NCBI RefSeq assembly: GCF_014084045.1
Contig: NZ_CP043732.1
Span: 186,001 to 250,000 of the forward strand
Origin: Microbacterium esteraromaticum
Lineage (GTDB): Bacteria; Actinomycetota; Actinomycetes; Actinomycetales; Microbacteriaceae
Length of the DNA: 64,000 nt
Direction of reading: 5' to 3'
Below are positions 1 through 64,000 of the stretch, piece after piece (position 1 is the stretch's first letter; each line of letters starts with the position of its first letter). The notes below the pieces were generated by a model, which saw only the letters and a list, made by a program, of their open reading frames with translations, was not told the origin of the DNA and did no database searches. Position numbers and translations under genes: made by a program.

Positions 1-183
1 CTGGTCCCCGGAGCGACCAGCGCCGGCAGAACCCGCTCGCTCACGCAGATCACCGATGAGCACCGAGTGATCCTCAGCGGCATCGCATCAGGCGACCCGG
101 ATCAGGCCGCTGAGGCCATGCGCGTGCATCTGCAGAACACCGCCGAGAATCTCATCTCGCAGGAAGAGGACGCCGAGCGCTGA
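1..183 (+). CDS. GntR-family transcriptional regulator, FCD-domain C-terminus (partial)
   Basis: Only the last 60 residues are in the window; the start and DNA-binding domain lie upstream. The segment TDEHRVILSGIASGDPDQA followed by EAMRVHLQNT matches the final helices of the FCD effector domain of FadR-type GntR regulators, where a conserved His precedes an ILxAIxxGD stretch. These proteins usually sense small organic acids and repress catabolic operons. It lies 22 bp upstream of the pgl/F420 operon on the same strand, so it is the best local candidate for the protein that binds the paired CATG operators at 9767 and 14563. That regulatory link is inference. Confidence 0.8.
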   Translation: MVPGATSAGRTRSLTQITDEHRVILSGIASGDPDQAAEAMRVHLQNTAENLISQEEDAER

Positions 184-205
184 CGCCGGCCGAGCAGGAG
201 GTAGC

Positions 206-925
206 ATGCCCGAATACGTGGAACTGACCGATTCCGCCGCGGTCGCAGACGACGCCGCGATGCGCACAGTGACAGCGCTGCGGGACGCGATCGCGGAGCG
301 AGGGAGCGCGACGTGGGTGCTGGCCGGCGGCTCCTCCCCCGCCGCCGCGTACCGGATCATCGCCGCCGAGCATTCGGACGCGCTCGACTGGGCGCGCGTG
401 AGTGTTCTCATGGGCGACGAGCGAGTCGTCCCTCACGACCATGCCGATTCGAACTGGGGCCAGTTGAGCCCGCTCCTCACGGCGAGCCCTCGCGTCGGGG
501 CGATCCACGGGATCGCTCCCGATACGTCACTCGATCCGCAGTCGTCCGCGACCGAGTACGGCCGACGCATCGAGGCGCAGCTCCAGCCGCTGCGATTCGA
601 CGTCGTCTGGCTCGGGGTGGGTGAAGACGGCCATACCCTGTCACTGTTCCCCGGGCAGGAACCCGTCTGGAACTCGCCCTCACTGGTCACCGCCGTGACC
701 GACTCCCCGAAGCCGCCAGCCGAGCGCATCACGCTGACCCTCGCAGCGCTCGACCATGCGCAAATGGTCCTCGTCTTCGCCACCGGCGCGGGCAAGCGCG
801 ATGCACTGAGTCGCGCTCGAGCGGGAGAAGACCTGCCGATCGCGGTCGCCTCGGCACGCGCCGAGGCCGCCGGCGCGCGCGTCGCCTGGCTGTACGACGA
901 TGATGCCCGTGACCGCCGGCGCTGA
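206..925 (+). CDS. pgl: 6-phosphogluconolactonase (DevB/Pgl family)
   Basis: 239 aa, the usual length for this family. It hydrolyses 6-phosphogluconolactone to 6-phosphogluconate in the cytosol. Conserved blocks are visible: AGGSSPAAAYRII near residue 40, GDERVVPHDHADSN near 70, and GVGEDGHTLSLFPG near 140. A strong GGAGG ribosome-binding site precedes the ATG. The gene overlaps the next one by 26 bp and is co-directional with an F420-dependent oxidoreductase and cofE, not with zwf or opcA as in a pentose-phosphate operon. In this setting it probably clears the lactone made by the F420-dependent glucose-6-phosphate dehydrogenase at 14.6 kb. The family call is firm; the dedicated role is inference. 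Confidence 0.9.
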   Translation: MPEYVELTDSAAVADDAAMRTVTALRDAIAERGSATWVLAGGSSPAAAYRIIAAEHSDALDWARVSVLMGDERVVPHDHADSNWGQLSPLLTASPRVGAIHGIAPDTSLDPQSSATEYGRRIEAQLQPLRFDVVWLGVGEDGHTLSLFPGQEPVWNSPSLVTAVTDSPKPPAERITLTLAALDHAQMVLVFATGAGKRDALSRARAGEDLPIAVASARAEAAGARVAWLYDDDARDRRR

Positions 926-1913
926 GATCACCATCGGCTTCGCGCCGATGCTCCAGCAGTTCCGTCCGGACGACGCGATCCGTCACTCCGTGGAAGCGGC
1001 TGAGTCGGGGTTCGGAGGGATCGTCCTGAGCGACCACTTCCAGCCGTGGCTGCCGCAGCAGGGCAACGCGTCGTACATGTGGAGCGTGATGGGAGCCCTC
1101 GGGCAGCAGGTCTCGGTTCCCCTGCTGGGCGTGACGACCCCCGGTTACCGCAGTCACCCTGCCGTGACCGCCCAAGCAGCCGCGACGATCGCCGTGCTGT
1201 ACCCCGGACGCTTTCAGCTTGGACTCGGATCGGGCCAGTCGCTGAACGAGCACATCGTCGGAGAGTACTGGCCGCCAGCGAACGAACGAGTCGAGCGACT
1301 GTTCGAGTCGGTCGAGCTCGTGCGAAAGCTGCTCGGCTCCACCAGACGAGATGTCAGACACGACGGCGAGCACTTCCGTCTCGAGCCGGCGCGACTCTGG
1401 ACACTGCCGGACGAGCCGCCTCCCGTCGTCGTGGCGACGTCTGGCCCGGTGGCCGCGCGAAGGGCCGGCCGCGTCGCCGATGGCATCATCACGGTGCAGA
1501 GTCCGCCCGACCGGCTGCAGTTGATGCTGGACCGTTTCGAGACCGGGGTCGCGGAGTCGGCGACCTCGGGCCCGAAGCGGCGGATGATCCAGCTCCACGT
1601 CTCCTGGGCCCACACCCGCGACCTCGCCCTCGAGCATGCGAGGGAGGAGTGGGCCCACGGCGGTCTGCGCTTCCCGACCGCGGACATCCGCTCTCCCTAC
1701 GATTTCGCCATGATGACCAAGCATGTGGAGGACGCGGATCTCGCCGACCGCATGCTGATCTCATCCGAGCCCGAAGAGCATCGCGAGCACATCCAGCGCT
1801 ACGTGGATCTCGGGTTCGATCATGTGTACGTCCACAACGTAGGCCGCAACCAATCGGAGTTCATCCAGATGTACGCCACCCATGTGCTTCCCGAGATCGG
1901 CCGTCGCCGATGA
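900..1913 (+). CDS. F420-dependent LLM-class oxidoreductase, glucose-6-phosphate dehydrogenase-like subfamily
   Basis: 337 aa TIM-barrel protein of the bacterial luciferase-like family. It keeps the F420-site signature SDHFQPW (His46, Trp50) shared with the F420-dependent glucose-6-phosphate dehydrogenase Fgd. Two Fgd features are missing: the catalytic Glu of the GTGEALNE loop is Gln113 (GSGQSLNE), and the phosphate-binding Lys of the TSGKG loop is absent (TVQSPPD instead). It should therefore bind F420 but act on something other than glucose 6-phosphate, either reducing a pathway intermediate with F420H2 or oxidising one. Start choice: ATG at 900, with ATG 903 and GTG 909 also possible. It overlaps pgl upstream and cofE downstream (ATGA), so the three are probably translationally coupled. 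Confidence 0.85.
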
Positions 1914-2680
1914 TCACCGTCTGGCCGCTGCAGGGCATCCCGGAAGTCCGAGCGGGAGACGACCTGGTCGAGCTGGTACTGGCGGCAGCCGGCGGCTCCC
2001 TGCAGGATGGCGACATCCTCGTCGTCACCTCGAAGATCGTCTCGAAGGCAGAGGGACGCATCGTTGCGGCGGTGGATCGCGAGGACGCCATCACATCCGA
2101 GACGGTGCGCGTCGTGGCGACCAGGCCCCGCGCTGACGGGACGAGCACGCGCATCGTGGAGAACCGGCTCGGCATCGTCGGAGCCGCCGCCGGCGTGGAT
2201 GCCAGCAACGTCGCCGAGGGGACGATCCTGCTTCTCCCGATCGACCCCGATGCGTCGGCGCGATCGTTGGCAGAGGGCATCCGCCGTCACGGCCCCACGG
2301 TCGGTGTCCTTCTCAGCGACACCCTCGGCCGACCGTGGCGGGACGGACAGACCGACATCGCCATCGGCGCCGCTGGGGTCCGCGTCTTCGACGACATAAG
2401 GGGAACGACCGACACAGCGGGAAAGCAGCTGGTCGTCACCCTCCCCTGCCTGGCTGATGAACTCTGCGCAGCCGCAGATCTCGTCAAGGGGAAGACCAGC
2501 GGCTGCCCGGTGGCCGTCGTCCGCGGGCGCCCCGATGTCGTCGGCCCGCTGGATCTGCCCGGCGCACGCAGCATCGTGCGCTCGTCCGACGACGACCTGT
2601 TCCGCCTCGGGTCCGCCGAAGCCGAGGCTGAAGGATACGCGCGGGGGTTCGCCGCGGGTCGAGCGGCCGCAGGGTCCTGA
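1910..2680 (+). CDS. cofE: Coenzyme F420-0:L-glutamate ligase (CofE/FbiB N-terminal type)
   Basis: 256 aa. CofE adds gamma-linked glutamates to F420-0 using GTP, giving the retained polyglutamate forms of the cofactor. Family hallmarks are visible: [16 protein letters not shown] near residue 35, [15 protein letters not shown] near 135, and the ending [17 protein letters not shown]. It is a stand-alone ligase without the C-terminal nitroreductase-like domain of mycobacterial FbiB. Its ATG overlaps the TGA of the preceding LLM gene. The other F420 biosynthesis genes (fbiA, fbiC, fbiD) are not in this window, so this could be an extra copy dedicated to the cluster. A hairpin terminator follows at 2710. 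Confidence 0.88.
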
Positions 2681-2709
2681 TACCGGCAGATGCAGACCGC
2701 GGAACGGAT

Positions 2710-2742
2710 GAGGGACCGGAGCGAAGCCGCCGCCGGTCCCTC
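2710..2742. terminator. Bidirectional hairpin terminator between convergent operons
   Basis: Ten-bp perfect inverted repeat GAGGGACCGG/CCGGTCCCTC with a 13-nt loop, in the 80-bp gap where the cofE operon (+) and the FAD-oxidoreductase operon (-) converge. There is no long T tract, which is common in high-GC actinobacteria. Confidence 0.75.
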
Positions 2743-2760
2743 GTCCTTCCCGTCGGGGTG

Positions 2761-4059
2761 TCAGAGATGGGCGTGCGCCTGAATCGGACCCTCGTCGAAC
2801 CTCGACACCCGGAAGTCGGCTATGTCGATCGACGGTGCTCGATCCGTGGCCAGCTCCGCGGCGACCTTGGCGACGCCGGGACCGATGCCGAACCCGTGGC
2901 TGCTGAGGCCCGTAGCGAGGATCAGCCCCTCGATCCGGGGAACAGCGGAAATCACGGGCAGCGCATCGGGTGTGACGTCGACGGTGCCGCCCCACATCCG
3001 CGCGATACGCGACCCGCGCCATTCCGGCACCAACGACATGAGGTTCCGGTGCGCCATCTCGATCTTCCGGCGGTTGGCCGGTGGATCATCCATCCGTCGC
3101 CAGTCGAACAGCGCCGCGCCCCGTGTCGCCCCGGTGAGGCGTCTTCCGAGATCCTGGAACGCCACCTCGTTGAGGTGAAGCTGGATCATCTTCCGGTTCC
3201 TGAAGAAGTTCGGCAGGAACAGACGGAGGTCACCAAGCGTGTCGATCGCGAGATCGTAGTCGCTCCAGGCGGCGCTGCCGAAGATCACCGAGCCGTCGGA
3301 TGTCTGGCTGAACCCCACGGACGGGACGTGCACGGCCAGGTCGGTGACATGGGCCACCGGATTGGTCCTGGCAGCAGTAGCGCGGATCCAGCGGACGGGT
3401 ATCTTCACGCCGAGGGGCCGCGTCAGCCTTCCCGACCACGCACCGGCCGCAACGATGACGCGCGCCGCGTGCCGAGGTCCGGCTGTCGTGTCGACACCGG
3501 TCACTCGACCTGCCGAGACACGGATGCCCGTCACCGTCACACCGGTCTCGATCGTGACGCCTCTTCGGGCCGCCGCAGCCGCGATCTCTCGAGTTGCGAC
3601 GCCCGGATCGGCGTGGCCGTCGGTCGGCGTCATCAATCCGCCTGCCCACTCGCCGGTCAGCGAAGGCAGGAGCGAGCGCACGTCCTCGGGGCTCAGCAGC
3701 TCGGTTCCGAACGCCTGGTCTGCGCGGGTCTCGCGCATCCACCCCCGATACTTGTCGAGGTTCTCCTGGTCCGGCGAGAGGTAGACCAGGCCGGACTTCA
3801 CGACAGTCGAGGACGCGCCGATGTCATCGCGGATGTCGTCCCAGATCTTCGATGACATCGCCGCGAGGGGCATCTCAGAGATGTCACACCCCTGACGGCG
3901 GATGAACCCCCAGTTCCTGCTCGACTGCAGGTCCGATACGGGACCCTTGTCGATCAGACGCACTGAATGGCCTTCGGCCGCCAGATCATAGGCGGCGGTG
4001 ACCCCGACGATCCCCGCGCCGACGATGATCACGTCGGCGCCGGACTGCGACCCGTTCAT
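2761..4059 (-). CDS. FAD-dependent oxidoreductase, DAO (D-amino acid/glycine oxidase) family
   Basis: 432 aa. The N-terminal Rossmann motif is VIIVGAGIVGVTAAYDLA at residues 10-27, with an acidic residue closing the second strand (RLIDKG). The C-terminus has the family's FAD-closing GLILATGLSSHGFGIGPG. Members oxidise the C-N bond of amino acids, sarcosine or similar amines, or 2-hydroxyacids. The start was set at ATG 4059, which has GGAGG eight bases upstream; an open frame continues further upstream but without a better site. It is the last gene of the seven-gene minus-strand operon, 37 bp after the DJ-1 gene. The substrate is unknown; an amine or hydroxyacid arising in this pathway is the likely target. 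Confidence 0.82.
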   Translation of the reverse strand: MNGSQSGADVIIVGAGIVGVTAAYDLAAEGHSVRLIDKGPVSDLQSSRNWGFIRRQGCDISEMPLAAMSSKIWDDIRDDIGASSTVVKSGLVYLSPDQENLDKYRGWMRETRADQAFGTELLSPEDVRSLLPSLTGEWAGGLMTPTDGHADPGVATREIAAAAARRGVTIETGVTVTGIRVSAGRVTGVDTTAGPRHAARVIVAAGAWSGRLTRPLGVKIPVRWIRATAARTNPVAHVTDLAVHVPSVGFSQTSDGSVIFGSAAWSDYDLAIDTLGDLRLFLPNFFRNRKMIQLHLNEVAFQDLGRRLTGATRGAALFDWRRMDDPPANRRKIEMAHRNLMSLVPEWRGSRIARMWGGTVDVTPDALPVISAVPRIEGLILATGLSSHGFGIGPGVAKVAAELATDRAPSIDIADFRVSRFDEGPIQAHAHL

Positions 4060-4096
4060 GGACGCCTCCTTCCCGGAATGTGCTTCTGCGGAGAGG

Positions 4097-4636
4097 TCAA
4101 GACGACTTCGCCGCCGCGAGCGCCGCGATGATCGGGGGCATGAAGGATGGGAGATCGTCCGGGATCCGGGAGGTGATGATGTTGCCGTCCACCACCACCG
4201 CCTCGTCGACGAACGTCCCGCCGGCGCCCTCGATGTCATCGCGGATGGAGAAGTAGCAGGCGATGTTGCGACCACGCACGAGGCGGGCTGAGGTGAGGGC
4301 CCAGGCGCCGTGGCAGATCGCTCCGACGGGCTTGCCCGCTTCCCCGATCTCTCGGATGAAATCGATCATCGGAGGCTTGCGGCGCATGTAGTCCGGCGAG
4401 AACCCGCCCGGGACGATCACTCCGTCGAACTGATCGGCGGTGACATCGTCGATCGAGACATCCGCCTTGACAGGCATGCCGAGCTTGCCCTTGAAGGTCT
4501 CCTGCCGTCCGCTGCCGACGATGGTGACCTCTGCGCCCTCCTCGATCAGGCGGTAGTACGGATACCACAGCTCCGAATCCTCGTAGAGGTCCTCCGCGAG
4601 AATGGCCACGCGGACTCCGCTGAGTGTGTTGCTCAT
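4097..4636 (-). CDS. DJ-1/PfpI family protein (type 1 glutamine amidotransferase-like)
   Basis: 179 aa, typical for the PfpI/YhbO branch. The nucleophile elbow GAICHGAW places the reactive cysteine at Cys108 with His109 beside it, and the family acid is Glu15 (AILAEDLYED). Members have been described as cysteine proteases, glyoxalase III-type enzymes or protein deglycases acting on reactive dicarbonyls. A role in removing reactive aldehydes or ketoaldehydes would fit a pathway with several oxidoreductases. Its ATG overlaps the TGA of the preceding dehydrogenase gene (4633-4636), so it is translationally coupled to it. Confidence 0.85.
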   Translation of the reverse strand: MSNTLSGVRVAILAEDLYEDSELWYPYYRLIEEGAEVTIVGSGRQETFKGKLGMPVKADVSIDDVTADQFDGVIVPGGFSPDYMRRKPPMIDFIREIGEAGKPVGAICHGAWALTSARLVRGRNIACYFSIRDDIEGAGGTFVDEAVVVDGNIITSRIPDDLPSFMPPIIAALAAAKSS

Positions 4637-5688
4637 GATTCGTTCCTTTCTGTATGTCCTCCTGAGTCGGCCCGTGCGAGCAGGCCTGCTTCCCAGGGCG
4701 GCGGGTGTGGGCTGTTGACGACGTCGCGCGGCTTTCGACCGTTCATGACGTCGACCACTGCGTCAGTGGCGTGCGCGACCATGTCGACGATCGCCTCACG
4801 GGAGAGACCGCCGATGTGCGGGGTGAGAACGGTCGATCTCGTCAGTCCGAGCAGTGGGCTGTGCACGGGAGGTTCCTCGCTGAAGACGTCGAGTCCTGCA
4901 CCCGTGATGCGCCCCTCGCGCAAGGCCTCCGAGAGCACCGCCTCGTCGACGACCCCGCCGCGTGAGGTGTTGATGAGGATCGCTCCCGGCCGCATCCGAG
5001 CGATCTCATCCCGCCCGATGCATCCGCGGGTCTCCGGTGTGAGCGGCAGATGAAGCGAGAGGATGTCTGCCCCGCTGATCACCTCGTCGAAGTCAGCAGC
5101 CCTGACGGCGGGCGGGGGCACGGCGTACGGGTCGTACCCGATGATCTGCACTCCGAATCCCGCAAGCCGCTCGGCCACCAGGCGTGCGATGCGACCGAGG
5201 CCGAGAAGGCCGACCGTCTTGCCGTGCAGGTCGCTGCCGAGCCAGGGTTCCGTACGGCGCCACTCCTCGTGTCGCACGGAGGCGTCCATCGCCGGGATCT
5301 TGCGCAGCACTGCCAGCATGAGCCCGATCGTATGGTCGGCCACGGCCTCTTCATTCGTGCCGCGCGCTATCGCCACGGCGACACCGTGCTCCTCGGCCGC
5401 CTTCAGATCTATCGAATCGCTGCCCACGCCGACACGGCTGATCACGCGCATCTCCGGAACCGCTTCGAAGAACTCCCGCGGAAACGGATCTGTGCTCACG
5501 ATGGCCGCCTCACAGCCCCGGGCCAGGCGGATCACCTCGTCGACGGAGCGGTCGCGCAGCCTCGGCGCGCGGCGCAGCTCCAATCCGACCTCCTGCAGAC
5601 GCCGTACTTCCGGAGAGTCCTCCCCGGGGAAGTCCACCCACGTGACGAGGACGGTTCGGGGGGCCGCTGACTCGGAAGAAGCGCTCAT
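4633..5688 (-). CDS. NAD-dependent D-2-hydroxyacid dehydrogenase (phosphoglycerate dehydrogenase-like)
   Basis: 351 aa. It has the NAD-binding motif GLLGLGRIARLVAERL, the catalytic Arg context TSRGGVVDE, and LTPHIGG carrying the catalytic His. These enzymes interconvert 2-keto acids and D-2-hydroxyacids. The start ATG at 5688 overlaps the TGA of the upstream ThDP-enzyme gene (5685-5687), and its own stop overlaps the DJ-1 start. It shares only family-level similarity with the second dehydrogenase at 7388, so the operon carries two different enzymes of this type, perhaps for successive intermediates. The substrate cannot be assigned. Confidence 0.87.
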   Translation of the reverse strand: MSASSESAAPRTVLVTWVDFPGEDSPEVRRLQEVGLELRRAPRLRDRSVDEVIRLARGCEAAIVSTDPFPREFFEAVPEMRVISRVGVGSDSIDLKAAEEHGVAVAIARGTNEEAVADHTIGLMLAVLRKIPAMDASVRHEEWRRTEPWLGSDLHGKTVGLLGLGRIARLVAERLAGFGVQIIGYDPYAVPPPAVRAADFDEVISGADILSLHLPLTPETRGCIGRDEIARMRPGAILINTSRGGVVDEAVLSEALREGRITGAGLDVFSEEPPVHSPLLGLTRSTVLTPHIGGLSREAIVDMVAHATDAVVDVMNGRKPRDVVNSPHPPPWEAGLLARADSGGHTERNES

Positions 5689-7322
5689 GACCACGCCCCG
5701 ATCTGCGAGGGCGACGTGTGCACCTGGATCACGGCAGGACGTCCGGCCGCAAGAGCGCTGCGCAGCGCAGGAAGGAACTCCTCGTTGGTGCGCACACGAT
5801 GCGCCGCTGCCCCCATGCCCTCGGCGACGGCGATGAGATCCATGCTCGCCTGGTCGACGCCGATCTCACGCCCGGGAAAGACCCGGGTCTGATGTGCCCG
5901 GATGGTGCCGTACGTGGCGTTGTCGAACACGAGGAACACAAGGCGATCGAGGCCGAGACGCACGGCCGTGTGCACCTCGCTCATCGTCATGGCGAAGCCG
6001 CCATCGCCGGCTACGGCGAGGACGCGCCGTGCAGGGTCGGCGAACTTCGCACCGATCGCAGACGGAACGGCATAGCCCATCGACCCCGACGTCGTGCCGA
6101 GGAAGGTCTTCGGCCTCTCCCAGCGGTAGTAGCGGTTGAGGTAGCTGGCGAAGGCGCCCGCATCGGAGGTGATCACCGCGTCGCCAGACAGCTCCTTCCG
6201 CAGCTCAGCGATGGCACGCGGAATGTCGAAGTCATCGCCGGTGGCCGATTCCGGCTCAGTGGATGCGACATACGCGAGATGCGCACGACGAGCGGACTGC
6301 CTCCGCCCGTCGAGCACCTCGGATGCCAACGGCGCATCGCGGAGAGCTGCGAGCAGTCGAGCCACCGTGTCTCCCGCATCTCCCACGATGGGCAGATCCG
6401 GGTTCCGCACCGGCGACATCGACTCGGCGCTCAGGTCGATCTGCACGAACCGCTGCCCTGCTCCTGGCACGGTGTACCCGAGGCTGGAGAAGTCTCCCAT
6501 CCTGGTGCCGATGCCGATGACGAGGTCCGCACGTCTCAGTGGCGCCAGAAGCTCCTCCGGCAGCCATGGCAGGTTGCCCGCGAACTGGGCGTGCCCATTC
6601 GGGAAGGCATCGAATCGGCGCCATCCGCAGTACACCACGGCGCCGCTCGCCTCCGCGAGGGCGATGAGGTCTTCGCGCATACGTTCATCGCCGCAGCCTC
6701 CCCCGATCACGAACGCCGGCGCGTCCGCCGAACGAAGCAGGTCCACAGCCTCGGCCACGTCCGAGTCGGATGCGGCCGGTCGCGGCACGCGCTGTCGAGC
6801 GACCTCCACGGTCTCCGTGGTGTCGTAGCCGACATCCTCTGGAAGGCTCACCACGACCGGGCCCGGTCTGCCGGCGCGGGCGAGGTAGAACGCTCGCTGG
6901 ATCTGCTCCGCTGCGCGGTCGCCCTCTGTGATCTTCACGGCACCCTTGCCGATGAGATCTCCGAGAGCGAGGAGATCCATCTCCTGGAAGCTCTCTCTGC
7001 CCTCGTCCTCCTTGGGCACCTGGCCGACCAACAGCACGAGGGGTGTCGAGTCCTGTCGTGCGGCGTGAAGGGCGATCGCCGCATGGGTGACGCCGGGCCC
7101 TCTCGTCACCATGAAGACGCCGGGCAGTCCTCGAGTTCGGGCCCACGCGTCCGCCATGAATCCCGCACCCTCCTCATGGTGGGTGGTGACGAGGGTGATC
7201 CCCGGCACGTCGTTGAACGCATCGAGCACGGGCAGGTAACTCTCCCCCGGCACGCAGAAGACATGGTCCACGCCTTCTGCGCGGATCGCCTCCACGATGA
7301 TCCGGCCTACGGTCATACTCAT
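5685..7322 (-). CDS. Thiamine diphosphate-dependent enzyme, acetolactate synthase/2-ketoacid decarboxylase-like
   Basis: 545 aa with the three-domain layout of the POX/AHAS family. The catalytic Glu lies in the HHEEGAGFMADAW region near residue 50. The ThDP-Mg motif starts at GDGGFAM and ends about 27 residues later at FDNATYG. There is no adjacent small regulatory subunit (ilvN), and it is not part of a branched-chain amino acid operon. A catabolic lyase or decarboxylase that cleaves or condenses a 2-keto acid is therefore more likely than acetolactate synthase itself. The start is ATG 7322, with ATG 7316 also possible. It sits between two 2-hydroxyacid dehydrogenases, consistent with chemistry on a 2-keto/2-hydroxy acid. 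Confidence 0.85.
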   Translation of the reverse strand: MSMTVGRIIVEAIRAEGVDHVFCVPGESYLPVLDAFNDVPGITLVTTHHEEGAGFMADAWARTRGLPGVFMVTRGPGVTHAAIALHAARQDSTPLVLLVGQVPKEDEGRESFQEMDLLALGDLIGKGAVKITEGDRAAEQIQRAFYLARAGRPGPVVVSLPEDVGYDTTETVEVARQRVPRPAASDSDVAEAVDLLRSADAPAFVIGGGCGDERMREDLIALAEASGAVVYCGWRRFDAFPNGHAQFAGNLPWLPEELLAPLRRADLVIGIGTRMGDFSSLGYTVPGAGQRFVQIDLSAESMSPVRNPDLPIVGDAGDTVARLLAALRDAPLASEVLDGRRQSARRAHLAYVASTEPESATGDDFDIPRAIAELRKELSGDAVITSDAGAFASYLNRYYRWERPKTFLGTTSGSMGYAVPSAIGAKFADPARRVLAVAGDGGFAMTMSEVHTAVRLGLDRLVFLVFDNATYGTIRAHQTRVFPGREIGVDQASMDLIAVAEGMGAAAHRVRTNEEFLPALRSALAAGRPAVIQVHTSPSQIGAWS

Positions 7323-7387
7323 GGGAACTGGGGTTCCTCTCTGTCTGTCTGCGTCATTGCAGTGTGGTCACGAGGTCCGGCGGATCC

Positions 7388-8380
7388 TCAGGTGTCAAGG
7401 GGCGCGTAGCCCATTTCGAGGTCCACGATGTTGCGCAGGGGCTCGCCCTCCGTCCATCGACGGAGGTTCTCCACGAAGAGGTCGACCATCGCGTCCTCCC
7501 AGCCCTGGAAGTCCGAGGAGATGTGCGGCGTCAGGATGACGTTCGGCATGTCCCAGAGTTCATGCTCGGGCGCGAGGGGTTCCTTCGGCACGACGTCGAG
7601 TGCCGCACCGCGTATGAGTCCGGAGCGAAGCGCATCGAGCAGAGCGTCCTCTCGGATGACAGGTCCCCTGCCCACGTTCACGAGCACAGCATCGGTCGGC
7701 ATGGCGGCGAACTCGGCGCTGCCGAACATGCCCGCCGTCTGCTCGGTCAGCGGCGTCGCGAGCATGACATAGTCCGCAGTCGCGAGCACCTCATGCAGGT
7801 CGTCCTGGACGACGACCCGATCGAAGTGCTCCACAGGTGCGACTCGGGCGCGTCGTCCGACTCCGGTGACGGACATCCCGAGCGCGTGCGCTCTGCGAGC
7901 CAGCTGGCGGCTGACCTCACCCATGCCGACGATCACGAGACGTGCTCCGGAGAGCATCCTCGTCTCGACCGGTCGCCAGACGCGGGCCGTCTTGTCCGCG
8001 CCGAAGCGAGGCAGCTCCTTGGCGAAGGCGAGCATGAAAGACAGCGCGAACTCCGCCATCGACTCCGCGGTCACCCCACGCGAGTTGGTGAAGCGGATGC
8101 CCCGGTCGCGCACCTCGTCGGAGAGCGAGGCGTCGACGCCGACGGCCGCCACATGCACCCAGCGCAGTGCGGAGAGTCTCCGCGCTGCATCGGGCACGAC
8201 CGTGGAGCGGAAGTTCCACACGAACACCGCTTCGGCATCCTCCCACTCCGCGGTGATCTCGCTCGCGTCGGTGACGAAGCCCAGTTCCGCGAGCCCGTCC
8301 ACCTTGTCCCTCAGGCCCGGCGGCTCCGCCCCGGAGGGGCGGAGCGCAACCAGGATCTTCGGGCGTCGAGCGTCGCTCAC
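7388..8380 (-). CDS. NAD(P)-dependent D-2-hydroxyacid dehydrogenase (second copy)
   Basis: 330 aa. The nucleotide-binding motif is IVGMGEVSRQLARRA, followed by NVGRGPVIRED and LTPHISSDFQGWED with the catalytic His. The sequence resembles the glyoxylate/hydroxypyruvate reductase branch. The start was set at GTG 8380, which overlaps the TGA of the upstream LLM gene as GTGA; an ATG at 8455 would bury the start deep inside that gene. A 65-bp gap separates it from the ThDP gene. It is distinct from the dehydrogenase at 4633. Confidence 0.85.
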   Translation of the reverse strand: MSDARRPKILVALRPSGAEPPGLRDKVDGLAELGFVTDASEITAEWEDAEAVFVWNFRSTVVPDAARRLSALRWVHVAAVGVDASLSDEVRDRGIRFTNSRGVTAESMAEFALSFMLAFAKELPRFGADKTARVWRPVETRMLSGARLVIVGMGEVSRQLARRAHALGMSVTGVGRRARVAPVEHFDRVVVQDDLHEVLATADYVMLATPLTEQTAGMFGSAEFAAMPTDAVLVNVGRGPVIREDALLDALRSGLIRGAALDVVPKEPLAPEHELWDMPNVILTPHISSDFQGWEDAMVDLFVENLRRWTEGEPLRNIVDLEMGYAPLDT

Positions 8381-9405
8381 TTCGCCGCGGCGAGCGGGAC
8401 GACTTCCTTGGCGAAGCGCGTCATGTGCTCGATGCCGAATTTCGAGTCCTCCCACCCGTGCAGGTAGAAGTCCAGGACGAGGTGGTCCACTCCCGCGTCC
8501 AGGTTCTCGCGGAGACGCTTGGCAGCCTGCTCCGCGGAGCCGATCATCAACCGCTCCTCGGGGCGGTTGAGCGTCGGGTCGTCGATGCGGGTCAGCGCCT
8601 CATCGAAGGTGATTCCGTTGATGCGCGCGAGCAGGCGCGGAAGCGCCCAATCCTTCATCCAGGCCTCATCGTCGCTGATCATGCCGTAGTTCACGGCTGC
8701 CAGCTCAAGGGGGGTCGTGCGGCCGAACTCCTCGTCCTTGGCGCGCAGAGTCGGCAGCAGCTCGTTCTTGATCTCGTCGGGAGTCGGGAAGAGCGGGTAG
8801 AACGCATCCGCCCACTTGGCGGTCCGGTTGAGGGACTTCTCCCCGCCACCGACCCACATCGGCAGCCGCTGCTGCACGGGCTTCGGAGTGATCTCAAGCC
8901 CGGTGGAGTCCCAGATCCGACCGGCTTCCGTGATGTCCTCGCCGTTCCACAGCTGACGGAAGGTCGACATCGCCTCGTCCATCCGGCGGCCGCGCTCGGT
9001 GGTCTTGACCATGCCGACCGAGAAGTCCTCGTCCCACCAGCCCAGCACGGGAACAGCCACGGCGCGCCCGTTCGAGGCGTTGTCGAGCGTCGAGAAGTAC
9101 TGCGCCCAGACGAAGGGATGCAGCGTCGGCGCGACGAACTCGAACGCGACCTTGATGCGCTTCGTCTCGCGCGCGATGATGGGCATCAGCACCAGGGGAT
9201 CGAACAGGTATCGGGTGCCGAAGGCCGCGAAGCTCGCCGTCTTGGGCATGGTGAAGTGCCACGGCACGTGGATGGCTTCGAATCCCAGCTCCTCCGCCTT
9301 CTGCGCGAACTCCACCATGGAGTCGATGGTCGGGCCGTCGGCGCCCCACGGGAAGAGGTACACCCTCAGCTTCTTGAGGATCTCCTCGACGCTGTCATCT
9401 GCCAT
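8377..9405 (-). CDS. LLM-class flavin- or F420-dependent oxidoreductase
   Basis: 342 aa luciferase-like TIM barrel. Visible family features are PTIDSMVEFAQKAEELGFEA at the N-terminus, TLHPFVWAQYFSTLDNASNG in the middle, and the active-site segment LPMWVGGGEKSLNRTAKWAD. It lacks the SDHFQPW signature of the Fgd-like group, so it belongs to a different branch from the protein at 900. It may be an FMNH2-dependent monooxygenase or an F420H2-dependent reductase, and the sequence alone does not decide. A good AAAGGA site precedes ATG 9405. It is the second gene of the tautomerase-led operon and a candidate for the step that attacks the substrate. Confidence 0.83.
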   Translation of the reverse strand: MADDSVEEILKKLRVYLFPWGADGPTIDSMVEFAQKAEELGFEAIHVPWHFTMPKTASFAAFGTRYLFDPLVLMPIIARETKRIKVAFEFVAPTLHPFVWAQYFSTLDNASNGRAVAVPVLGWWDEDFSVGMVKTTERGRRMDEAMSTFRQLWNGEDITEAGRIWDSTGLEITPKPVQQRLPMWVGGGEKSLNRTAKWADAFYPLFPTPDEIKNELLPTLRAKDEEFGRTTPLELAAVNYGMISDDEAWMKDWALPRLLARINGITFDEALTRIDDPTLNRPEERLMIGSAEQAAKRLRENLDAGVDHLVLDFYLHGWEDSKFGIEHMTRFAKEVVPLAAAK

Positions 9406-9493
9406 TTCTCGTCCTTTCTCGTTCTCTGTCCCGCCTCGCCTCGTGCGCTGCGGGCTCGTCTCTCAGCGCCTGCCGCCATGGCAGGCGGCTCGG

Positions 9494-9691
9494 TCAGTCG
9501 TCGGGCAGGTTGAGGTGCTTGTGGAAGGTGGTCCCGTGCGTGCCCCACATCTTGGGGCTGTGCTCCACCAGCAGGACCTGGACGTTCTCCAGGCGCGCGC
9601 CATTGGCGACCATGACATCTGTGATGCCGGCGATGATCGCCTCCCGCTGGTCCTGACTCCGACTTGCGATATCAACGCGTACGAATGCCAC
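9494..9691 (-). CDS. 4-oxalocrotonate tautomerase-like small protein lacking Pro1
   Basis: 65 aa, the size of a 4-OT subunit, with the typical amphipathic helix EAIIAGITDVMVANG and a LENVQVLLVEHSP strand. The start is GTG 9691, preceded by AGAGG eight bases upstream, and there is no other in-frame start nearby. The second codon is GCA, so the mature protein begins Ala-Phe-Val where catalytic family members begin with Pro1. Without the N-terminal proline the usual acid-base tautomerase chemistry should be lost, so it may catalyse something else or play a structural role. It is the first gene after the operator at 9767 and leads the seven-gene operon. Confidence 0.75.
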   Translation of the reverse strand: MAFVRVDIASRSQDQREAIIAGITDVMVANGARLENVQVLLVEHSPKMWGTHGTTFHKHLNLPDD

Positions 9692-9766
9692 TGATCGTGC
9701 CTCTCTTCCTTGAGCCTCACGGTCCGAACCGCCTGATTCGAACCAGCCACCTCATTCGGTGACATC

Positions 9767-9784
9767 TAACATGTTACATGCAAG
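9767..9784. promoter_or_regulatory. Candidate operator, CATG-N3-CATG type, upstream of the tautomerase operon
   Basis: TAACATGTTACATGCAAG: a perfect 10-bp palindrome (TAACATGTTA) overlapped by a second CATG-centred half 7 bp away. It lies 75 bp upstream of the GTG at 9691. The same 18-bp arrangement, 14 of 18 bases identical and with the same 7-bp centre-to-centre step, occurs at 14563-14580. The candidate regulator is the FCD-type GntR protein at the left edge. Confidence 0.6.
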
Positions 9785-9820
9785 TCCTGTGGAAGGGAAG
9801 GTTCCATGCGTCCGAAGTAG

Positions 9821-12643
9821 TCACTTCTCCGCGCCGCCGACCAGCAGCTCGGCCAGGGTCCTCCCCTGCACATCGGCCAGCTGCTCGGCCTGAGTCCGGC
9901 AGGAGAAACCGTCTGCGAGGAACACGCTCTCGGTGCCCCCCGCGCGCAGCGCAGGCAGCAGCGCGAGCTCCGCCACAGCCACGGAGGTCTCATAATGCCC
10001 CTGCTCCATCCCGAAGTTGCCCGCCATTCCGCAGCATCCCTCGAGCTCCTGCACCTCGGCTCCACTGCGCGCGAGCAGGCGGCGATCCGCCTCGAACCCG
10101 ATCACCGCGTGGTGATGGCAGTGCGGCTGCACGATGAGGGTGAGATCGCTCAGATCGGGCGGGGACCAGCCCGGAGTCCGCTCGAGCAGCTCCGCCAGCG
10201 TCACGGTCGCAGCCGCCACGCTGCGCGCACGCGAGTCCTCGGGCAGCAGCTCACCCAGATCGCTGCGCAGTACGGCCGTGCATGACGGCTCGACACCTAC
10301 GATCGGCACGCCGTCAAGCGCGTATGGGGCGAGCCCGTCCACGAGCTGACGCAATCGCCGCCGCGCGCCGTCGAGCTGGCCCGTGCTGATCCACGTCAGA
10401 CCGCAGCACAGCTCTCCCCGGGGCACGATGACCGTGTAACCCGCGTCGTGGAGCACGCGGCGCATCGCTACGACGGACGCGGGCCGGAAGGCCGCGCTGA
10501 ACGAATCGCCCCAGAGGACCACTCGCCGCTCGTCGCCCGGCTGCGCCCCGGCGTCGCCCGGCTGCGCCCCGGTGTCGCGCAGGGCGCGCCGCGCGGCGCG
10601 GGACGCGAAAGCAGGAACGCCGCGGCGAGGGTCGATCCCGCCCGCGCGAAGAAGGGCTCGTCGCAGCGGGGCCACCTTCATCACGGCGTTCACGACACCC
10701 GGTGCGATACCCGCCAGCCGCGCCCAGCGTGGCAGCCAGCCGAGCAGGTAGTGCGCGCGCGGGCGCACGCGGCCACGGTAGCTGCGGTGCAGAACCTCGG
10801 ACTTGTACTGGGCCATGTCGACACCGGCCGGGCATTCGCTCGAACAGGCCTTGCAGCTCAGACAGAGGTCGAGCGCCCCATGCACCTCGGCGGCCCGCCA
10901 CCCGTCTTCGATCAACGAGCCGTTGGCCATCTCCTGCAGTGTGCGGGCTCGGCCACGGGTGACGTCGTTCTCGTCTCCGCTCACCCGGAACGACGGGCAC
11001 ATGAACCCGCCGTCCACAGCGCGGCACTTGCCCACGCCCACGCAGCGATGCACCGCCTGGGTGAAGTCGCCACCGTCGTCCGCGAACGCGAAACCTCCCG
11101 AGCTCAGGAGGGGAAGTGCCGCGGGCCGGCGCAGATCGGCGTCGAGTGGGGCCGGCTCCACGATGATGCCGGGGTTGAGCACGTCATCGGGATCGAGGAG
11201 CGCCTTGAACCGGCCGAGCAGCTCGAGTGCCTCGGCCGAGTACATCTTGGACAGCAGCTCGCCTCGCGCCCGTCCATCCCCGTGCTCGCCGGACAGCGAC
11301 CCTCCGTGCGAGATCACGAGGTCCGCGGCATCGAGCATGAACCGGCGCATCGCATCCGCGTCGGATGCCAGCGGCAGATCCAGGCGCACATGCACGCAGC
11401 CGTCCCCGAAGTGTCCGTATGGCAGACCTTCCACATCATGCCGGGCCATGAGCGCCTCGAAATCGCGCAGATAGGCTCCGAGGCGCGCGGGCGGCACCGC
11501 GGCGTCCTCCCACCCGGGCCATGCTTGGGCACCTGACGGCGTGCGGCCGGCGAGGCCTGCGCCGTCCTCGCGAATCCGCCAGAGCCTCGCCGACTCGGCG
11601 CCGGCAGGCAGGAGTCGTGAGGAGATCGCACCGGCATCCGCGACGAGGGCGCGTGCGGTGGCCAGCGAGTCCTCCTGCGTTGCTCCGCCGACCTCGATGA
11701 GCAGCCAGCCGCCCCCTGCCGGCAGCTCCGGCACGGAGCCGGAGCCGCGATGGCGACGGATCACATCGACCAGCCGCGCGTCGAGTCCCTCGATCGCGAG
11801 CGGGCGATGCGCGAGCAGCGCCGGGACGGCATCCGCGGCCGCCGCCATATCGGGGTACCCGACAACGACGAGCGCAGGAGCGGCGGCGATGGGCACCAGC
11901 CGGATCCTCGCTCCCAGCGTCACGGCGACAGTGCCCTCGGTGCCGACCAGCGCTCGTGCCAATGACGATCCGCGCTCCGGCAGGAGGTGCTCCAGGGAGT
12001 ATCCGCTGACCTGTCGCCCGAAGCGTCCGAACTCCGTCCTCAGCGTGCCCAGGTTCTCCCTCACCAGCCGCGCGAGTCCGGGCACCGGGGCCAGATCGTC
12101 TGCGGCGATGTACCGGCTTCCGCGGCCGTCCACGACATCGAGCTCGACCACGTTGTCAGCGGCGCGCCCGTAGGCCAGCGCGTGCGCCCCGCACGCGTTG
12201 TTGCCAAGCACCCCGCCGATCGTCGCGCGGGTGTGCGTGGACGGATCTGGACCGAAGCGCAGACCGTGGACGCGGGCTTCGTCGTTGATGCGCGACAGCA
12301 CGGCTCCCGGCTCGACGAGTGCGGTGGCACCATCGGCGTCTATCTCCCGCACCCTGTTCAGATGCACCGAGGTATCGACGACGATGCCCGGACCGATCGC
12401 GTTGCCGGCCACAGACGTGCCCGCACCGCGCATCGTGAGAGGAACGCGTCGCCGACGCGCGAGATCGACGACGGCCAGCAGGTCATCGACATCGCGCGGC
12501 GCGACGACCACCTGCGGGGGAACACGGTAGTTGGACGCATCCGAGGAGTACTGGGCCCTTCTGGCAGCGGACGCCCAGACCTCACCTGCGACGGCCGCCG
12601 TCAGCTCATGGGCGAGATCAGCGGCTTCTGCGGCGGGGGTCAT
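9821..12643 (-). CDS. FAD-linked oxidase/Fe-S protein fusion, D-lactate dehydrogenase-like (GlcD-GlcF type)
   Basis: 940 aa. The N-terminal half is a PCMH-type FAD domain (RGAGTSVAGNAIGPGIVVD near residue 75, GVLGNNACGAHAL near 145) plus the FAD-oxidase C-terminal domain (HFGDGCVHVR, SGEHGDGRARG). The second half has Fe-S cysteines, HRCVGVGKC and CLSCKACSSECP, then two CCG-type motifs (ELCCGLTW, EGCCGMAGNFG). This layout is that of respiratory D-lactate or D-2-hydroxyglutarate dehydrogenases, which oxidise D-2-hydroxyacids and pass electrons to the quinone pool. Its ATG overlaps the TGA of the aldehyde dehydrogenase gene. It may use the hydroxyacid formed in this pathway. A 7-residue repeat lies in the linker. 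Confidence 0.88.
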   Translation of the reverse strand: MTPAAEAADLAHELTAAVAGEVWASAARRAQYSSDASNYRVPPQVVVAPRDVDDLLAVVDLARRRRVPLTMRGAGTSVAGNAIGPGIVVDTSVHLNRVREIDADGATALVEPGAVLSRINDEARVHGLRFGPDPSTHTRATIGGVLGNNACGAHALAYGRAADNVVELDVVDGRGSRYIAADDLAPVPGLARLVRENLGTLRTEFGRFGRQVSGYSLEHLLPERGSSLARALVGTEGTVAVTLGARIRLVPIAAAPALVVVGYPDMAAAADAVPALLAHRPLAIEGLDARLVDVIRRHRGSGSVPELPAGGGWLLIEVGGATQEDSLATARALVADAGAISSRLLPAGAESARLWRIREDGAGLAGRTPSGAQAWPGWEDAAVPPARLGAYLRDFEALMARHDVEGLPYGHFGDGCVHVRLDLPLASDADAMRRFMLDAADLVISHGGSLSGEHGDGRARGELLSKMYSAEALELLGRFKALLDPDDVLNPGIIVEPAPLDADLRRPAALPLLSSGGFAFADDGGDFTQAVHRCVGVGKCRAVDGGFMCPSFRVSGDENDVTRGRARTLQEMANGSLIEDGWRAAEVHGALDLCLSCKACSSECPAGVDMAQYKSEVLHRSYRGRVRPRAHYLLGWLPRWARLAGIAPGVVNAVMKVAPLRRALLRAGGIDPRRGVPAFASRAARRALRDTGAQPGDAGAQPGDERRVVLWGDSFSAAFRPASVVAMRRVLHDAGYTVIVPRGELCCGLTWISTGQLDGARRRLRQLVDGLAPYALDGVPIVGVEPSCTAVLRSDLGELLPEDSRARSVAAATVTLAELLERTPGWSPPDLSDLTLIVQPHCHHHAVIGFEADRRLLARSGAEVQELEGCCGMAGNFGMEQGHYETSVAVAELALLPALRAGGTESVFLADGFSCRTQAEQLADVQGRTLAELLVGGAEK
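10531..10572. repeat. In-frame 21-bp tandem duplication in the D-lactate dehydrogenase-like gene
   Basis: Two copies of a 21-bp unit, at 10531-10551 and 10552-10572. They encode the repeated residues GAQPGD in the linker between the Fe-S domain and the CCG domain, where length variation is probably tolerated. Confidence 0.8.
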
Positions 12644-14091
12644 GGCCTGACGTACGCGGTCTTGAGCTGCGTGAAGAACTCCCTGGCATGGGTGCCCTGC
12701 TCCTTCGGTCCGTGACTGGAGCGCTTCCTGCCCCCGAAAGGCACGTGGGGGTCGACTCCAGCCGTGGGAAGGTTCACCATGACCATCCCGGTGTCGGAGC
12801 GGCGCTGGAAGTCGGCGGCGCGTGCGAGCGAGGTGGTGCAGATGCCGGCGACCAGGCCGTACGGCGTGTCGTTGGCGAGCTCGACCGCGTGGTCGTAGTC
12901 CTCAGCGCGCAGCACTCCGGCGACGGGTCCGAACACCTCCTCCCGGTTCAGGGGGGCGGAGGCAGACAGGCCCTCTACGACGGCCGGCCGCAGGAAGTGG
13001 CCCGCCGTGCTCCCCTCCACGAGATCCCCTCCGTGGACGATCGCGTCCGCGTGGGCCCTGGCGCCGTCGATGTACCCGAGATCGATGCGCAGCTGGCCGG
13101 CATCCACCACCGGACCGATCTCCGTGTCCGGATCGAGCGCGTGGCCGACGCGCAGCCGGAGAGCCCGCTCACGGAAAGCGGTGACGAATCGCTCGTAGAC
13201 CGCGTCCATCACGATGATCCTGCTGGACGCCGTGCACCGTTGCCCCGTCGCGAAGAACGCGCCGTCTATGGCGCAGGCGACCGCGATGTCGAGGTCGGCG
13301 TCGTCCGAGACGATCAAGGCGTTCTTGCCCCCGAGTTCGAGCTGCACGGGGCGCAGCGCCGTGGCGCCGGCCTGCGCGATCCCGACACCGACGCTCTCCG
13401 ATCCGGTGAAGGTGACGGCGTCGATGCCCTCGTGCCGGGCGAGCGCGTCGCCGATCAGAGCGCCCGATCCTGTGACGAGGTTGAACACGCCAGGAGGACA
13501 TCCCTCCTCCTCGATGATGCGCGCGAGCGCGGCGGCGCTCGCTGGCACCAGGGCCGCCGGCTTGAGCACGACGGTGTTCCCGTATGCGAGGGCGGGTGCG
13601 CATTTCCACGCCGGGATCGCGATCGGGAAGTTCCATGGGGTGATCACGCCCACCACTCCCAGCGGTTCGCGATGGACGGTGACCGTCACCCCCGGACGCA
13701 CCGAATCCTGGTGGTCTCCGGTGAGCCGCAGCGCCTCCCCGGCGAAGAACCGGAAGATGTGCGCCGCGCGGGTCACCTCGCCCCGAGCTTCATTCCGCGT
13801 CTTGCCCTCCTCGCGCGCGAGGAGCTCGGCGAGGGCGTCAGCATCGGACAGGATGCGGGCGGCGACGCGCTCGAGCAGATCGGCACGCACCGCGGGCGAC
13901 GTGCGGGACCAGCGCGGGAAGGCTTCGCGTGCGGCTTCCACCGCGAGATCGAGCTCGCCGATGCCGGCGATGGCGAACCTGCCGATGACGTCCGATCGAT
14001 CCGATGGGCTGATGTTCTCGCGGTGCTCGGCGGCACTCCTCCATTCACCGCCGATGAGGGTGCCGAATTCAGGCGCGCTCGTGTCGGTCAC
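12640..14091 (-). CDS. NAD(P)-dependent aldehyde dehydrogenase
   Basis: 483 aa, full length for the ALDH superfamily. Key residues are Asn154 in TPWNF, general base Glu252 in QLELGGKN, and nucleophile Cys286 in FFATGQRCTASSR. The cysteine context resembles alpha-ketoglutarate semialdehyde dehydrogenases and vanillin-type dehydrogenases, but the substrate is not settled. The start was set at GTG 14091, which has GGGAGGAGG six bases upstream; the upstream ATG at 14121 has no comparable site. Its stop overlaps the ATG of the FAD/Fe-S gene. In the pathway it would oxidise an aldehyde intermediate to an acid. Confidence 0.9.
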   Translation of the reverse strand: MTDTSAPEFGTLIGGEWRSAAEHRENISPSDRSDVIGRFAIAGIGELDLAVEAAREAFPRWSRTSPAVRADLLERVAARILSDADALAELLAREEGKTRNEARGEVTRAAHIFRFFAGEALRLTGDHQDSVRPGVTVTVHREPLGVVGVITPWNFPIAIPAWKCAPALAYGNTVVLKPAALVPASAAALARIIEEEGCPPGVFNLVTGSGALIGDALARHEGIDAVTFTGSESVGVGIAQAGATALRPVQLELGGKNALIVSDDADLDIAVACAIDGAFFATGQRCTASSRIIVMDAVYERFVTAFRERALRLRVGHALDPDTEIGPVVDAGQLRIDLGYIDGARAHADAIVHGGDLVEGSTAGHFLRPAVVEGLSASAPLNREEVFGPVAGVLRAEDYDHAVELANDTPYGLVAGICTTSLARAADFQRRSDTGMVMVNLPTAGVDPHVPFGGRKRSSHGPKEQGTHAREFFTQLKTAYVRP

Positions 14092-14145
14092 CGCTGACCT
14101 CCTCCCGGTCGCACCCCGCACGCCCGGCCTTCGGGGGGTTCCTTC

Positions 14146-14505
14146 TCATGCCTCATCCGGCTTCTCGATCGCCGTGTACACCTTGCGTACGGGCTGCTCG
14201 ACATACCAGGTGCCGATGTATCCGCTGTGCACATGGAGCACCGCGCCGGGCTCGATGATCGTGGTCGTTCCGTCGGAGTGCTCGATGCGACCAGCTCCGC
14301 TCACGAAGTGCATGAACTCGGAGATCCCCTTCTTCTCCGATCGGAACACTCCTGGCGTGCACTCCCAGATGCCGATCTCGGTGTCACCGTCACGGTGCAG
14401 CACACGCTTGGTGGCCTGCGGGTCGCCCTCCAGGATGATGGGCGGCGCTGCCGACGGGGCCAGGTCCTCGCCAACGACATCCGTCAGGGTGTAGAAGGTG
14501 GTCAT
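14146..14505 (-). CDS. Cupin-domain protein (DUF861/cupin_3-like)
   Basis: 119 aa single-domain cupin. The core is visible as EIGIWECTPGVF, SEFMHFVSGAGRIEHSDG and IIEPGAVLHVHSGYIGTW. The pattern matches small cupins of the (S)-ureidoglycine aminohydrolase/EutQ-like group, which often act as accessory or detoxifying proteins in catabolic clusters. Two adjacent ATG codons follow AGGAG; 14505 gives the better spacing and 14508 is possible. It is the first gene of the cupin-ALDH-FAD/Fe-S operon and is divergent from fgd, sharing its control region. Function unknown. Confidence 0.75.
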   Translation of the reverse strand: MTTFYTLTDVVGEDLAPSAAPPIILEGDPQATKRVLHRDGDTEIGIWECTPGVFRSEKKGISEFMHFVSGAGRIEHSDGTTTIIEPGAVLHVHSGYIGTWYVEQPVRKVYTAIEKPDEA

Positions 14506-14562
14506 CATCGCTCCTCTTCTTTCACGACCGCGTCGACACTCGATTTCACGGCCTTTTACGTG

Positions 14563-14580
14563 TAACATGTAGCATGCTAC
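14563..14580. promoter_or_regulatory. Candidate operator, CATG-N3-CATG type, between the cupin operon and fgd
   Basis: TAACATGTAGCATGCTAC, containing a perfect 12-bp palindrome GTAGCATGCTAC (14569-14580). It ends six bases before the AAAGGA ribosome-binding site of fgd and lies 58 bp upstream of the cupin start, so one site could control both directions. It matches the site at 9767-9784 in sequence and internal spacing. Confidence 0.65.
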
Positions 14581-14595
14581 TTGAGAAAGGACTCA

Positions 14596-15627
14596 ATGCA
14601 AATGGGCAGCACGACACTACGACTCGGCTACAAGGCCTCCGCCGAGCAGTTCGGTCCCCGCGACCTGGTCGACTTCACCGTTCTCGCCGAGGAGATCGGG
14701 CTCGACTCCGCCATGGTCAGCGACCACTTCCAGCCGTGGCGATACAACGGCGGGCACGCCCCGTTCTCGCTGGCCTGGCTCGCCGCAGCCGGCGAGCGCA
14801 CGGAGCGCATCACCCTCGGCACGAGCGTGCTCACGCCGACGTTCCGATACAACCCGGCCGTCATGGCTCAGGCCTTCGCCACATTCGGCTGCCTCTTCCC
14901 CGGTCGCGTCATCCTCGGCGTGGGCACCGGCGAGGCGCTGAACGAGATCGCCACCGGATACGTAGGCGAGTGGCCCGAGTTCAAAGAGCGGTTCGGCCGT
15001 CTGCGCGAGTCGATCGACCTCATGCGCAAGCTCTGGACCGGTGAGCGCGTGGATCACGATGGCACCTACTACCGCACCGTCGGCGCCTCGATCTACGACG
15101 TGCCCGACACGCCGATCCCCGTGTACATCGCCGCGGGCGGTCCTTTCGTCGCTCGCTACGCGGGTCGGCACGGCGACGGTTTCATCTGCACATCCGGGAA
15201 GGGCATGGATCTGTACACGGAGAAGCTCATGCCGGCAGTCGAAGAGGGACGCGCCCAGTCGAGTGACCCGGAACGCACGGTGGACAGGCTGATCGAGATC
15301 AAGCTGTCGTATGACCGGGATCCCGAGACCGCCCGGGAGAACACCCGCTTCTGGGCCCCGCTGTCACTCACGCCCGAGCAGAAGCACAGCATCGACGACC
15401 CCATCGAGATGGAGAAGGCCGCCGATGCGCTGCCCCTTGAGCAGGTCACGAAACGGTGGATCGTCGCCTCGACACCCGAGCAGGTCGTCGAGCAGGTGGC
15501 ACCGTACGTGGAGGCAGGATTCAACCACCTCGTGTTCCACGGCCCCGGCCATGACCAGACTCGCTTTCTGCACCAGTTCCGCGACGACCTCCTGACGCCG
15601 CTGCGCGAACTCGGCGACCGCGCCTGA
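14596..15627 (+). CDS. fgd: F420-dependent glucose-6-phosphate dehydrogenase
   Basis: About 343 aa, with close block-by-block agreement to mycobacterial Fgd1. It oxidises glucose 6-phosphate to 6-phosphogluconolactone and reduces F420 to F420H2. The N-terminal [10 protein letters not shown] is conserved, as is VSDHFQPW (His44 and Trp48, equal to His40 and Trp44 of Fgd1). The GTGEALNE loop carries the catalytic Glu. The phosphate-site elements [14 protein letters not shown] and TKRWIVAS are also present. Start: ATG 14596 or 14602 after AAAGGA at 14586; a TTG at 14581 is less likely. It is monocistronic, ends in a strong terminator, and is divergent from the cupin operon. It is the likely source of reduced F420 for the LLM enzymes of the cluster. 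Confidence 0.95.
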
Positions 15628-15638
15628 GAAGTCCTCGG

Positions 15639-15676
15639 GGAGGCTCTGCCGGCGACCACTGCTCGGCAGAGCCTCC
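15639..15676. terminator. Strong hairpin terminator after fgd
   Basis: Thirteen-bp perfect stem (GGAGGCTCTGCCG and its complement) with a 12-nt loop, 11 bp after the fgd stop and between convergent genes, so it may serve both strands. Confidence 0.85.
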
Positions 15677-15708
15677 TGCATGTCCGCCCGGCGACGGCAT
15701 CGGCCGCT

Positions 15709-16863
15709 CTACCCAGCCGACGCCGCCGCCCGTGCGATGCGCGCGGTGAGGCGCTCGAGCGGGCCACGTCCCTCAGCCATCGACCAGAGTGTCGTGAGCG
15801 CGAGCAGCACCACGGAACTGCACAGCCAGATCAGGTTGTCGCTGATGTGACCAGCCGGCGACGCGATGACGACATACGACACGACGTGCGCGGTGTATGC
15901 GGTGAGCGGCATGGACCCCAGCGCGGCGAACGGCAGCAGTACGGCACGCAGCGATTCCGAGGCGAGCACGCAGGCGGCGATGACCATCACCGCGACGCCG
16001 CCTGCGGCGAGGATGTCGGCCGTCCCGCCGCTGTGCGGGTCGACGGCGAGCAGTGCGCGCAGCACCGCGCCGCCCGGTTCCATCTCGCGGAAGCGGTCGG
16101 GGTAGCTGTCCCAGCCGGCGCTCGTGAACCCCGTTGCGGAGTCGCGCGGGTCGAACGCGTCTTCCGAGCGCACGCCGACGCTGCGCCCCACTGCACCGAG
16201 CGCGTGCCCTGCGATCACCGACGCGGCGCCGGCGCCGAGCATCCATCCGGCCGTGCGGATCGACCCGATACCGAGGCGTCCGAGCGCCATCCCGGCGAGC
16301 GCGTAGACGAGCCACACCGTGAGCGGATAGCCGCCGTACAGCGCGAAGGCCACGCCCTGCCCGCTCGGGCCCAGTCCGAGCGCGGTCACCAGCGCGAGAA
16401 CGGCGGGTCCTCCCAGCGCGAGAGCCCCGGCGACGACCAGCAGCGTGCGCGCCCGCCACCGCAGCGCGGGAATGAGAGCGATGTACAGCACGCCGTACAG
16501 GGTGAGGATGATCGCGATCGGAGTGTGCAGCAGCTCGAGCAGCAGCCCGATCACGAAGATCGTCGCGCCGCGCCCCACCAGCCCGAGCCGCAGCGCCGGC
16601 AGCCGCTCGGGCGGCGGCCCGGCCTGCGCACCGGTCATGAGCGCCACCGACACCCCGGCCAGCACCGCGAACAGCACAGACGGATGCCCGTGCACGAGGC
16701 TGCTCCACGTCGAGGGATCGCTCGGATCGAGCCGATCGCCGACCTCGCCGAGGTGCGCTCCGATCATGCCGAGGATGGCGAGCGCCCGCGCCACATCCAG
16801 GCCCATGATCCGTGGGGCGCGGCCGAACCCGCGGAACCAGTCGCCCGCCGTCGCGTGCACCAT
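15709..16863 (-). CDS. Membrane acyltransferase-like protein (DUF1624/DUF418, heparan-alpha-glucosaminide N-acetyltransferase-like)
   Basis: 384 aa with about ten hydrophobic segments. It opens with the family signature [20 protein letters not shown], and the C-terminal region [20 protein letters not shown] matches DUF418-type proteins. Such proteins are predicted to transfer acyl groups across the membrane onto surface glycans, but few bacterial members have been tested. The start is ATG 16863, divergent from hrpA with 59 bp between the starts. Confidence 0.75.
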
Positions 16864-16922
16864 GGGGCGATCATGCCAGACCTGGCCGATCCGGTGACCG
16901 TATCGGCATACGATGGAGGGCT

Positions 16923-19900
16923 ATGTCTTCGCCCGTGATCTCCTACCCGCCGGAGCTGCCGGTCAGCGCGGCGCGCGACGAGATCGCCGCTGCGATCCGT
17001 GACAACCAGGTCGTGATCGTCGCCGGTGCCACCGGCTCGGGCAAGACCACGCAGCTGCCGAAGATCTGCCTCGAGCTGGGCCGAGAGCGCATCGCGCACA
17101 CGCAGCCGCGCCGCCTCGCCGCGCGCACCATCGCCGAGCGCGTGGCAGAAGAGCTGCACGTCGCCCTCGGCGACCTGGTCGGGTACAAGGTGCGCTTCAC
17201 CGACCAGGTGTCTGACGCCACGCGCATCGCGCTGATGACCGACGGCATCCTGCTGAACGAGATCCATCGCGACCGGCACCTGACGCGCTACGACACGATC
17301 ATCATCGACGAGGCGCATGAGCGCTCACTCAACGTCGACTTCCTGCTCGGCTATCTGCGGCGGATCCTGCCGGAGCGTCCCGATCTGAAGGTCATCATCA
17401 CCTCGGCGACCATCGATCCCGAGAGCTTCGCGGCGCACTTCGCGGACGCGAGCGGCGAGCCCGCGCCGATCATCGAGGTGTCGGGTCGCACCTACCCTGT
17501 CGAGATCAGGTACCGACCCCTCATCGACGAGGCGTCCGCAACTCAGGAAGAACCGGCCGCAGCACCGGCGAATGCGTCGCGGGGGCACGGCTCAGCCCGG
17601 GACGTCCTGCGTTCTGACCGCGCCAAGGCCGACCCCGAAGACGAGGTGACCGCGATCGTGGGGGCCCTGCGCGAGCTCGACCGCGAGGCGCCGGGCGACG
17701 TGCTCGTGTTCCTTCCCGGTGAGGCGGAGATCCGCGACGCGGCCGACGCCGTGCGCGGTGCGTACCGCTCGGCGATCGCGCCGGTGGAGGTGCTTCCGCT
17801 GTACGGCCGTCTCTCCGCGGCCGAGCAGCACCGCGTGTTCGAGCCGTCGAAGGTCGCCGGTGTCCGCCGCCGTGTCGTGCTCGCGACCAACGTCGCCGAG
17901 ACCAGCCTCACCGTGCCCGGCATCAAGTATGTGGTCGACACCGGCACGGCCCGCATCTCGCGCTACAGCGCCCGTTCGAAGGTGCAGCGGCTGCCCATCG
18001 AGGCCGTGTCGCAGGCATCCGCCAACCAGCGCTCGGGACGCGCCGGACGCACCAGCGACGGCATCGCGATCCGGCTGTACAGCGAAGACGACTTCGACAG
18101 GCGGCCCGAGTTCACCGAGCCCGAGATCCTGCGCACGTCGCTCGCATCTGTCGTGCTGCAGATGCTCTCGCTCGGCTTCGGCGAGATCACCGAGTTCCCC
18201 TTCCTCACTCCCCTGACTCGCGCGGAGTGAAGGCCGCACTCGATCTGCTCACCGAGATCGGCGCCGTCGACGTCGCGCGCGGCGCGCAGCCCCGGCTCAC
18301 CAGGATCGGCCGCGACATCGCCCGCATGCCCATGGATCCGCGGTTCGCACGGATGCTGGTCGCCGCTGCTGCGCGCGGCGGCGGCGTGCTGGCCGATGTC
18401 ATGGCGATCGTCGCGGGTCTATCGATCCAAGATGTCCGCGAGCGCCCCAGCGCCGACGCCCCGCAGTCGGTCCGTGATGAAGCCGACCGGATGCACGCGC
18501 GCTTCGTCGACCCGACCAGCGACTTCCTCACCCTGCTGAACCTGTGGAACCATCTGCGCGAGCAGCAGAAGGAGCTCGGCTCCAGCGCTTTCCGCCGCAT
18601 GTGCCGCAGCGAGCACCTCAATTACGTGCGCGTGCGCGAGTGGTTCGACGTGCACCGTCAGCTGCGCACGCTCGTGAAGGCGCCGAAGGACGCGGCACGG
18701 GACGGCGGCGCATCGGATCCGGATGCCGTCCACCGGGCGGTCCTCTCCGGACTGCTGTCGCAGATCGGCATCCTCGACGAACGCACGACGGCCGGCAGCG
18801 CCAACAAGGCGAAGGGCGAGAAAGGCCGCCGCATAGCCGAATACCGTGGCGCCCGCGGCATCCGGTTCTCGATCTTCCCCGGCTCCGGCCTGCGCAAGAA
18901 GTCCCCGCAGGCCGTGATGGCGGCCGAGATCGTCGAGACGTCTCGCACGTTCGCCCGCACGGTCGCCGCGATCGACCCCGCCTGGGCCGAGTCGATCGCA
19001 GGCGATCTGGCGAAGCGGCAGGTCACCGAGCCGCACTGGTCGAAGGATGCCGGCGCCGCGGTCGCGTACGAGAAGGTGACCCTGTTCGGCGTCGAGATCA
19101 TCCCGAAGCGCCGGGTGCAGTTCGCCCGCATCGACCGCGCAGGCGCCCGCGAGCTGTTCCTGCGGCACGCCCTCGTCGAAGGCGAGTGGGATCCGTCGAG
19201 AATCGACAAGCGGGTCGGCGCGTTCTGGCGCGCGAACGCCGAGCTGCGGCGCCGTCTGGAGAAGCTCGAGGAGCGCGAGCGTCGCCGCGACATCCTCGCC
19301 GGCGACGAGTCCGTGTATGCGTTCTACGACGAGCGCATCCCGCGTGACGTGTTCGACGTGCGCTCCTTCGAGAAGTGGTGGCGAGACGCGCTGCAGACCA
19401 CGCCGAAGCTGCTCGTGATGCGCGAGAGCGACCTCGTCGACGACGACAGTCGCTCGGACCAGGGCGAGTTCCCGACCCGCTGGCAGCAGGACGATCAGGT
19501 GCTGGGACTCGCGTACCGGTTCGAGCCGGGAGCCGAGGACGACGGCGTGAGCGTCGTGGTGCCGCTGGCGCTGCTGCAGCAGATCCGCGACACCGGTTTC
19601 GACTGGCAGGTGCCTGGGCTGCGCGCAGAGCTGATCACCGCCCTGCTGCGAGCGCTGCCCAAGGCGATCCGCCGCCACGTCGTGCCCGCCGCCGACTGGG
19701 CCGAGAAGTTCGGCGAGCAGCTGGCCGCCGAGGGCCCCGAGCACCGCTCCGGAGTACCGGAGCGGTCGCTCAAGGAGGCGCTGGCGCGGCTGATCCAACC
19801 GCTCGCCAACCAGCCGGTCTCGGCCGCCGACTTCGACGACGCCAGGGTGCCCGGCCATCTGCGTGTCAACTTCCGCGCGGTCGACGAGCGAGGCAGGATC

Positions 19901-20926
19901 GCCGGGTCCGACCGCGACCTCCCCGCGCTTCAGCAGCGGCTGTCAGACCGATCGCGGCAGAGCGTGACCCGCTCGCTGGCACGGCCGGATCCGGCGCGCA
20001 CGCCACTGCCGCGCCGGAAAGCGGAACGTGTCGCCGACGCGTCCGGCCGAGAGGCCATCGAGCGCGACGACCTCACCGACTGGACATTCGGCGACCTTCC
20101 CGAGCTGCTCGACACGAAGGTCGCCGGCGGCACGGTGCGCGGCTACCCGGCGATCGTCGACCGCGGCTCGTCCGTCTCCGTGCGGGTCGAGGCGACCGCG
20201 GATGCCGCCGCCCTGGCCACCCGCGACGGCGTCCTGCGCCTCGTGCTCTTGAACGTGCCCTCGCCTGCGTCGTACGTGCAGAGCCACCTGACCGCGCCCG
20301 AGAAGCTCGCGCTCGCCGCGTCGCCCTATCCGAACGCGGCGACCCTCATCGAGGACGCCAGGACAGCGGTCGTGCGCGCGCTCATCGACGAGCGCGTCCC
20401 CAGTGGCATCATCCGCACCGAGGCGGAGTACCGGCGAGTACGCGACGAGGTGAACGCCGAGCTCGTCGACCGGCTCTTCTCATGCGTGTCACTGGTCGCG
20501 AGGATCCTCACGAAGAGCCGCGACGTCGAGCGCGGCATCAAGTCGCAGAACTCGCTCGCCCTGCTCGGACCGCTGAACGACATCCGCTCTCAGCTGAGCG
20601 CGCTGATCCGCCCCGGCTTCATCTCGGCGACAGGGATGGAGCGGCTCGCTCACCTGCCCCGCTACCTCGACGGGATGCTCGAGCGGCTGAAGACCCTCTC
20701 GAACGAACCAGGCAGGGACCGTACGCGGATGACCGAGTACGAGCGCGTCGCGAAATCGTTCGAGGACGCCGGCGGAACCATCCCGCTCGCCGCAGACGCT
20801 CCCGCGCACCTGCAGGAGGTGCGCTGGCTGCTCGAGGAGTACCGGATCAGCGTCTTCGCCCAGCGCCTCGGCACCGCGCAGCCGGTGTCGCCGCAGCGCA
20901 TAGCGAAGGCGCTCGGCCGGTCGTGA
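16923..20926 (+). pseudogene. hrpA: ATP-dependent helicase HrpA, frameshifted
   Basis: DEAH-box RNA helicase of about 1,330 aa when both parts are joined. Part 1 (16923-18230) holds Walker [28 protein letters not shown] and QRSGRAGR. Part 2 (18227-20926) continues with the winged-helix region ([19 protein letters not shown]) and the HrpA-specific C-terminal domain. The first frame ends [15 protein letters not shown], whereas homologues read [19 protein letters not shown]. Adding one C to the four-C run at 18210-18213 restores that reading. A sequencing error is the simplest explanation. However, the second frame opens with GTG overlapping the TGA, so a coupled split protein is not excluded. 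ATG 16923 follows GGAGGG. Confidence 0.9.
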
Positions 20927-20966
20927 CGCGCAGCACGCGCTGACAGCCCGGGGTAGCGTTGGCCGC

Positions 20967-21911
20967 ATGGCTCGCGCAATCGTCTACACCGAGATCGGCA
21001 CCCCTGACGTCCTCCACCTCATCGAGATACCCGAGCCCGCCGCGGGGCCGGGCGAGGTCGTCGTCCACATCGAGTCCGCAGGCGTGAACCCGCTGGATGC
21101 CAAGCTGCGTCGCGGGGCGCGACCTTCGCCGCCCATCGTCGAGCCTCGCCGTGTCGGGTTCGACGGCGCCGGCGTCGTGGCCGGCATCGGCGAGGGAGTG
21201 ACCGGATTCGCGATCGGCGATCGAGTCGTGATCGACAACGTGCTGGGCACGTACGCGACCGCGCTCGCGGTGCCCGTGTCCAAGGTCTTCCGCCTCTCCG
21301 ACGGCGTCACGACAGCCGAGGGAGCAGCCCTCGGCATCCCGATCGGCACCGCCTATCAGTGCCTGCGCTCGCTGGGCGTCTCCAAGGGCGACACCCTGCT
21401 CGTGCACGCCGGTTCGGGTGCGGTCGGCCAGGCCGCCGTCCAGTTCGCCGTGCTCTGGGGCGCAAAGGTCATCGCCACCGGCAGCCCGGAGCGCTTCGAT
21501 CAGCTGCGCTCGCTCGGCGCCGAACCGGTCGCGTACGGCGAAGGGCTCACCGAGAGGGTGCGCGACCTCACCCCCGAGGGGGTCACGGTCGCCCTCGACT
21601 GCGCCGGGACAGACGAGGCGATCCGCACCTCGCTCGCTCTCGTCGAGGACAGCGCGCGGATCGCGACGATCGTCCGCGGCCCTGATGCCGCGGACTTCGG
21701 CATCAGGGCGTTCTCAGGTGGCAGCCCGGTCCCGCTCACCGAGCAGGAGCAGGCCTGGCGCCAGGAGGCGATCCCGCTGACGATCAACCTCATCGAGGCG
21801 GGCGACTTCCAGGTCGAGCTGGGCCCTGAGCTCCCCCTCGCCGACGCGGCGACGGCGCACGAGCTGATCGAGCGGCACGCGGCGAACGGCAAGATCATCC
21901 TCGTGCCCTGA
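20967..21911 (+). CDS. NADP-dependent oxidoreductase, quinone reductase/zinc-less MDR family
   Basis: 314 aa medium-chain dehydrogenase/reductase. It has the GroES-like N-terminus (ARAIVYTEIGTPDVLHLIEI), the cofactor motif HAGSGAVGQAAVQFAVLWGA near residue 150, and no zinc-ligand cysteine pattern, as in QOR-type quinone or enone reductases. It would reduce quinones or alpha,beta-unsaturated carbonyls with NADPH. It is probably transcribed alone after hrpA. Confidence 0.85.
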   Translation: MARAIVYTEIGTPDVLHLIEIPEPAAGPGEVVVHIESAGVNPLDAKLRRGARPSPPIVEPRRVGFDGAGVVAGIGEGVTGFAIGDRVVIDNVLGTYATALAVPVSKVFRLSDGVTTAEGAALGIPIGTAYQCLRSLGVSKGDTLLVHAGSGAVGQAAVQFAVLWGAKVIATGSPERFDQLRSLGAEPVAYGEGLTERVRDLTPEGVTVALDCAGTDEAIRTSLALVEDSARIATIVRGPDAADFGIRAFSGGSPVPLTEQEQAWRQEAIPLTINLIEAGDFQVELGPELPLADAATAHELIERHAANGKIILVP

Positions 21912-21986
21912 GACGCACGGCGACGCACGCCGCAACAGTTCGACACACGACGGGCGTCGGCGCGGCGCGCGGAGCATCATGAGCAC

Positions 21987-23327
21987 ATGACTTCCCCGTG
22001 TGCCGCGCCGACGCCGGCTTTCGCGACCGCGCAGGTGCAGGCCGGCTATCAGCCGACCGGGGTGATCAGCGCAGTCCCGCCGATCCACCAGACCGCCGCA
22101 TACGAATTCGCATCGCTCGCCGAGGCGGCCGACCTGTTCGCGCTTCGGCGCCCCGGCATCATCTACGGGCGCAACGCCAACCCCACCCAGCAGATCCTCG
22201 AGGAGCGGGTCGCGCTGCTCGAGGGCGGTGTCAGCGCGGTGGCCGTCGCCTCGGGCCAGGCCGCCGTGGCGGTGACGATCCTCGCGCTCGTGCATCGCGG
22301 CGGACACATCGTGGCCGCCGACCAGCTCTACGGCGGCACCATCGATCTGCTGCAGGAGACCCTCGACGACTTCGGCATCTCGGTCACCTTCGTCGACCAG
22401 GACGACATCGACGCCTGGCGGGAGGCGATCACACCGCGCACCCGGCTGCTGTTCGCCGAGTCGGTGGCGAACCCCATCGCCCAGGTCCTCGACATCCGCG
22501 CGGTCGCCGATGTCGCTCACACGGCCGGCGTGCCGCTCGTCATCGACAACACCGTCGGCACCCCCCACCTCGTTCGCCCCGGCGAGCACGGCGCGGACTT
22601 CGTCGTGCATTCGGCCACCAAGTTCCTCTCGGGACACGGCAGCTCGCTGGGCGGGGTCGTGGTGGATCAGGGCAGCTTCGACTTCGGAGCGGAGCCGGCG
22701 CGATGGCCGCAGTTCGCCGGCCCCTACACCCGGTTCGGCGACCTCGTGCTGTGGGAGCGGTTCGGGCAGGGGCACGCGTTCGCGGCCCTCGTGAAGTCGA
22801 AGTACGTGCACGACCTCGGGCCGTCGCTCTCTCCGTTCAACGCCTGGCAGATCCTGCAGGGCATCGAGACGCTCGACCTCCGTGTCTCCCGTCAGTCGAC
22901 GACGGCCCGGCTGATCGCCGAGCACCTGGCGCAGCATCCGGCCGTCGCCCGGGTGCACCACCCCGCGCTGGACGACAATCCGTGGCACGCGCTCGCGGCG
23001 CGGTACCTGCCGAACGGCGCCCCCTCGGTCTTCTCGTTCGACCTCGTCGGCGAGGAGGACGAGGGCGCGTTCGCGAGAGTCGCGAGCGTGGTCGACGAAC
23101 TGCGGGTGTTCCGTCTCGTCGCCAACATCGGCGACGCGCGCAGCATGGTCGCCCACCCGGCGTCCATGACCCACTCGCACCTGACTCCGGCGCAGCGCGC
23201 AGCCGCAGGGATCTCGCTGAACACGGTGCGGGTCTCGGCCGGCCTCGAGGACCCGGCCGACCTGATCGCCGATCTGGACCGCGTGCTCGCGCCGCTGCTC
23301 GCCGACGCCCTCATCGGCGCACGCTGA
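21987..23327 (+). CDS. metY: O-acetylhomoserine sulfhydrylase (Cys/Met metabolism PLP enzyme)
   Basis: 446 aa, the length of MetY rather than the roughly 380-400 aa MetB/MetC enzymes. The PLP lysine is Lys212 in [11 protein letters not shown]. The cofactor region [26 protein letters not shown] and the C-terminal [16 protein letters not shown] are typical. It makes homocysteine from O-acetylhomoserine and sulfide in methionine synthesis. No metX neighbour and no S-box or SAM riboswitch is visible in the 75 bp upstream. Close paralogues exist, so gamma-synthase activity on other substrates is possible. Confidence 0.88.
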
Positions 23328-23368
23328 CTTCAGACCGATGGGGTCGAGCACCCCGATACGCTGATTCC

Positions 23369-24358
23369 ATGACCGGACTCCGATGGGGCATCCTCGCCAC
23401 CGGCGGCATCGCGACCGCCTTCGCATCCGACCTGCGCACCGCAGGGCTCGACCTCGTCGCGGTGGGATCGCGCACCCAGGAATCGGCCGACGCCTTCGCC
23501 GCCAGGTTCGAGATCCCCCGGGCGCACGGCTCGTACATCGACCTGGCCGAAGACCCCGAGGTCGACATCATCTACGTCGCCACCCCGCACCCGATGCACC
23601 ATGAGGACGCCAGACTCGCTCTGCAGAACGGCAAGCACGTTCTCGTCGAGAAGGCCTTCACTCTCAACCGCGCCGAGGCCGAGGACCTGCGCCGGCTCGC
23701 CGCCGAGAGGGGGCTGCTCGCCATGGAGGCCATGTGGACCCGCTATCTGCCGCACATGGCGCGCATCCGCGAGATCATCGCCGCGGGCAGCCTCGGCGAG
23801 ATCCGCTCGGTGTCGGCGGACCATACCCAGAGCCTGCCCACCGACCCCGCCCACCGGCTGAACGACCTCGCCCTCGGCGGCGGCGCCCTGCTCGATCTGG
23901 GCATCTACCCGATCTCGTTCGTCTGGGACGTGCTGGGCGAGCCGGTCGGCATCACCGCGTCGGGTCGTCTGGTCGACACGGGCGCGGATGCCGAGGTCGC
24001 GACGATCATGACCCACGCCGGAGGCGCGATCTCGACCACCCTGTCGTCATCGCGCACCGCAGGACCGAACACGGCCGTCGTGCTCGGCACCGAGGCGCGG
24101 ATCGAGATCGACCGCGTCTGGTACTCCCCCACCTCGTTCCGCGTGGTGGCACCAGACGGCACGATCATCGAGCGGTACGAGTCGAGCGTCGAGGGACGCG
24201 GCATGCAGTTCCAGGCTCTCGCCGCCGAGGCCGCCATCGCATCCGGCGACACCGCCGGATCGCAGCTGGCCCTTCCGACCGCGGAGTCGGTCGCGATCAT
24301 GGGAACCCTCGACGAGGTGCGCCGCCAGATCGGCGTCGTCTACCCGAGCGAGAGCTGA
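23369..24358 (+). CDS. Gfo/Idh/MocA family NAD(P)-dependent oxidoreductase
   Basis: 329 aa. The N-terminal Rossmann motif is WGILATGGIATAFASDL, followed by the family's EKAFTLN segment (EKP in most members, so Ala replaces Pro here). A C-terminal sheet domain follows with GGGALLDLGIYPISF. Members act on sugars or inositols, or on trans-dihydrodiols as in the dimeric dihydrodiol dehydrogenase branch this sequence resembles. The start is ATG 23369. A one-base gap separates it from the NYN gene downstream, so the two are probably cotranscribed. Confidence 0.85.
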   Translation: MTGLRWGILATGGIATAFASDLRTAGLDLVAVGSRTQESADAFAARFEIPRAHGSYIDLAEDPEVDIIYVATPHPMHHEDARLALQNGKHVLVEKAFTLNRAEAEDLRRLAAERGLLAMEAMWTRYLPHMARIREIIAAGSLGEIRSVSADHTQSLPTDPAHRLNDLALGGGALLDLGIYPISFVWDVLGEPVGITASGRLVDTGADAEVATIMTHAGGAISTTLSSSRTAGPNTAVVLGTEARIEIDRVWYSPTSFRVVAPDGTIIERYESSVEGRGMQFQALAAEAAIASGDTAGSQLALPTAESVAIMGTLDEVRRQIGVVYPSES

Positions 24359-24359
24359 C

Positions 24360-25265
24360 ATGGCCGAGACCCCGGGCCGCGTGGCCGTCTATCTCGACTT
24401 CGACAACATCGTCATCTCCTGGTACGACCGCGTGCACGGTCGCAACGCATACGGCAAGGACCGACAGCGCATCGCGGAGAACCCGAACGACGCAGAGGTC
24501 GTCGAACGCCTCAGGCAGGCGACGATCGAAGTCGGCGCGATCATCGATTACGCGTCGTCCTTCGGCACCCTCGTGCTCACCCGCGCCTATGCCGACTGGT
24601 CGTCACCGGTGAACGCCGAGTACCGGTCGCAGCTGGTCGCGAGAGCCGTCGACCTCGTGCAGCTGTTCCCCGCCGCGGCCTACGCCAAGAACGGGGCGGA
24701 CATCCGCCTCGCGGTGGATGCCGTCGAAGACATGTTCCGCCTGCCGGATCTGACCCATGTCGTCATCGTCGCGGGCGACAGCGACTACGTGCCGCTCGCG
24801 CAGCGGTGCAAGCGGCTCGGCCGCTACGTGATCGGGGTGGGCGTGGCCGGTTCGACGGCGAAGTCGCTCGCCGCCGCATGCGACGAATTCGAGTCGTACG
24901 ACTCGCTGCCCGGCGTCGTCCGCCCGGTCGCCGACGCCCCGGCCGCGGACTCCGCGAAGGAGAAGCCCGAGCCCAAGAGCGCAGCGAGAACACGCCGCAC
25001 GCGTACCGCGGCGCCCAAGCAGGACGACCAGACTGAGGCGACCTCGCTGCTCGTGCGGGCGCTGCGTCTCGGGCATGACAAGGCAGACGCCGACGAGTGG
25101 CTGCACGCCTCAGCGGTGAAGACGCAGATGCGGCGCATGGACCCCTCGTTCAGCGAGAAGGCGCTGGGGTATCGCTCGTTCAACGACTTCCTGCGGTCTC
25201 GCGACGACGTCGCGGAGCTCGAAGAGAGCGGGCACGAGCGGCTGGTGCGCCTGCAGGAGCGGTGA
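24360..25265 (+). CDS. NYN-domain (PIN-like) putative RNase with C-terminal OST-HTH/LOTUS domain
   Basis: 301 aa. The NYN/LabA-type nuclease fold is seen as VAVYLDFDNIVISW at the start, GADIRLAVDAVEDMF near residue 115, and VVIVAGDSDYVPLAQRCKRLG near 140. These give the Asp cluster expected for metal-dependent RNA cleavage. A charged linker (residues about 195-225) leads to an OST-HTH/LOTUS-like region (SEKALGYRSFNDFLRSRDDV). The target RNA is unknown. It is two bases downstream of the oxidoreductase stop. Confidence 0.82.
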   Translation: MAETPGRVAVYLDFDNIVISWYDRVHGRNAYGKDRQRIAENPNDAEVVERLRQATIEVGAIIDYASSFGTLVLTRAYADWSSPVNAEYRSQLVARAVDLVQLFPAAAYAKNGADIRLAVDAVEDMFRLPDLTHVVIVAGDSDYVPLAQRCKRLGRYVIGVGVAGSTAKSLAAACDEFESYDSLPGVVRPVADAPAADSAKEKPEPKSAARTRRTRTAAPKQDDQTEATSLLVRALRLGHDKADADEWLHASAVKTQMRRMDPSFSEKALGYRSFNDFLRSRDDVAELEESGHERLVRLQER

Positions 25266-25350
25266 CCCTGTCGTCTCGCCGAGCGGGTTGCTAGGCTGAC
25301 GGGCACGTCTGGGGGACGAAGCCGGGGACGCATCTCGAAGAGGAGACGTC

Positions 25351-27159
25351 ATGCTGAGAAGACCTGCCCATCGCGTCGCAGCCGCAGCCGCCGCCGTCGC
25401 GCTGACCGCCGCACTGACGCCGACGGCCGCATCAGCGGCATCGCAGAGCACCGGAAGCCCCGGCTCGCCTCCCGGCACCGAGCGTCTCGCCGAGCGGTAC
25501 GTGGAGAGCGCGCTCGAGTCGATGACGCTCGAAGAGAAGATCGGGCAGCTCTTCATCCTGTTCGCATATGGCCCCGCCGTCGACTCGGCCGACGCGCGCA
25601 ACACGGGGCTGTACGGCGAGGCCAGCGCGGCCGAGATCGTCGACGAGTACGAGCCGGGCGGGTTCATCCTGTTCTCGGCGCGCGACAATGTGACGGATCC
25701 CGAGCAGGTCGCCAGGCTCTCGAACGGGCTGCAGGAGGCGGCGATGGATGCCGGCGCCGGCATCCCGATGCTGATCAGCACCGATCAGGAGCAGGGCCTC
25801 GTCACCCGCATCGGCTCGCCGGCGACGCTCTTCCCCGGCAACATGGCACTGGGCGCGGGTCGCAGTGCGAAGGACACCAGGCGGGCTGCCGCGATCACGG
25901 GGCAGGAGCTGCTCGCCATGGGCATCCACCAGAACAACGCCCCGGACGCCGACGTCAACGTGAATCCGGACAACCCCGTGATCGGTGTGCGCAGCTTCTC
26001 GTCCGACCCCGATCTCGTCTCGCTGCTCACCGCCGCCGCGGTGCGCGGCTACCAGGACGACGCCGGCATCGTCGCCACCGCCAAGCACTTTCCCGGGCAC
26101 GGCGACACCGCCACCGATTCGCACACCGGGCTCCCGGTGATCACCCACACCCTCGAGGAGTGGCAGCAGATCGACGCGCCGCCGTTCGAGGCCGCGATCG
26201 CCGCGGGCGTCGACTCGATCATGACCGCGCACATCGTGGTGCCCTCGCTCGACGACAGCGGCGACCCCGCCACGCTCTCGAAGAAGATCGTCACGGGCCA
26301 GCTGCGCGAGGCGCTCGGGTTCGATGGCGTCATCGTCACCGACGGACTCGAGATGGCGGCGGTGCGCCAGAAGTACGGCGATGGCGAGGTGGCCGTGCGC
26401 GCCATCGAGGCCGGCGTCGACCAGCTGCTGCTGCCCGCTGATCCGCCCGCGGCGTACGACGCCATCGAGGCGGCTCTCGACTCCGGTCGACTCACCGAGG
26501 AGCGCATCGACGAGTCGGTCGCCCGCATCCTGAAGATGAAGTACGACCAGGGCGTCATCAAGCGACCGACCGTAGAGGTCGACAAGGTCATGAACGTCGT
26601 CGGACGCCAGGGAAGCCTGCGAGCCGCAGAGAAGATCACCGATCGCACCACCACCCTCGTGCGCAACGAGGGCGATGCGCTGCCCGTGTCGGTCGACGGC
26701 AAGACCGTGCTGGTCACCGGCTACGGCGAGGTGACCGGTCGCGCACTCGCCGCTGAGCTGACGGCACGCGGAGCCACCGTCACCACGCTGCCCACCGGAA
26801 CCGCCCCCTCGGCGGGGCTGATCACGCAGGCCGCAGAGGCCGCGGCTCAGCACGATGTGACTGTCGTGCTCACAAACGGAGTCACCGCGACCAGCACGCA
26901 GAAGCAGCTCGTCGCCGCTCTCGACGCCACCGACAGCCATCTCGTCGTCGCGGGGGTGCGCAACCCCTACGACATCAACCAGCTGCCCGGCGTCGACAAC
27001 TTCATCGCCACATATTCATACGCGGCTCCGGCGCTCGCGTCGCTCGCGAAGGTGATCACCGGCGAGATCGAGCCGCAGGGTGCGCTGCCTGTCGACATCT
27101 ACGCCGGCGACGGCTCCGGTGAGGTCCTCTACCCGTTCGGCCACGGACTGGGCCGGTGA
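25351..27159 (+). CDS. nagZ: Secreted beta-N-acetylhexosaminidase (glycoside hydrolase family 3, NagZ-like)
   Basis: 602 aa with a Sec signal peptide (about residues 1-30, ending TAASAASQ). The GH3 NagZ signatures are present: KHFPGHGDTATDSHTGLP at 245-262 with the catalytic dyad His258/Asp256, and nucleophile Asp331 in VTDGLEM. A C-terminal GH3 domain follows, as in the Gram-positive two-domain exported forms. It removes terminal GlcNAc from muropeptides or muro-oligosaccharides outside the cell. Its stop overlaps the start of the NamZ-like gene, so the two products probably act in sequence on cell-wall glycans. Confidence 0.9.
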   Translation: MLRRPAHRVAAAAAAVALTAALTPTAASAASQSTGSPGSPPGTERLAERYVESALESMTLEEKIGQLFILFAYGPAVDSADARNTGLYGEASAAEIVDEYEPGGFILFSARDNVTDPEQVARLSNGLQEAAMDAGAGIPMLISTDQEQGLVTRIGSPATLFPGNMALGAGRSAKDTRRAAAITGQELLAMGIHQNNAPDADVNVNPDNPVIGVRSFSSDPDLVSLLTAAAVRGYQDDAGIVATAKHFPGHGDTATDSHTGLPVITHTLEEWQQIDAPPFEAAIAAGVDSIMTAHIVVPSLDDSGDPATLSKKIVTGQLREALGFDGVIVTDGLEMAAVRQKYGDGEVAVRAIEAGVDQLLLPADPPAAYDAIEAALDSGRLTEERIDESVARILKMKYDQGVIKRPTVEVDKVMNVVGRQGSLRAAEKITDRTTTLVRNEGDALPVSVDGKTVLVTGYGEVTGRALAAELTARGATVTTLPTGTAPSAGLITQAAEAAAQHDVTVVLTNGVTATSTQKQLVAALDATDSHLVVAGVRNPYDINQLPGVDNFIATYSYAAPALASLAKVITGEIEPQGALPVDIYAGDGSGEVLYPFGHGLGR

Positions 27160-28484
27160 CCGGCATGGGCATCAGCAGACGAGGAGTGTTCCGCGCCGCC
27201 GGCCTCGCCGCGGCGAGCGCCGCGGGCGTGGTCGCCACCGGAGGGTCGGCGTTCGCCGCCGGCAAGCCGGACCAGCCGGGGAAGCCGAAGGGTCCCGGTA
27301 AGGGCCGCCCCGTGCGAACCGGCGCCGACGTCGCTGCGGCCGACGGGTGGCGGGTCTTCGCCGGGCGTCGCGTCGGGGTCATCACCAACCCCACCGGCGT
27401 GCTCGAGGACTTCACGAGCATCGTCGACGACATGGTGGCGCACGATGTGGACCTGCGCGCGGTGTTCGGGCCTGAGCACGGATTCCGCGGCACCGCTCAG
27501 GCGGGTGAGGCCGAGGAGACCTCGATCGATCCGCGCACAGGCGTGACGGTCTACGACGCCTACGGCGCATCGGTCGCGACGTTCGCCGACTTCTTCGTCC
27601 AGTCCGGGGTCGACACCGTCGTGTTCGACATCCGCGACGTCGGTGTGCGCTTCTACACCTACATCTGGACGATGTGGACGGCCATGCAGGCTGCAGCGCA
27701 GAGCGGAGATCTGCGCTTCGTCGTGCTCGACCGCCCGAATCCGCTCGGCGGCAGGGCGCGCGGGCCGGTGCTGCAGCCGGGCTTCACGTCGGGCGTGGGG
27801 CTGCTCGAGATCGCGCAGCAGCACGGCATGACCGTCGGAGAGCTTGCTCGATACTTCAATGCGACCTTCATGGAGCGTGCGGGCCAGACGCCGCTGAGCG
27901 ACCTGCAGGTGGTCGAGGTCGAGGGCTGGCGGCGTCAGATGGTCGGGCCCGATCAGGCCGACCGCTGGATCCCCCCGTCACCCAACATGCCCACGCCGCA
28001 GACCGCGGTGCTCTACCCCGGCACCGGCATGGTCGAGGCCACCGACTGGTCGGAAGGACGAGGAACGACCCGTCCCTTCGAACTGATCGGTGCTCCGTAC
28101 CTCGATCACCGCTGGGCTGCGGCGCTGAACGAGCGGGGCCTCGCCGGTGTCGAGTTCCGCGAGGCGTACTTCACCCCGACCTTCTCGAAGAACGCCGGCA
28201 CGGTGTGCGCGGGTGTGCAGGTGCACATCATGGACGCCGAGAAGGTCGATGCCATCGCGGTGGGCACCCACATGCTCGTCGAGGCGCGCCGCCTCTACCC
28301 CGAGTTCTCGTGGCGGGGCGACGGCGGAAGATGGATCGGTCTGCTGACCGGATCGGGGCGGTTCCAGCAGCAGCTCGAGGCCGGGGCAACGGCTGATGAG
28401 ATCATCGCGGCATGGCAGCCGGAGCTCGCCCGGTTCAGGGAGGACACCCGACCGCACCTGCTCTACCCTGGGCCGCGCGAGTAG
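27156..28484 (+). CDS. namZ: Exo-beta-N-acetylmuramidase NamZ-like protein (DUF1343, GH171), Tat-exported
   Basis: 442 aa. The N-terminus MGISRRGVFRAAGLAAASAA is a twin-arginine signal, followed by a short Pro/Gly/Lys-rich linker. DUF1343 blocks are clear: VFGPEHGFRG, DIRDVGVRFYTYIWTMW, DRPNPLGG and SEGRGTTRPFELIGAP. In Bacillus subtilis the NamZ member removes terminal MurNAc from peptidoglycan fragments and works with NagZ. The GTG start at 27156 overlaps the nagZ stop; ATG 27165 is the alternative. Using Sec for one partner and Tat for the other suggests that NamZ folds before export. Confidence 0.87.
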   Translation: MTGMGISRRGVFRAAGLAAASAAGVVATGGSAFAAGKPDQPGKPKGPGKGRPVRTGADVAAADGWRVFAGRRVGVITNPTGVLEDFTSIVDDMVAHDVDLRAVFGPEHGFRGTAQAGEAEETSIDPRTGVTVYDAYGASVATFADFFVQSGVDTVVFDIRDVGVRFYTYIWTMWTAMQAAAQSGDLRFVVLDRPNPLGGRARGPVLQPGFTSGVGLLEIAQQHGMTVGELARYFNATFMERAGQTPLSDLQVVEVEGWRRQMVGPDQADRWIPPSPNMPTPQTAVLYPGTGMVEATDWSEGRGTTRPFELIGAPYLDHRWAAALNERGLAGVEFREAYFTPTFSKNAGTVCAGVQVHIMDAEKVDAIAVGTHMLVEARRLYPEFSWRGDGGRWIGLLTGSGRFQQQLEAGATADEIIAAWQPELARFREDTRPHLLYPGPRE

Positions 28485-28493
28485 TCTCGAAGC

Positions 28494-29114
28494 ATGGATC
28501 ACGTGCCCCAGTCGCCCTACCTGCGGGCGCTGGGCGAGCAGCGGCCGGCCCTCCACCCGGCACTGAGCACGTACTTCTCGCCGGTGCCTCGCGGACGCGT
28601 CGGCATCGGCGAGGGCGTGTTCGAGCGGGTCGGCACACCTCGCCGCTGGCTGTGGCCGATCCTCCGGCTGCTGCAGGACGGCGGGGCGGTGCTCGCCGGA
28701 TGGCACGAGCAGGTTCCGTTCACCATCCGCAATCGCACGATCGCCGGCCGTGCGGTCAGCGTGCGCACGCTGCACCTTCCCGATGGCGACTGGGTGATGA
28801 AGGACACGGTGACCGCAGGGCCGGGTGGCCGCGTGATCGATCAGATCGGAGAGCCGACGACCCTCGCGGTGTCGTTCGACGTCGCCGTCGACGAGCACGC
28901 CCTCACCCTGCGCAGCCGGGCGATGGGCGTACGGCTCGCGGGAGTGCGCGTGCGTCTGCCGCGTCTGCTCGCGCCCGTCGTGCGGCTGCGGGAGAGCGCC
29001 GAGAAGCAGGCGGGTCTGCAGCGCGTCGAGCTCACGGTCGACGCCCCGCTGATCGGCCGGATCTACGAGTACGCGGGCACGTTCACGTTCCGAGTCGAGC
29101 AGGAGCGGGTGTGA
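28494..29114 (+). CDS. DUF4166 domain-containing protein
   Basis: 206 aa, matching the DUF4166 layout: N-terminal SPYLRALGEQRPALHPALST, central WHEQVPFTIRNRTIAGRAVS and C-terminal LIGRIYEYAGTFTF. The function is not known; the fold is probably a beta-rich lipid- or small-molecule-binding sheet, and members are often found next to or fused with epimerase-type proteins. Here the next gene, an SDR epimerase, starts with a GTG overlapping this stop codon, which supports joint function. Confidence 0.75.
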   Translation: MDHVPQSPYLRALGEQRPALHPALSTYFSPVPRGRVGIGEGVFERVGTPRRWLWPILRLLQDGGAVLAGWHEQVPFTIRNRTIAGRAVSVRTLHLPDGDWVMKDTVTAGPGGRVIDQIGEPTTLAVSFDVAVDEHALTLRSRAMGVRLAGVRVRLPRLLAPVVRLRESAEKQAGLQRVELTVDAPLIGRIYEYAGTFTFRVEQERV

Positions 29115-30061
29115 CGCGGGTCGTCATCGGCGGCTCCACCGGTTTCATCGGCAGGCACCTGCTGCAGAAGTACCGCACGGAGGGACGCGAGGTGGTGACG
29201 ATCTCGCGTTCGGGCGCCGATCTGACCTGGCACGACCAGTCGGGCATCGATGCGGCGGTCGACGGGGCGGCACTGGTCGTGGGACTCGCGGGCAAGAGCG
29301 TCAACTGCCGCTACACGCCCGCGAATCGGGCGGAGATCTTCCGCTCCCGGCTCGACACCACCGCAGCGCTCAGCACGGCGATCCGCCGCGCGAGCGCGCC
29401 GCCGCCGCTGTGGGTGAACTCCTCGACCGCGACGATCTACCGTCATGCCGAGGACCGCCCGATGACCGAGTCGACGGGCGAGCTCGGCACCGGGTTCTCG
29501 GTGGATGTCGCGAGGGCGTGGGAGCAGACGCTGATGGCGGATGCCCTGCCTGCGACGCGCCGCGTGGCGCTGCGCACCGCGATCGTGCTCGGCGACGCCG
29601 GCGTGCTCGGCCCCCTGCGGCGCCTGGCGCGGTTCGGTCTCGGCGGTACCCAGCTCGACGGATGGTGGCCGGTGCCCGCCTCCCGCATCGCGGCGGGCAC
29701 AGCACACCTGCCCGGCGCGCGCGGCGGTCGGCAGCGGTTCAGCTGGATCCACGTCGACGATGTGCTCGGCATCATCGACTTCCTCGAGGGGCATCCGGCA
29801 CTCGACGGACCGGTCAACGCCTCCGCCCCGAATCCGGTCGACAACCGCTCGTTCATGGCCGCGGTCCGGCGGGCCGTCGGCGCCCGCATCGGCCCGCCGA
29901 TGCCGCGATGGATGCTCGAGATCGGCGCCATGGGCATCCGGACCGAGACGGAGCTGATCCTGAAGAGCCGGTGGGTGCTGCCGGAGAAGCTGCTCGCGGC
30001 GGGGTACCGGTTCCGGCATCCGGATCTCGATAAGGCGCTGCGCGCATCCCTCGCGAGCTGA
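29111..30061 (+). CDS. TIGR01777-family NAD(P)-binding epimerase-like protein (DUF1731)
   Basis: 316 aa. It has an extended SDR nucleotide motif GGSTGFIGRHLLQKY, the TIGR01777 substrate-region pattern GLAGKSVNCRYTPANR and WVNSSTATIYRHAED, and the C-terminal DUF1731 segment SRWVLPEKLLAAGYRFRHPD. The GTG at 29111 overlaps the stop of the DUF4166 gene. The family includes the E. coli cell-division-associated YfcH and has no settled reaction. Confidence 0.85.
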   Translation: MTRVVIGGSTGFIGRHLLQKYRTEGREVVTISRSGADLTWHDQSGIDAAVDGAALVVGLAGKSVNCRYTPANRAEIFRSRLDTTAALSTAIRRASAPPPLWVNSSTATIYRHAEDRPMTESTGELGTGFSVDVARAWEQTLMADALPATRRVALRTAIVLGDAGVLGPLRRLARFGLGGTQLDGWWPVPASRIAAGTAHLPGARGGRQRFSWIHVDDVLGIIDFLEGHPALDGPVNASAPNPVDNRSFMAAVRRAVGARIGPPMPRWMLEIGAMGIRTETELILKSRWVLPEKLLAAGYRFRHPDLDKALRASLAS

Positions 30062-30063
30062 CC

Positions 30064-31308
30064 TCAATCCGAGACGACTGCACGGCGCTGCTGACGCAGC
30101 GCGGGCAGGTAGCCGACCGCACCGAGCATGCTGAACGCGCCGGCCGCGACGATCGCGACGGTGGTGCTCGTCGTCTCGGCGAGCGGCATGAGCACGAGCA
30201 GCCCCAGGCTGTATGCGCCTCCCGCGATCATCGAGTTGATCGAGAGCGCCATGGCCCTCGTCTCCGCTGCGCTCTGCCTGTGCAGCAGGGCGTTGTGCAA
30301 GGGCCCCGCGCCGCCGTGCGTGAGATAGGCGAGCCCGTACCCGACGAGCAGTCCGACCGGCCCTGCCGCGATCCCCATGACCACCACGACCGCACCGTTG
30401 AGGATCCGCATCGCGATGGCGGCCCCTGCAGGGCCGAGCCACCGGCGCACGAGCACGACCGATGACGACCCGATCGCGAAAAGGCCCCAGGCGACTGCCG
30501 ACGCCGGGCCGAAGACCGCGGCGGCGGCGCTCTCCGACCCGAGCTGCTCTGTGAGGCGGATCGGAGCGAGCGACTCGAATGCGATCATCGCGATGCTCCA
30601 GAACACCTCGACGAGCACCAGGCCTCGAAGCACGCCCGATCCCCGCAGCAGCCGCAGCCCGCCTCGCATCGCGAGTGGCGTCTCGCGCACTGCGAAGGCC
30701 AGCGATGCGCGTTCGCGATGCGGCTCGCGCACGAGCGCTGCCACCAGCACACCGAAAACGGCGTAGACCGCGGTCGAGACCGTGAACGGCAGCACCAGCG
30801 CCGACTGCCCAGGCAGAGGATGCCAGGCGACGAGCGCACCGCCGAGCGCAGCTCCAGCGGCGATGGTGATTCCCAGCGCGGCCGCCGCGCGCCCGAGGGG
30901 CGCGTCGAGCTCGGCATCCGGGTCGTCGGCGAGCGCGGCGTCGACGAACCACGCCTCGAGCGGACCCGAGTCGACAGCACGGAAGACCCCCTGCAGCACG
31001 AGGGCGATGGCGAAGACGGCGAACGACTCGGCGATCAGGAACACCCAGGTCGACGCCACGGCGAGCATCGCGCCGGCGAGCAGCAGCGGGCGCCGACCGA
31101 TCGCGTCGGCCAGCCCTCCTGTGGGCAGCTCTAGCCCGAGCACGACGAAGCCCTGCAGCGACATCAGCACGCCGATCTCGGCGAGGTTGAGTCCTCTCTC
31201 GAGGGGCAGCAGCACGGTCATCCCGAAGGTGATGCCTGCGGGCAGCCATCGTACGGCCGTGAGCAGCAGGTACCGTCGCTCAGCCTGCTTTCGCGTCAGA
31301 GTGCTCAC
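30064..31308 (-). CDS. MFS transporter
   Basis: 414 aa with about 12 hydrophobic helices. The loop between helices 2 and 3 reads GGLADAIGRRPLLLAGA, the MFS motif A. It is a probable efflux pump: it is coupled to an ArsR-type regulator whose TGA overlaps this GTG start (31305-31308), and the pair shares the repeat-rich operator at 31971. The substrate is unknown. Confidence 0.83.
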   Translation of the reverse strand: MSTLTRKQAERRYLLLTAVRWLPAGITFGMTVLLPLERGLNLAEIGVLMSLQGFVVLGLELPTGGLADAIGRRPLLLAGAMLAVASTWVFLIAESFAVFAIALVLQGVFRAVDSGPLEAWFVDAALADDPDAELDAPLGRAAAALGITIAAGAALGGALVAWHPLPGQSALVLPFTVSTAVYAVFGVLVAALVREPHRERASLAFAVRETPLAMRGGLRLLRGSGVLRGLVLVEVFWSIAMIAFESLAPIRLTEQLGSESAAAAVFGPASAVAWGLFAIGSSSVVLVRRWLGPAGAAIAMRILNGAVVVVMGIAAGPVGLLVGYGLAYLTHGGAGPLHNALLHRQSAAETRAMALSINSMIAGGAYSLGLLVLMPLAETTSTTVAIVAAGAFSMLGAVGYLPALRQQRRAVVSD

Positions 31309-31946
31309 GATCGGGTGCCGCTCTCGTCCGATAGGCCGCCGCTCTCAGTCGGGTCCGCGACTGCCGCACCCGCGCCGGTCGAGAACTCGAGGGGTGAGGC
31401 GTGCGTGGTGACGTGCACCCTGATGGCGTCGGGCGCACCGGCGCCCGCTGCGCGATAGCGCTCGAGCAGCGCGCCCATCTCGGCCTGGAGGGCTGCCGCC
31501 TGCTGCGGGGTCACCTCGACGACCGTGTCGCTGAGTCCGAGACCGTCGCGCCATGCCGCGGGCCAGTCGGGAGCGGCGGCCTCCCAGCGCTCGGCGCGCT
31601 CGATGAAGTCGCGCAGGTAGGCGCGCTGAAGCCACCCCACGGCCGCAGCCGCATCGGGTCGGTCGTCGAAGTCCGACGGCGCCCAGGAGTGGAAGTCGCT
31701 CGTAGCCCGCCACTCTCTGCGTCGCCCGACACCCTCCCCCGTGTCGGCCACCAGTCCGACGGCGGCCAACTGACGAAGGTGGTAGCTCGTCGCGCCGGAA
31801 TTCGTGTGGAGCAGCCTGGCGAGGTCTGTCGCCGTGGCGGGGCCGCCCATGCGCAACAGGCCGGGGATGCGCGCCCGCAGCGGGTGCGCGAGAACACGGA
31901 TCTGCCGTTCGTCGAGGCGGATGCCGCGTTCGTCCTGTTCGGTCAC
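31305..31946 (-). CDS. ArsR-type winged-helix transcriptional regulator
   Basis: About 213 aa from GTG 31946. The N-terminal winged helix-turn-helix is visible as RVLAHPLRARIPGLLRMGGP, ATDLARLLHTNSGATSYHLR and QLAAVGLVADTGEGVGRRRE. The C-terminal half is not a metal site (no clustered Cys/His) and resembles the extended region of ArsR-like regulators that control MFS drug pumps. A start at ATG 31979 would run through the operator, so GTG 31946 is preferred. It probably represses itself and the MFS gene. Confidence 0.8.
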   Translation of the reverse strand: MTEQDERGIRLDERQIRVLAHPLRARIPGLLRMGGPATATDLARLLHTNSGATSYHLRQLAAVGLVADTGEGVGRRREWRATSDFHSWAPSDFDDRPDAAAAVGWLQRAYLRDFIERAERWEAAAPDWPAAWRDGLGLSDTVVEVTPQQAAALQAEMGALLERYRAAGAGAPDAIRVHVTTHASPLEFSTGAGAAVADPTESGGLSDESGTRS

Positions 31947-31970
31947 GCTCTCAGAATGACACCGCCCTGT

Positions 31971-32008
31971 GCTATGCACAAGTTATTTGCATAGATTCTT
32001 TGCATAGC
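31971..32008. promoter_or_regulatory. Operator with three copies of a GCTATGCA-type half-site
   Basis: GCTATGCA at 31971-31978, TGCATAG at 31988-31994 and TGCATAGC at 32001-32008 (one copy inverted, two direct). They lie in an AT-rich patch that stands out from the high-GC surroundings, 25-62 bp upstream of the ArsR-type start. It is the likely autoregulatory site and promoter of the regulator-MFS operon. Confidence 0.6.
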
Positions 32009-32044
32009 GATCATGCAGAGACGCCCTGGCGTCGGGGCGCCGGC

Positions 32045-32416
32045 TCAGTCGTCGGCCACGCTGTCGCCGCGCTCCTTCTTGCGCTTCTCGATCTCCTGCC
32101 GCAGCCGCCACTCCTCGATCTCCCGATCGAGGTCGGCGATCTGCTGCTCGGTGGTGCGCTGATCGGCGGGCGGCGCGGCAGCGACAGGGGGCGCCGCCGC
32201 GTCGCGGCGCGCGGGACGGCCGAGACGGATGCCGCCCTCGGGGTATTCGCGCCCCAGCGCGAACCACAGCACGCTCCCCAGGAACGGCAGCAGGACGACC
32301 AGCAGCAGCCACACGAACTTCGGCATGAACCGCACCTGGCTGTCGTCGCGGCGGATGATGTCGACGAGGGCGAACACCATCAGCGCGATGACGATCAGGG
32401 TGAACAGGAACGGCAT
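32045..32416 (-). CDS. PLDc_N domain small membrane protein
   Basis: 123 aa. Two transmembrane helices (about residues 3-20 and 34-53) surround the PLDc_N pattern FALVDIIRRDD and FVWLLLVVLLPFLGSVLWF. A proline/alanine-rich linker and a charged helix (EQQIADLDREIEEWRLRQEI) that may form a coiled coil follow. Function unknown; such proteins are common in actinobacteria. Confidence 0.78.
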   Translation of the reverse strand: MPFLFTLIVIALMVFALVDIIRRDDSQVRFMPKFVWLLLVVLLPFLGSVLWFALGREYPEGGIRLGRPARRDAAAPPVAAAPPADQRTTEQQIADLDREIEEWRLRQEIEKRKKERGDSVADD

Positions 32417-32453
32417 GATCTCAGAGTAGACGACCCGTGCGGGGCCGGCTCCG

Positions 32454-33278
32454 TCACTCCGCGCCGGTGGCGACGGGGCGCCCAGGTGTGTTCGACCAGG
32501 CGCTCCACGACCCCGGGTACACCGTCACGTCGCGGCCGACCAGCGTGCCGGCGAGGGCGAGCTGCGCGGCGGTGATGCCCGACCCGCAGTACGCGGCGAT
32601 CGCCGTGCCCTCCTCCGCCCCGACGGCGTCGAAGGCCGCCGCGATGTCGGCTGCAGAGCGGAACCGTCCGTCCTCGGTGAGCACTCGGGCGATGGGCAGG
32701 TTCTTCGCGCCGGGGATGTGCCCCGCGATCGGATCGTACGGCTCGGTCTCTCCGCGATAGCGCTCCGCCGCCCTTGCGTCGAGCAGCACACCGGCATCCG
32801 GCCACGTGCCGGCCGAGCGCGTGTCGATGATGCCGCTGTCGCCCGGCGAGCCGAGCACCACATCGCCTTCCGGCACCGTCGTCTCGCCGGTCTCGACCTC
32901 GCCGCCCGCGGCGAGCCAGGCGCGCCATCCGCCGTCGAGCACCCGCACGTCGAGACCGGCGCGGCGCAGCGCCCACCAGGCGCGAGACGCGGGAAGCATC
33001 CGGTCGTCGTCGTAGACCACGACCGGCACGTCTCGGCGCACTCCCCATCGGCGCGCGGCCGCGGCGAGCGCCGCGTCGTCGGGTAGCGGGTGCCGGCCCT
33101 CGTGCGGCTCACCGTGGCGACTGAGGTCGCGTGTGACGTCGAGGAAGACGGCACCGGGGATGTGACCGGCGAGGTACTGCTCGCGCCCGTCGGTGCGGCC
33201 GAGCGACCAGCGGGCGTCGAGGACGAGCGTCTCGGCGAGGCCGGCGCGCAGCTCGTCGGCGGAGATCAGCGGGTGCAT
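32454..33278 (-). CDS. Thiosulfate/3-mercaptopyruvate sulfurtransferase (tandem rhodanese)
   Basis: 274 aa with two rhodanese domains. The first is inactive (LVLDARWSLGRTDGREQYLA, no loop Cys). The second carries the active loop YCGSGITAAQLAL; the CGSGxT form is typical of 3-mercaptopyruvate sulfurtransferases. It transfers sulfane sulfur to thiols or cyanide in the cytosol. AGGAGGG lies just before ATG 33278. Confidence 0.88.
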   Translation of the reverse strand: MHPLISADELRAGLAETLVLDARWSLGRTDGREQYLAGHIPGAVFLDVTRDLSRHGEPHEGRHPLPDDAALAAAARRWGVRRDVPVVVYDDDRMLPASRAWWALRRAGLDVRVLDGGWRAWLAAGGEVETGETTVPEGDVVLGSPGDSGIIDTRSAGTWPDAGVLLDARAAERYRGETEPYDPIAGHIPGAKNLPIARVLTEDGRFRSAADIAAAFDAVGAEEGTAIAAYCGSGITAAQLALAGTLVGRDVTVYPGSWSAWSNTPGRPVATGAE

Positions 33279-33307
33279 AGGCCCTCCTCTATGGGCTCGG
33301 ATCCGTT

Positions 33308-33338
33308 CGGGACCCCGACCGGACTCGGACCGGTCCCG
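33308..33338 (-). terminator. Possible weak terminator after the aldo/keto reductase gene
   Basis: Seven-bp inverted repeat CGGGACC/GGTCCCG in the 78-bp gap between two minus-strand genes, with smaller internal repeats of ACCGG. No T tract, so support is modest. Confidence 0.35.
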
Positions 33339-33356
33339 GACCGGCCTCCTGGTTCA

Positions 33357-34286
33357 TCAGGGGACGATGTGCCCGCCTGTGCGGAACAGCTCGTACCACT
33401 CGGATCGGGTCAGCTCGACGTCGGCGCCCGCCGCCGCGTCGATCACGCGCTGCGGGGTGGTCGTTCCGAGCACAACCTGCATCCGCGCCGGGTGGCGGGT
33501 GATCCACGCCGTGGCGATCGCCGTCGGCGTCACGCGGTACTTCGTCGCGAGCCGGTCGATGACCGCATTCAGCTCGGAGTGCTTCGGGTTTCCCAGGAAG
33601 ACCCCGTCGAAGAATCCCGCTTGGAAGGGCGACCACGCCTGAACGGTGATCGCGTTGATGCGGCAGTACTCGACGATGCCGCCGCCGTCGCGGACGACGC
33701 TCTGCTCCTCCCCTGCCATGTTCATCGCCATCCCCTGGGCGATGACCGGAGAGTGGGTGATCGACAGCTGCAGCTGGTTCGCGACGAGGGGCTGCGTGAC
33801 CGCCGTCCGCAGCAGATCGATCTGCCGCGGCGTGTGGTTCGACACACCGAACGCGCGCACCTTCCCCGCGGCCTCGAGTTCGTCGAAGGCCCTGGCGACC
33901 TCGTCGGGCTCGACCAGGGCATCAGGGCGGTGCAGCAGCAGCACGTCGATGTAGTCGGTGCGCAGAGCCGCCAGCGACCCATCCACCTGGGTCATGATGT
34001 GCTCGTACGAGAAGTCGAACATCTGCTGCGACGGAACGATGCCGCACTTGGTCTGCAGCACGATCTCCTCCCGCTCCGCCGCGCTGAGCTGCAGGGCCGA
34101 GGCGAAGCGATCCTCGCAGACGTGCATGGCGCCGCCGTAGATGTCGGCGTGATCGAAGAAGTCGATCCCCGCCGAGCGGGCGGTGTCGTACAGCTCGCGG
34201 ACCTCTGCATCCGTCTTGTCGGGGATGCGCATCATTCCGGCGATCACCGCGGGCGCGTTGCGGGTTCCGAACGGCACTGTCTTCAT
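33357..34286 (-). CDS. Aldo/keto reductase
   Basis: 309 aa (beta/alpha)8 NADPH-dependent oxidoreductase. The catalytic tetrad regions are visible: [10 protein letters not shown] (Asp and Tyr), VLQTKCGI (Lys) and [11 protein letters not shown] (His). The set resembles the YdhF/oxidoreductase branch with the [17 protein letters not shown] strand ([13 protein letters not shown] here). It reduces carbonyl compounds of unknown identity. The start was set at ATG 34286 after GGAGGAACG. It is divergent from pgi with 92 bp between the starts. Confidence 0.88.
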
Positions 34287-34378
34287 CGTTCCTCCTGGTC
34301 CGCAGACCACGCTACCGTCCTGTGCCGACGATGACATCGACGGCACGACGGCAGGGCTCCGGCGCTAACGTTGCTTGC

Positions 34379-36061
34379 ATGAGCGCACCGATCGATCCCA
34401 CGTCCACATCCGCCTGGGCTGAGCTGTCGGCCATAAGCGACTCGTTCTCACCCGACCTGCGTGCATGGTTCGACGAGGATCCGACTCGCGTCGAGCGCCT
34501 GTCGCTGCCCCTCGCCGATCTGCACGTCGACCTGTCGAAGAACCTGGTCACCGATGAGATCGTCGCTTCCCTCGTGCGCCTGGCCGAGCAGACCGGCGTC
34601 GCCGAGCGCTACGAGGCGATGCTCGACGGCGCGCACATCAACACGACAGAGGATCGCGCCGTGCTGCACACCGCGCTGCGCCGCCCTGAGGGCGCGACGC
34701 CTGCGCTCGTCGTCGACGGCCAGGACGTGGATGCCGATGTGCAGGCTGTGCTGACGTCGCTGTCGGCGTTCGCCGACCGGGTGCGCTCAGGCGACTGGCG
34801 CGGCGTGACCGGCAAGAAGGTCACCCACGTCGTGAACATCGGCATCGGCGGATCGGATCTCGGACCGGTGATGGTCTACGAGGCGCTGAAGCCGTACGCC
34901 GACGCCGGGATCGAGGCGCGCTTCGTGTCGAACATCGACCCGACCGACATCGCGCAGAAGACCACGGACCTCGACCCCGAGACGACGCTGTTCATCGTCG
35001 CTTCGAAGACCTTCACCACTCTCGAGACCCTGACCAATGCGCGCCTCGCACGCGACTGGCTGTGGGCCGGTCTCTCGGCATCCGGTGCGATGGAAGACGA
35101 CGACGCGAGCCGCAAGGGTGCCGTCGCGCACCATTTCGTCGCGGTATCGACCGCCCTCGACAAGGTCGAGGCCTTCGGCATCGATCCGAAGAACGCGTTC
35201 GGCTTCTGGGACTGGGTCGGGGGTCGCTACTCGGTCGACTCGGCGATCGGGCTGTCGCTCGCGATCGTCTTCCGGCCGGCTGCATTCCGTGAGCTGCTCG
35301 CAGGCTTCCACGCCGTCGACGAGCACGTGCGCACCACACCGCTCGCGCAGAACGTGCCCGTGCTCATGGGGCTCCTCAACGTCTGGTATGTGAACTTCCT
35401 CGGGGCGCAGTCGCACGCCGTGCTGCCGTACGCCCAGCAGCTCAGCCGGTTCGCCGCTTACCTGCAGCAGCTGACCATGGAGTCCAACGGCAAGTCGGTG
35501 CGCTGGGACGGCTCGCCCGTCACGACCGACACCGGCGAGGTGTTCTGGGGCGAGCCCGGCACCAACGGCCAGCACGCCTTCTATCAGCTGATCCACCAGG
35601 GCACGCGTCTCATCCCCGCAGACTTCATCGCCTTCGTGAATCCGGCGTACCCGCTCGCCGACGACGGCCGCGACGTGCACGGCCTGTTCCTGGCGAACTT
35701 CCTCGCGCAGACCAAGGCGCTCGCGTTCGGCAAGACGGCAGAGGAGGTCGAGGCCGAGGGCACCACCGGAGCGCTGGTCGCCGCACGCACGTTCCCCGGG
35801 AACCGCCCGACGACGTCGATCTTCGCACCGTCGCTGACCCCGGGCGTACTCGGCCAGCTCATCGCCCTGTACGAGCACATCACGTTCACGCAGGGCGTGA
35901 TCTGGGGCATCAACTCCTTCGACCAGTGGGGTGTCGAGCTGGGCAAGCAGCTCGCCCTGCAGATCGCCCCGGCGATCGAGGGAGATACGGATGCCCTGGC
36001 CGCGCAGGACCCCTCGACCAAGGCCCTGCTCGCGTACTACCAGGCGAACCGGAAGCGCTGA
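34379..36061 (+). CDS. pgi: Glucose-6-phosphate isomerase
   Basis: 560 aa. It interconverts glucose 6-phosphate and fructose 6-phosphate in glycolysis. PGI signatures are [53 protein letters not shown] and [16 protein letters not shown]. The start is ATG 34379 (MSAPIDPT); an upstream in-frame ATG adds 19 residues without a ribosome site. It supplies or drains the glucose 6-phosphate used by Fgd, but is not linked to that cluster. Confidence 0.96.
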
Positions 36062-36176
36062 GCCGGGCGGTCGAACTCCCGCTTCCTCCGGCGAGAAGCG
36101 CTCAGCGGGTAGCGCATCGCCCCGGCATCCGAAAGGCCCTGCACGGCATCCGGCGTCAGCGCGTACCGTGCCCGGC

Positions 36177-36788
36177 ATGGATGACACGCTCAGCGCCCTT
36201 CTGATCAACTGCACCCTCAAGCCGTCGCCGGCCGGATCGAGCACCCATGTGCTGGGAGAGCAGGTGCTGAACGCCCTTGCCGAGCACGGGGTGGCGGCCG
36301 ACCGCATCCGAGCGGTCGACCACGACATCCGCCCCGGCGTGCAGACCGACATGGGGCATGGCGATGAGTGGCCCGACCTGCGCGCACGAGTGCTCGCAGC
36401 CGACATCCTCGTGTTCGCGACGCCGACATGGCTCGGTCAGCACTCCAGCGTCGCCCAGAGGGTGCTCGAGCGGCTGGATGCCGAGCTCAGCGAGACCGAC
36501 GATGCGGGTCGGCCGATCCTCTTCGACAAGGTCGCGCTGGCCGTCGTCGTCGGCAACGAGGACGGCGCCCATCACATCGCGGCGATCGTGTTCCAGTCGC
36601 TGAACGACGTGGGCTTCACGATCCCCGCACAGGGGTCGATCTACTGGAACGGCGAGGCGATGCAGAAGACCGACTACAAGGATCTTCCCGAGACGCCCGA
36701 GAAGGTCGCGCAGTCCATCACGACCGCAGCGGCCAACGCCGCTCACCTTGCCCGGATGCTGAAAGGCACCGGATACCCGCAGGTCTGA
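36177..36788 (+). CDS. Flavodoxin-fold NAD(P)H-dependent FMN reductase
   Basis: 203 aa with the FMN-loop pattern LLINCTLKPSPAGSSTHVLG at the N-terminus and DILVFATPTWLGQHSSVAQR near residue 80, typical of the NADPH-dependent FMN reductase superfamily. It is a possible quinone or flavin reductase. The stop lies 10 bp from the end of the convergent desaturase gene. Confidence 0.85.
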   Translation: MDDTLSALLINCTLKPSPAGSSTHVLGEQVLNALAEHGVAADRIRAVDHDIRPGVQTDMGHGDEWPDLRARVLAADILVFATPTWLGQHSSVAQRVLERLDAELSETDDAGRPILFDKVALAVVVGNEDGAHHIAAIVFQSLNDVGFTIPAQGSIYWNGEAMQKTDYKDLPETPEKVAQSITTAAANAAHLARMLKGTGYPQV

Positions 36789-36798
36789 GACGCGTGCG

Positions 36799-37923
36799 TC
36801 AGGCCCGGCGGAGCTGCATGGCTGCGGGGCAGTCGAACGGATCGCGCGCGGCGAGCCCGACGCGATTGAGGTACTCGATCACGATCGCGTACGAGCGCAG
36901 CAGGTTCGTCTCGGTGTACGGCACACCGTTCGCCGTGCAGTAGTCCCGGACGATGGCGCGGGCCTTCGACAGGTGCGGACGCGGCATGTTCGGGAACAGG
37001 TGGTGCTCCACCTGGTAGTTCAGCCCGCCCATCAGCGCGGTGGCCCACCAGCCGCCGGAGATGTTGCGCGAGGTGCGCACCTGCTTCGAGAAGAAGTCGA
37101 GCTTTGCATCCGGGTGGATGATCGGCATGCCCTTGTGGTTCGGCGCGAACGACGCCCCCATGTACACGCCGAAGACCGCCAGCATGACGCCGGCGAAGGC
37201 GAACGCCATGCCGAGAGGCAGCAGCAGGAAGACGGGCACGAACACGATGGCAGAGCGCAGGGCGATGATGCCGAGCTCGGTCCAGCGGCCCTTGACCGCG
37301 CGCTGCGACACGAGGTGCTTGAGACTCAGGTAGTGCAGGTTGAGTCCCTCGAGTGTGAGCAGAGGGAAGAACAGCCACCCCTGCCTGCGGGTGATGATGC
37401 GGATGAAGCCGCGTGAGCGCGCCGCGTCCTCATCGAGGAAGGAGATCGTGTCGACCTCGATGTCGGGGTCCTTGCCCACGCGGTTCGGGTTGCCGTGGTG
37501 CTTGGTGTGCTTCGAATCCCACCAGGCGTAGCTCATGCCGACGATGCCGGCGAGGACGCGCGCGAGTCGGAAGTTCGCCGGTCCGCCGTCGAGGATCTGC
37601 CGATGGGCCGCCTCGTGCGCCAGGAAGGCGACCTGGGTGAAGATGATGCCGAGAGCCGCCGCGATCAGCAGCTGCAGCCAGCTGTCGCCGAGCAGGATGA
37701 ACCCGGCGACGCAGCCCGCGAATGCGACGGCTATGCCGGCCGCCACGATGATGTAGAACCACGAAGCGCGTCGCAGCAGGCCCGTTTCGCGCACGACCTG
37801 CGACACCTGCTTGTAGGCATGCGCCATCGGAGGGAACTCCGCCGTACCGGAGTATGTCTGGCGAATCGGTCCGAGGGTGGCCGCGCCGGGGTCGACGTCG
37901 ATGTCGAGGGGGGTGGAAGTGAT
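36799..37923 (-). CDS. Membrane fatty-acid desaturase, apparent AUC start
   Basis: About 374 aa. Histidine boxes for the di-iron centre are HEAAH (103-107), HTKHH (139-143) and QVEHH near the end, with four hydrophobic helices between them, as in acyl-CoA or phospholipid desaturases. ATG 37827 (MAHAYKQ) has no ribosome-binding site. The frame stays open upstream and encodes a homologue-like leader, TSTPLDIDVDPGAATLGPI followed by RQTYSGTAEFPP. AGGAG at 37930-37934 lies six bases before an ATC at 37921-37923, and no ATG, GTG, TTG or CTG exists between there and the in-frame TAG at 37996. Either AUC initiates or a base is wrong. If neither holds, the protein is 342 aa from 37827. Confidence 0.88.
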   Translation of the reverse strand: MTSTPLDIDVDPGAATLGPIRQTYSGTAEFPPMAHAYKQVSQVVRETGLLRRASWFYIIVAAGIAVAFAGCVAGFILLGDSWLQLLIAAALGIIFTQVAFLAHEAAHRQILDGGPANFRLARVLAGIVGMSYAWWDSKHTKHHGNPNRVGKDPDIEVDTISFLDEDAARSRGFIRIITRRQGWLFFPLLTLEGLNLHYLSLKHLVSQRAVKGRWTELGIIALRSAIVFVPVFLLLPLGMAFAFAGVMLAVFGVYMGASFAPNHKGMPIIHPDAKLDFFSKQVRTSRNISGGWWATALMGGLNYQVEHHLFPNMPRPHLSKARAIVRDYCTANGVPYTETNLLRSYAIVIEYLNRVGLAARDPFDCPAAMQLRRA

Positions 37924-38113
37924 GATCTTCTCCTGCCGATCGGATGCCCTTGAGCTGTGGAAGCCAAGGGCGGATGCCGATCGCTGGTGCCCACGCTACG
38001 CGGGTCGGTATGCGGCGCGAGGCATGTGTCGAGCCCTCGCGGATGTCGGTGGCCCCGAGTAGCGTGACCGCGGGGGCGCGCCCGCTCCCGTATCTCGAGG
38101 AAGGCGCAGGAAC

Positions 38114-38494
38114 ATGGACTGGAAGATCGAGCTCATCTTCGTGCCGGTGACCGATGTCGACCGAGCCAAGGACTTCTACGTGAAGGTCGGGTTCAACGCC
38201 GATCACGATCAGCAGGTGAACGACGAGCTGCGCTTCGTGCAGATGACCCCGCCGGGATCGGCGTGCTCGATCGCGTTCGGCACCGGCCTGGGAATCGATC
38301 TGCAGCCTGGGCAGCAGAACACGATCCAGGTCGTGGTGCCCGATGCGGATGAGGCGCTCGCTCACCTGCGGTCGGTCGGTGTCGACGCCAGCGGTGTCGA
38401 CGATCTCGCATGGGGGCGCTTCGTCACCTTCGACGACCCCGACGGCAACACCTGGACTCTGCAGCAGCTGCCCGATTACGGCGCACAGGGCTGA
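38114..38494 (+). CDS. VOC family protein (glyoxalase/bleomycin-resistance fold)
   Basis: 126 aa with the paired beta-alpha-beta-beta-beta modules of the VOC fold: IELIFVPVTDVDRAKDFYVK at the start and WGRFVTFDDPDGNTWTLQQL at the end. Probably metal-dependent; the substrate cannot be assigned. AGGA precedes ATG 38114, and the 190 bp upstream are shared with the divergent desaturase gene. Confidence 0.83.
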   Translation: MDWKIELIFVPVTDVDRAKDFYVKVGFNADHDQQVNDELRFVQMTPPGSACSIAFGTGLGIDLQPGQQNTIQVVVPDADEALAHLRSVGVDASGVDDLAWGRFVTFDDPDGNTWTLQQLPDYGAQG

Positions 38495-38501
38495 TGCGGC
38501 C

Positions 38502-38530
38502 GGGGGCGGATGCGTCCAGCATCCGCCCCC
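38502..38530. terminator. Bidirectional hairpin terminator
   Basis: Twelve-bp perfect stem GGGGGCGGATGC/GCATCCGCCCCC with a 5-nt loop, eight bases after the VOC gene stop and between it and the convergent flavin reductase gene. Confidence 0.85.
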
Positions 38531-38545
38531 TCCTGTGATCCGCGA

Positions 38546-39172
38546 TCACGCGACGGTTGCGGGCTCATCGAGCAGGGAGGCCCGAAAGTTCGTGCCGACG
38601 CGAGGGCCCTGAGCGAAGTAGTGACGGAAGCTGTAGTACAGCGGCTCCCATTTCTCAGTGTCGACACGATCAGGCCCCTGACTTCTCAGGATGCTCTCGT
38701 GCGCGTGGACACGACGGACTTCAGCTTCGACTGCGACCGCGCTGCCGCCGTCGATCTCGATGAGCTGCGCGACGCGCGCCTCGATCTGCACGGGGCACTC
38801 GCCGATTCGAGGCGGAAGGACGTCCTGTGAGCCGACGGGTGTGAAGCCGCCCAGGCTCCACTTGTCGGGCTCATGACGGTAGCTGGCCTTCTTGTCTTCG
38901 GGTACCGGGGTGCGGCCGGTGGTCGGTGCGATCGCCTCGACAGCGGGCGCCAGATCGGCGGACGGGAGGTTGATGACCAGTTCGCCGACGCGCTGCAGGT
39001 TCGCGCACGCCTGACCTTCCGAGCCCAGTCCGAGCATGTAGCGGTCGCCCAACGACCATGCTGAGGAGATCGGGCTGATGTTCGACGACCCGTCAGGATT
39101 GATCGTCGTGATCAATGCGACAGGAGTCCCGAAGTACAGCACCGGCAGATCGACGTCCCTGGTTCTTTGCAT
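38546..39172 (-). CDS. Flavin reductase-like FMN-binding split-barrel protein
   Basis: 208 aa of the DIM6/NTAB flavin reductase-like family: VALITTINPDGSSNISPISS for the FMN site and ELVINLPSADLAPAV in the middle. Such proteins reduce FMN with NAD(P)H or act directly as FMN oxidoreductases. There is no monooxygenase partner beside it. It is divergent from the GNAT gene, with 113 bp between the starts. Confidence 0.82.
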   Translation of the reverse strand: MQRTRDVDLPVLYFGTPVALITTINPDGSSNISPISSAWSLGDRYMLGLGSEGQACANLQRVGELVINLPSADLAPAVEAIAPTTGRTPVPEDKKASYRHEPDKWSLGGFTPVGSQDVLPPRIGECPVQIEARVAQLIEIDGGSAVAVEAEVRRVHAHESILRSQGPDRVDTEKWEPLYYSFRHYFAQGPRVGTNFRASLLDEPATVA

Positions 39173-39285
39173 CCTTCCATTCTCGGCCAGCGAGATGGCC
39201 CGGTGCGTCTTCCCGATGCGCGGGCATCTCGTTTATCACCCCTGACGCTTTGGTGTCGGGGAGCGCTTTCGGCCAAGATGATCGA

Positions 39286-39741
39286 ATGCCCGACACCAAC
39301 AGTCACGTCACCCTCAGACCTGCTCATGGGGCACGCGAATACCCCCGACTGGTCGAGATCTGGCGGAGTGCCGTTCGAGCCACGCATGACTTCCTCGACG
39401 AAGCCGACTTCGCCCGAATCGAAGGCAATCTGGCGTCCTTGTATTTCCCCGCAGTCGAACTCATAGTCGCCCAGCGGGAGGGTGCTGCCGTCGGCTTCGC
39501 CGGCGTCGCAGACGGGAACCTTGAGATGCTCTTCGTCTCTGACGAAGCCCGGGGAATGGGCATCGGCTCACGTCTGCTCGCTGAGGCGGTCAAGAGCCAC
39601 GGCGTGACCAAGGTCGACGTGAATGAGCAGAATCTGAACGGTCTCGGGTTCTATCTGAGCCGTGGTTTCGTACAGATCGGGCGAAGCGAGCTCGACGGCG
39701 ACGGCCGACCCTACCCGATTCTCCACCTCGCTCTCGCCTGA
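39286..39741 (+). CDS. GNAT family N-acetyltransferase
   Basis: 151 aa. The acetyl-CoA-binding motif A is MLFVSDEARGMGIGSRLLAE, with the family's R-G-x-G-x-G/A loop, and a C-terminal VNEQNLNGLGFYLSRGF strand/helix follows. It resembles YjaB-like acetyltransferases. The substrate is unknown. The start is ATG 39286; the upstream frame is open but lacks a better site. Confidence 0.87.
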   Translation: MPDTNSHVTLRPAHGAREYPRLVEIWRSAVRATHDFLDEADFARIEGNLASLYFPAVELIVAQREGAAVGFAGVADGNLEMLFVSDEARGMGIGSRLLAEAVKSHGVTKVDVNEQNLNGLGFYLSRGFVQIGRSELDGDGRPYPILHLALA

Positions 39742-39801
39742 GCGCAGCGCGCACGCTGCTGCTTCGCACGAGGTGTGGGAAATGTGTGGGCAGACACACG
39801 A

Positions 39802-39846
39802 AACGCCCCCGGCTCCCGCTCGTGACGAGCGGCCGCCGGGGGCGTT
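39802..39846. terminator. Terminator at the end of the nrdHIEF operon
   Basis: Twelve-bp outer stem AACGCCCCCGGC/GCCGGGGGCGTT with an inner CCGCTCG/CGAGCGG hairpin. On the minus strand the stem is followed by TTTCG. It sits between nrdF (-) and the GNAT gene (+) and may serve both. Confidence 0.85.
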
Positions 39847-39882
39847 ATCGATCTCAGGATTTAACCCGCTGACCAGCGGTTA

Positions 39883-40878
<996 letters not shown>

Positions 40879-40902
40879 CTAAAATCCCTGATCAGAAGGC
40901 AA

Positions 40903-43062
40903 TCACAGCATGCAGCTGACGCACTCGGTCATGTCGGTGCCCTCGAGGGCGAGCTGACGCAGACGGATGTAGTAGATCGTCTTGATGCCCTTGCGCCATG
41001 CGTAGATCTGCGCCTTGTTGATGTCGCGGGTGGTTGCGGTGTCCTTGAAGAACAGCGTCAGCGACAGTCCCTGGTCGACGTGCTGCGTGGCCGCGGCGTA
41101 CGTGTCGATGACCTTCTCGTAGCCGATCTCGTACGCGTCCTGGTAGTACTCCAGGTTGTCGTTCGTCATGAACGGCGCCGGGTAGTACACGCGGCCGAGC
41201 TTGCCCTCCTTGCGGATCTCGACCTTCGACGCGATCGGGTGGATCGATGACGTCGAGTTGTTGATGTACGAGATCGATCCGGTGGGCGGCACCGCCTGCA
41301 GGTTCTGGTTGAAGATGCCGTGCTTCTGGATGCTGTCGCGCAGCTCGATCCAGTCCTGCTGCGCAGGGATGAACTTGCCGGCGAAGAGCTCCTTGACCTT
41401 GTCGGTCGCGGGCACCCAGGCCTGGTCGATGTACTTGTCGAAGAACTCACCCGACGCGTACGTCGAGTCCTCGAAGCCGTCGAAGGTCTCGCCGCGCTCG
41501 ATGGCGAGCGTGTTCGACGCCTTCAGCGCGTGGAACAGCACGGTGTAGAAGTAGATGTTCGTGAAGTCGATGCCCTCTTCGGAGCCGTAGAAGACGCGCT
41601 CGCGGGCCAGGTAGCCGTGCAGGTTCATCTGGCCGAGGCCGATGGCGTGCGAGCGGTCGTTGCCGTCTTCGATCGAGCGCACCGAGGTGATGTGGCTCTG
41701 GGTGCTGACGGCGGTCAGCGCGCGGATCGCGGTCTCGACGGTCTTGCCCAGGTCATCGGCATCCATCGCCAGGGCGATGTTCATCGAGCCGAGGTTGCAC
41801 GAGATGTCCTTGCCGATCTGGTCGTACGACAGGTCGTCGTTGTACGAGGTCGGGGTGTTCACCTGCAGGATCTCGCTGCACAGGTTCGACATGTTGATGC
41901 GGCCCTTGATCGGGTTCGCCTTGTTCACCGTGTCCTCGAACATGATGTACGGGTAGCCCGACTCGAACTGGATCTCGGCGAGGGTCTGGAAGAACTCGCG
42001 CGCGTTGATCTTCGTCTTCTTGATGCGCGAGTCGTCGACCATCTCGTGGTACTTCTCGGTCACCGAGATGTCGCCGAAGGGCACGCCGTAGACGCGCTCG
42101 ACGTCGTACGGCGAGAACAGGTACATGTCCTCGCCCTTCTTGGCGAGCTCGAAGGTGATGTCGGGGACGACGACGCCCAGCGAGAGGGTCTTGATGCGGA
42201 TCTTCTCGTCGGCGTTCTCGCGCTTGGTGTCGAGGAAGCGCATGATGTCGGGGTGGTGCGCGTTGAGGTACACGGCACCTGCGCCCTGACGCGCGCCCAG
42301 CTGGTTGGCGTAGCTGAAGCTGTCTTCGAGCAGCTTCATCACGGGGATGATGCCCGACGACTGGTTCTCGATCTGCTTGATCGGCGCTCCGGACTCGCGG
42401 ATGTTCGAGAGCAGCAGGGCGACGCCGCCGCCGCGCTTCGACAGCTGCAGCGACGAGTTGATGCCGCGGGCGATCGACTCCATGTTGTCTTCGATGCGCA
42501 GCAGGAAGCAGCTGACGAGCTCGCCGCGCTGCGCCTTGCCCGCGTTGAGGAAGGTCGGGGTGGCCGGCTGGAAGCGGCCCGAGATGATCTCCTCGACGAG
42601 GTCGATCGCGACCTGCTCATCGCCCTCGGCGAGCGCGAGCGCGGTCATGACGACGCGGTCCTCGAAGCGCTCGAGGTAGCGCTTGCCGTCGAAGGTCTTC
42701 AGCGTGTAGCTGGTGTAGTACTTGAACGCGCCGAGGAAGGTCTCGAAGCGGAACTTCTTCGAGTACGCGAGGTCGTTGAGCTTCTGCACGAAGTCGAACG
42801 AGTACTGCTCGATGACGGCGCCCTCGTAGTACTCCTTCTCGACGAGGTAGTCCAGGCGCTCCTTGAGCGAGTGGAAGAACACCGTGTTCTGGTTGACGTG
42901 CTGCAGGAAGTACTCGCGTGCGGCCCGCTTGTCGGCGTCGAACTGGATCTTGCCGTTCGCGTCGTACAGGTTGAGCATCGCGTTGAGGGCGTGATAGTCG
43001 AGCCCCTCGTACGCGGGGTTCACCTTGAACTCGACTGCGTCTGTCACTGTCGCTTCCACCAT
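40903..43062 (-). CDS. nrdE: Class Ib ribonucleotide reductase, alpha subunit
   Basis: 719 aa catalytic subunit that reduces ribonucleoside diphosphates. Active-site regions visible are [20 protein letters not shown] with the first redox Cys, and NLCSEI with the radical Cys. The C-terminal ECVSCML carries the CxxC that receives electrons from NrdH. It lacks the N-terminal ATP-cone of class Ia enzymes, as expected for NrdE. The start was set at ATG 43062, overlapping nrdI by 19 bp. Confidence 0.96.
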
Positions 43063-43478
43063 CGTTCCAATCCGTCGCTCACGCGATCGACGTCGTCCTG
43101 TGTGCCGAATACTTCGAACCGATACAAGTGCGGCACCTTGCACTTACGGCTGATGATCTCGCCGGCGAGGCAGAACGCCTCGCCGAAGTTGGTGTTGCCT
43201 GCGGAGATGACCCCGCGGATGTGGCGCCGGTTGTGCTCATCGTTGAGGAACCGGATGACCTGCTTGGGGACTGCGCCCTTCTCCTCGCCGCGCCCCTGCC
43301 CGCCCCCGTAGGTAGGGGTGACGAGGACGAACGGCTCGTCGATGACGAGCGGCTCCTCGCTGCGGTGCAGGGGGATGCGGCGGGCCGGCAGTCCGAGCTT
43401 CTCGATGAATCGCGCGGTGTTGCCCGACACGCTCGAGAAGTAGACCAGGAGCGGCACCGCGGTCGCGACAGCGCTCAT
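43044..43478 (-). CDS. nrdI: Flavodoxin-like NrdI
   Basis: 144 aa. NrdI supplies the oxidant needed to assemble the Mn(III)2-tyrosyl radical of NrdF. Flavodoxin features are [18 protein letters not shown] at the FMN phosphate loop, [11 protein letters not shown], and [18 protein letters not shown]. It lies 10 bp after nrdH and overlaps nrdE, the usual order. Confidence 0.95.
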
Positions 43479-43488
43479 GGTCGGCGCC

Positions 43489-43722
43489 TCAGGCGAGACG
43501 GGCTGCGAGCTCGTCGATCTTGTCGGGACGGAAGCCCGACCAGTGGTCCTCGTCGGTGACGACGACGGGCGCCTGCATGTAGCCGAGCGCCTTGACCTGC
43601 TCGAGCGCCGAGGCGTCTTCCGACAGGTCGTGGATCTCGTACTCGATGCCCTTGGCGTCGAGGGCGCGGTAGGTCGCGTTGCACTGCACGCAGGAAGGCT
43701 TGGTGTAGACCGTGATCGACAT
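43489..43722 (-). CDS. nrdH: Glutaredoxin-like NrdH redoxin
   Basis: 77 aa with the redox motif CVQC ([19 protein letters not shown]) and the NrdH-typical C-terminal [13 protein letters not shown]. It is reduced by thioredoxin reductase and passes electrons to NrdE. First gene of the operon; its promoter region contains an NrdR-box-like site and DnaA-box-like sequences. Confidence 0.95.
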
Positions 43723-43784
43723 GGTGATGTCTGATTCCCCTCTAATCCAGGTGGTTTTCCGGCAGACCCCCCGCCGGGACTTCA

Positions 43785-43800
43785 ATACTACATATGGGGA
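43785..43800. promoter_or_regulatory. NrdR-box-like sequence upstream of nrdH
   Basis: ATACTACATATGGGGA agrees at about 11 of 16 positions with the NrdR consensus acaCwAtATaTwGtgt, including the CTAxATAT core, 63 bp upstream of nrdH. NrdR sites normally come in pairs about three helical turns apart. A second candidate near 43829-43844 (ending TACATCCGTGT) is one base short of the consensus spacing, so the pair is imperfect. Confidence 0.45.
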
Positions 43801-43878
43801 CGGACATTGGAAGCGACCACAAGGGGTAGTAGTTACATCCGTGTAGTTTTCCACTGCCTTCCCCAGATACAACACAGC

Positions 43879-44019
43879 TTGTCCACGCTTTCTTCCACAG
43901 GTCGGACGGCTCCGAGAAGCCGCTCGGACCGCGGATTCACGCGGGTCTCGCCACCCCCTCCCCGATCCATCCACAGGCAGGACGGTACGCCCGGCCACCG
44001 ACATCCGATTTCCTGTGGA
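43879..44019. promoter_or_regulatory. Cluster of DnaA-box-like sequences between nrdH and the MFS gene
   Basis: This is the distal part of the 376-bp gene-free gap 43723-44098. TTGTCCACG at 43879-43887 is one base from the actinobacterial DnaA box TTGTCCACA. TCTTCCACA (43891-43899), CCATCCACA (43967-43975) and TCCTGTGGA (44011-44019, inverted) are looser matches. DnaA is known to control ribonucleotide reductase transcription in some bacteria; a role here is inference. A 10-bp direct duplication (GGCGTGTCGC twice) follows at 44031-44050. Confidence 0.35.
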
Positions 44020-44098
44020 GAGACGCCTTCGGCGTGTCGCGGCGTGTCGCCCGTCCGGCGCATCGCGTCCGTCCCCGCGCGCCGGATAGCCTCTTCTG

Positions 44099-45307
44099 AT
44101 GGCGGGATATCGGGACCTTCTTCGCACCCCAGGAGTGGCGCGGATGATCGCCGCGCAGTTGGTGGCGCGCTTCCCCAACGGGATGACCAGTCTGGCGATC
44201 CTGCTGCACGTCGAGCAGCAGACCGGATCGTACGGCGCCGCGGGCATCGTGCTCGCCGCGGCCTCGGTGGGCCAGGCCGTCGCGGGGCCCGTCACGAGCC
44301 GCTGGATGGGCGCGTGGGGAATGCGCCGCGTGCTCACCCTCACGCTGATGGTGTGCGTGCTCGCGGTGCTCTGTCTCGCGCTGCTGCCACTCTCCCTGCC
44401 CGGGTACATGGTCTTCGCCCTGCTCGCCGGCCTGTCGACCCCGCCCGTGCAGGCGGCCGTGCGCACCATCTATCCCAAGCTCGTCAACGCCGGCCAGCTC
44501 ACGCCTCTCTTCTCACTCGACGCGTCACTGCAGGAGATCATCTGGATCGTCGCCCCTGTCGTCATCACCGTGGTCTCCACTCAGGTCGGGACGGTGCAGG
44601 GCCTGCTCCTCGTCGCCGCCATCCTCGTGATGGGCGGAGCCTGGTTCATCCTCTCCCCCGAGGTCGGTCGCGTGCGCATCCCTCGCAGCCGCCGCGCGTT
44701 CGGACGCGTGGTGCTCAAGCCGCCGGTGATGCTCGCGACCGTCATCGGCTTCCTGCTCATCGGCGCATGCGCGGCGGTCGAGGTCGGCGTCGTCGCGACC
44801 TTCGGCCATGGCGGCCTCGAGGCCGGTCTCGTGCTCGCGGTCTTCTCGGTCGGCAGCCTGGTGGGCGGACTCGCGTTCGGTCACATTCCGATCGGGCCCT
44901 GGGCGATGGCCCGGCGCCTGCTCATCGTGACCATCGGGCTCGGCCTGACGATGGTCTCGCTGGACATCTTCTGGCTCGGCGGAACTCTCGTGCTCGCGGG
45001 CGTCGGCATCGCTCCGGCGCTGGCCGTGCTCTTCGCGATCACGACGGCGAGCGTGAAGTTCAGCGAGACCGCCGAGGCGTTCGGCTGGGCGGGCACAGGG
45101 CAGCTGATCGGCGCGGCTGCCGGCTCCGCGGTCGCCGGCATCCTCATCGATCAGTCCGGTCCCCGCGGCGCGTACCTCGCGGCCGCCCTGTTCGCGCTCG
45201 TGGGTCTCGCGGTCTCCATAGTGTTCGTCCGCGCATTCCCCGATCTGCGTCACCGCGATCCCGCACCGTATCCCGACACCGAGCCGATCCAGACGGCCCG
45301 GCTCTAG
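44099..45307 (+). CDS. MFS transporter
   Basis: 402 aa with 12 predicted helices. The motif A-like loop SRWMGAWGMRRVLTLTLMV and the C-terminal half DQSGPRGAYLAAALFALVGL match MFS sugar- or drug-type efflux proteins. ATG 44099 lies at the end of the nrd control region, divergent from nrdH. Ten bases separate it from the hydrolase gene, so it probably heads a three-gene operon. The substrate is unknown. Confidence 0.82.
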   Translation: MAGYRDLLRTPGVARMIAAQLVARFPNGMTSLAILLHVEQQTGSYGAAGIVLAAASVGQAVAGPVTSRWMGAWGMRRVLTLTLMVCVLAVLCLALLPLSLPGYMVFALLAGLSTPPVQAAVRTIYPKLVNAGQLTPLFSLDASLQEIIWIVAPVVITVVSTQVGTVQGLLLVAAILVMGGAWFILSPEVGRVRIPRSRRAFGRVVLKPPVMLATVIGFLLIGACAAVEVGVVATFGHGGLEAGLVLAVFSVGSLVGGLAFGHIPIGPWAMARRLLIVTIGLGLTMVSLDIFWLGGTLVLAGVGIAPALAVLFAITTASVKFSETAEAFGWAGTGQLIGAAAGSAVAGILIDQSGPRGAYLAAALFALVGLAVSIVFVRAFPDLRHRDPAPYPDTEPIQTARL

Positions 45308-45316
45308 GCTGGTGGC

Positions 45317-46066
45317 GTGCCAGCACCCCTCACTCTTCCTCGTCTGGTGTGGGGCGACGGCCCGCGCCGCGCCCTGCTCGTCCACGGCCTGGGGTCGTCC
45401 GCCGCGCTGATGTGGCGGGTCGGCACCGCCCTCGCGGATGCCGGATGGAAGGCCACCGCCGTCGACCTGCGAGGCCACGGCGACGCGCCCCGTGCGCTCG
45501 ATTACACCGTCGCCGCATATGGCGCCGACGTCGCAGCCGCGCGCCCGGAGGGCGGCGGGGAGTGGGATGCCGTGATCGGCCATTCCCTGGGCGGCGCATC
45601 GACCGTGGTCGCGGCGACCACGGCATCCGGATGGGCGCGGCGACTCGTGCTGATCGACCCTGCCATCCACGTCGCCGGGCGCGACGAGGGGATCATCCGA
45701 CGCAGCCAGAAGCGCGCGTTCGCGTCCCCCGACGTGGAGTCCGTGCGTGCGGAGCACCCCGACTGGCATCCGCAGGACGTGGAGCTGAAGGTGGACGCCG
45801 TGCTGCGGGCCAGCCGCTGGGCCGTCGAGCAGACCAGCGCGCAGAACGATCCGTGGGACGTGCGTGCGCAAGCTGCGCTCCTCGGCATCCCGACCCACAT
45901 CGTCGGAGCCGACCCCGGCGTATACAGCCTGTTCACCGGCGAGCTCGCCGAGTCTGTGCTCGAGAACCCGCACATCACGATGTCGATCGTGCCGGACGCC
46001 GGGCACTCACCCCATCGCGATCGCCCCGACGAGACGATCCGTCAGATCCTGGAGGCCCTGTCATGA
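45317..46066 (+). CDS. Alpha/beta-fold hydrolase
   Basis: 249 aa. The oxyanion region is LLVHGLGSSAALMWRVG, the nucleophile elbow GHSLGGAS and the catalytic His AGHSPHRDRP, with the usual acid before it. It hydrolyses an ester, lactone or thioester of unknown identity. It starts at GTG 45317. Its stop overlaps the ATG of the following acyl-CoA dehydrogenase-like gene. Confidence 0.87.
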   Translation: MPAPLTLPRLVWGDGPRRALLVHGLGSSAALMWRVGTALADAGWKATAVDLRGHGDAPRALDYTVAAYGADVAAARPEGGGEWDAVIGHSLGGASTVVAATTASGWARRLVLIDPAIHVAGRDEGIIRRSQKRAFASPDVESVRAEHPDWHPQDVELKVDAVLRASRWAVEQTSAQNDPWDVRAQAALLGIPTHIVGADPGVYSLFTGELAESVLENPHITMSIVPDAGHSPHRDRPDETIRQILEALS

Positions 46067-47223
46067 GCGCATTCGATCCCCGCCATCACCTCCCCGACGA
46101 CCTCCTCGAGCGGATCCGCGAGCGCGCGGCCGTGCACGATCGTGAGAACACGTTCCCTCAGCGAGACCTCGACGAGCTGCGCGACGCGGGCTACCTGAAG
46201 ATCCTCGTGCCGCGCGAACGCGGCGGTGCCGGTCTCGGCCTCGCCGAAGCGGCGATCCTGCAGCAGCGCCTGGCATCCGCGGCGCCGGCGACGGCGCTGG
46301 CGATCAACATGCATCTGGTGTGGACGGGAGTCGCCAAGGTCTTCTCCGACCGAGGCGTGACCGGGCTCGAGTTCGTGCAGGACGGCGCGGCAGCGGGCGA
46401 GGTGTTCGCCTTCGGGATCAGCGAGGGCGGCAACGATCTCGTGCTGTTCGGCAGCGACACATCGGCGGTCCCCCAGTCCGACGGCGGGTACGCCTTCACC
46501 GGCACGAAGATCTTCACCTCTCTTGCGCCGGTCTGGACGAAGCTCGGCCTGCACGGCCTCGACACGACGAGCCCGGATGCACCGAAGCTGGTGTTCGCGT
46601 TCGTGGAACGCACCGATGCGGTGACCACGAGCGACGACTGGGACACCCTCGGCATGCGCGGCACGCAGAGCCGCACCACCCGCCTGAACGGCTCGGTCGC
46701 AGCGGCCGAGCACGTGGTGCGCCGGATCGATCCCGGCCCGAATCCGGACCCCATCGTGTTCGGCATCTTCAGCGTCTTCGAGATCCTGCTCGCGTCCGTC
46801 TACACGGGCATCGCACGCCGCGGCCTCGATCTCGCCGTCGACGCCGCGAAGGGGCGCCGTTCGAAGAAGACCGGCGTGGCCTACAGCCAGGACCCCGACA
46901 TCCGGTGGCGGATCGCCGAGATGGCCCTCGCGTACGATGCCCTGCCGCCGCAGATCGCGGCGCTCGCGCACGACGTCGATGAGCTCGCCGATCACGGGCC
47001 GCGATGGTTCACGCTGCTGTCGGGCCTGAAGCATCGAGCGGTCGTGATGGCGAAGCAGGTCGTCGACGAGGCGATGCTCGTCGCCGGTGGCGGATCGTAC
47101 TTCTCGTCGAATGAGCTCTCGCGACTGTACCGCGACGTCCTGGCCGGCATGTTCCACCCGTCCGACCCCGAGTCGGCCCACTCGACGGCCGCATCGGCAT
47201 GGCTGGGACCGCTCGAGAGCTGA
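46063..47223 (+). CDS. Acyl-CoA dehydrogenase family protein
   Basis: 386 aa with an N-terminal ACAD domain (DAGYLKILVPRERGGAGLGL), the FAD-binding middle segment YAFTGTKIFTSLAPVWTKLG, and a C-terminal ACAD_8-like domain (RHAxVxA-type helix, here KHRAVVMAKQVVDEAMLVAG). The usual catalytic Glu is not obvious. It may therefore be an FMN- or FAD-dependent monooxygenase of the DszC/ACAD_8 type rather than a true dehydrogenase. The ATGA overlap with the hydrolase gene suggests coupled expression. Confidence 0.82.
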   Translation: MSAFDPRHHLPDDLLERIRERAAVHDRENTFPQRDLDELRDAGYLKILVPRERGGAGLGLAEAAILQQRLASAAPATALAINMHLVWTGVAKVFSDRGVTGLEFVQDGAAAGEVFAFGISEGGNDLVLFGSDTSAVPQSDGGYAFTGTKIFTSLAPVWTKLGLHGLDTTSPDAPKLVFAFVERTDAVTTSDDWDTLGMRGTQSRTTRLNGSVAAAEHVVRRIDPGPNPDPIVFGIFSVFEILLASVYTGIARRGLDLAVDAAKGRRSKKTGVAYSQDPDIRWRIAEMALAYDALPPQIAALAHDVDELADHGPRWFTLLSGLKHRAVVMAKQVVDEAMLVAGGGSYFSSNELSRLYRDVLAGMFHPSDPESAHSTAASAWLGPLES

Positions 47224-47279
47224 ATCCGCAGGCGAACAGGCGCTCGGACTTCGAATTCTGTTGTCATCGTGTGCTTTCA

Positions 47280-47295
47280 GTGTCAATATCGACAC
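47280..47295. promoter_or_regulatory. Palindromic operator abutting the aminotransferase start codon
   Basis: GTGTCAATATCGACAC, a 16-bp near-perfect palindrome (arms GTGTC/GACAC) ending directly at ATG 47296. No ribosome-binding sequence fits between, so the gene may be leaderless, with the operator over the promoter's -10 region. Confidence 0.5.
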
Positions 47296-48663
47296 ATGAA
47301 CACGGAACTGCAGCGGAAAGCGAAGGATCATCTCTGGATGCACTTCACTCGTCAGTCGACGGTGGCGTCATCCGATGTGCCGGTGATCGTCAAAGGCGAG
47401 GGTCACCACATCTGGGACTCGGCCGGCAAGAAGTACATCGACGGGCTCGCGGGCCTCTTCGTCGTCAACGCCGGCCACGGTCGGCGCCGCCTCGCCGAAG
47501 CGGCCGCGAAGCAGGCCCAGGAGCTCGCATTCTTCCCGTTGTGGTCGTATGCGCATCCCGCAGCCATCGAGCTGGCCGACCGGCTCGCCGCCGAAGCCCC
47601 CGGCGACCTCGACCGCGTGTTCTTCTCCACCAGTGGCAGCGAGGCCGTGGAGACGGCGTTCAAGCTCGCCAAGCAGTACTGGCGGCTTCGGGGCCGGCCG
47701 GGCAAGCACAAGGTGCTCTCCCGAGCGATCGCCTACCACGGCACCACCCAGGGCGCGCTGGCGATCACCGGCATCCCGGCGATGAAGGAGATGTTCGAGC
47801 CGGTGACGCCAGGCGGGTTCCGGGTGCCCAACACGAACATCTACCGCGCCGACGAGATGGGCGCCCCGTCCGAGCCCGACGCCTTCGCACGATGGGCGGC
47901 GGATCGCATCGAGGAGATGATCCTGTTCGAGGGGCCTGACACGGTCGCCGCGGTCTTCCTCGAGCCCGTGCAGAACTCGGGCGGATGCTTCCCGCCCCCT
48001 CCCGGATACTTCCAGCGCGTGCGCGAGATCTGCGACCGCCACGACGTGCTGCTCGTGTCGGATGAGGTCATCTGCGCATTCGGCCGTCTCGGCCACACCT
48101 TCGCCTGCGACGCGTTCGACTACGTCCCCGACATGATCACCTGCGCGAAGGGCATGACGAGCGGCTACTCCCCCATCGGAGCCACGATCATCTCGAGCCG
48201 GATCTATGAGCCGTTCGCCCAGGGCGACACCTTCTTCCCGCACGGGTACACCTTCGGCGGGCATCCGGTCTCGGCTGCGGTCGCGATGGCGAACCTCGAC
48301 ATCTTCGATGAAGAGGGCCTCAACGCACGCGTCCGCGAGAACTCGCCGCTGTTCCGCGCCGAGCTCGAGACTCTGCTCGACCTGCCGATCGTCGGCGACG
48401 TGCGCGGCGACGGCTACTTCTTCGGCATCGAGCTGGTCAAGGACAAGGCGAGCAAGCAGACGTTCGACGCCGAGGAGTCCGAGCGCCTGCTGCGCGGCTT
48501 CCTCTCGAAGGCCCTGTTCGACGCGGGTCTGTACTGCCGAGCCGACGACCGCGGCGACCCCGTGATCCAGCTCGCCCCGCCGCTGACGATCGGGCCGGCG
48601 GAGTTCCGCGAGATCGGCGACATCCTCCGAGGCGTGCTCGGCGAGGCATCCCGCATCATCTGA
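47296..48663 (+). CDS. Class III aminotransferase, putrescine/beta-alanine:pyruvate type
   Basis: 455 aa PLP enzyme. Motifs are FFSTSGSEAVETAFKLAKQY, SDEVICAFGRLG with the PLP Asp, and CAKGMTSGYSPIGATIIS with the PLP Lys. The pattern is that of omega-amino acid or polyamine aminotransferases (SpuC-like), which move an amino group from putrescine, beta-alanine or related amines to pyruvate. It faces a polyamine-type ABC transporter operon on the other strand, which fits a polyamine substrate. Control is probably through the palindrome at 47280. Confidence 0.9.
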   Translation: MNTELQRKAKDHLWMHFTRQSTVASSDVPVIVKGEGHHIWDSAGKKYIDGLAGLFVVNAGHGRRRLAEAAAKQAQELAFFPLWSYAHPAAIELADRLAAEAPGDLDRVFFSTSGSEAVETAFKLAKQYWRLRGRPGKHKVLSRAIAYHGTTQGALAITGIPAMKEMFEPVTPGGFRVPNTNIYRADEMGAPSEPDAFARWAADRIEEMILFEGPDTVAAVFLEPVQNSGGCFPPPPGYFQRVREICDRHDVLLVSDEVICAFGRLGHTFACDAFDYVPDMITCAKGMTSGYSPIGATIISSRIYEPFAQGDTFFPHGYTFGGHPVSAAVAMANLDIFDEEGLNARVRENSPLFRAELETLLDLPIVGDVRGDGYFFGIELVKDKASKQTFDAEESERLLRGFLSKALFDAGLYCRADDRGDPVIQLAPPLTIGPAEFREIGDILRGVLGEASRII

Positions 48664-48747
48664 CGCCGACACCCCCAGATATCGCCGAGACCCCCAGGTA
48701 TGTACGTCCATACCTGGGGGTCTCGGCGCTAAGGCGGGGTCTCGGCG
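48664..48747. repeat. Intergenic palindromic repeat with a 20-bp perfect hairpin
   Basis: The motif CGCCGAGACCCCCAGGTAT occurs here in several forms. There is a degenerate copy at 48664-48680, a full copy at 48683-48702, its exact reverse complement at 48709-48728, and a partial inverted copy at 48733-48747. The two full copies form a 20-bp stem with a 6-nt loop between the convergent aminotransferase and amidohydrolase genes. It can act as a terminator, but the extra copies look like a repetitive extragenic element. Confidence 0.7.
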
Positions 48748-48758
48748 ACAGCAGCGAC

Positions 48759-50417
48759 TCAGGCGGTGAAGACCTGCTCGCCCTCGACCCAGGTGCCGAG
48801 CACACGGGTGTTCCCGATCTCGGCGGCGGGCGCGTCGAACGGGTCTCGGTCGAGCAGCGCCAGGTCCGCCAGCATCCCGACCCGGATCACGCCGGTCTCG
48901 GACAGGCTGTTCACCCGCGCCGAACCCGCGGTGTACGCCTGCAGTGCGGTGCCGAGGTCGATGGCCTGCTCAGGAAGGAACGGCGGGTAGTCGCCCTCCC
49001 ACTCCGAAGGAGCCGACCGGCGGTTGACCGCCGTGTGGATCGCGGCCATGGGGTCGGGAGTCGACACCGACCAGTCGCTGCCCGCGGCGAGCGCGGCACC
49101 GGAGCGCAGCAGATCGCCGAACGGGTACTGCCAGCTGGAGCGCTGATCACCGAGGAACGGCAGTGTCAGGTCGACCATCTGCGGCTCGAGCGTGGCCCAC
49201 AGCATCTGCATGTTGGCCGTCACTCCGAGCCGGCGGAACCGAGGCACGTCGTCGGGATGCACCACCTGGATGTGCGAGATGTGGTGCGGATTGCCGAGCG
49301 GACCGTTGCGACGCAGCGCGGTCTCGACGGCATCGAGGCACTCGCGCACCGCCCTGTCTCCGATGGCATGGAAATGCAGGGTGAACCCCAGCGCATCCAG
49401 TCGCGCCGCCGCCTCGTTCAGCACCTCGGGATCGACGAACGAGATGCCGGCGTTCTCGGTGGGATGCCCGTGCCCGTCGCAGTACGGCTCGAGCATGGAC
49501 GCCGTGAAGTTCTCGGCGACGCCGTCCTGCATGATCTTGATGCTCGTCGCGGCGAAGCGGCGTCCGCCCGAGGCGCTCTCGCGCAGCGCGACGAGGTCGT
49601 CGATCTGCTCGAGTCCGCGTGTGCGGTCCCACCACAGCGAGCCCACCACACGGCCGGTCAGCTCGCCGGCACGATCCGCCGCGATGTACACCGGCAGCGG
49701 ATCGCCCGCATCGCTGTACTGCGTGCCGACGATGGCGTCCTGCCAGGCGGTGATCCCGAACGAGTGCAGATGCCGCTGCCCCACGGCCAGCGCCTCGCGC
49801 AGTCGCTCGGGCGGCTCGGCGGGCAACAGTCTGTTGACCAGCCCCATCGCGCCCTCGTGCAGCGTGCCGGTGGGTTCGCCTGCGGCGTCGCGCTCGATCC
49901 GTCCGTCGCTGGGATCCGGGGTGTCGCGTGTGATCCCGGCGAGGGCGAGCGCACGCGAATTCACCCACGCACCATGCCCGTCGCGGTTGGGCAGGAAGGC
50001 GGGCCGGTCGGGGACCACGCGGTCGAGAGCTGCGGCCGTCGGCGTGCCGCCGGGGAAGGCCGACATCTGCCAGCCGCCGCCCAGCACCCATCCGTCGTCC
50101 GGATGCCCGGCTGCATACTCCGCGATGCGCTGCAGATACGCATCCTGGGTCGACAGGTCGGCGAGGTCGCAGCGCAGCATGTCGAGTCCGCCCCACAGCG
50201 GGTGCACATGGGCGTCCTGGAAGCCGGGCAGCAGCATCCGCCCCTCCAGGTCGACCACCTCGGTGCCTGGCCCGATCAGCGCGACCGCGTCGCGGTCGAG
50301 TGCGACGATCCGCCCGCCGCTGACCGCGACCGCGTCAGCGCGAGACCGCGACGCGTCCGATACGAACACGCGGCCGCCGTAGGCGCCGCCGGTGAACACG
50401 AGGTCGGCGTGGGTCAT
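48759..50417 (-). CDS. Amidohydrolase family protein (YtcJ-like)
   Basis: 552 aa metal-dependent hydrolase. It has the N-terminal HxH metal site DAHVHPLWGG, a mid-region SIKIMQDGVAENF with the probable bridging Lys, HFHAIGDRAV for another metal His, and AAGSDWSVSTPDP for the catalytic Asp. Members cleave amide or imine bonds in exogenous compounds. The start is ATG 50417 after GGAGGATGAC. It is the last gene of the potA-like ABC operon, so it may process the imported substrate. Confidence 0.87.
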   Translation of the reverse strand: MTHADLVFTGGAYGGRVFVSDASRSRADAVAVSGGRIVALDRDAVALIGPGTEVVDLEGRMLLPGFQDAHVHPLWGGLDMLRCDLADLSTQDAYLQRIAEYAAGHPDDGWVLGGGWQMSAFPGGTPTAAALDRVVPDRPAFLPNRDGHGAWVNSRALALAGITRDTPDPSDGRIERDAAGEPTGTLHEGAMGLVNRLLPAEPPERLREALAVGQRHLHSFGITAWQDAIVGTQYSDAGDPLPVYIAADRAGELTGRVVGSLWWDRTRGLEQIDDLVALRESASGGRRFAATSIKIMQDGVAENFTASMLEPYCDGHGHPTENAGISFVDPEVLNEAAARLDALGFTLHFHAIGDRAVRECLDAVETALRRNGPLGNPHHISHIQVVHPDDVPRFRRLGVTANMQMLWATLEPQMVDLTLPFLGDQRSSWQYPFGDLLRSGAALAAGSDWSVSTPDPMAAIHTAVNRRSAPSEWEGDYPPFLPEQAIDLGTALQAYTAGSARVNSLSETGVIRVGMLADLALLDRDPFDAPAAEIGNTRVLGTWVEGEQVFTA

Positions 50418-50418
50418 G

Positions 50419-51282
50419 TCATCCTCCTGCCATCGTCCTGGCGATCTCGGTCGTGGAGTCGCCCGCGCGCTTGAGCACATACGCGACGAGCGCGAGAGAG
50501 ACGAGCGTCAGCAGCAGCATCACGGTCGACACCGCTGCGATCTCGGGCCGCAGCCCGCTGCGCAACGAGCTGAGCACGTACACCGGCCAGGGCGTCGTGC
50601 CCGAGACCTGCACGAACGCCGAGACGACCGTGTTGTCGAGGCTGAGCGTGAACGAGAGCAGGAACCCCGCCAGCACTGCCGGCATCGCCAGCGGCAGGGT
50701 CACCCTGAGGAAGGTGCGCACCGGCGGTGCGTACAGGTCGGCCGAGGCCTCCTCCAGGCGCGCGTCGAGACCGACCAGTCGCGCCCGCACGATGTACGAG
50801 ACGATCGCGATCGAGAACAGCGAGTGACCGACCACGAGGCGCACGGTGCCGTCGTTGAACATCGAAAGGCCGAGGTCCTGACCGAGGAAGACGAGCCAGG
50901 GCAGCAGCGCGACGGCGTCGACGATCTCGGGCGTCACCGAGACCAGCAGAAGCAGTCCGAGGAACCACCACACCCACTTGCCTGGGCGCCGTGCCATGGC
51001 TATCCCCGCGAGCGTGCCGAGCACGGCGGCGAAGAGAGCCGCGATCAGACCGGTGCGCAGCGACACCATGACCGCATCGCGGATCACCGGCTTCTCCACC
51101 AGCGCGGCGAACGGCGCGAAGCTGAAGCCGTCCCACGCCACCAGCAGGCGGCCCGAGTTGAACGAGGCGATGATGATGACGACGATCGGAAGGAACAGGA
51201 ACGCGTAGACCGCCATCGACCAGATGCCCAGCAGGCGATCGCCCACGGCGGTGCCGCGACGGCGAGTGCGGATGTCACTCAT
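50419..51282 (-). CDS. ABC transporter permease, PotC-like
   Basis: 287 aa with six predicted helices and the permease EAA loop (LEEASADLYAPPVRTFLRVT), as in the spermidine/putrescine permease PotC. It pairs with the PotB-like permease: its ATG overlaps that gene's TGA (51279-51282). The amidohydrolase begins two bases past its stop. Confidence 0.88.
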   Translation of the reverse strand: MSDIRTRRRGTAVGDRLLGIWSMAVYAFLFLPIVVIIIASFNSGRLLVAWDGFSFAPFAALVEKPVIRDAVMVSLRTGLIAALFAAVLGTLAGIAMARRPGKWVWWFLGLLLLVSVTPEIVDAVALLPWLVFLGQDLGLSMFNDGTVRLVVGHSLFSIAIVSYIVRARLVGLDARLEEASADLYAPPVRTFLRVTLPLAMPAVLAGFLLSFTLSLDNTVVSAFVQVSGTTPWPVYVLSSLRSGLRPEIAAVSTVMLLLTLVSLALVAYVLKRAGDSTTEIARTMAGG

Positions 51283-52163
51283 GATGCCTCCCCGAGGACG
51301 AGCCGGCTGCGGTTTCTGAAGGGCAGGGAGATCAGCCAGAGGATCCCTGCGGCGACCCCGATCGTCAGCATGATCACGATGATCAGCAGCACGGCCATCG
51401 CCGAGCCCAGCGCCCAGTTCTGCGCGGTGCCGAACTGGCTCGCCACGAGCTGGCCGATCATGTTGCCCTGCGCCCCGCCGAGGACGGTCGCGGTGATGTA
51501 GTCGCCCATCAGCGGGATGAACACCAGAAGCACACCGGCGATGATGCCGGGCCGCGCGAGCGGGACGGTCACCTGCAGGAAGGTGCGCACGCCGTTCGCG
51601 CCGAGGTCCTTGCTGGCCTCGCGCAGCGGCGTGCCGACGCGGTCGAACGCGACGTACAGCGGAAGGATCATCAGCGGCAGGTAGTTGTACACCACGCCGA
51701 TCAGCACGGCCGTGCGGGTGTAGAGCACCTCGATCGGTCCGTCGATCGCTCCCATCCCCTGCAGCAGCGATGAGAGCCATCCCTCGGGCGAGAGGATCAC
51801 CTGCCAGCCGAGCGTTCGCACCAGGAAGTTCGTCCAGAACGGCACCATCACGAGCGCGATGAGCAGCCCGCGACGCGAGGGTGGCGCCTTCACTGCCATC
51901 CAGTACGCGACCGGCCCGCCGATCAGCAGGCACAGGACGGTGCCGATGATGCCGACCCAGAGCGTGTTCTGGAAGGTCGCGAAGAACGTCGGCGACATCG
52001 CCTCGGCATAGCGGTCGAACGAGAGCACGTCGTTGGCGTGCGTTCCGAAGATGCCGGGCTTGTAGCCGAAGCTGAACCACACGACCATCCCGATGGGCGC
52101 GATGAAGAACAGCGCCAGCCACACCCACGCGGGCACAGCCAGCCCGAAGCGAGGACTACGCAC
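51279..52163 (-). CDS. ABC transporter permease, PotB-like
   Basis: 294 aa with six helices and the EAA loop LREASKDLGANGVRTFLQVT. N-terminal PAWVWLALFFIAPIGMVVWF matches PotB-type permeases of polyamine importers. It starts at GTG 52163, overlapping the end of the binding-protein gene by 8 bp. Confidence 0.88.
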   Translation of the reverse strand: MRSPRFGLAVPAWVWLALFFIAPIGMVVWFSFGYKPGIFGTHANDVLSFDRYAEAMSPTFFATFQNTLWVGIIGTVLCLLIGGPVAYWMAVKAPPSRRGLLIALVMVPFWTNFLVRTLGWQVILSPEGWLSSLLQGMGAIDGPIEVLYTRTAVLIGVVYNYLPLMILPLYVAFDRVGTPLREASKDLGANGVRTFLQVTVPLARPGIIAGVLLVFIPLMGDYITATVLGGAQGNMIGQLVASQFGTAQNWALGSAMAVLLIIVIMLTIGVAAGILWLISLPFRNRSRLVLGEAS

Positions 52164-53333
52164 CGGCAGCGGCCTTGGTCTTGTTCCAGATCTCGACGAC
52201 GCGCGCCTGAGCCTCGGTCACCTTGCCCTCGTGCATCGTCTTCACCTGAGCCTCGTCGAAGAACACCATGTCGAGCATCTCGAGACCCGCCTCCTCTGCG
52301 GCGGCCTTGATGCCCGCAGCTCCCGTGTCGTAGCCGATGTAGTCGACCTGCGCGAGCTGGTTCTCGGGCGTGAGGATGTAGTTCAGGAAGGCATGCGCGG
52401 CCTCGGGATGCGGCGCCCCTTCGACCAGCGCCCAGTTGTCCATCCACAGCTCGGTGTCCGGCGCGCCGAGCACCCACTGCCAGCGGTCGGGGTCGGGCGA
52501 CTCCTGGATGCCGATGCGGGCGTCGCCGTTCCACGACTGCATGAGCACGTGCGAGGCCTGCGGGATCGCCGCGCCGCCGGGGTACGAGTCGAATGCCGAG
52601 ATGTGCGGTGCCAGCTCTTCCACGAGGAACTTCTCGCACGCGTCGAGATCGGCGGGATCGGTGGTGTTCCAGTCGATGCCGTTGGCCCAGTAGTAGATGC
52701 CGCCGAGGGGCGCCGGGTCATCGAGCACCGAGGTCTTGCCCGACGCCTCGTTCTTCGCCGCGTCGATGAAGTCGCTCCACGTCTTCAGCTCACGCGTGAT
52801 GACGGTCTTGTCGTACACGAACCCGGTGGTGCCCCAGGCCTTGCAGATGGAGTACTCGTTCTTCGGATCCCACGCGCGACCGAGGAAGGCGGGATCCATG
52901 TGCTCGATGTTCGGGATGAGGTCCAGGTTGAGCTTCGCGAGCAGACCGTTCTCGATCATCTGCGGGATGAACACTCCGGTCGGCACGACGAGGTCGTAGC
53001 CGCTGGTGCCCTTGGCGGCGACGAGCTTGGCGATCATCTCCTCGTTGGAGTTGAAGGTGTCCATGACGACCTTCGCACCCTCGTCGTTCGTGAACGCCTC
53101 GATCACCTCGGGGGCGTCGTACTCCCCCAGCTGTAGATCGAGAGCTTGTCCTCCACGGCGCCGCCGGTGGCTCGGGGGGCGGGCTTCCCCGAGCCACCGG
53201 GCGAGCAGGCGGTGAGAACCCCGGCGGCACCCAGCGCGGCCACGACGCCGATGAACCCGCGGCGGGTGAGCTGATGGCGGACGACCGGCGCGATACTGCT
53301 GTCGGCGAGGATGCGGATGCTGTTGTCGTTCAT
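52156..53333 (-). pseudogene. Polyamine-type ABC transporter substrate-binding lipoprotein, frameshifted
   Basis: PotD/F-like extracellular binding protein, about 392 aa when repaired. The N-terminus (53333 downwards) has a twin-arginine-like signal (LTRRGFIGVVAALGAAG) and a lipobox LTAC, followed by DKLSIYSWG. It then shifts frame to STTPPR-stop. The other frame resumes exactly with EYDAPEVIEAFTNDEG and runs to 52156. One C added to the five-C run at 53124-53128 restores the PotD-like DKLSIYSWGEYDAPE. The rest, such as MIENGLLAKLNLDLIPNIEH and GAPHPEAAHAFLNYILTPEN, is intact. An intact gene with a sequencing error is more likely than a true pseudogene. Confidence 0.88.
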
Positions 53334-53387
53334 GGGAGCACTCCTTCGTGCGATGCGGGTATTCGGGATCTGGTGGATGGATACCGG

Positions 53388-54545
53388 TCAGACGGCGGCG
53401 CGGTCGGGCAGGGCGATCACGTGCGTGGCCGCCGTCGGCGCGCCCTCGGCCGCGAAGAGGCGCACGTCGCCGGGCGACCAGGTGCACCGCACCCGCTGGT
53501 CGACGGCGACGGGCGGCGCCGTCGGGGCCGGAGTGCGCACCAGCAGCGTCTGCTCGCCGTCGATGCCCACGACCACCTGCAGCGTCTCGCCGAGGTATGA
53601 GACGCCGAGCACTCGGCCGTCGATGCCGAACCCGTCTGCATCCGCCGTCTCGATGCGGATGAACTCGGGCCGGACGGCCGCGACAGCGGCATCCCCCACC
53701 GCGACCCGCTGGGCTCCCCACGTGCCGTGGATCAGTCCCACACTCGTGTCGACGGCGTCGCCCTGAGCAGTGCCGCTGAGGAAGTTCTGCTGGCCGATGA
53801 ACGAGGCGACATACGCCGAGGCCGGCGCGGCGTAGATCCGATCGGGCGCGTCGAGCTGCTCGATGCGCCCGGCCCGCATCACGGCGATCCGGTCGCTCAT
53901 CGACAGCGCCTCGCCCTGATCATGGGTGACGAACACGAAGGTCGTGCCGAGCCGGGACTGCAGGAGCTTCAGCTCGACCTGCATCTCCTCGCGCAGCTGG
54001 CGGTCTAGGGCTGCGAGCGGCTCGTCCAGCAGCAGGACGCTCGGTCGGTTGATCAGCGCGCGCGACAGGGCGATGCGCTGCTGCTGTCCGCCCGAGAGCA
54101 TGGTCGGCTTTCGATCGGCGAAGCGGCGCAGCTGCACCATGTCGAGTGCGGCGATGACGCGCTCGCGCTGCTCGGCCTTCGGCACGCGACGCTGCTGCAG
54201 ACCGTAGGCGACGTTCTCGGCGACGGTCATGTGCGGGAACAGCGCGTACGCCTGGAAGACCGTGTTCACCTCCCGGCGGTGCGGGGGCAGGCCGAGCACG
54301 CTGCGGCCCGAGATGCGGATGTCGCCGCTGTCGGGATGCTCGAAGCCGGCGATCATGCGCAGGGTCGTGGTCTTGCCGCACCCCGACGGGCCGAGCAGCG
54401 AGAGGAACTCGCCAGGCTGGATCGACAGCGACAGATCGTCGACCGCTGTCGCGTCACCGTAGTGCTTGGTGACGCCGACGATGTCGACGCCTCCGGTGCC
54501 GGGCTCTGCCGTCGTGACGGCGGCCGCGGATGCGGGCTGTGCCAT
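53388..54545 (-). CDS. potA: ABC transporter ATP-binding protein, PotA-like
   Basis: 385 aa. It has Walker A GPSGCGKTTT, signature LSGGQQQR, Walker B LLLDEPLAALD, H-loop VTHDQ, and a C-terminal TOBE domain as in PotA/UgpC-type importers. It powers uptake with the two permeases and the binding protein in the same operon. GGAGG lies four bases before ATG 54545. The promoter region contains a 16-bp palindrome at 54566. Confidence 0.9.
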   Translation of the reverse strand: MAQPASAAAVTTAEPGTGGVDIVGVTKHYGDATAVDDLSLSIQPGEFLSLLGPSGCGKTTTLRMIAGFEHPDSGDIRISGRSVLGLPPHRREVNTVFQAYALFPHMTVAENVAYGLQQRRVPKAEQRERVIAALDMVQLRRFADRKPTMLSGGQQQRIALSRALINRPSVLLLDEPLAALDRQLREEMQVELKLLQSRLGTTFVFVTHDQGEALSMSDRIAVMRAGRIEQLDAPDRIYAAPASAYVASFIGQQNFLSGTAQGDAVDTSVGLIHGTWGAQRVAVGDAAVAAVRPEFIRIETADADGFGIDGRVLGVSYLGETLQVVVGIDGEQTLLVRTPAPTAPPVAVDQRVRCTWSPGDVRLFAAEGAPTAATHVIALPDRAAV

Positions 54546-54565
54546 GGAACCTCCACGTTGAGTTC

Positions 54566-54581
54566 TGACTGACGCCAGTCA
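54566..54581. promoter_or_regulatory. Candidate operator upstream of the potA-like operon
   Basis: TGACTGACGCCAGTCA, palindromic at 14 of 16 positions, 20 bp upstream of the potA-like ATG. It is unlike the palindrome in front of the aminotransferase, so the two convergent units probably have different regulators. Confidence 0.5.
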
Positions 54582-54678
54582 AGCACAGTCGGACGTGGAG
54601 GTACAGCGAAAATCGCAGAATGTGATGAAGTCGGCGACGATATCCGTCGTCAACTGATCATGTTCCTGCGGATATGGT

Positions 54679-54951
54679 CTACTTGCGGTCGAAGTCGAAG
54701 GCCTTCAGCAGCTCTCCGACCGCCGTCTCGCGCTCATCGCCGCCCTCCTCGAACATGTGCGTCACATGCGTGCGCAGGTGATTCTCGAGCAGCAGCCGGT
54801 TGAGCGACTCGAGCGAGCGCTGCACGGCACGCGACTGCGTGATGATGTCCATGCAGTACTCCTCGTTCTCGATCATGCGCGCGATGCCGCGCAGCTGACC
54901 CTCGAGGATGCTGGTGCGGTGCAGAGCGCGCTTCTTGATGTCGTCGATCAC
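54679..54951 (-). CDS. CsoR/FrmR-family metal-sensitive repressor (DUF156) with Cys-His-His site
   Basis: 90 aa all-helical DUF156 regulator. The copper-sensing CsoR ligand set is Cys-His-Cys with 25- and 4-residue spacing. Here the equivalent positions are Cys33 (EEYCMDI), His58 and His62 (ENHLRTHV), so the last ligand is His instead of Cys. Such proteins repress metal or sulfide/aldehyde resistance genes. None is adjacent, so the target is elsewhere or the gene controls itself. The start is GTG 54951 after AAGGG. It is divergent from the DUF445 gene. Confidence 0.88.
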   Translation of the reverse strand: MIDDIKKRALHRTSILEGQLRGIARMIENEEYCMDIITQSRAVQRSLESLNRLLLENHLRTHVTHMFEEGGDERETAVGELLKAFDFDRK

Positions 54952-54985
54952 CCTTCGAGCCTAGTCACCGTGAAAGGATGTCGGC

Positions 54986-56263
54986 ATGTCGCGAACACCG
55001 ATGGCGCTGCTCTCGCCCGCCGATCAGGAGCGACTGCGCAGTCTGCGCCGGATGAAGGCCGTCGCCCTCGGCGCCCTGCTGTTCATGGCCGTGCTCTTCG
55101 TGGTCTCGTTCTGGCTCGAATCCAGGCATCCGTGGCTCGGATACGTCCGCGCCGCCGCCGAGGGCGGCATGGTCGGCGCTCTCGCCGACTGGTTCGCGGT
55201 GACCGCCCTGTTCCGCCGGCCGCTGGGGCTCCCCATCCCCCACACCGCGATCATCCCGAACCGCAAGGACGAGATCGGGCGCACGCTCGGCGAGTTCGTC
55301 GAGACGAACTTCCTCGCGGCCGATGTCGTGCGCGACAAGCTGTCGCGCACGGCGCTCTCGCAGAGGCTCGGTGAGTGGCTGCGGGTGCCGGCGCACGCCG
55401 AGCGGGTCACCGCCGAGGCATCGACCGCCGCCACAGCCGTGCTGCATGCGCTCAGCGACGACGACGTGCAGGGTCTCATCGCCGATCTCGCTCGCGAGCA
55501 CCTGATCGAACCCGACTGGGCGCCCACGGCCGGCGGCTGGCTGCAGCGGATCGTGGAGGCCGACGCGCACCGCAGCGCCGTCGATCTCGCCGTCGACAGC
55601 ATCGGGTCGTGGCTCGACAGCAACGCCGCCGCCTTCCAGGGGCTCATCTCGCGCCGCCTGCCGAGCTGGGTTCCGCGGCTCGCGCACCGCTTCGTCGACG
55701 AGACCGCCTATGCCGAGGCGGTCAAGTTCGTCCGCGCCGTGCAGGCCGATCCCCGGCATCCTGCCCGCCTCGCCATAGACGGCTACCTGGCCCGTCTCGC
55801 CGACGGGCTGCAGCACGATCCCGCGATGCGTTCGCGGCTCGAGGGCGCGAAGACCAGCCTGTTCGACAGCCCGCGCGTCGGCGAACTCGCCGCACAGCTC
55901 TGGAACACGGCGAAGTCCGGCCTGCTCACCGCACTCGCCGACCCCCGCAGCGGGCTGAGGGTGCGCGCTTCGCAGGCCGTGGCGGAGATCGGTGACCGTC
56001 TCGCGACCGAGCCGGCGCTTCAGGCCCGCGTCGACGGGTGGGTCACCGACGCCGCGGTCTTCCTCGTCGACCGGTACCGGCACGACATCGCGTCGATCAT
56101 CACCGACACGGTCGAGAAATGGGATCCCGCCGAGACGACCGAGAAGATCGAGCTCATGGTCGGCCGGGACCTGCAGTACATCCGCCTGAACGGCACCGTG
56201 GTCGGGGCCCTCGCCGGCCTCGCGATCTACGCCGTCGCCCACGCCCTGATCCCCGGCGTCTGA
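54986..56263 (+). CDS. DUF445 domain-containing membrane protein
   Basis: 425 aa with an N-terminal hydrophobic helix (about residues 28-46) and a C-terminal one (VVGALAGLAIYAVAHALI). The DUF445 hallmark is the EGGMVGALADWFAVTALFRR segment near residue 60, followed by HTAIIPNRKDEIGRTLGEFV. Members are probably membrane-anchored with a large soluble region, and the function is unknown. Confidence 0.85.
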   Translation: MSRTPMALLSPADQERLRSLRRMKAVALGALLFMAVLFVVSFWLESRHPWLGYVRAAAEGGMVGALADWFAVTALFRRPLGLPIPHTAIIPNRKDEIGRTLGEFVETNFLAADVVRDKLSRTALSQRLGEWLRVPAHAERVTAEASTAATAVLHALSDDDVQGLIADLAREHLIEPDWAPTAGGWLQRIVEADAHRSAVDLAVDSIGSWLDSNAAAFQGLISRRLPSWVPRLAHRFVDETAYAEAVKFVRAVQADPRHPARLAIDGYLARLADGLQHDPAMRSRLEGAKTSLFDSPRVGELAAQLWNTAKSGLLTALADPRSGLRVRASQAVAEIGDRLATEPALQARVDGWVTDAAVFLVDRYRHDIASIITDTVEKWDPAETTEKIELMVGRDLQYIRLNGTVVGALAGLAIYAVAHALIPGV

Positions 56264-56288
56264 CCCGCCTCTCCTGTTACGGCTCGCC

Positions 56289-56933
56289 TCAGGACTGCAG
56301 CGCGTCGGCGATCGGCTGATCACCGGCGTTGAAGCGGACCGTGCGGCCGATAGTCGAGTCGGCACGCAGGGTCTCGGCGATGACCTGCGCGACGTCGGCC
56401 CGCGACACCTCACCCGATTCGGACGCGGCGACATCGATGCGCCCCGTCGCCTCACCGAGAGTGAGGCGACTCGGGCCGAGCACGGTCCAGTCGAGGCCAG
56501 ATGCCCGCAGTCGCTCGTCCGCAGCGGCCTTCGCCTCGGCATAGGCGTGGAACGGGTTGTCAGCCGGGATGCCGTGGTCCGGCGATGCACCGAAGTACGA
56601 CACCATCACGTAACGGCGCACACCGGCGTCGGCTGCCGCGTCCATCGAGCGCACCGCCGCATCGAGGTCGACGGCGCGGGTGCGCGCCGGATCGCCGCCG
56701 CCGGCACCTGCCGACCACACGACGGCGTCGTGCCCAGAGATCAGCGCGGCGGTCGCCGCCCGATCCCGGTGCTCGACGTCGAACACGACCGGCTGCGCAC
56801 CGGCCGCACGCACGTCCTCGGCGTGGTCCGGGTTGCGGATCACCGCGGTGACGTCGTCGCCCCGGGCGGAAAGAAGAGGAGCCAGCAGCAGAGCCACCTT
56901 GCCGTGGCCGCCGAAGATCACGATTCGAGCCAT
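56289..56933 (-). CDS. NAD(P)-binding protein, atypical short-chain dehydrogenase
   Basis: 214 aa Rossmann protein of the atypical SDR (SDR_a5-like) group. The cofactor motif is IVIFGGHGKVALLLAPLL, and it has the group's VMVSYFGASPDHG and YAEAKAAADERLRASGLDWT segments. Probably a reductase or a regulatory NAD(P)-sensor protein. It is convergent with the DUF445 gene, 25 bp apart. Confidence 0.83.
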   Translation of the reverse strand: MARIVIFGGHGKVALLLAPLLSARGDDVTAVIRNPDHAEDVRAAGAQPVVFDVEHRDRAATAALISGHDAVVWSAGAGGGDPARTRAVDLDAAVRSMDAAADAGVRRYVMVSYFGASPDHGIPADNPFHAYAEAKAAADERLRASGLDWTVLGPSRLTLGEATGRIDVAASESGEVSRADVAQVIAETLRADSTIGRTVRFNAGDQPIADALQS

Positions 56934-56979
56934 GCCTCCACGCTACGCCCGTCTCGTGGCGTCTCGCAGCGTGCGCCGG

Positions 56980-57879
56980 TCAGCGCGAGGCGAGACCTGC
57001 GAGCAGCTCGAGCACGCAGAGCGCGGCGAGACGCACGGTGCGGGCGTCATCCGCATCCGCCGTGGCATCCACCTCGGCGATGTCGGCGCTGACCACCTTC
57101 TCATCCGCCGCGATTGCGCGCACCAGCGCGCGCAGCTCCCACGCGGCGAGACCGCCGGGGACGCTCGCCGGGCAGCCGGGTGCGATCGAGCGGTCGACGA
57201 CGTCGACGTCGATGTCGAGATGGATGCTCGTTCCAGTCCCGGCGATGCGCAGAGCCTCGGCCACCACCGCCCGGATGCCCTTCTCGCGCACCTCGTCGAG
57301 GGTGATCACCCGGATGCCCCATTCGGCGGCGCGCTGGGCATAGGCGGCGGAGTTCGCGAAGTCGGCGATGCCGATCTGCACGATGCGGCTCGGGTCGATG
57401 CGCTGACCGTCGGGGGCGTCCTGCACGAGGCGGCGGACCGGCGATCCGTTCGACACGCCGTCACGCAGGTCGAAGTGCGCGTCCAGCGTGATCAGTCCAT
57501 CAGCGCCCGCCCCGCGGGCGACAGGGTAGGTGAGCGAGTTGTCGCCGCCGAGGGCGATGATGAGACGCGTCCGCTCCGACAGCTCGCGCACGCGCTCGAC
57601 TGCCCGCTCGACGCCCTCGTCCCCGTCCGGGTCATGGACGTCGCCCGCGTCGACGATGCGAAGGGCCTCGTTCAGATCGACGACCGGCGGACCCATCAGC
57701 GTCGCGCTGTAGCGCGGCAGCGCGTCGCGGATCGCCGCTGGTGTCGCGTGCGCACCGGTCTGCGACAGCGACGTGCGCCAGGTCGGGATGCCGACGATCA
57801 CCGCATCCGCCCCCTCGCCCGCCGCGGGTGCCGGCCAGGATCCGGCGCGCGGCCAGAGCTCGTCGTGTGAGAGTGCCAT
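56980..57879 (-). CDS. hutG: Formimidoylglutamase, arginase family
   Basis: 299 aa. It converts N-formimidoyl-L-glutamate to glutamate and formamide, the last step of the short histidine pathway. Arginase-family metal motifs are GGDNSLTYP, LDAHFDLR and HLDIDVDVVDR; Asn replaces the His of the usual GGDH in the first. Context decides the name, since it follows hutI by 27 bp as the last gene of hutHUIG. Confidence 0.9.
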   Translation of the reverse strand: MALSHDELWPRAGSWPAPAAGEGADAVIVGIPTWRTSLSQTGAHATPAAIRDALPRYSATLMGPPVVDLNEALRIVDAGDVHDPDGDEGVERAVERVRELSERTRLIIALGGDNSLTYPVARGAGADGLITLDAHFDLRDGVSNGSPVRRLVQDAPDGQRIDPSRIVQIGIADFANSAAYAQRAAEWGIRVITLDEVREKGIRAVVAEALRIAGTGTSIHLDIDVDVVDRSIAPGCPASVPGGLAAWELRALVRAIAADEKVVSADIAEVDATADADDARTVRLAALCVLELLAGLASR

Positions 57880-57906
57880 GTCGTCCTCCTGAATCGTCGC
57901 ACCGCC

Positions 57907-59073
57907 TCAGCGGATCGCGACGCCGTCCTTCCAGACCTTCTTCACCAGCGGGACACCGGGGCGGTAGGCCAGGTGCACCCGGGTCGGCGCGTCGAGCAGC
58001 ACGAGATCGGCCCGTTTGCCCGGCGCGACCATGCCGATGTCGGTGCGCTGCAGCGCCGCCGCTCCCCCGGCCGTCGCGGCCCATACCGCCTCTGCCGGTG
58101 TCATCCCCATGTCGCGCACGGCGACCGCGATGCAGAACGGCATGGAGGATGTGAAGCTCGAGCCGGGGTTCGTGTCGCAGGCGATGGCCACGCTCACGCC
58201 GGCGTCGATGAGGCGACGCGCGTCGGGATAGGGCTGACGGGTCGAGAACTCGACCCCTGGCAGCAGGGTCAGCACCGTGTCGGATGCGGCGAGCGCGGCC
58301 ACGTCGTCATCCGTCAGGTAGGTGCCGTGGTCGACCGAGGCCGCGCCGAGTTCGATCGCCAGCCGCACGCCATCGCCGGGACCGAGCTGGCTGGCGTGCA
58401 CGCGGGGCTTCAGTCCGCGCGAGATGCCGGCCTCGAGCACACGTCGCGACTGCGGCACGCTGAAGGCACCGGTCTCGCAGAACACGTCGATCCACTTGGC
58501 GTGCGGGGCGCAGACATCCAGCATCTCGCCGATCACGAGATCGACGTAGTCGTCGCCGCGGTCGGCGTACTCGGCCGGAACGACGTGCGCTCCGAGGAAG
58601 GTCACCTCTTCGGTCACCTCGGCGGCGAGCCGCACCAGGCGCGCTTCGGTCACGACGTCGAGGCCGTAGCCGCTCTTGATCTCGACCGTCGTGGTGCCCT
58701 GCGCGAGCATCTCGTCGAGGAAGCCGCGCACGCGGGTGCGCAGCTCGTCGTCGCTCGCGCCGCGGGTGGCGGCGACGGTGGAGCGGATGCCGCCTGCGGC
58801 GTACTTCTGCCCTGCCATGCGCGCCTCGAACTCGGCGGCGCGGTCGCCGCCGAACACGATGTGGCTGTGGCTGTCCACGAACCCGGGGATGACGGCGCGG
58901 CCGCCGGCATCCACGACCTCGTCGGCATCAGGGGCCTGCGTAGCCGCACCGACCCAGGAGATCAGCCCGTCCTCGATGAGCACGGCCGCGTCGCGGAGCG
59001 TGCCGAACCGGTCCGCCGGGGAGCCGACGTTGGTCGTCAGCTCCCCGATGTTCGTGATGAGGGTGCTGCTCAC
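57907..59073 (-). CDS. hutI: Imidazolonepropionase
   Basis: 388 aa amidohydrolase. It opens the imidazolone ring to give formimidoylglutamate. The metal-binding HxH is in [18 protein letters not shown], with YASGI-like substrate contacts ([15 protein letters not shown]) and the metal Asp in CDTNPGS. The ATG overlaps the hutU stop by 4 bp. Confidence 0.95.
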
Positions 59074-60737
59074 AGCATCGGCACCTTGAGTCCGCGCTCG
59101 CGAGCGATGTCGCGAGCGTGCTCGTAACCGGCGTCGACGTGACGCATGACGCCGGTGCCAGGGTCGTTCGTCAGCACGCGCTCGAGCTTCTGCGCCGCGA
59201 GTTCCGACCCGTCGGCGACGGTCACCTGACCCGCGTGGATCGAACGGCCGATGCCGACGCCGCCGCCGTGGTGCAGCGACACCCAGCTCGCACCCGACGC
59301 GGTGTTCAGCAGGGCGTTGAGCAGCGGCCAGTCGGCGATCGCGTCGGAGCCGTCCTTCATGGCCTCGGTCTCGCGGTAGGGCGATGCGACAGAGCCCGAG
59401 TCGAGGTGGTCGCGGCCGATGACGATCGGTGCCGAGAGCTCGCCAGAGGCGACCATCTCGTTGAACCTGAGCCCGGCGAGGTGTCGCTCCTTGTAGCCGA
59501 GCCAGCAGATGCGCGCGGGCAGACCCTCGAAGTGCACCTTCTCACCGGCCTTCTCGAGCCAGCGGTGCAGCGCCTCGTCTTCGGGGAAGAGCTCGGCGAT
59601 CGCGCGATCGGTCTTGTAGATGTCCTCCGGGTCGCCCGAGAGCGCGGCCCAGCGGAAGGGGCCGCGGCCCTCTTCGAACTGCGGACGGATGTACGCGGGG
59701 ACGAAGCCGGGGAACTCGAAGGCGCGGTCGAAGCCGCCCAGCTGGGCCTCGGCGCGGATCGAGTTGCCATAGTCGAAGACGGCGGCGCCTGCGTCCTGGA
59801 ACGCGACCATGGCGGCGACGTGCGCGGCCATCGCCTCGCGCGAGCGGCGGGTGAACTCCTCGGGGTCGCGCTCGGCCTCTGCCCGCCACTCTCCGACCGA
59901 GATGCCGATGGGCAGGTAGGCGAGCGGGTCATGGGCGCTGGTCTGGTCGGTGACGACGTCGATCTCGATCTCGCCGGCCTGCTGGCGGCGGAACAGCTCG
60001 GGGAACACTTCGGCGGCGTTGCCCACGATGCCGACGGAGAGCGCCTCGCCCGCATTCCTGGCTGCGATCGCCCTGGCCACCGCCTCGTCGAGGTCGGTGT
60101 AGTAGACGTCGAGGTAGCCGTGGTCGACGCGGCGCGCGAGCCGGGTCTCGTCCACGTCGACGATGAGGCAGGCCCCCTCGTTCAGGGTGACCGCGAGGGG
60201 CTGCGCACCGCCCATTCCGCCGGCGCCGCCGGTGAGCGAGAGGGTGCCCTTGAGCGACCCCCTGCCCAGCGAGCGGGCGACGGCCGCGAAGGTCTCGTAG
60301 GTGCCCTGAAGGATGCCCTGCGAGCCGATGTAGATCCACGAGCCTGCGGTCATCTGGCCGTACATCATCAGGCCTTCGGCCTCGAGCCTGCGGAACTCGG
60401 GCCAGGTCGCCCAGTCGCCGACGAGGTTGGAGTTCGCGATGAGCACGCGCGGCGCCCACTCGTGGGTGCGGAAGACGCCCACGGGCTTCCCGGACTGCAC
60501 GAGCAGCGTCTCATCGGGCTCGAGCTCGTCGAGCGTGCGCACGATCGCGTCGTACGCCTCCCAGCTGCGCGCCGCGCGGCCGGTTCCCCCGTAGACGACG
60601 AGGTCCTCGGGGTGCTCGGCGACCTCGGGGTCGAGGTTGTTCATCAGCATCCGCTTGGCGGCCTCAGCGCCCCAGCTCTTCGCGGTGCGCTCGTTCCCGC
60701 GCGCGGCGCGGACGGTTCGGGTGGAGGGGTCAGACAT
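59070..60737 (-). CDS. hutU: Urocanate hydratase
   Basis: 555 aa. It hydrates urocanate to imidazolonepropionate using tightly bound NAD as an electrophile. Signatures are [19 protein letters not shown] for NAD binding, [12 protein letters not shown] with the active-site Cys, and [18 protein letters not shown]. It overlaps hutH upstream by 8 bp and hutI downstream. Confidence 0.97.
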
Positions 60738-62271
60738 TCACGTGCTCCTTCGCAGTGCGGAGGACGGCGCCGGAGCGGACGAGCTCGGTCACGGCCTCCA
60801 TGTCGGGTGAGAGGAAGTGGTCGGGGCCGGGGCCTGCAGCCACGGTGCGGACGAGGTCGCGGACGGCGCCGGTGGAGGGTCCCGCCTCGAGGGGCGCCCG
60901 CAGGTCGAGTGCGCGGGCACCGGTGAGGATCTCGATGGCGAGCACGCGAGTGAGGCCGTCGATGGCACGGCGCAGCTTGCGCGCGCCCGACCAGCCCATC
61001 GAGACATGGTCCTCCTGCATGGCCGACGAGGGGATCGAATCCACCGAGGAGGGCACGGCCAGTCGCTTCAGCTCGGACACGATGCCCGCTGCGGCATACT
61101 GCGCGATCATCAGGCCCGAGTCGACGCCCACCTCGTGGGCGAGGAACGGCGGCAGCCCGTGGCTGCGGGCAGGATCCAGGGCGCGGTCCGTGCGCCGCTC
61201 GGAGACGGAAGCAAGGTCGGCGACCGAGATCGCGAGGAAGTCGAGCACGGCGGCGACGGGCGCGCCGTGGAAGTTCCCGTTCGACTCGATCCGGCCGTCG
61301 CCGGTCACGACCGGATTGTCGACGACGGATGCCAGCTCACGCTCGGCGATGGTCGCCGCGTGCGCCATGGTGTCGCGCGCGGCGCCGTGCACCTGCGGCG
61401 AGCAGCGCAGCGAGTACGCGTCCTGCACGCGGCCGTCCTCCGGTCCCTTGTGGCTGTGCACCATGGGCGAATCGCCGAGGAACGCACGCAGGTTCGCCGC
61501 TGAGATCCCCTGGCCGACCTGCGGTCGCAGCGCCATCAGGTCGGCGGCGAACACGGCGTCGGTGCCGAGCTGCGACTCGATGGACATAGCGGCCGCGAGG
61601 TCGGCGGTCGAGACGAGGCTCTCCAGATCGTGCAGGGCGAGCAGCAGCATCCCGAGCATCCCATCGGTGCCGTTGATGAGGGCCAGGCCCTCCTTCTCGA
61701 CGAGCACGAGCGGATCGATGCCCGCCGCGGCGAGCGCCTCGGCAGCGACGACGAGCTCGCCGTCGGCGTCTCGGACGTCGCCCTCGCCCATCGACGCCAG
61801 AGCGACGTGCGCCAGGGGTGCGAGGTCGCCCGAGCAGCCGAGCGATCCGTACTCGCGGACGACCGGGGTGATACGCGCGTTGAGCATCGCGGCATAGGTG
61901 TCCACGACGACGGGGCGCACACCCGTGTGGCCGGAGGCGAGGGTCTGCAGGCGCAGCAGCTGCAGTGCCCGCACCACCTCGGTCTCGACCTCGGCGCCGG
62001 TGCCGGCGGCGTGCGAGCGGATCAGGCTGAGCTGCAGCTGACGGCGACGATCCGGAGCGATGAAGGTGGTGGCCAGGGCGCCGAATCCGGTCGAGACGCC
62101 GTAGTGCGGGTTCGGATCGGCAGCCATGCCGTCGATGACCGCGCGGGCCGCCAAGACGCGATCGCGAGCCGCTGCGGCGATCTCGACGGGGGCGAAGTGG
62201 CGCGCGACGGCGACGACGTCTGCGGGCGAGAGCGGGCTGTCGCCGACGATCACGGGGGAAGTTTCAGGCAT
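60730..62271 (-). CDS. hutH: Histidine ammonia-lyase
   Basis: 513 aa. It deaminates histidine to urocanate, the first step of the operon. The MIO electrophile normally forms from Ala-Ser-Gly; here the tripeptide is Cys146-Ser147-Gly148 ([12 protein letters not shown]), and the DNA reads TGC clearly. Other conserved parts are [14 protein letters not shown] near residue 55 and [14 protein letters not shown] near 430. The start was set at ATG 62271, divergent from the IclR gene with 51 bp between the starts. Confidence 0.96.
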
Positions 62272-62322
62272 GACTCGATTCCACACCTTCCGCTGTCATC
62301 GCGGGAGCCCGAGTGACAGACT

Positions 62323-63110
62323 GTGTCTGTGATCCCAGACATTCCGGACGCCCGCGTCGGCCGCCCCCAGGTGCCGGCGGCCGACCAGACGCTGCGCATC
62401 CTGCGCCACCTCGCCCGGCGCCCTGCGCCGATCGCCGCGACCGCGCTGGCCCGCGACCTCGGGATCCCCGATCGACGGTGTATCACCTGCTCTCGACACT
62501 CGAGGATCACGGCTTCGTGGTGCACCTGCCTCAGGAACGACGCTGGGGCCTCGGCACCAGTGCGTTCGAGCTGGCCGGCGGCTACGCAAGGCAGGAGCCG
62601 CTCGCACGGCTCGGTCGACCGATCCTCGCGGCACTCGCCGATCGGATCGGGGAGAGTGCTCACCTCGCGGTGATGAGCGGACGAGACGTGCTGTACATCG
62701 TCGAGGAGCGCGCGGCGCGCCGCCCCGCGCTGGTGACGGATGTCGGGGTCCGTCTGCCTGCCCACCTGACCGCGACGGGGCGGGCGATGCTCGCCGCTCT
62801 TCCCCGCGCGCAGGTGCGAGCGCTCTACCCAGACGCCGCCGCGTTCACCGACCGCACGGGCCGGGGACCTGCGCGCCCGTCCGAGCTGCGCGATGTGCTG
62901 CGAGATGTGCGCCAGGCCGGCGTCGCGGGCGAGGACGGCGAGGTGACGCCGGGATTCCGATCGGTCGCCGCGGCCGTGCACGATCATGCCGGGTGGCCGG
63001 TGGCGGCCGTGGCGGTGACCTGGGAGGGCGAGCGGGAGACGCAGCCTGATGCAGTCGTGCGCGAGGCGGCGCATACGCTGCAGAGTCGCCTAGGCTACGA
63101 CAGGCGCTGA
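62323..63110 (+). pseudogene. IclR-family transcriptional regulator, frameshifted (probable hut regulator)
   Basis: About 262 aa when repaired. The N-terminal helix-turn-helix reads AADQTLRILRHLARRPAPIA and ALARDLGIP in one frame and continues STVYHLLSTLEDHGFVVHLP in the next. One C added to the four-C run at 62466-62469 gives GIPRSTVYHLL, the normal IclR recognition helix. The effector domain (ESAHLAVMSGRDVLYIVEER, ATGRAMLAAL) is complete to 63110. Start GTG 62323 or 62329. Its divergent position next to hutH marks it as the likely regulator of the hut operon. The break is probably a sequencing error. Confidence 0.88.
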
Positions 63111-63163
63111 CTCCGCCTCACACGTTCATACATCGCATGCGTCCACGGGCACGCCTTAACGCA

Positions 63164-63193
63164 AAAGAGCCACCCAACGATGGGTGGCTCTTT
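63164..63193 (-). terminator. rRNA operon terminator
   Basis: Thirteen-bp perfect stem AAAGAGCCACCCA/TGGGTGGCTCTTT with an ACGA loop. Read on the minus strand it ends in a T run just after the 5S gene. It is a classic intrinsic terminator for the rrn operon. Nothing else is seen between it and the iclR stop. Confidence 0.92.
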
Positions 63194-63204
63194 CACAGAA
63201 GAAG

Positions 63205-63322
63205 TCCGGCGGTGTCCTACTCTCCCACAGGGTCCCCCCTGCAGTACCATCGGCGCTGTGAGGCTTAGCTTCCGGGTTCGGAATGTGACCGGGCGTTTCC
63301 CTCACGCTATGGCCGCCGTAAC
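63205..63322 (-). rRNA. rrf: 5S ribosomal RNA
   Basis: About 118 nt. Read on the minus strand it begins GTTACGGCGGCCATAGCG and contains the conserved CCCGGTCACATTCCGAACCC and GGGAGAGTAGGACACCGCC segments. It lies downstream of 23S and before the terminator, the normal rrn order. The ends are within a few bases. Confidence 0.93.
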
Positions 63323-63430
63323 ACTATTGACGTTTCGGCAACATCACTCGCGTGGAGTGTGTTGTTTGGTTCCGACCGTACGTCGAGAACCACAAAGTGG
63401 ACGCGAACCTTCTCGCAGAAGGGTGGTGTT
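63323..63430 (-). other. 23S-5S internal transcribed spacer
   Basis: About 108 bp between the 23S 3' end and 5S. No tRNA gene is visible in it. It probably contributes the processing stem that brings the 23S and 5S ends together. Confidence 0.7.

Positions 63431-64000
<570 letters not shown>

Follow-up and report, generated by a model that had tools for sequence, protein, structure and literature searches.

Coenzyme F420 is usually regarded as being made by each cell for itself. The original proposal of an F420-0 ABC transporter reportedly goes back to Selengut and Haft in 2010, and the cassette TIGR03868/TIGR03869/TIGR03873 carries the NCBIfam name of putative F420-0 ABC transporter. Catabolic clusters for picrate and 2,4-dinitrophenol are F420-linked and carry their own F420-reducing enzyme, an NADPH:F420 reductase. 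The Microbacteriaceae have a compact module with the order LLM1-cofE-fgd-(cofC-cofD)-importer. In Paraburkholderia/Mycetohabitans rhizoxinica, according to the available parts of a review, 3PG-F420 is possibly shared with the fungal host and an ABC transporter has been proposed (PMC8498797). The words scaveng-, salvage and uptake do not occur in those parts, and no mention of F420 salvage, uptake or import, or of F420-0 transporter phrases, was found in a literature available partly as titles and abstract openings.

The locus described here resembles the F420-0 transporter cassette with cofE in that its substrate-binding protein and permease exceed their cut-offs, cofE and fgd lie on one island, and cofC, cofD and cofH were not found. 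Unlike that cassette, it has its kit in separate pieces spread across 30 kb with catabolic operons in between, and one operator-like sequence is common to these operons, fgd and pgl-LLM1-cofE. The genes of the compact module are likewise present, whereas cofC and cofD were not found in the genome, pgl and a GntR gene are added, and about 23 kb of other genes lies inside. In contrast to the picrate and 2,4-dinitrophenol clusters, Fgd is the reducing enzyme here and F420 is seemingly imported; the gene families found include none recognisable as nitroaromatic-type. The rhizoxinica case, as far as the available parts of the review describe it, is alike in that an F420-type cofactor is proposed to cross cell borders via an ABC transporter, but there a producer would export it, while here a probable non-maker would import it, with other transporter genes.

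We analysed a window of 64 kb (NZ_CP043732.1, positions 186,001-250,000, forward strand) from the genome of Microbacterium esteraromaticum (GCF_014084045.1; 3.37 Mb, a single contig, 99.98% complete). The first-pass annotation had described a catabolic neighbourhood of 15.6 kb at the start of this window. All gene types that it named were present on 1-15,627 by profile matches (Pfam/NCBIfam), but the border proved to be the window edge and not the end of the cluster. The island measures about 30 kb (C1:171,995-201,627 on the single contig) and begins about 14 kb upstream, in a stretch designated L002, so that 1-15,627 is its right half. The left part holds an F420-0-type importer cassette, an oligopeptide-type ABC importer, S9 and M24 hydrolases, and a GGT gene situated between the F420-0-type importer and cofE. 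F420 genes alternate with catabolic operons along the island, and within each operon neighbouring genes overlap or stand at most about 90 bases apart (Table 1). The DJ-1/PfpI gene belongs to a family absent from the first-pass annotation. Mean GC3 was 0.83 on the island and 0.89 elsewhere in the window, and the 25th percentile of genome-wide control ORFs was also 0.83; base composition thus lends weak support to one foreign island. Scans for sigma-70 promoters (1 found vs 1.0 expected) and terminators (1 found vs 3.5 expected) were uninformative.

Table 1. Features of the island. Positions are those of the window unless preceded by L002, the upstream stretch.
Feature	Position	Strand	Match or remark
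Putative F420-0 ABC importer cassette, three genes	L002:1995-4938		about 11-14 kb upstream of window
Oligopeptide-type ABC importer	L002:9951-15158		faces gntR-pgl-LLM1-cofE
GntR/FCD regulator gene	L002:15473-16183		just upstream of window; pgl begins 22 bases behind
pgl, 6-phosphogluconolactonase	206..925	+	TIGR01198 176 bits, cut-off 124
LLM1, F420-family luciferase-like oxidoreductase	900..1913	+	TIGR03557 293 bits, cut-off 210
cofE, F420-0:gamma-glutamyl ligase	1910..2680	+	TIGR01916 226 bits, cut-off 181
DAO-family FAD oxidoreductase	2761..4059	-	PF01266 220 bits
DJ-1/PfpI family protein	4097..4636	-	TIGR01382 over cut-off
D-2-hydroxyacid dehydrogenase 1	4633..5694	-	PF02826, PF00389
ThDP-dependent enzyme	5685..7322	-	nearest NCBIfam PRK08199, 531 bits, just under cut-off 539
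D-2-hydroxyacid dehydrogenase 2	7388..~8380	-	Pfam/NCBIfam; longest ORF begins 8455, within LLM2
LLM2, luciferase-like oxidoreductase of catabolic operon	8377..9405	-	
4-Oxalocrotonate-tautomerase-like protein	9494..9691	-	PF01361
Candidate operator site iii, ATCTAACATGTTACAT	9764..9779		upstream of tautomerase-LLM2-...-DAO operon
FAD/4Fe-4S D-2-hydroxyacid (D-lactate/D-2-hydroxyglutarate) dehydrogenase-like	9821..12643	-	PF02913, PF01565, PF13183, PF02754; NF049975 below cut-off
Aldehyde dehydrogenase	12640..14121	-	PF00171 510 bits
Cupin (EutQ-like)	14146..14508	-	PF05899
Candidate operator site ii, two overlapping matches	14560..14582		between cupin (-) and fgd (+)
Canonical fgd	14596..15627	+	TIGR03554 617.7 bits, cut-off 420; 585 bits to PDB 5lxe

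The first-pass annotation had asked whether a second fgd, pgl or cofE exists elsewhere in the genome. We found cofE at a single place and fgd at one place over the TIGR03554 cut-off, with six weaker LLM matches, while the pgl-family domain occurred in three places, of which C1:3117454-3118122 outscores the island copy. The search for F420 biosynthesis genes covered cofD, cofH and cofC, and none of the three profile models gave a match genome-wide. The same cofD model scored in 35 of 37 genomes, with 300-376 bits, and the two without it were the present genome and Okibacterium HSC-33S16. Since cofC, cofD and cofH were not found, the cell is probably unable to make F420, and we consider it very likely that it relies on external F420. 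The F420 genes would then form a salvage kit for import, tailing by CofE and reduction by Fgd. It had been proposed that the pathway brings its own F420 reducing supply. The genes fgd, pgl and cofE are indeed there, but they are probably no add-on to an F420-making cell, and with cofC, cofD and cofH not found and an F420-0 importer proposed on the island, the reducing supply would hinge on a cofactor from outside.

We then assessed the importer cassette against the NCBIfam models. The substrate-binding protein (TIGR03868, 447.2 bits, cut-off 392.4) and the permease (TIGR03869, 460.2 bits, cut-off 437.35) both exceeded their thresholds; the ATPase scored 309 bits with TIGR03873, under the cut-off of 372.4, yet this was its best model. 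In line with a place in the F420-0 transporter group, cofE is kept and cofC, cofD and cofH were not found. The oligopeptide-type importer was also considered as an F420 importer and was rejected in favour of the TIGR03868 cassette. Among the relatives searched, 13 of the 14 importer genomes were without cofH, and 11 of those 13 retain cofD. The importer therefore tracks the absence of cofH and not of cofD, indicating that it may normally carry FO and not F420-0.

Within the genus, 30 genomes carry the importer over cut-off, and we compared 32 importer loci. A compact module recurred on stretches of at most 20 kb, with cofE and fgd together in 24 of the 32 loci and fgd in 27, so the same kit looks split in the present genome. 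Identities to the present proteins were 40-52% for LLM1, 60-75% for cofE, 64-76% for fgd and 54-67% for the importer substrate-binding protein. In these 32 loci, pgl, GGT, the ThDP enzyme, DAO, D-LDH and the 2-hydroxyacid dehydrogenases had no match, and LLM2-like, ALDH, GntR and ATPase matches were weak, which indicates that the F420 kit works without the catabolic pathway. Homologues of LLM2, ThDP and GGT lay on contigs of equal size (258,341, 47,144 and 104,197 bp), and the three genes appear to belong to a catabolic cluster kept together on contigs of other actinobacteria. Contigs with apparent homologous clusters came from Microbacterium sp. NPDC058342, Nakamurella lactea, Jiangella and a Nostocoides MAG. 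LLM2 itself was found in 1 of 299 genomes of the family (itself) and in 2 of 366 of the genus (itself and one at 39%); on plasmids its identity stayed below 60% throughout and was 24-29% among the matches listed. A Pseudonocardia plasmid was considered as the same cluster. By annotation it carries S9, FAD-oxidoreductase, LLM and cupin genes near a GGT gene, and it was not counted because, besides GGT at 51%, it gave only weak LLM-type matches (28-30%).

The two luciferase-like proteins were examined separately. LLM1, encoded beside pgl, is not a canonical Fgd (TIGR03554, 182.3 bits, cut-off 420). Its closest solved structure was 9hav, presumably the T. roseum Fgd, which is nearer than Mtb FGD1. 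At position 113 it has Gln, in contrast to Glu, Asp or, in one case, Asn in homologues. The best NCBIfam model for LLM2 was TIGR03619, an F420 subfamily, at 126 bits and thus below the cut-off of 167. By profile, its best solved relatives were FMN-type monooxygenases, and when its single sequence served as query, Mer and Fgd, both F420 enzymes, ranked lower down. Whether a catabolic step consumes F420H2 is, in our judgement, an even call.

A near-palindromic operator-like sequence, ATGTARCATGYTACAT, was found on the island in three promoter regions, of which two are divergent: between gntR-pgl-LLM1-cofE and the peptide-type importer, between fgd and cupin-ALDH-D-LDH, and ahead of tautomerase-LLM2-...-DAO. 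With up to 3 mismatches allowed, the window held 3 matches, which fall in two promoter regions, whereas shuffles predicted 0.06, a figure that is not independent, as these sites also served to define the operator. L002 held 1 match, 20 control stretches of the same genome (400 kb) held none, and the relatives' loci, which partly overlap, showed 1 place in 1.97 Mb. No operator site was found at the promoter of the F420-0-type importer, so import may be constitutive. Their interleaving and the rare promoter sequence common to both support the claim that the catabolic genes and fgd, pgl and cofE belong together, and we think it likely that they are co-regulated.

Based on these results, we propose, with somewhat better than even confidence, that the island links catabolism to coenzyme F420 obtained by scavenging. 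The importer would take up F420-0 or tailed F420, CofE would attach glutamates to the imported cofactor, Fgd and possibly LLM1 would reduce it using glucose-6-phosphate, and Pgl would remove the lactone. Ahead of pgl-LLM1-cofE lies the gene for the FCD-type GntR protein, which would bind the shared candidate operator, and tailing and reduction would be induced jointly with substrate uptake and breakdown. The oligopeptide-type importer, GGT, S9/M24 hydrolases, DAO, ThDP enzyme and dehydrogenases would take up and break down a peptide- or amide-like substrate, and LLM1 or LLM2 would spend F420H2. A wider reading, to which we give an equal chance of being right or wrong, is that the 'F420-0 importer' family is a deazaflavin importer with FO as usual cargo. 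Microbacteriaceae would have repeatedly given up FbiC for import; most would retain cofC, cofD and cofE and complete FO to F420; some would also have lost cofC and cofD and take F420-0. Here, a catabolic island would have set finishing and recharging under the operator of the pathway that spends the cofactor.

The two gene sets could instead be neighbours only, a genus-wide F420-salvage module and an acquired catabolic cluster interleaved by chance, with F420H2 serving other enzymes and the pathway running on NAD(P), FAD and FMN. The module's occurrence without catabolic genes in the genus, the FMN-type enzymes in the best PDB alignments of LLM2 and the further LLM-like genes elsewhere in the genome are consistent with this, but it is at odds with a rare sequence common to the promoters of fgd, of the catabolic operons and of pgl-LLM1-cofE, and with a second pgl here versus pgl in 0 of 32 importer loci, and we regard chance interleaving as unlikely. 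It is far less probable that the cell makes F420 with enzymes too diverged for the models, which would render the self-sufficient cluster literally right: the absence is based on three profile models, those for cofC, cofD and cofH, but the cofD model gives at least 300 bits in same-family relatives, three separate steps are missing, and an importer is present.

The putrescine Puu pathway uses gamma-glutamylation with a DAO oxidase, an ALDH and a gamma-glutamyl hydrolase. DAO, ALDH, GGT and cupin genes share the present island, and CofE and the GGT-like enzyme might thus act on the substrate by a Puu-like route and not on F420. This is highly improbable, as CofE exceeds the F420 equivalog cut-off, is 64-74% identical to the CofE of 15 relatives (L003-L017) that all have cofD, and is found in 24 of 32 loci together with fgd and the importer but not with the catabolic genes. 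The position of GGT between importer and cofE had suggested a tail-trimmer of imported F420; this was rejected because its homologues share equal-size contigs with LLM2 and ThDP, it occurs in 0 of 32 importer loci, and a signal peptide was not evident by eye.

In summary, the proposed coupling of the pathway to scavenged F420 suggests a bacterium that readies a borrowed vitamin along with the diet that needs it. The island offers a direct route to testing the cargo of an unproven importer family, and the candidate operator common to its three promoter regions makes a test case for pathway-linked cofactor supply. If this is true, a missing fbiC would be no ground for calling a strain F420-free, whole degradation pathways would depend on F420-making neighbours, and F420 or FO would be a shared vitamin among some actinobacteria, much like B12.

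The F420 genes and the catabolic genes lay together on an island of about 30 kb, which is truncated by the window edge and continues upstream into L002 (C1:170001-187000). Profile matches recovered on the window every gene type that the first-pass annotation had listed. The SBP-permease-ATPase cassette in L002 is predicted to be NCBIfam's putative F420-0 ABC transporter (importer), with its SBP (TIGR03868, 447 bits, cut-off 392) and permease (TIGR03869, 460 bits, cut-off 437) scoring above and its ATPase (TIGR03873, 309 bits, cut-off 372) below the cut-off; the importer family itself is an already known prediction. The hydrolases and the oligopeptide-type importer of the island suggest a peptide- or amide-like substrate. 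Base composition was only mildly unusual (GC3 0.83 vs 0.89 elsewhere in the window; genome-wide control 25th percentile 0.83).

Features of the island and its operator-like sites (window positions unless prefixed L002)
Feature	Position	Strand	Remarks
SBP-permease-ATPase cassette	L002:1995-4938	+	
M24 peptidase, S9 peptidase, GGT-like enzyme, oligopeptide-type ABC importer (SBP, two ATPases, two permeases)	L002, after cassette	-	
Operator-like site i	L002:15292-15307		between peptide importer (-) and gntR-pgl-LLM1-cofE (+)
GntR/FCD regulator gene	L002:15473-16183	+	stops 22 bases 5' of pgl
pgl	206-925	+	end overlaps LLM1
LLM1, F420-family LLM	900-1913	+	above TIGR03557 (F420 subfamily) cut-off
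cofE	1910-2680	+	end overlaps LLM1
Cupin, ALDH, FAD/FeS D-LDH-like, tautomerase, LLM2, 2-hydroxyacid dehydrogenase, ThDP enzyme, 2-hydroxyacid dehydrogenase, PfpI, DAO	between cofE and fgd	-	
Operator-like site	9764-9779		upstream of tautomerase-LLM2-2HADH-ThDP-2HADH-PfpI-DAO
Operator-like site	14560-14582		between cupin-ALDH-D-LDH (-) and fgd (+)
Canonical fgd	14596-15627	+	TIGR03554 618 bits, cut-off 420; far right of island

Inspection of the intergenic regions revealed the near-palindrome ATGTARCATGYTACAT at three places on the island. With up to 3 mismatches allowed, the window held three matches, located in the 9764-9779 and 14560-14582 regions, against an expectation of 0.06; none of 100 shuffles gave as many. 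L002 held one (6 of 200 shuffles reaching one). Since ATGTARCATGYTACAT was derived from these same sites, such figures show how rare it is and do not amount to independent testing. Twenty control stretches (400 kb) of this genome held no match, and 1.97 Mb of partly overlapping relatives' loci held one place, with 3 mismatches. The promoter of the F420-0 importer carries no such site. The product of gntR, which adjoins site i, is the natural candidate reader of the shared sequence.

We next searched this genome, a single 3.37-Mb contig that is 99.98% complete, for F420 synthesis genes. There was one cofE and, above the cut-off, one fgd, with no second copy of either; cofD, cofH and cofC gave no profile matches in a search that covered these three. 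As a positive control, the cofD model scored at least 300 bits in 35 of 37 genomes (those of 37 named cofE loci out of 58, less L038, plus this genome), the two unmatched being this genome and Okibacterium sp. HSC-33S16. F420 synthesis thus seems beyond this genome's ability, and its F420 would have to be external; the presence of CofE indicates that the incoming cofactor would be F420-0 or short-tailed F420. The first-pass annotation had proposed a catabolic cluster bringing its own F420 reduction and tailing module. The link it drew between F420 and catabolic genes was right, with the rare sequence at promoters of both, but self-sufficiency fell, since cofC, cofD and cofH were not found.

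The gene at 14596 is the canonical fgd, LLM1 beside pgl reaching only 182 bits against TIGR03554 (cut-off 420). The closest solved structure to LLM1 was 9hav (336 bits; Mtb FGD1, 182 bits). As 9hav and the Thermomicrobium roseum Fgd described in PMC12750041 each comprise 54 chains, we infer that they are one structure. LLM1 has Gln113 where 45 BLAST matches among the fetched loci, some genomes counted twice, have Glu (33), Asp (11) or Asn (1). This position aligns with the Glu of the Fgd GTGEALNE motif, a residue that is catalytic in Fgd, and LLM1 may have a changed reaction. The PDB profile matches of LLM2 speak against an F420-linked pathway: they were FMN-type monooxygenases or luciferase-like proteins, presumably so where the entry gives no label. 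The F420 enzymes Mer and Fgd also matched, ranked lower, in a single-sequence search, and the best NCBIfam model for LLM2 was an F420 subfamily, below cut-off. LLM1, its residue changed, is as good a candidate as LLM2 for a putative F420H2-using catabolic step.

Within the genus, which the nearest homologues indicate to be Microbacterium, the importer was above cut-off in 30 of 366 genomes, this one counted (33 at E<=1e-90). Among 32 importer loci from 31 of the 33 genomes (all but G578 and this genome), at least three of them short or ended by a contig edge (L124, L139, L145), 24 had cofE, 27 fgd and 14 cofD. None matched pgl, GGT, ThDP, DAO, D-LDH or the 2-hydroxyacid dehydrogenases; matches to LLM2 (25-27%), ALDH (35-39%), GntR (30-32%) and the ATPase were weak. 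Typically these genes form one compact block, LLM1-cofE-fgd-(cofC-cofD)-importer, whereas here this block is split apart, with catabolic operons inserted and pgl added. Homologues of LLM2, ThDP and GGT lay on equal-sized contigs in Microbacterium sp. NPDC058342 (258,341 bp; 96, 83 and 84%), Nakamurella lactea (47,144 bp; 71, 65 and 68%) and a Nostocoides MAG (104,197 bp; 72, 58 and 62%), and those of LLM2 and ThDP shared three metagenome contig sizes (27,601, 11,791 and 16,927 bp), indirect evidence that they sit on the same contig. The catabolic cluster appears to stand on its own. LLM2 was found (E<=1e-60) in 1 of 299 family and 2 of 366 genus genomes, both counts including this one.

We also surveyed the same 37 genomes, all picked for having cofE, for TIGR03868 (above cut-off in 14) and cofH (E<=1e-20; matched in 19). 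cofH was missing in 13 of the 14 importer genomes and in 5 of the 23 others, 18 of which had it (Fisher p = 3e-5, kinship ignored; seven carriers are Cryobacterium). Eleven carriers had cofD without cofH, two (this genome and Okibacterium) neither, and one both. The last, the MAG G319 (C6, L093), has 65.7% GC in its cofH stretch against 71.2% in its cofD stretch, and the former may be contamination. All seven Cryobacterium loci read SBP-permease-ATPase-cofD on one strand, the ATPase in five matching only the other island ATPase; cofD also adjoins the importer in Agromyces agglutinans, a Naasia MAG and an Actinomycetales MAG, and lies 16 kb off or on a different contig in two further carriers. 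A candidate cofC ORF next to cofE scored above cut-off in three of four carriers tested (L021, L015, L008) and gave no match to the cofC model in L020. In Agromyces allii (L008), LLM1 is flanked by two cofE matches (from 7027; 10001-10771) some 3 kb from each other.

A cell with cofC, cofD and cofE that lacks FbiC needs FO, not F420-0. Because most carriers keep cofD yet lack cofH, we propose that the importer may be a deazaflavin importer with FO as its commonest cargo. In a quick tree of 46 SBPs, with supports often below 95, cofD-linked and cofD-less importers (cofD-less meaning none in the fetched stretch; two genomes were searched whole) did not form two clades and required at least five changes, which points to repeated loss or gain of cofD next to one and the same importer. 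Three Amnibacterium genomes (G312 and G332, both MAGs, and G322, recorded as CER49; loci L090, L050 and L091) had cofD, with cofH (E<=1e-20) and TIGR03868 (E<=1e-30) not found, and may have another FO source or importer. Neither the FO reading nor the joining of the importer to a catabolic regulon was found in literature searches with set phrases. The genus genome G485 has two importer loci, one with LLM1-cofE-fgd without cofD and one with fgd-cofC-cofD (L118 and L134, respectively), and this pair is a natural comparison for F420-0 versus FO as cargo.
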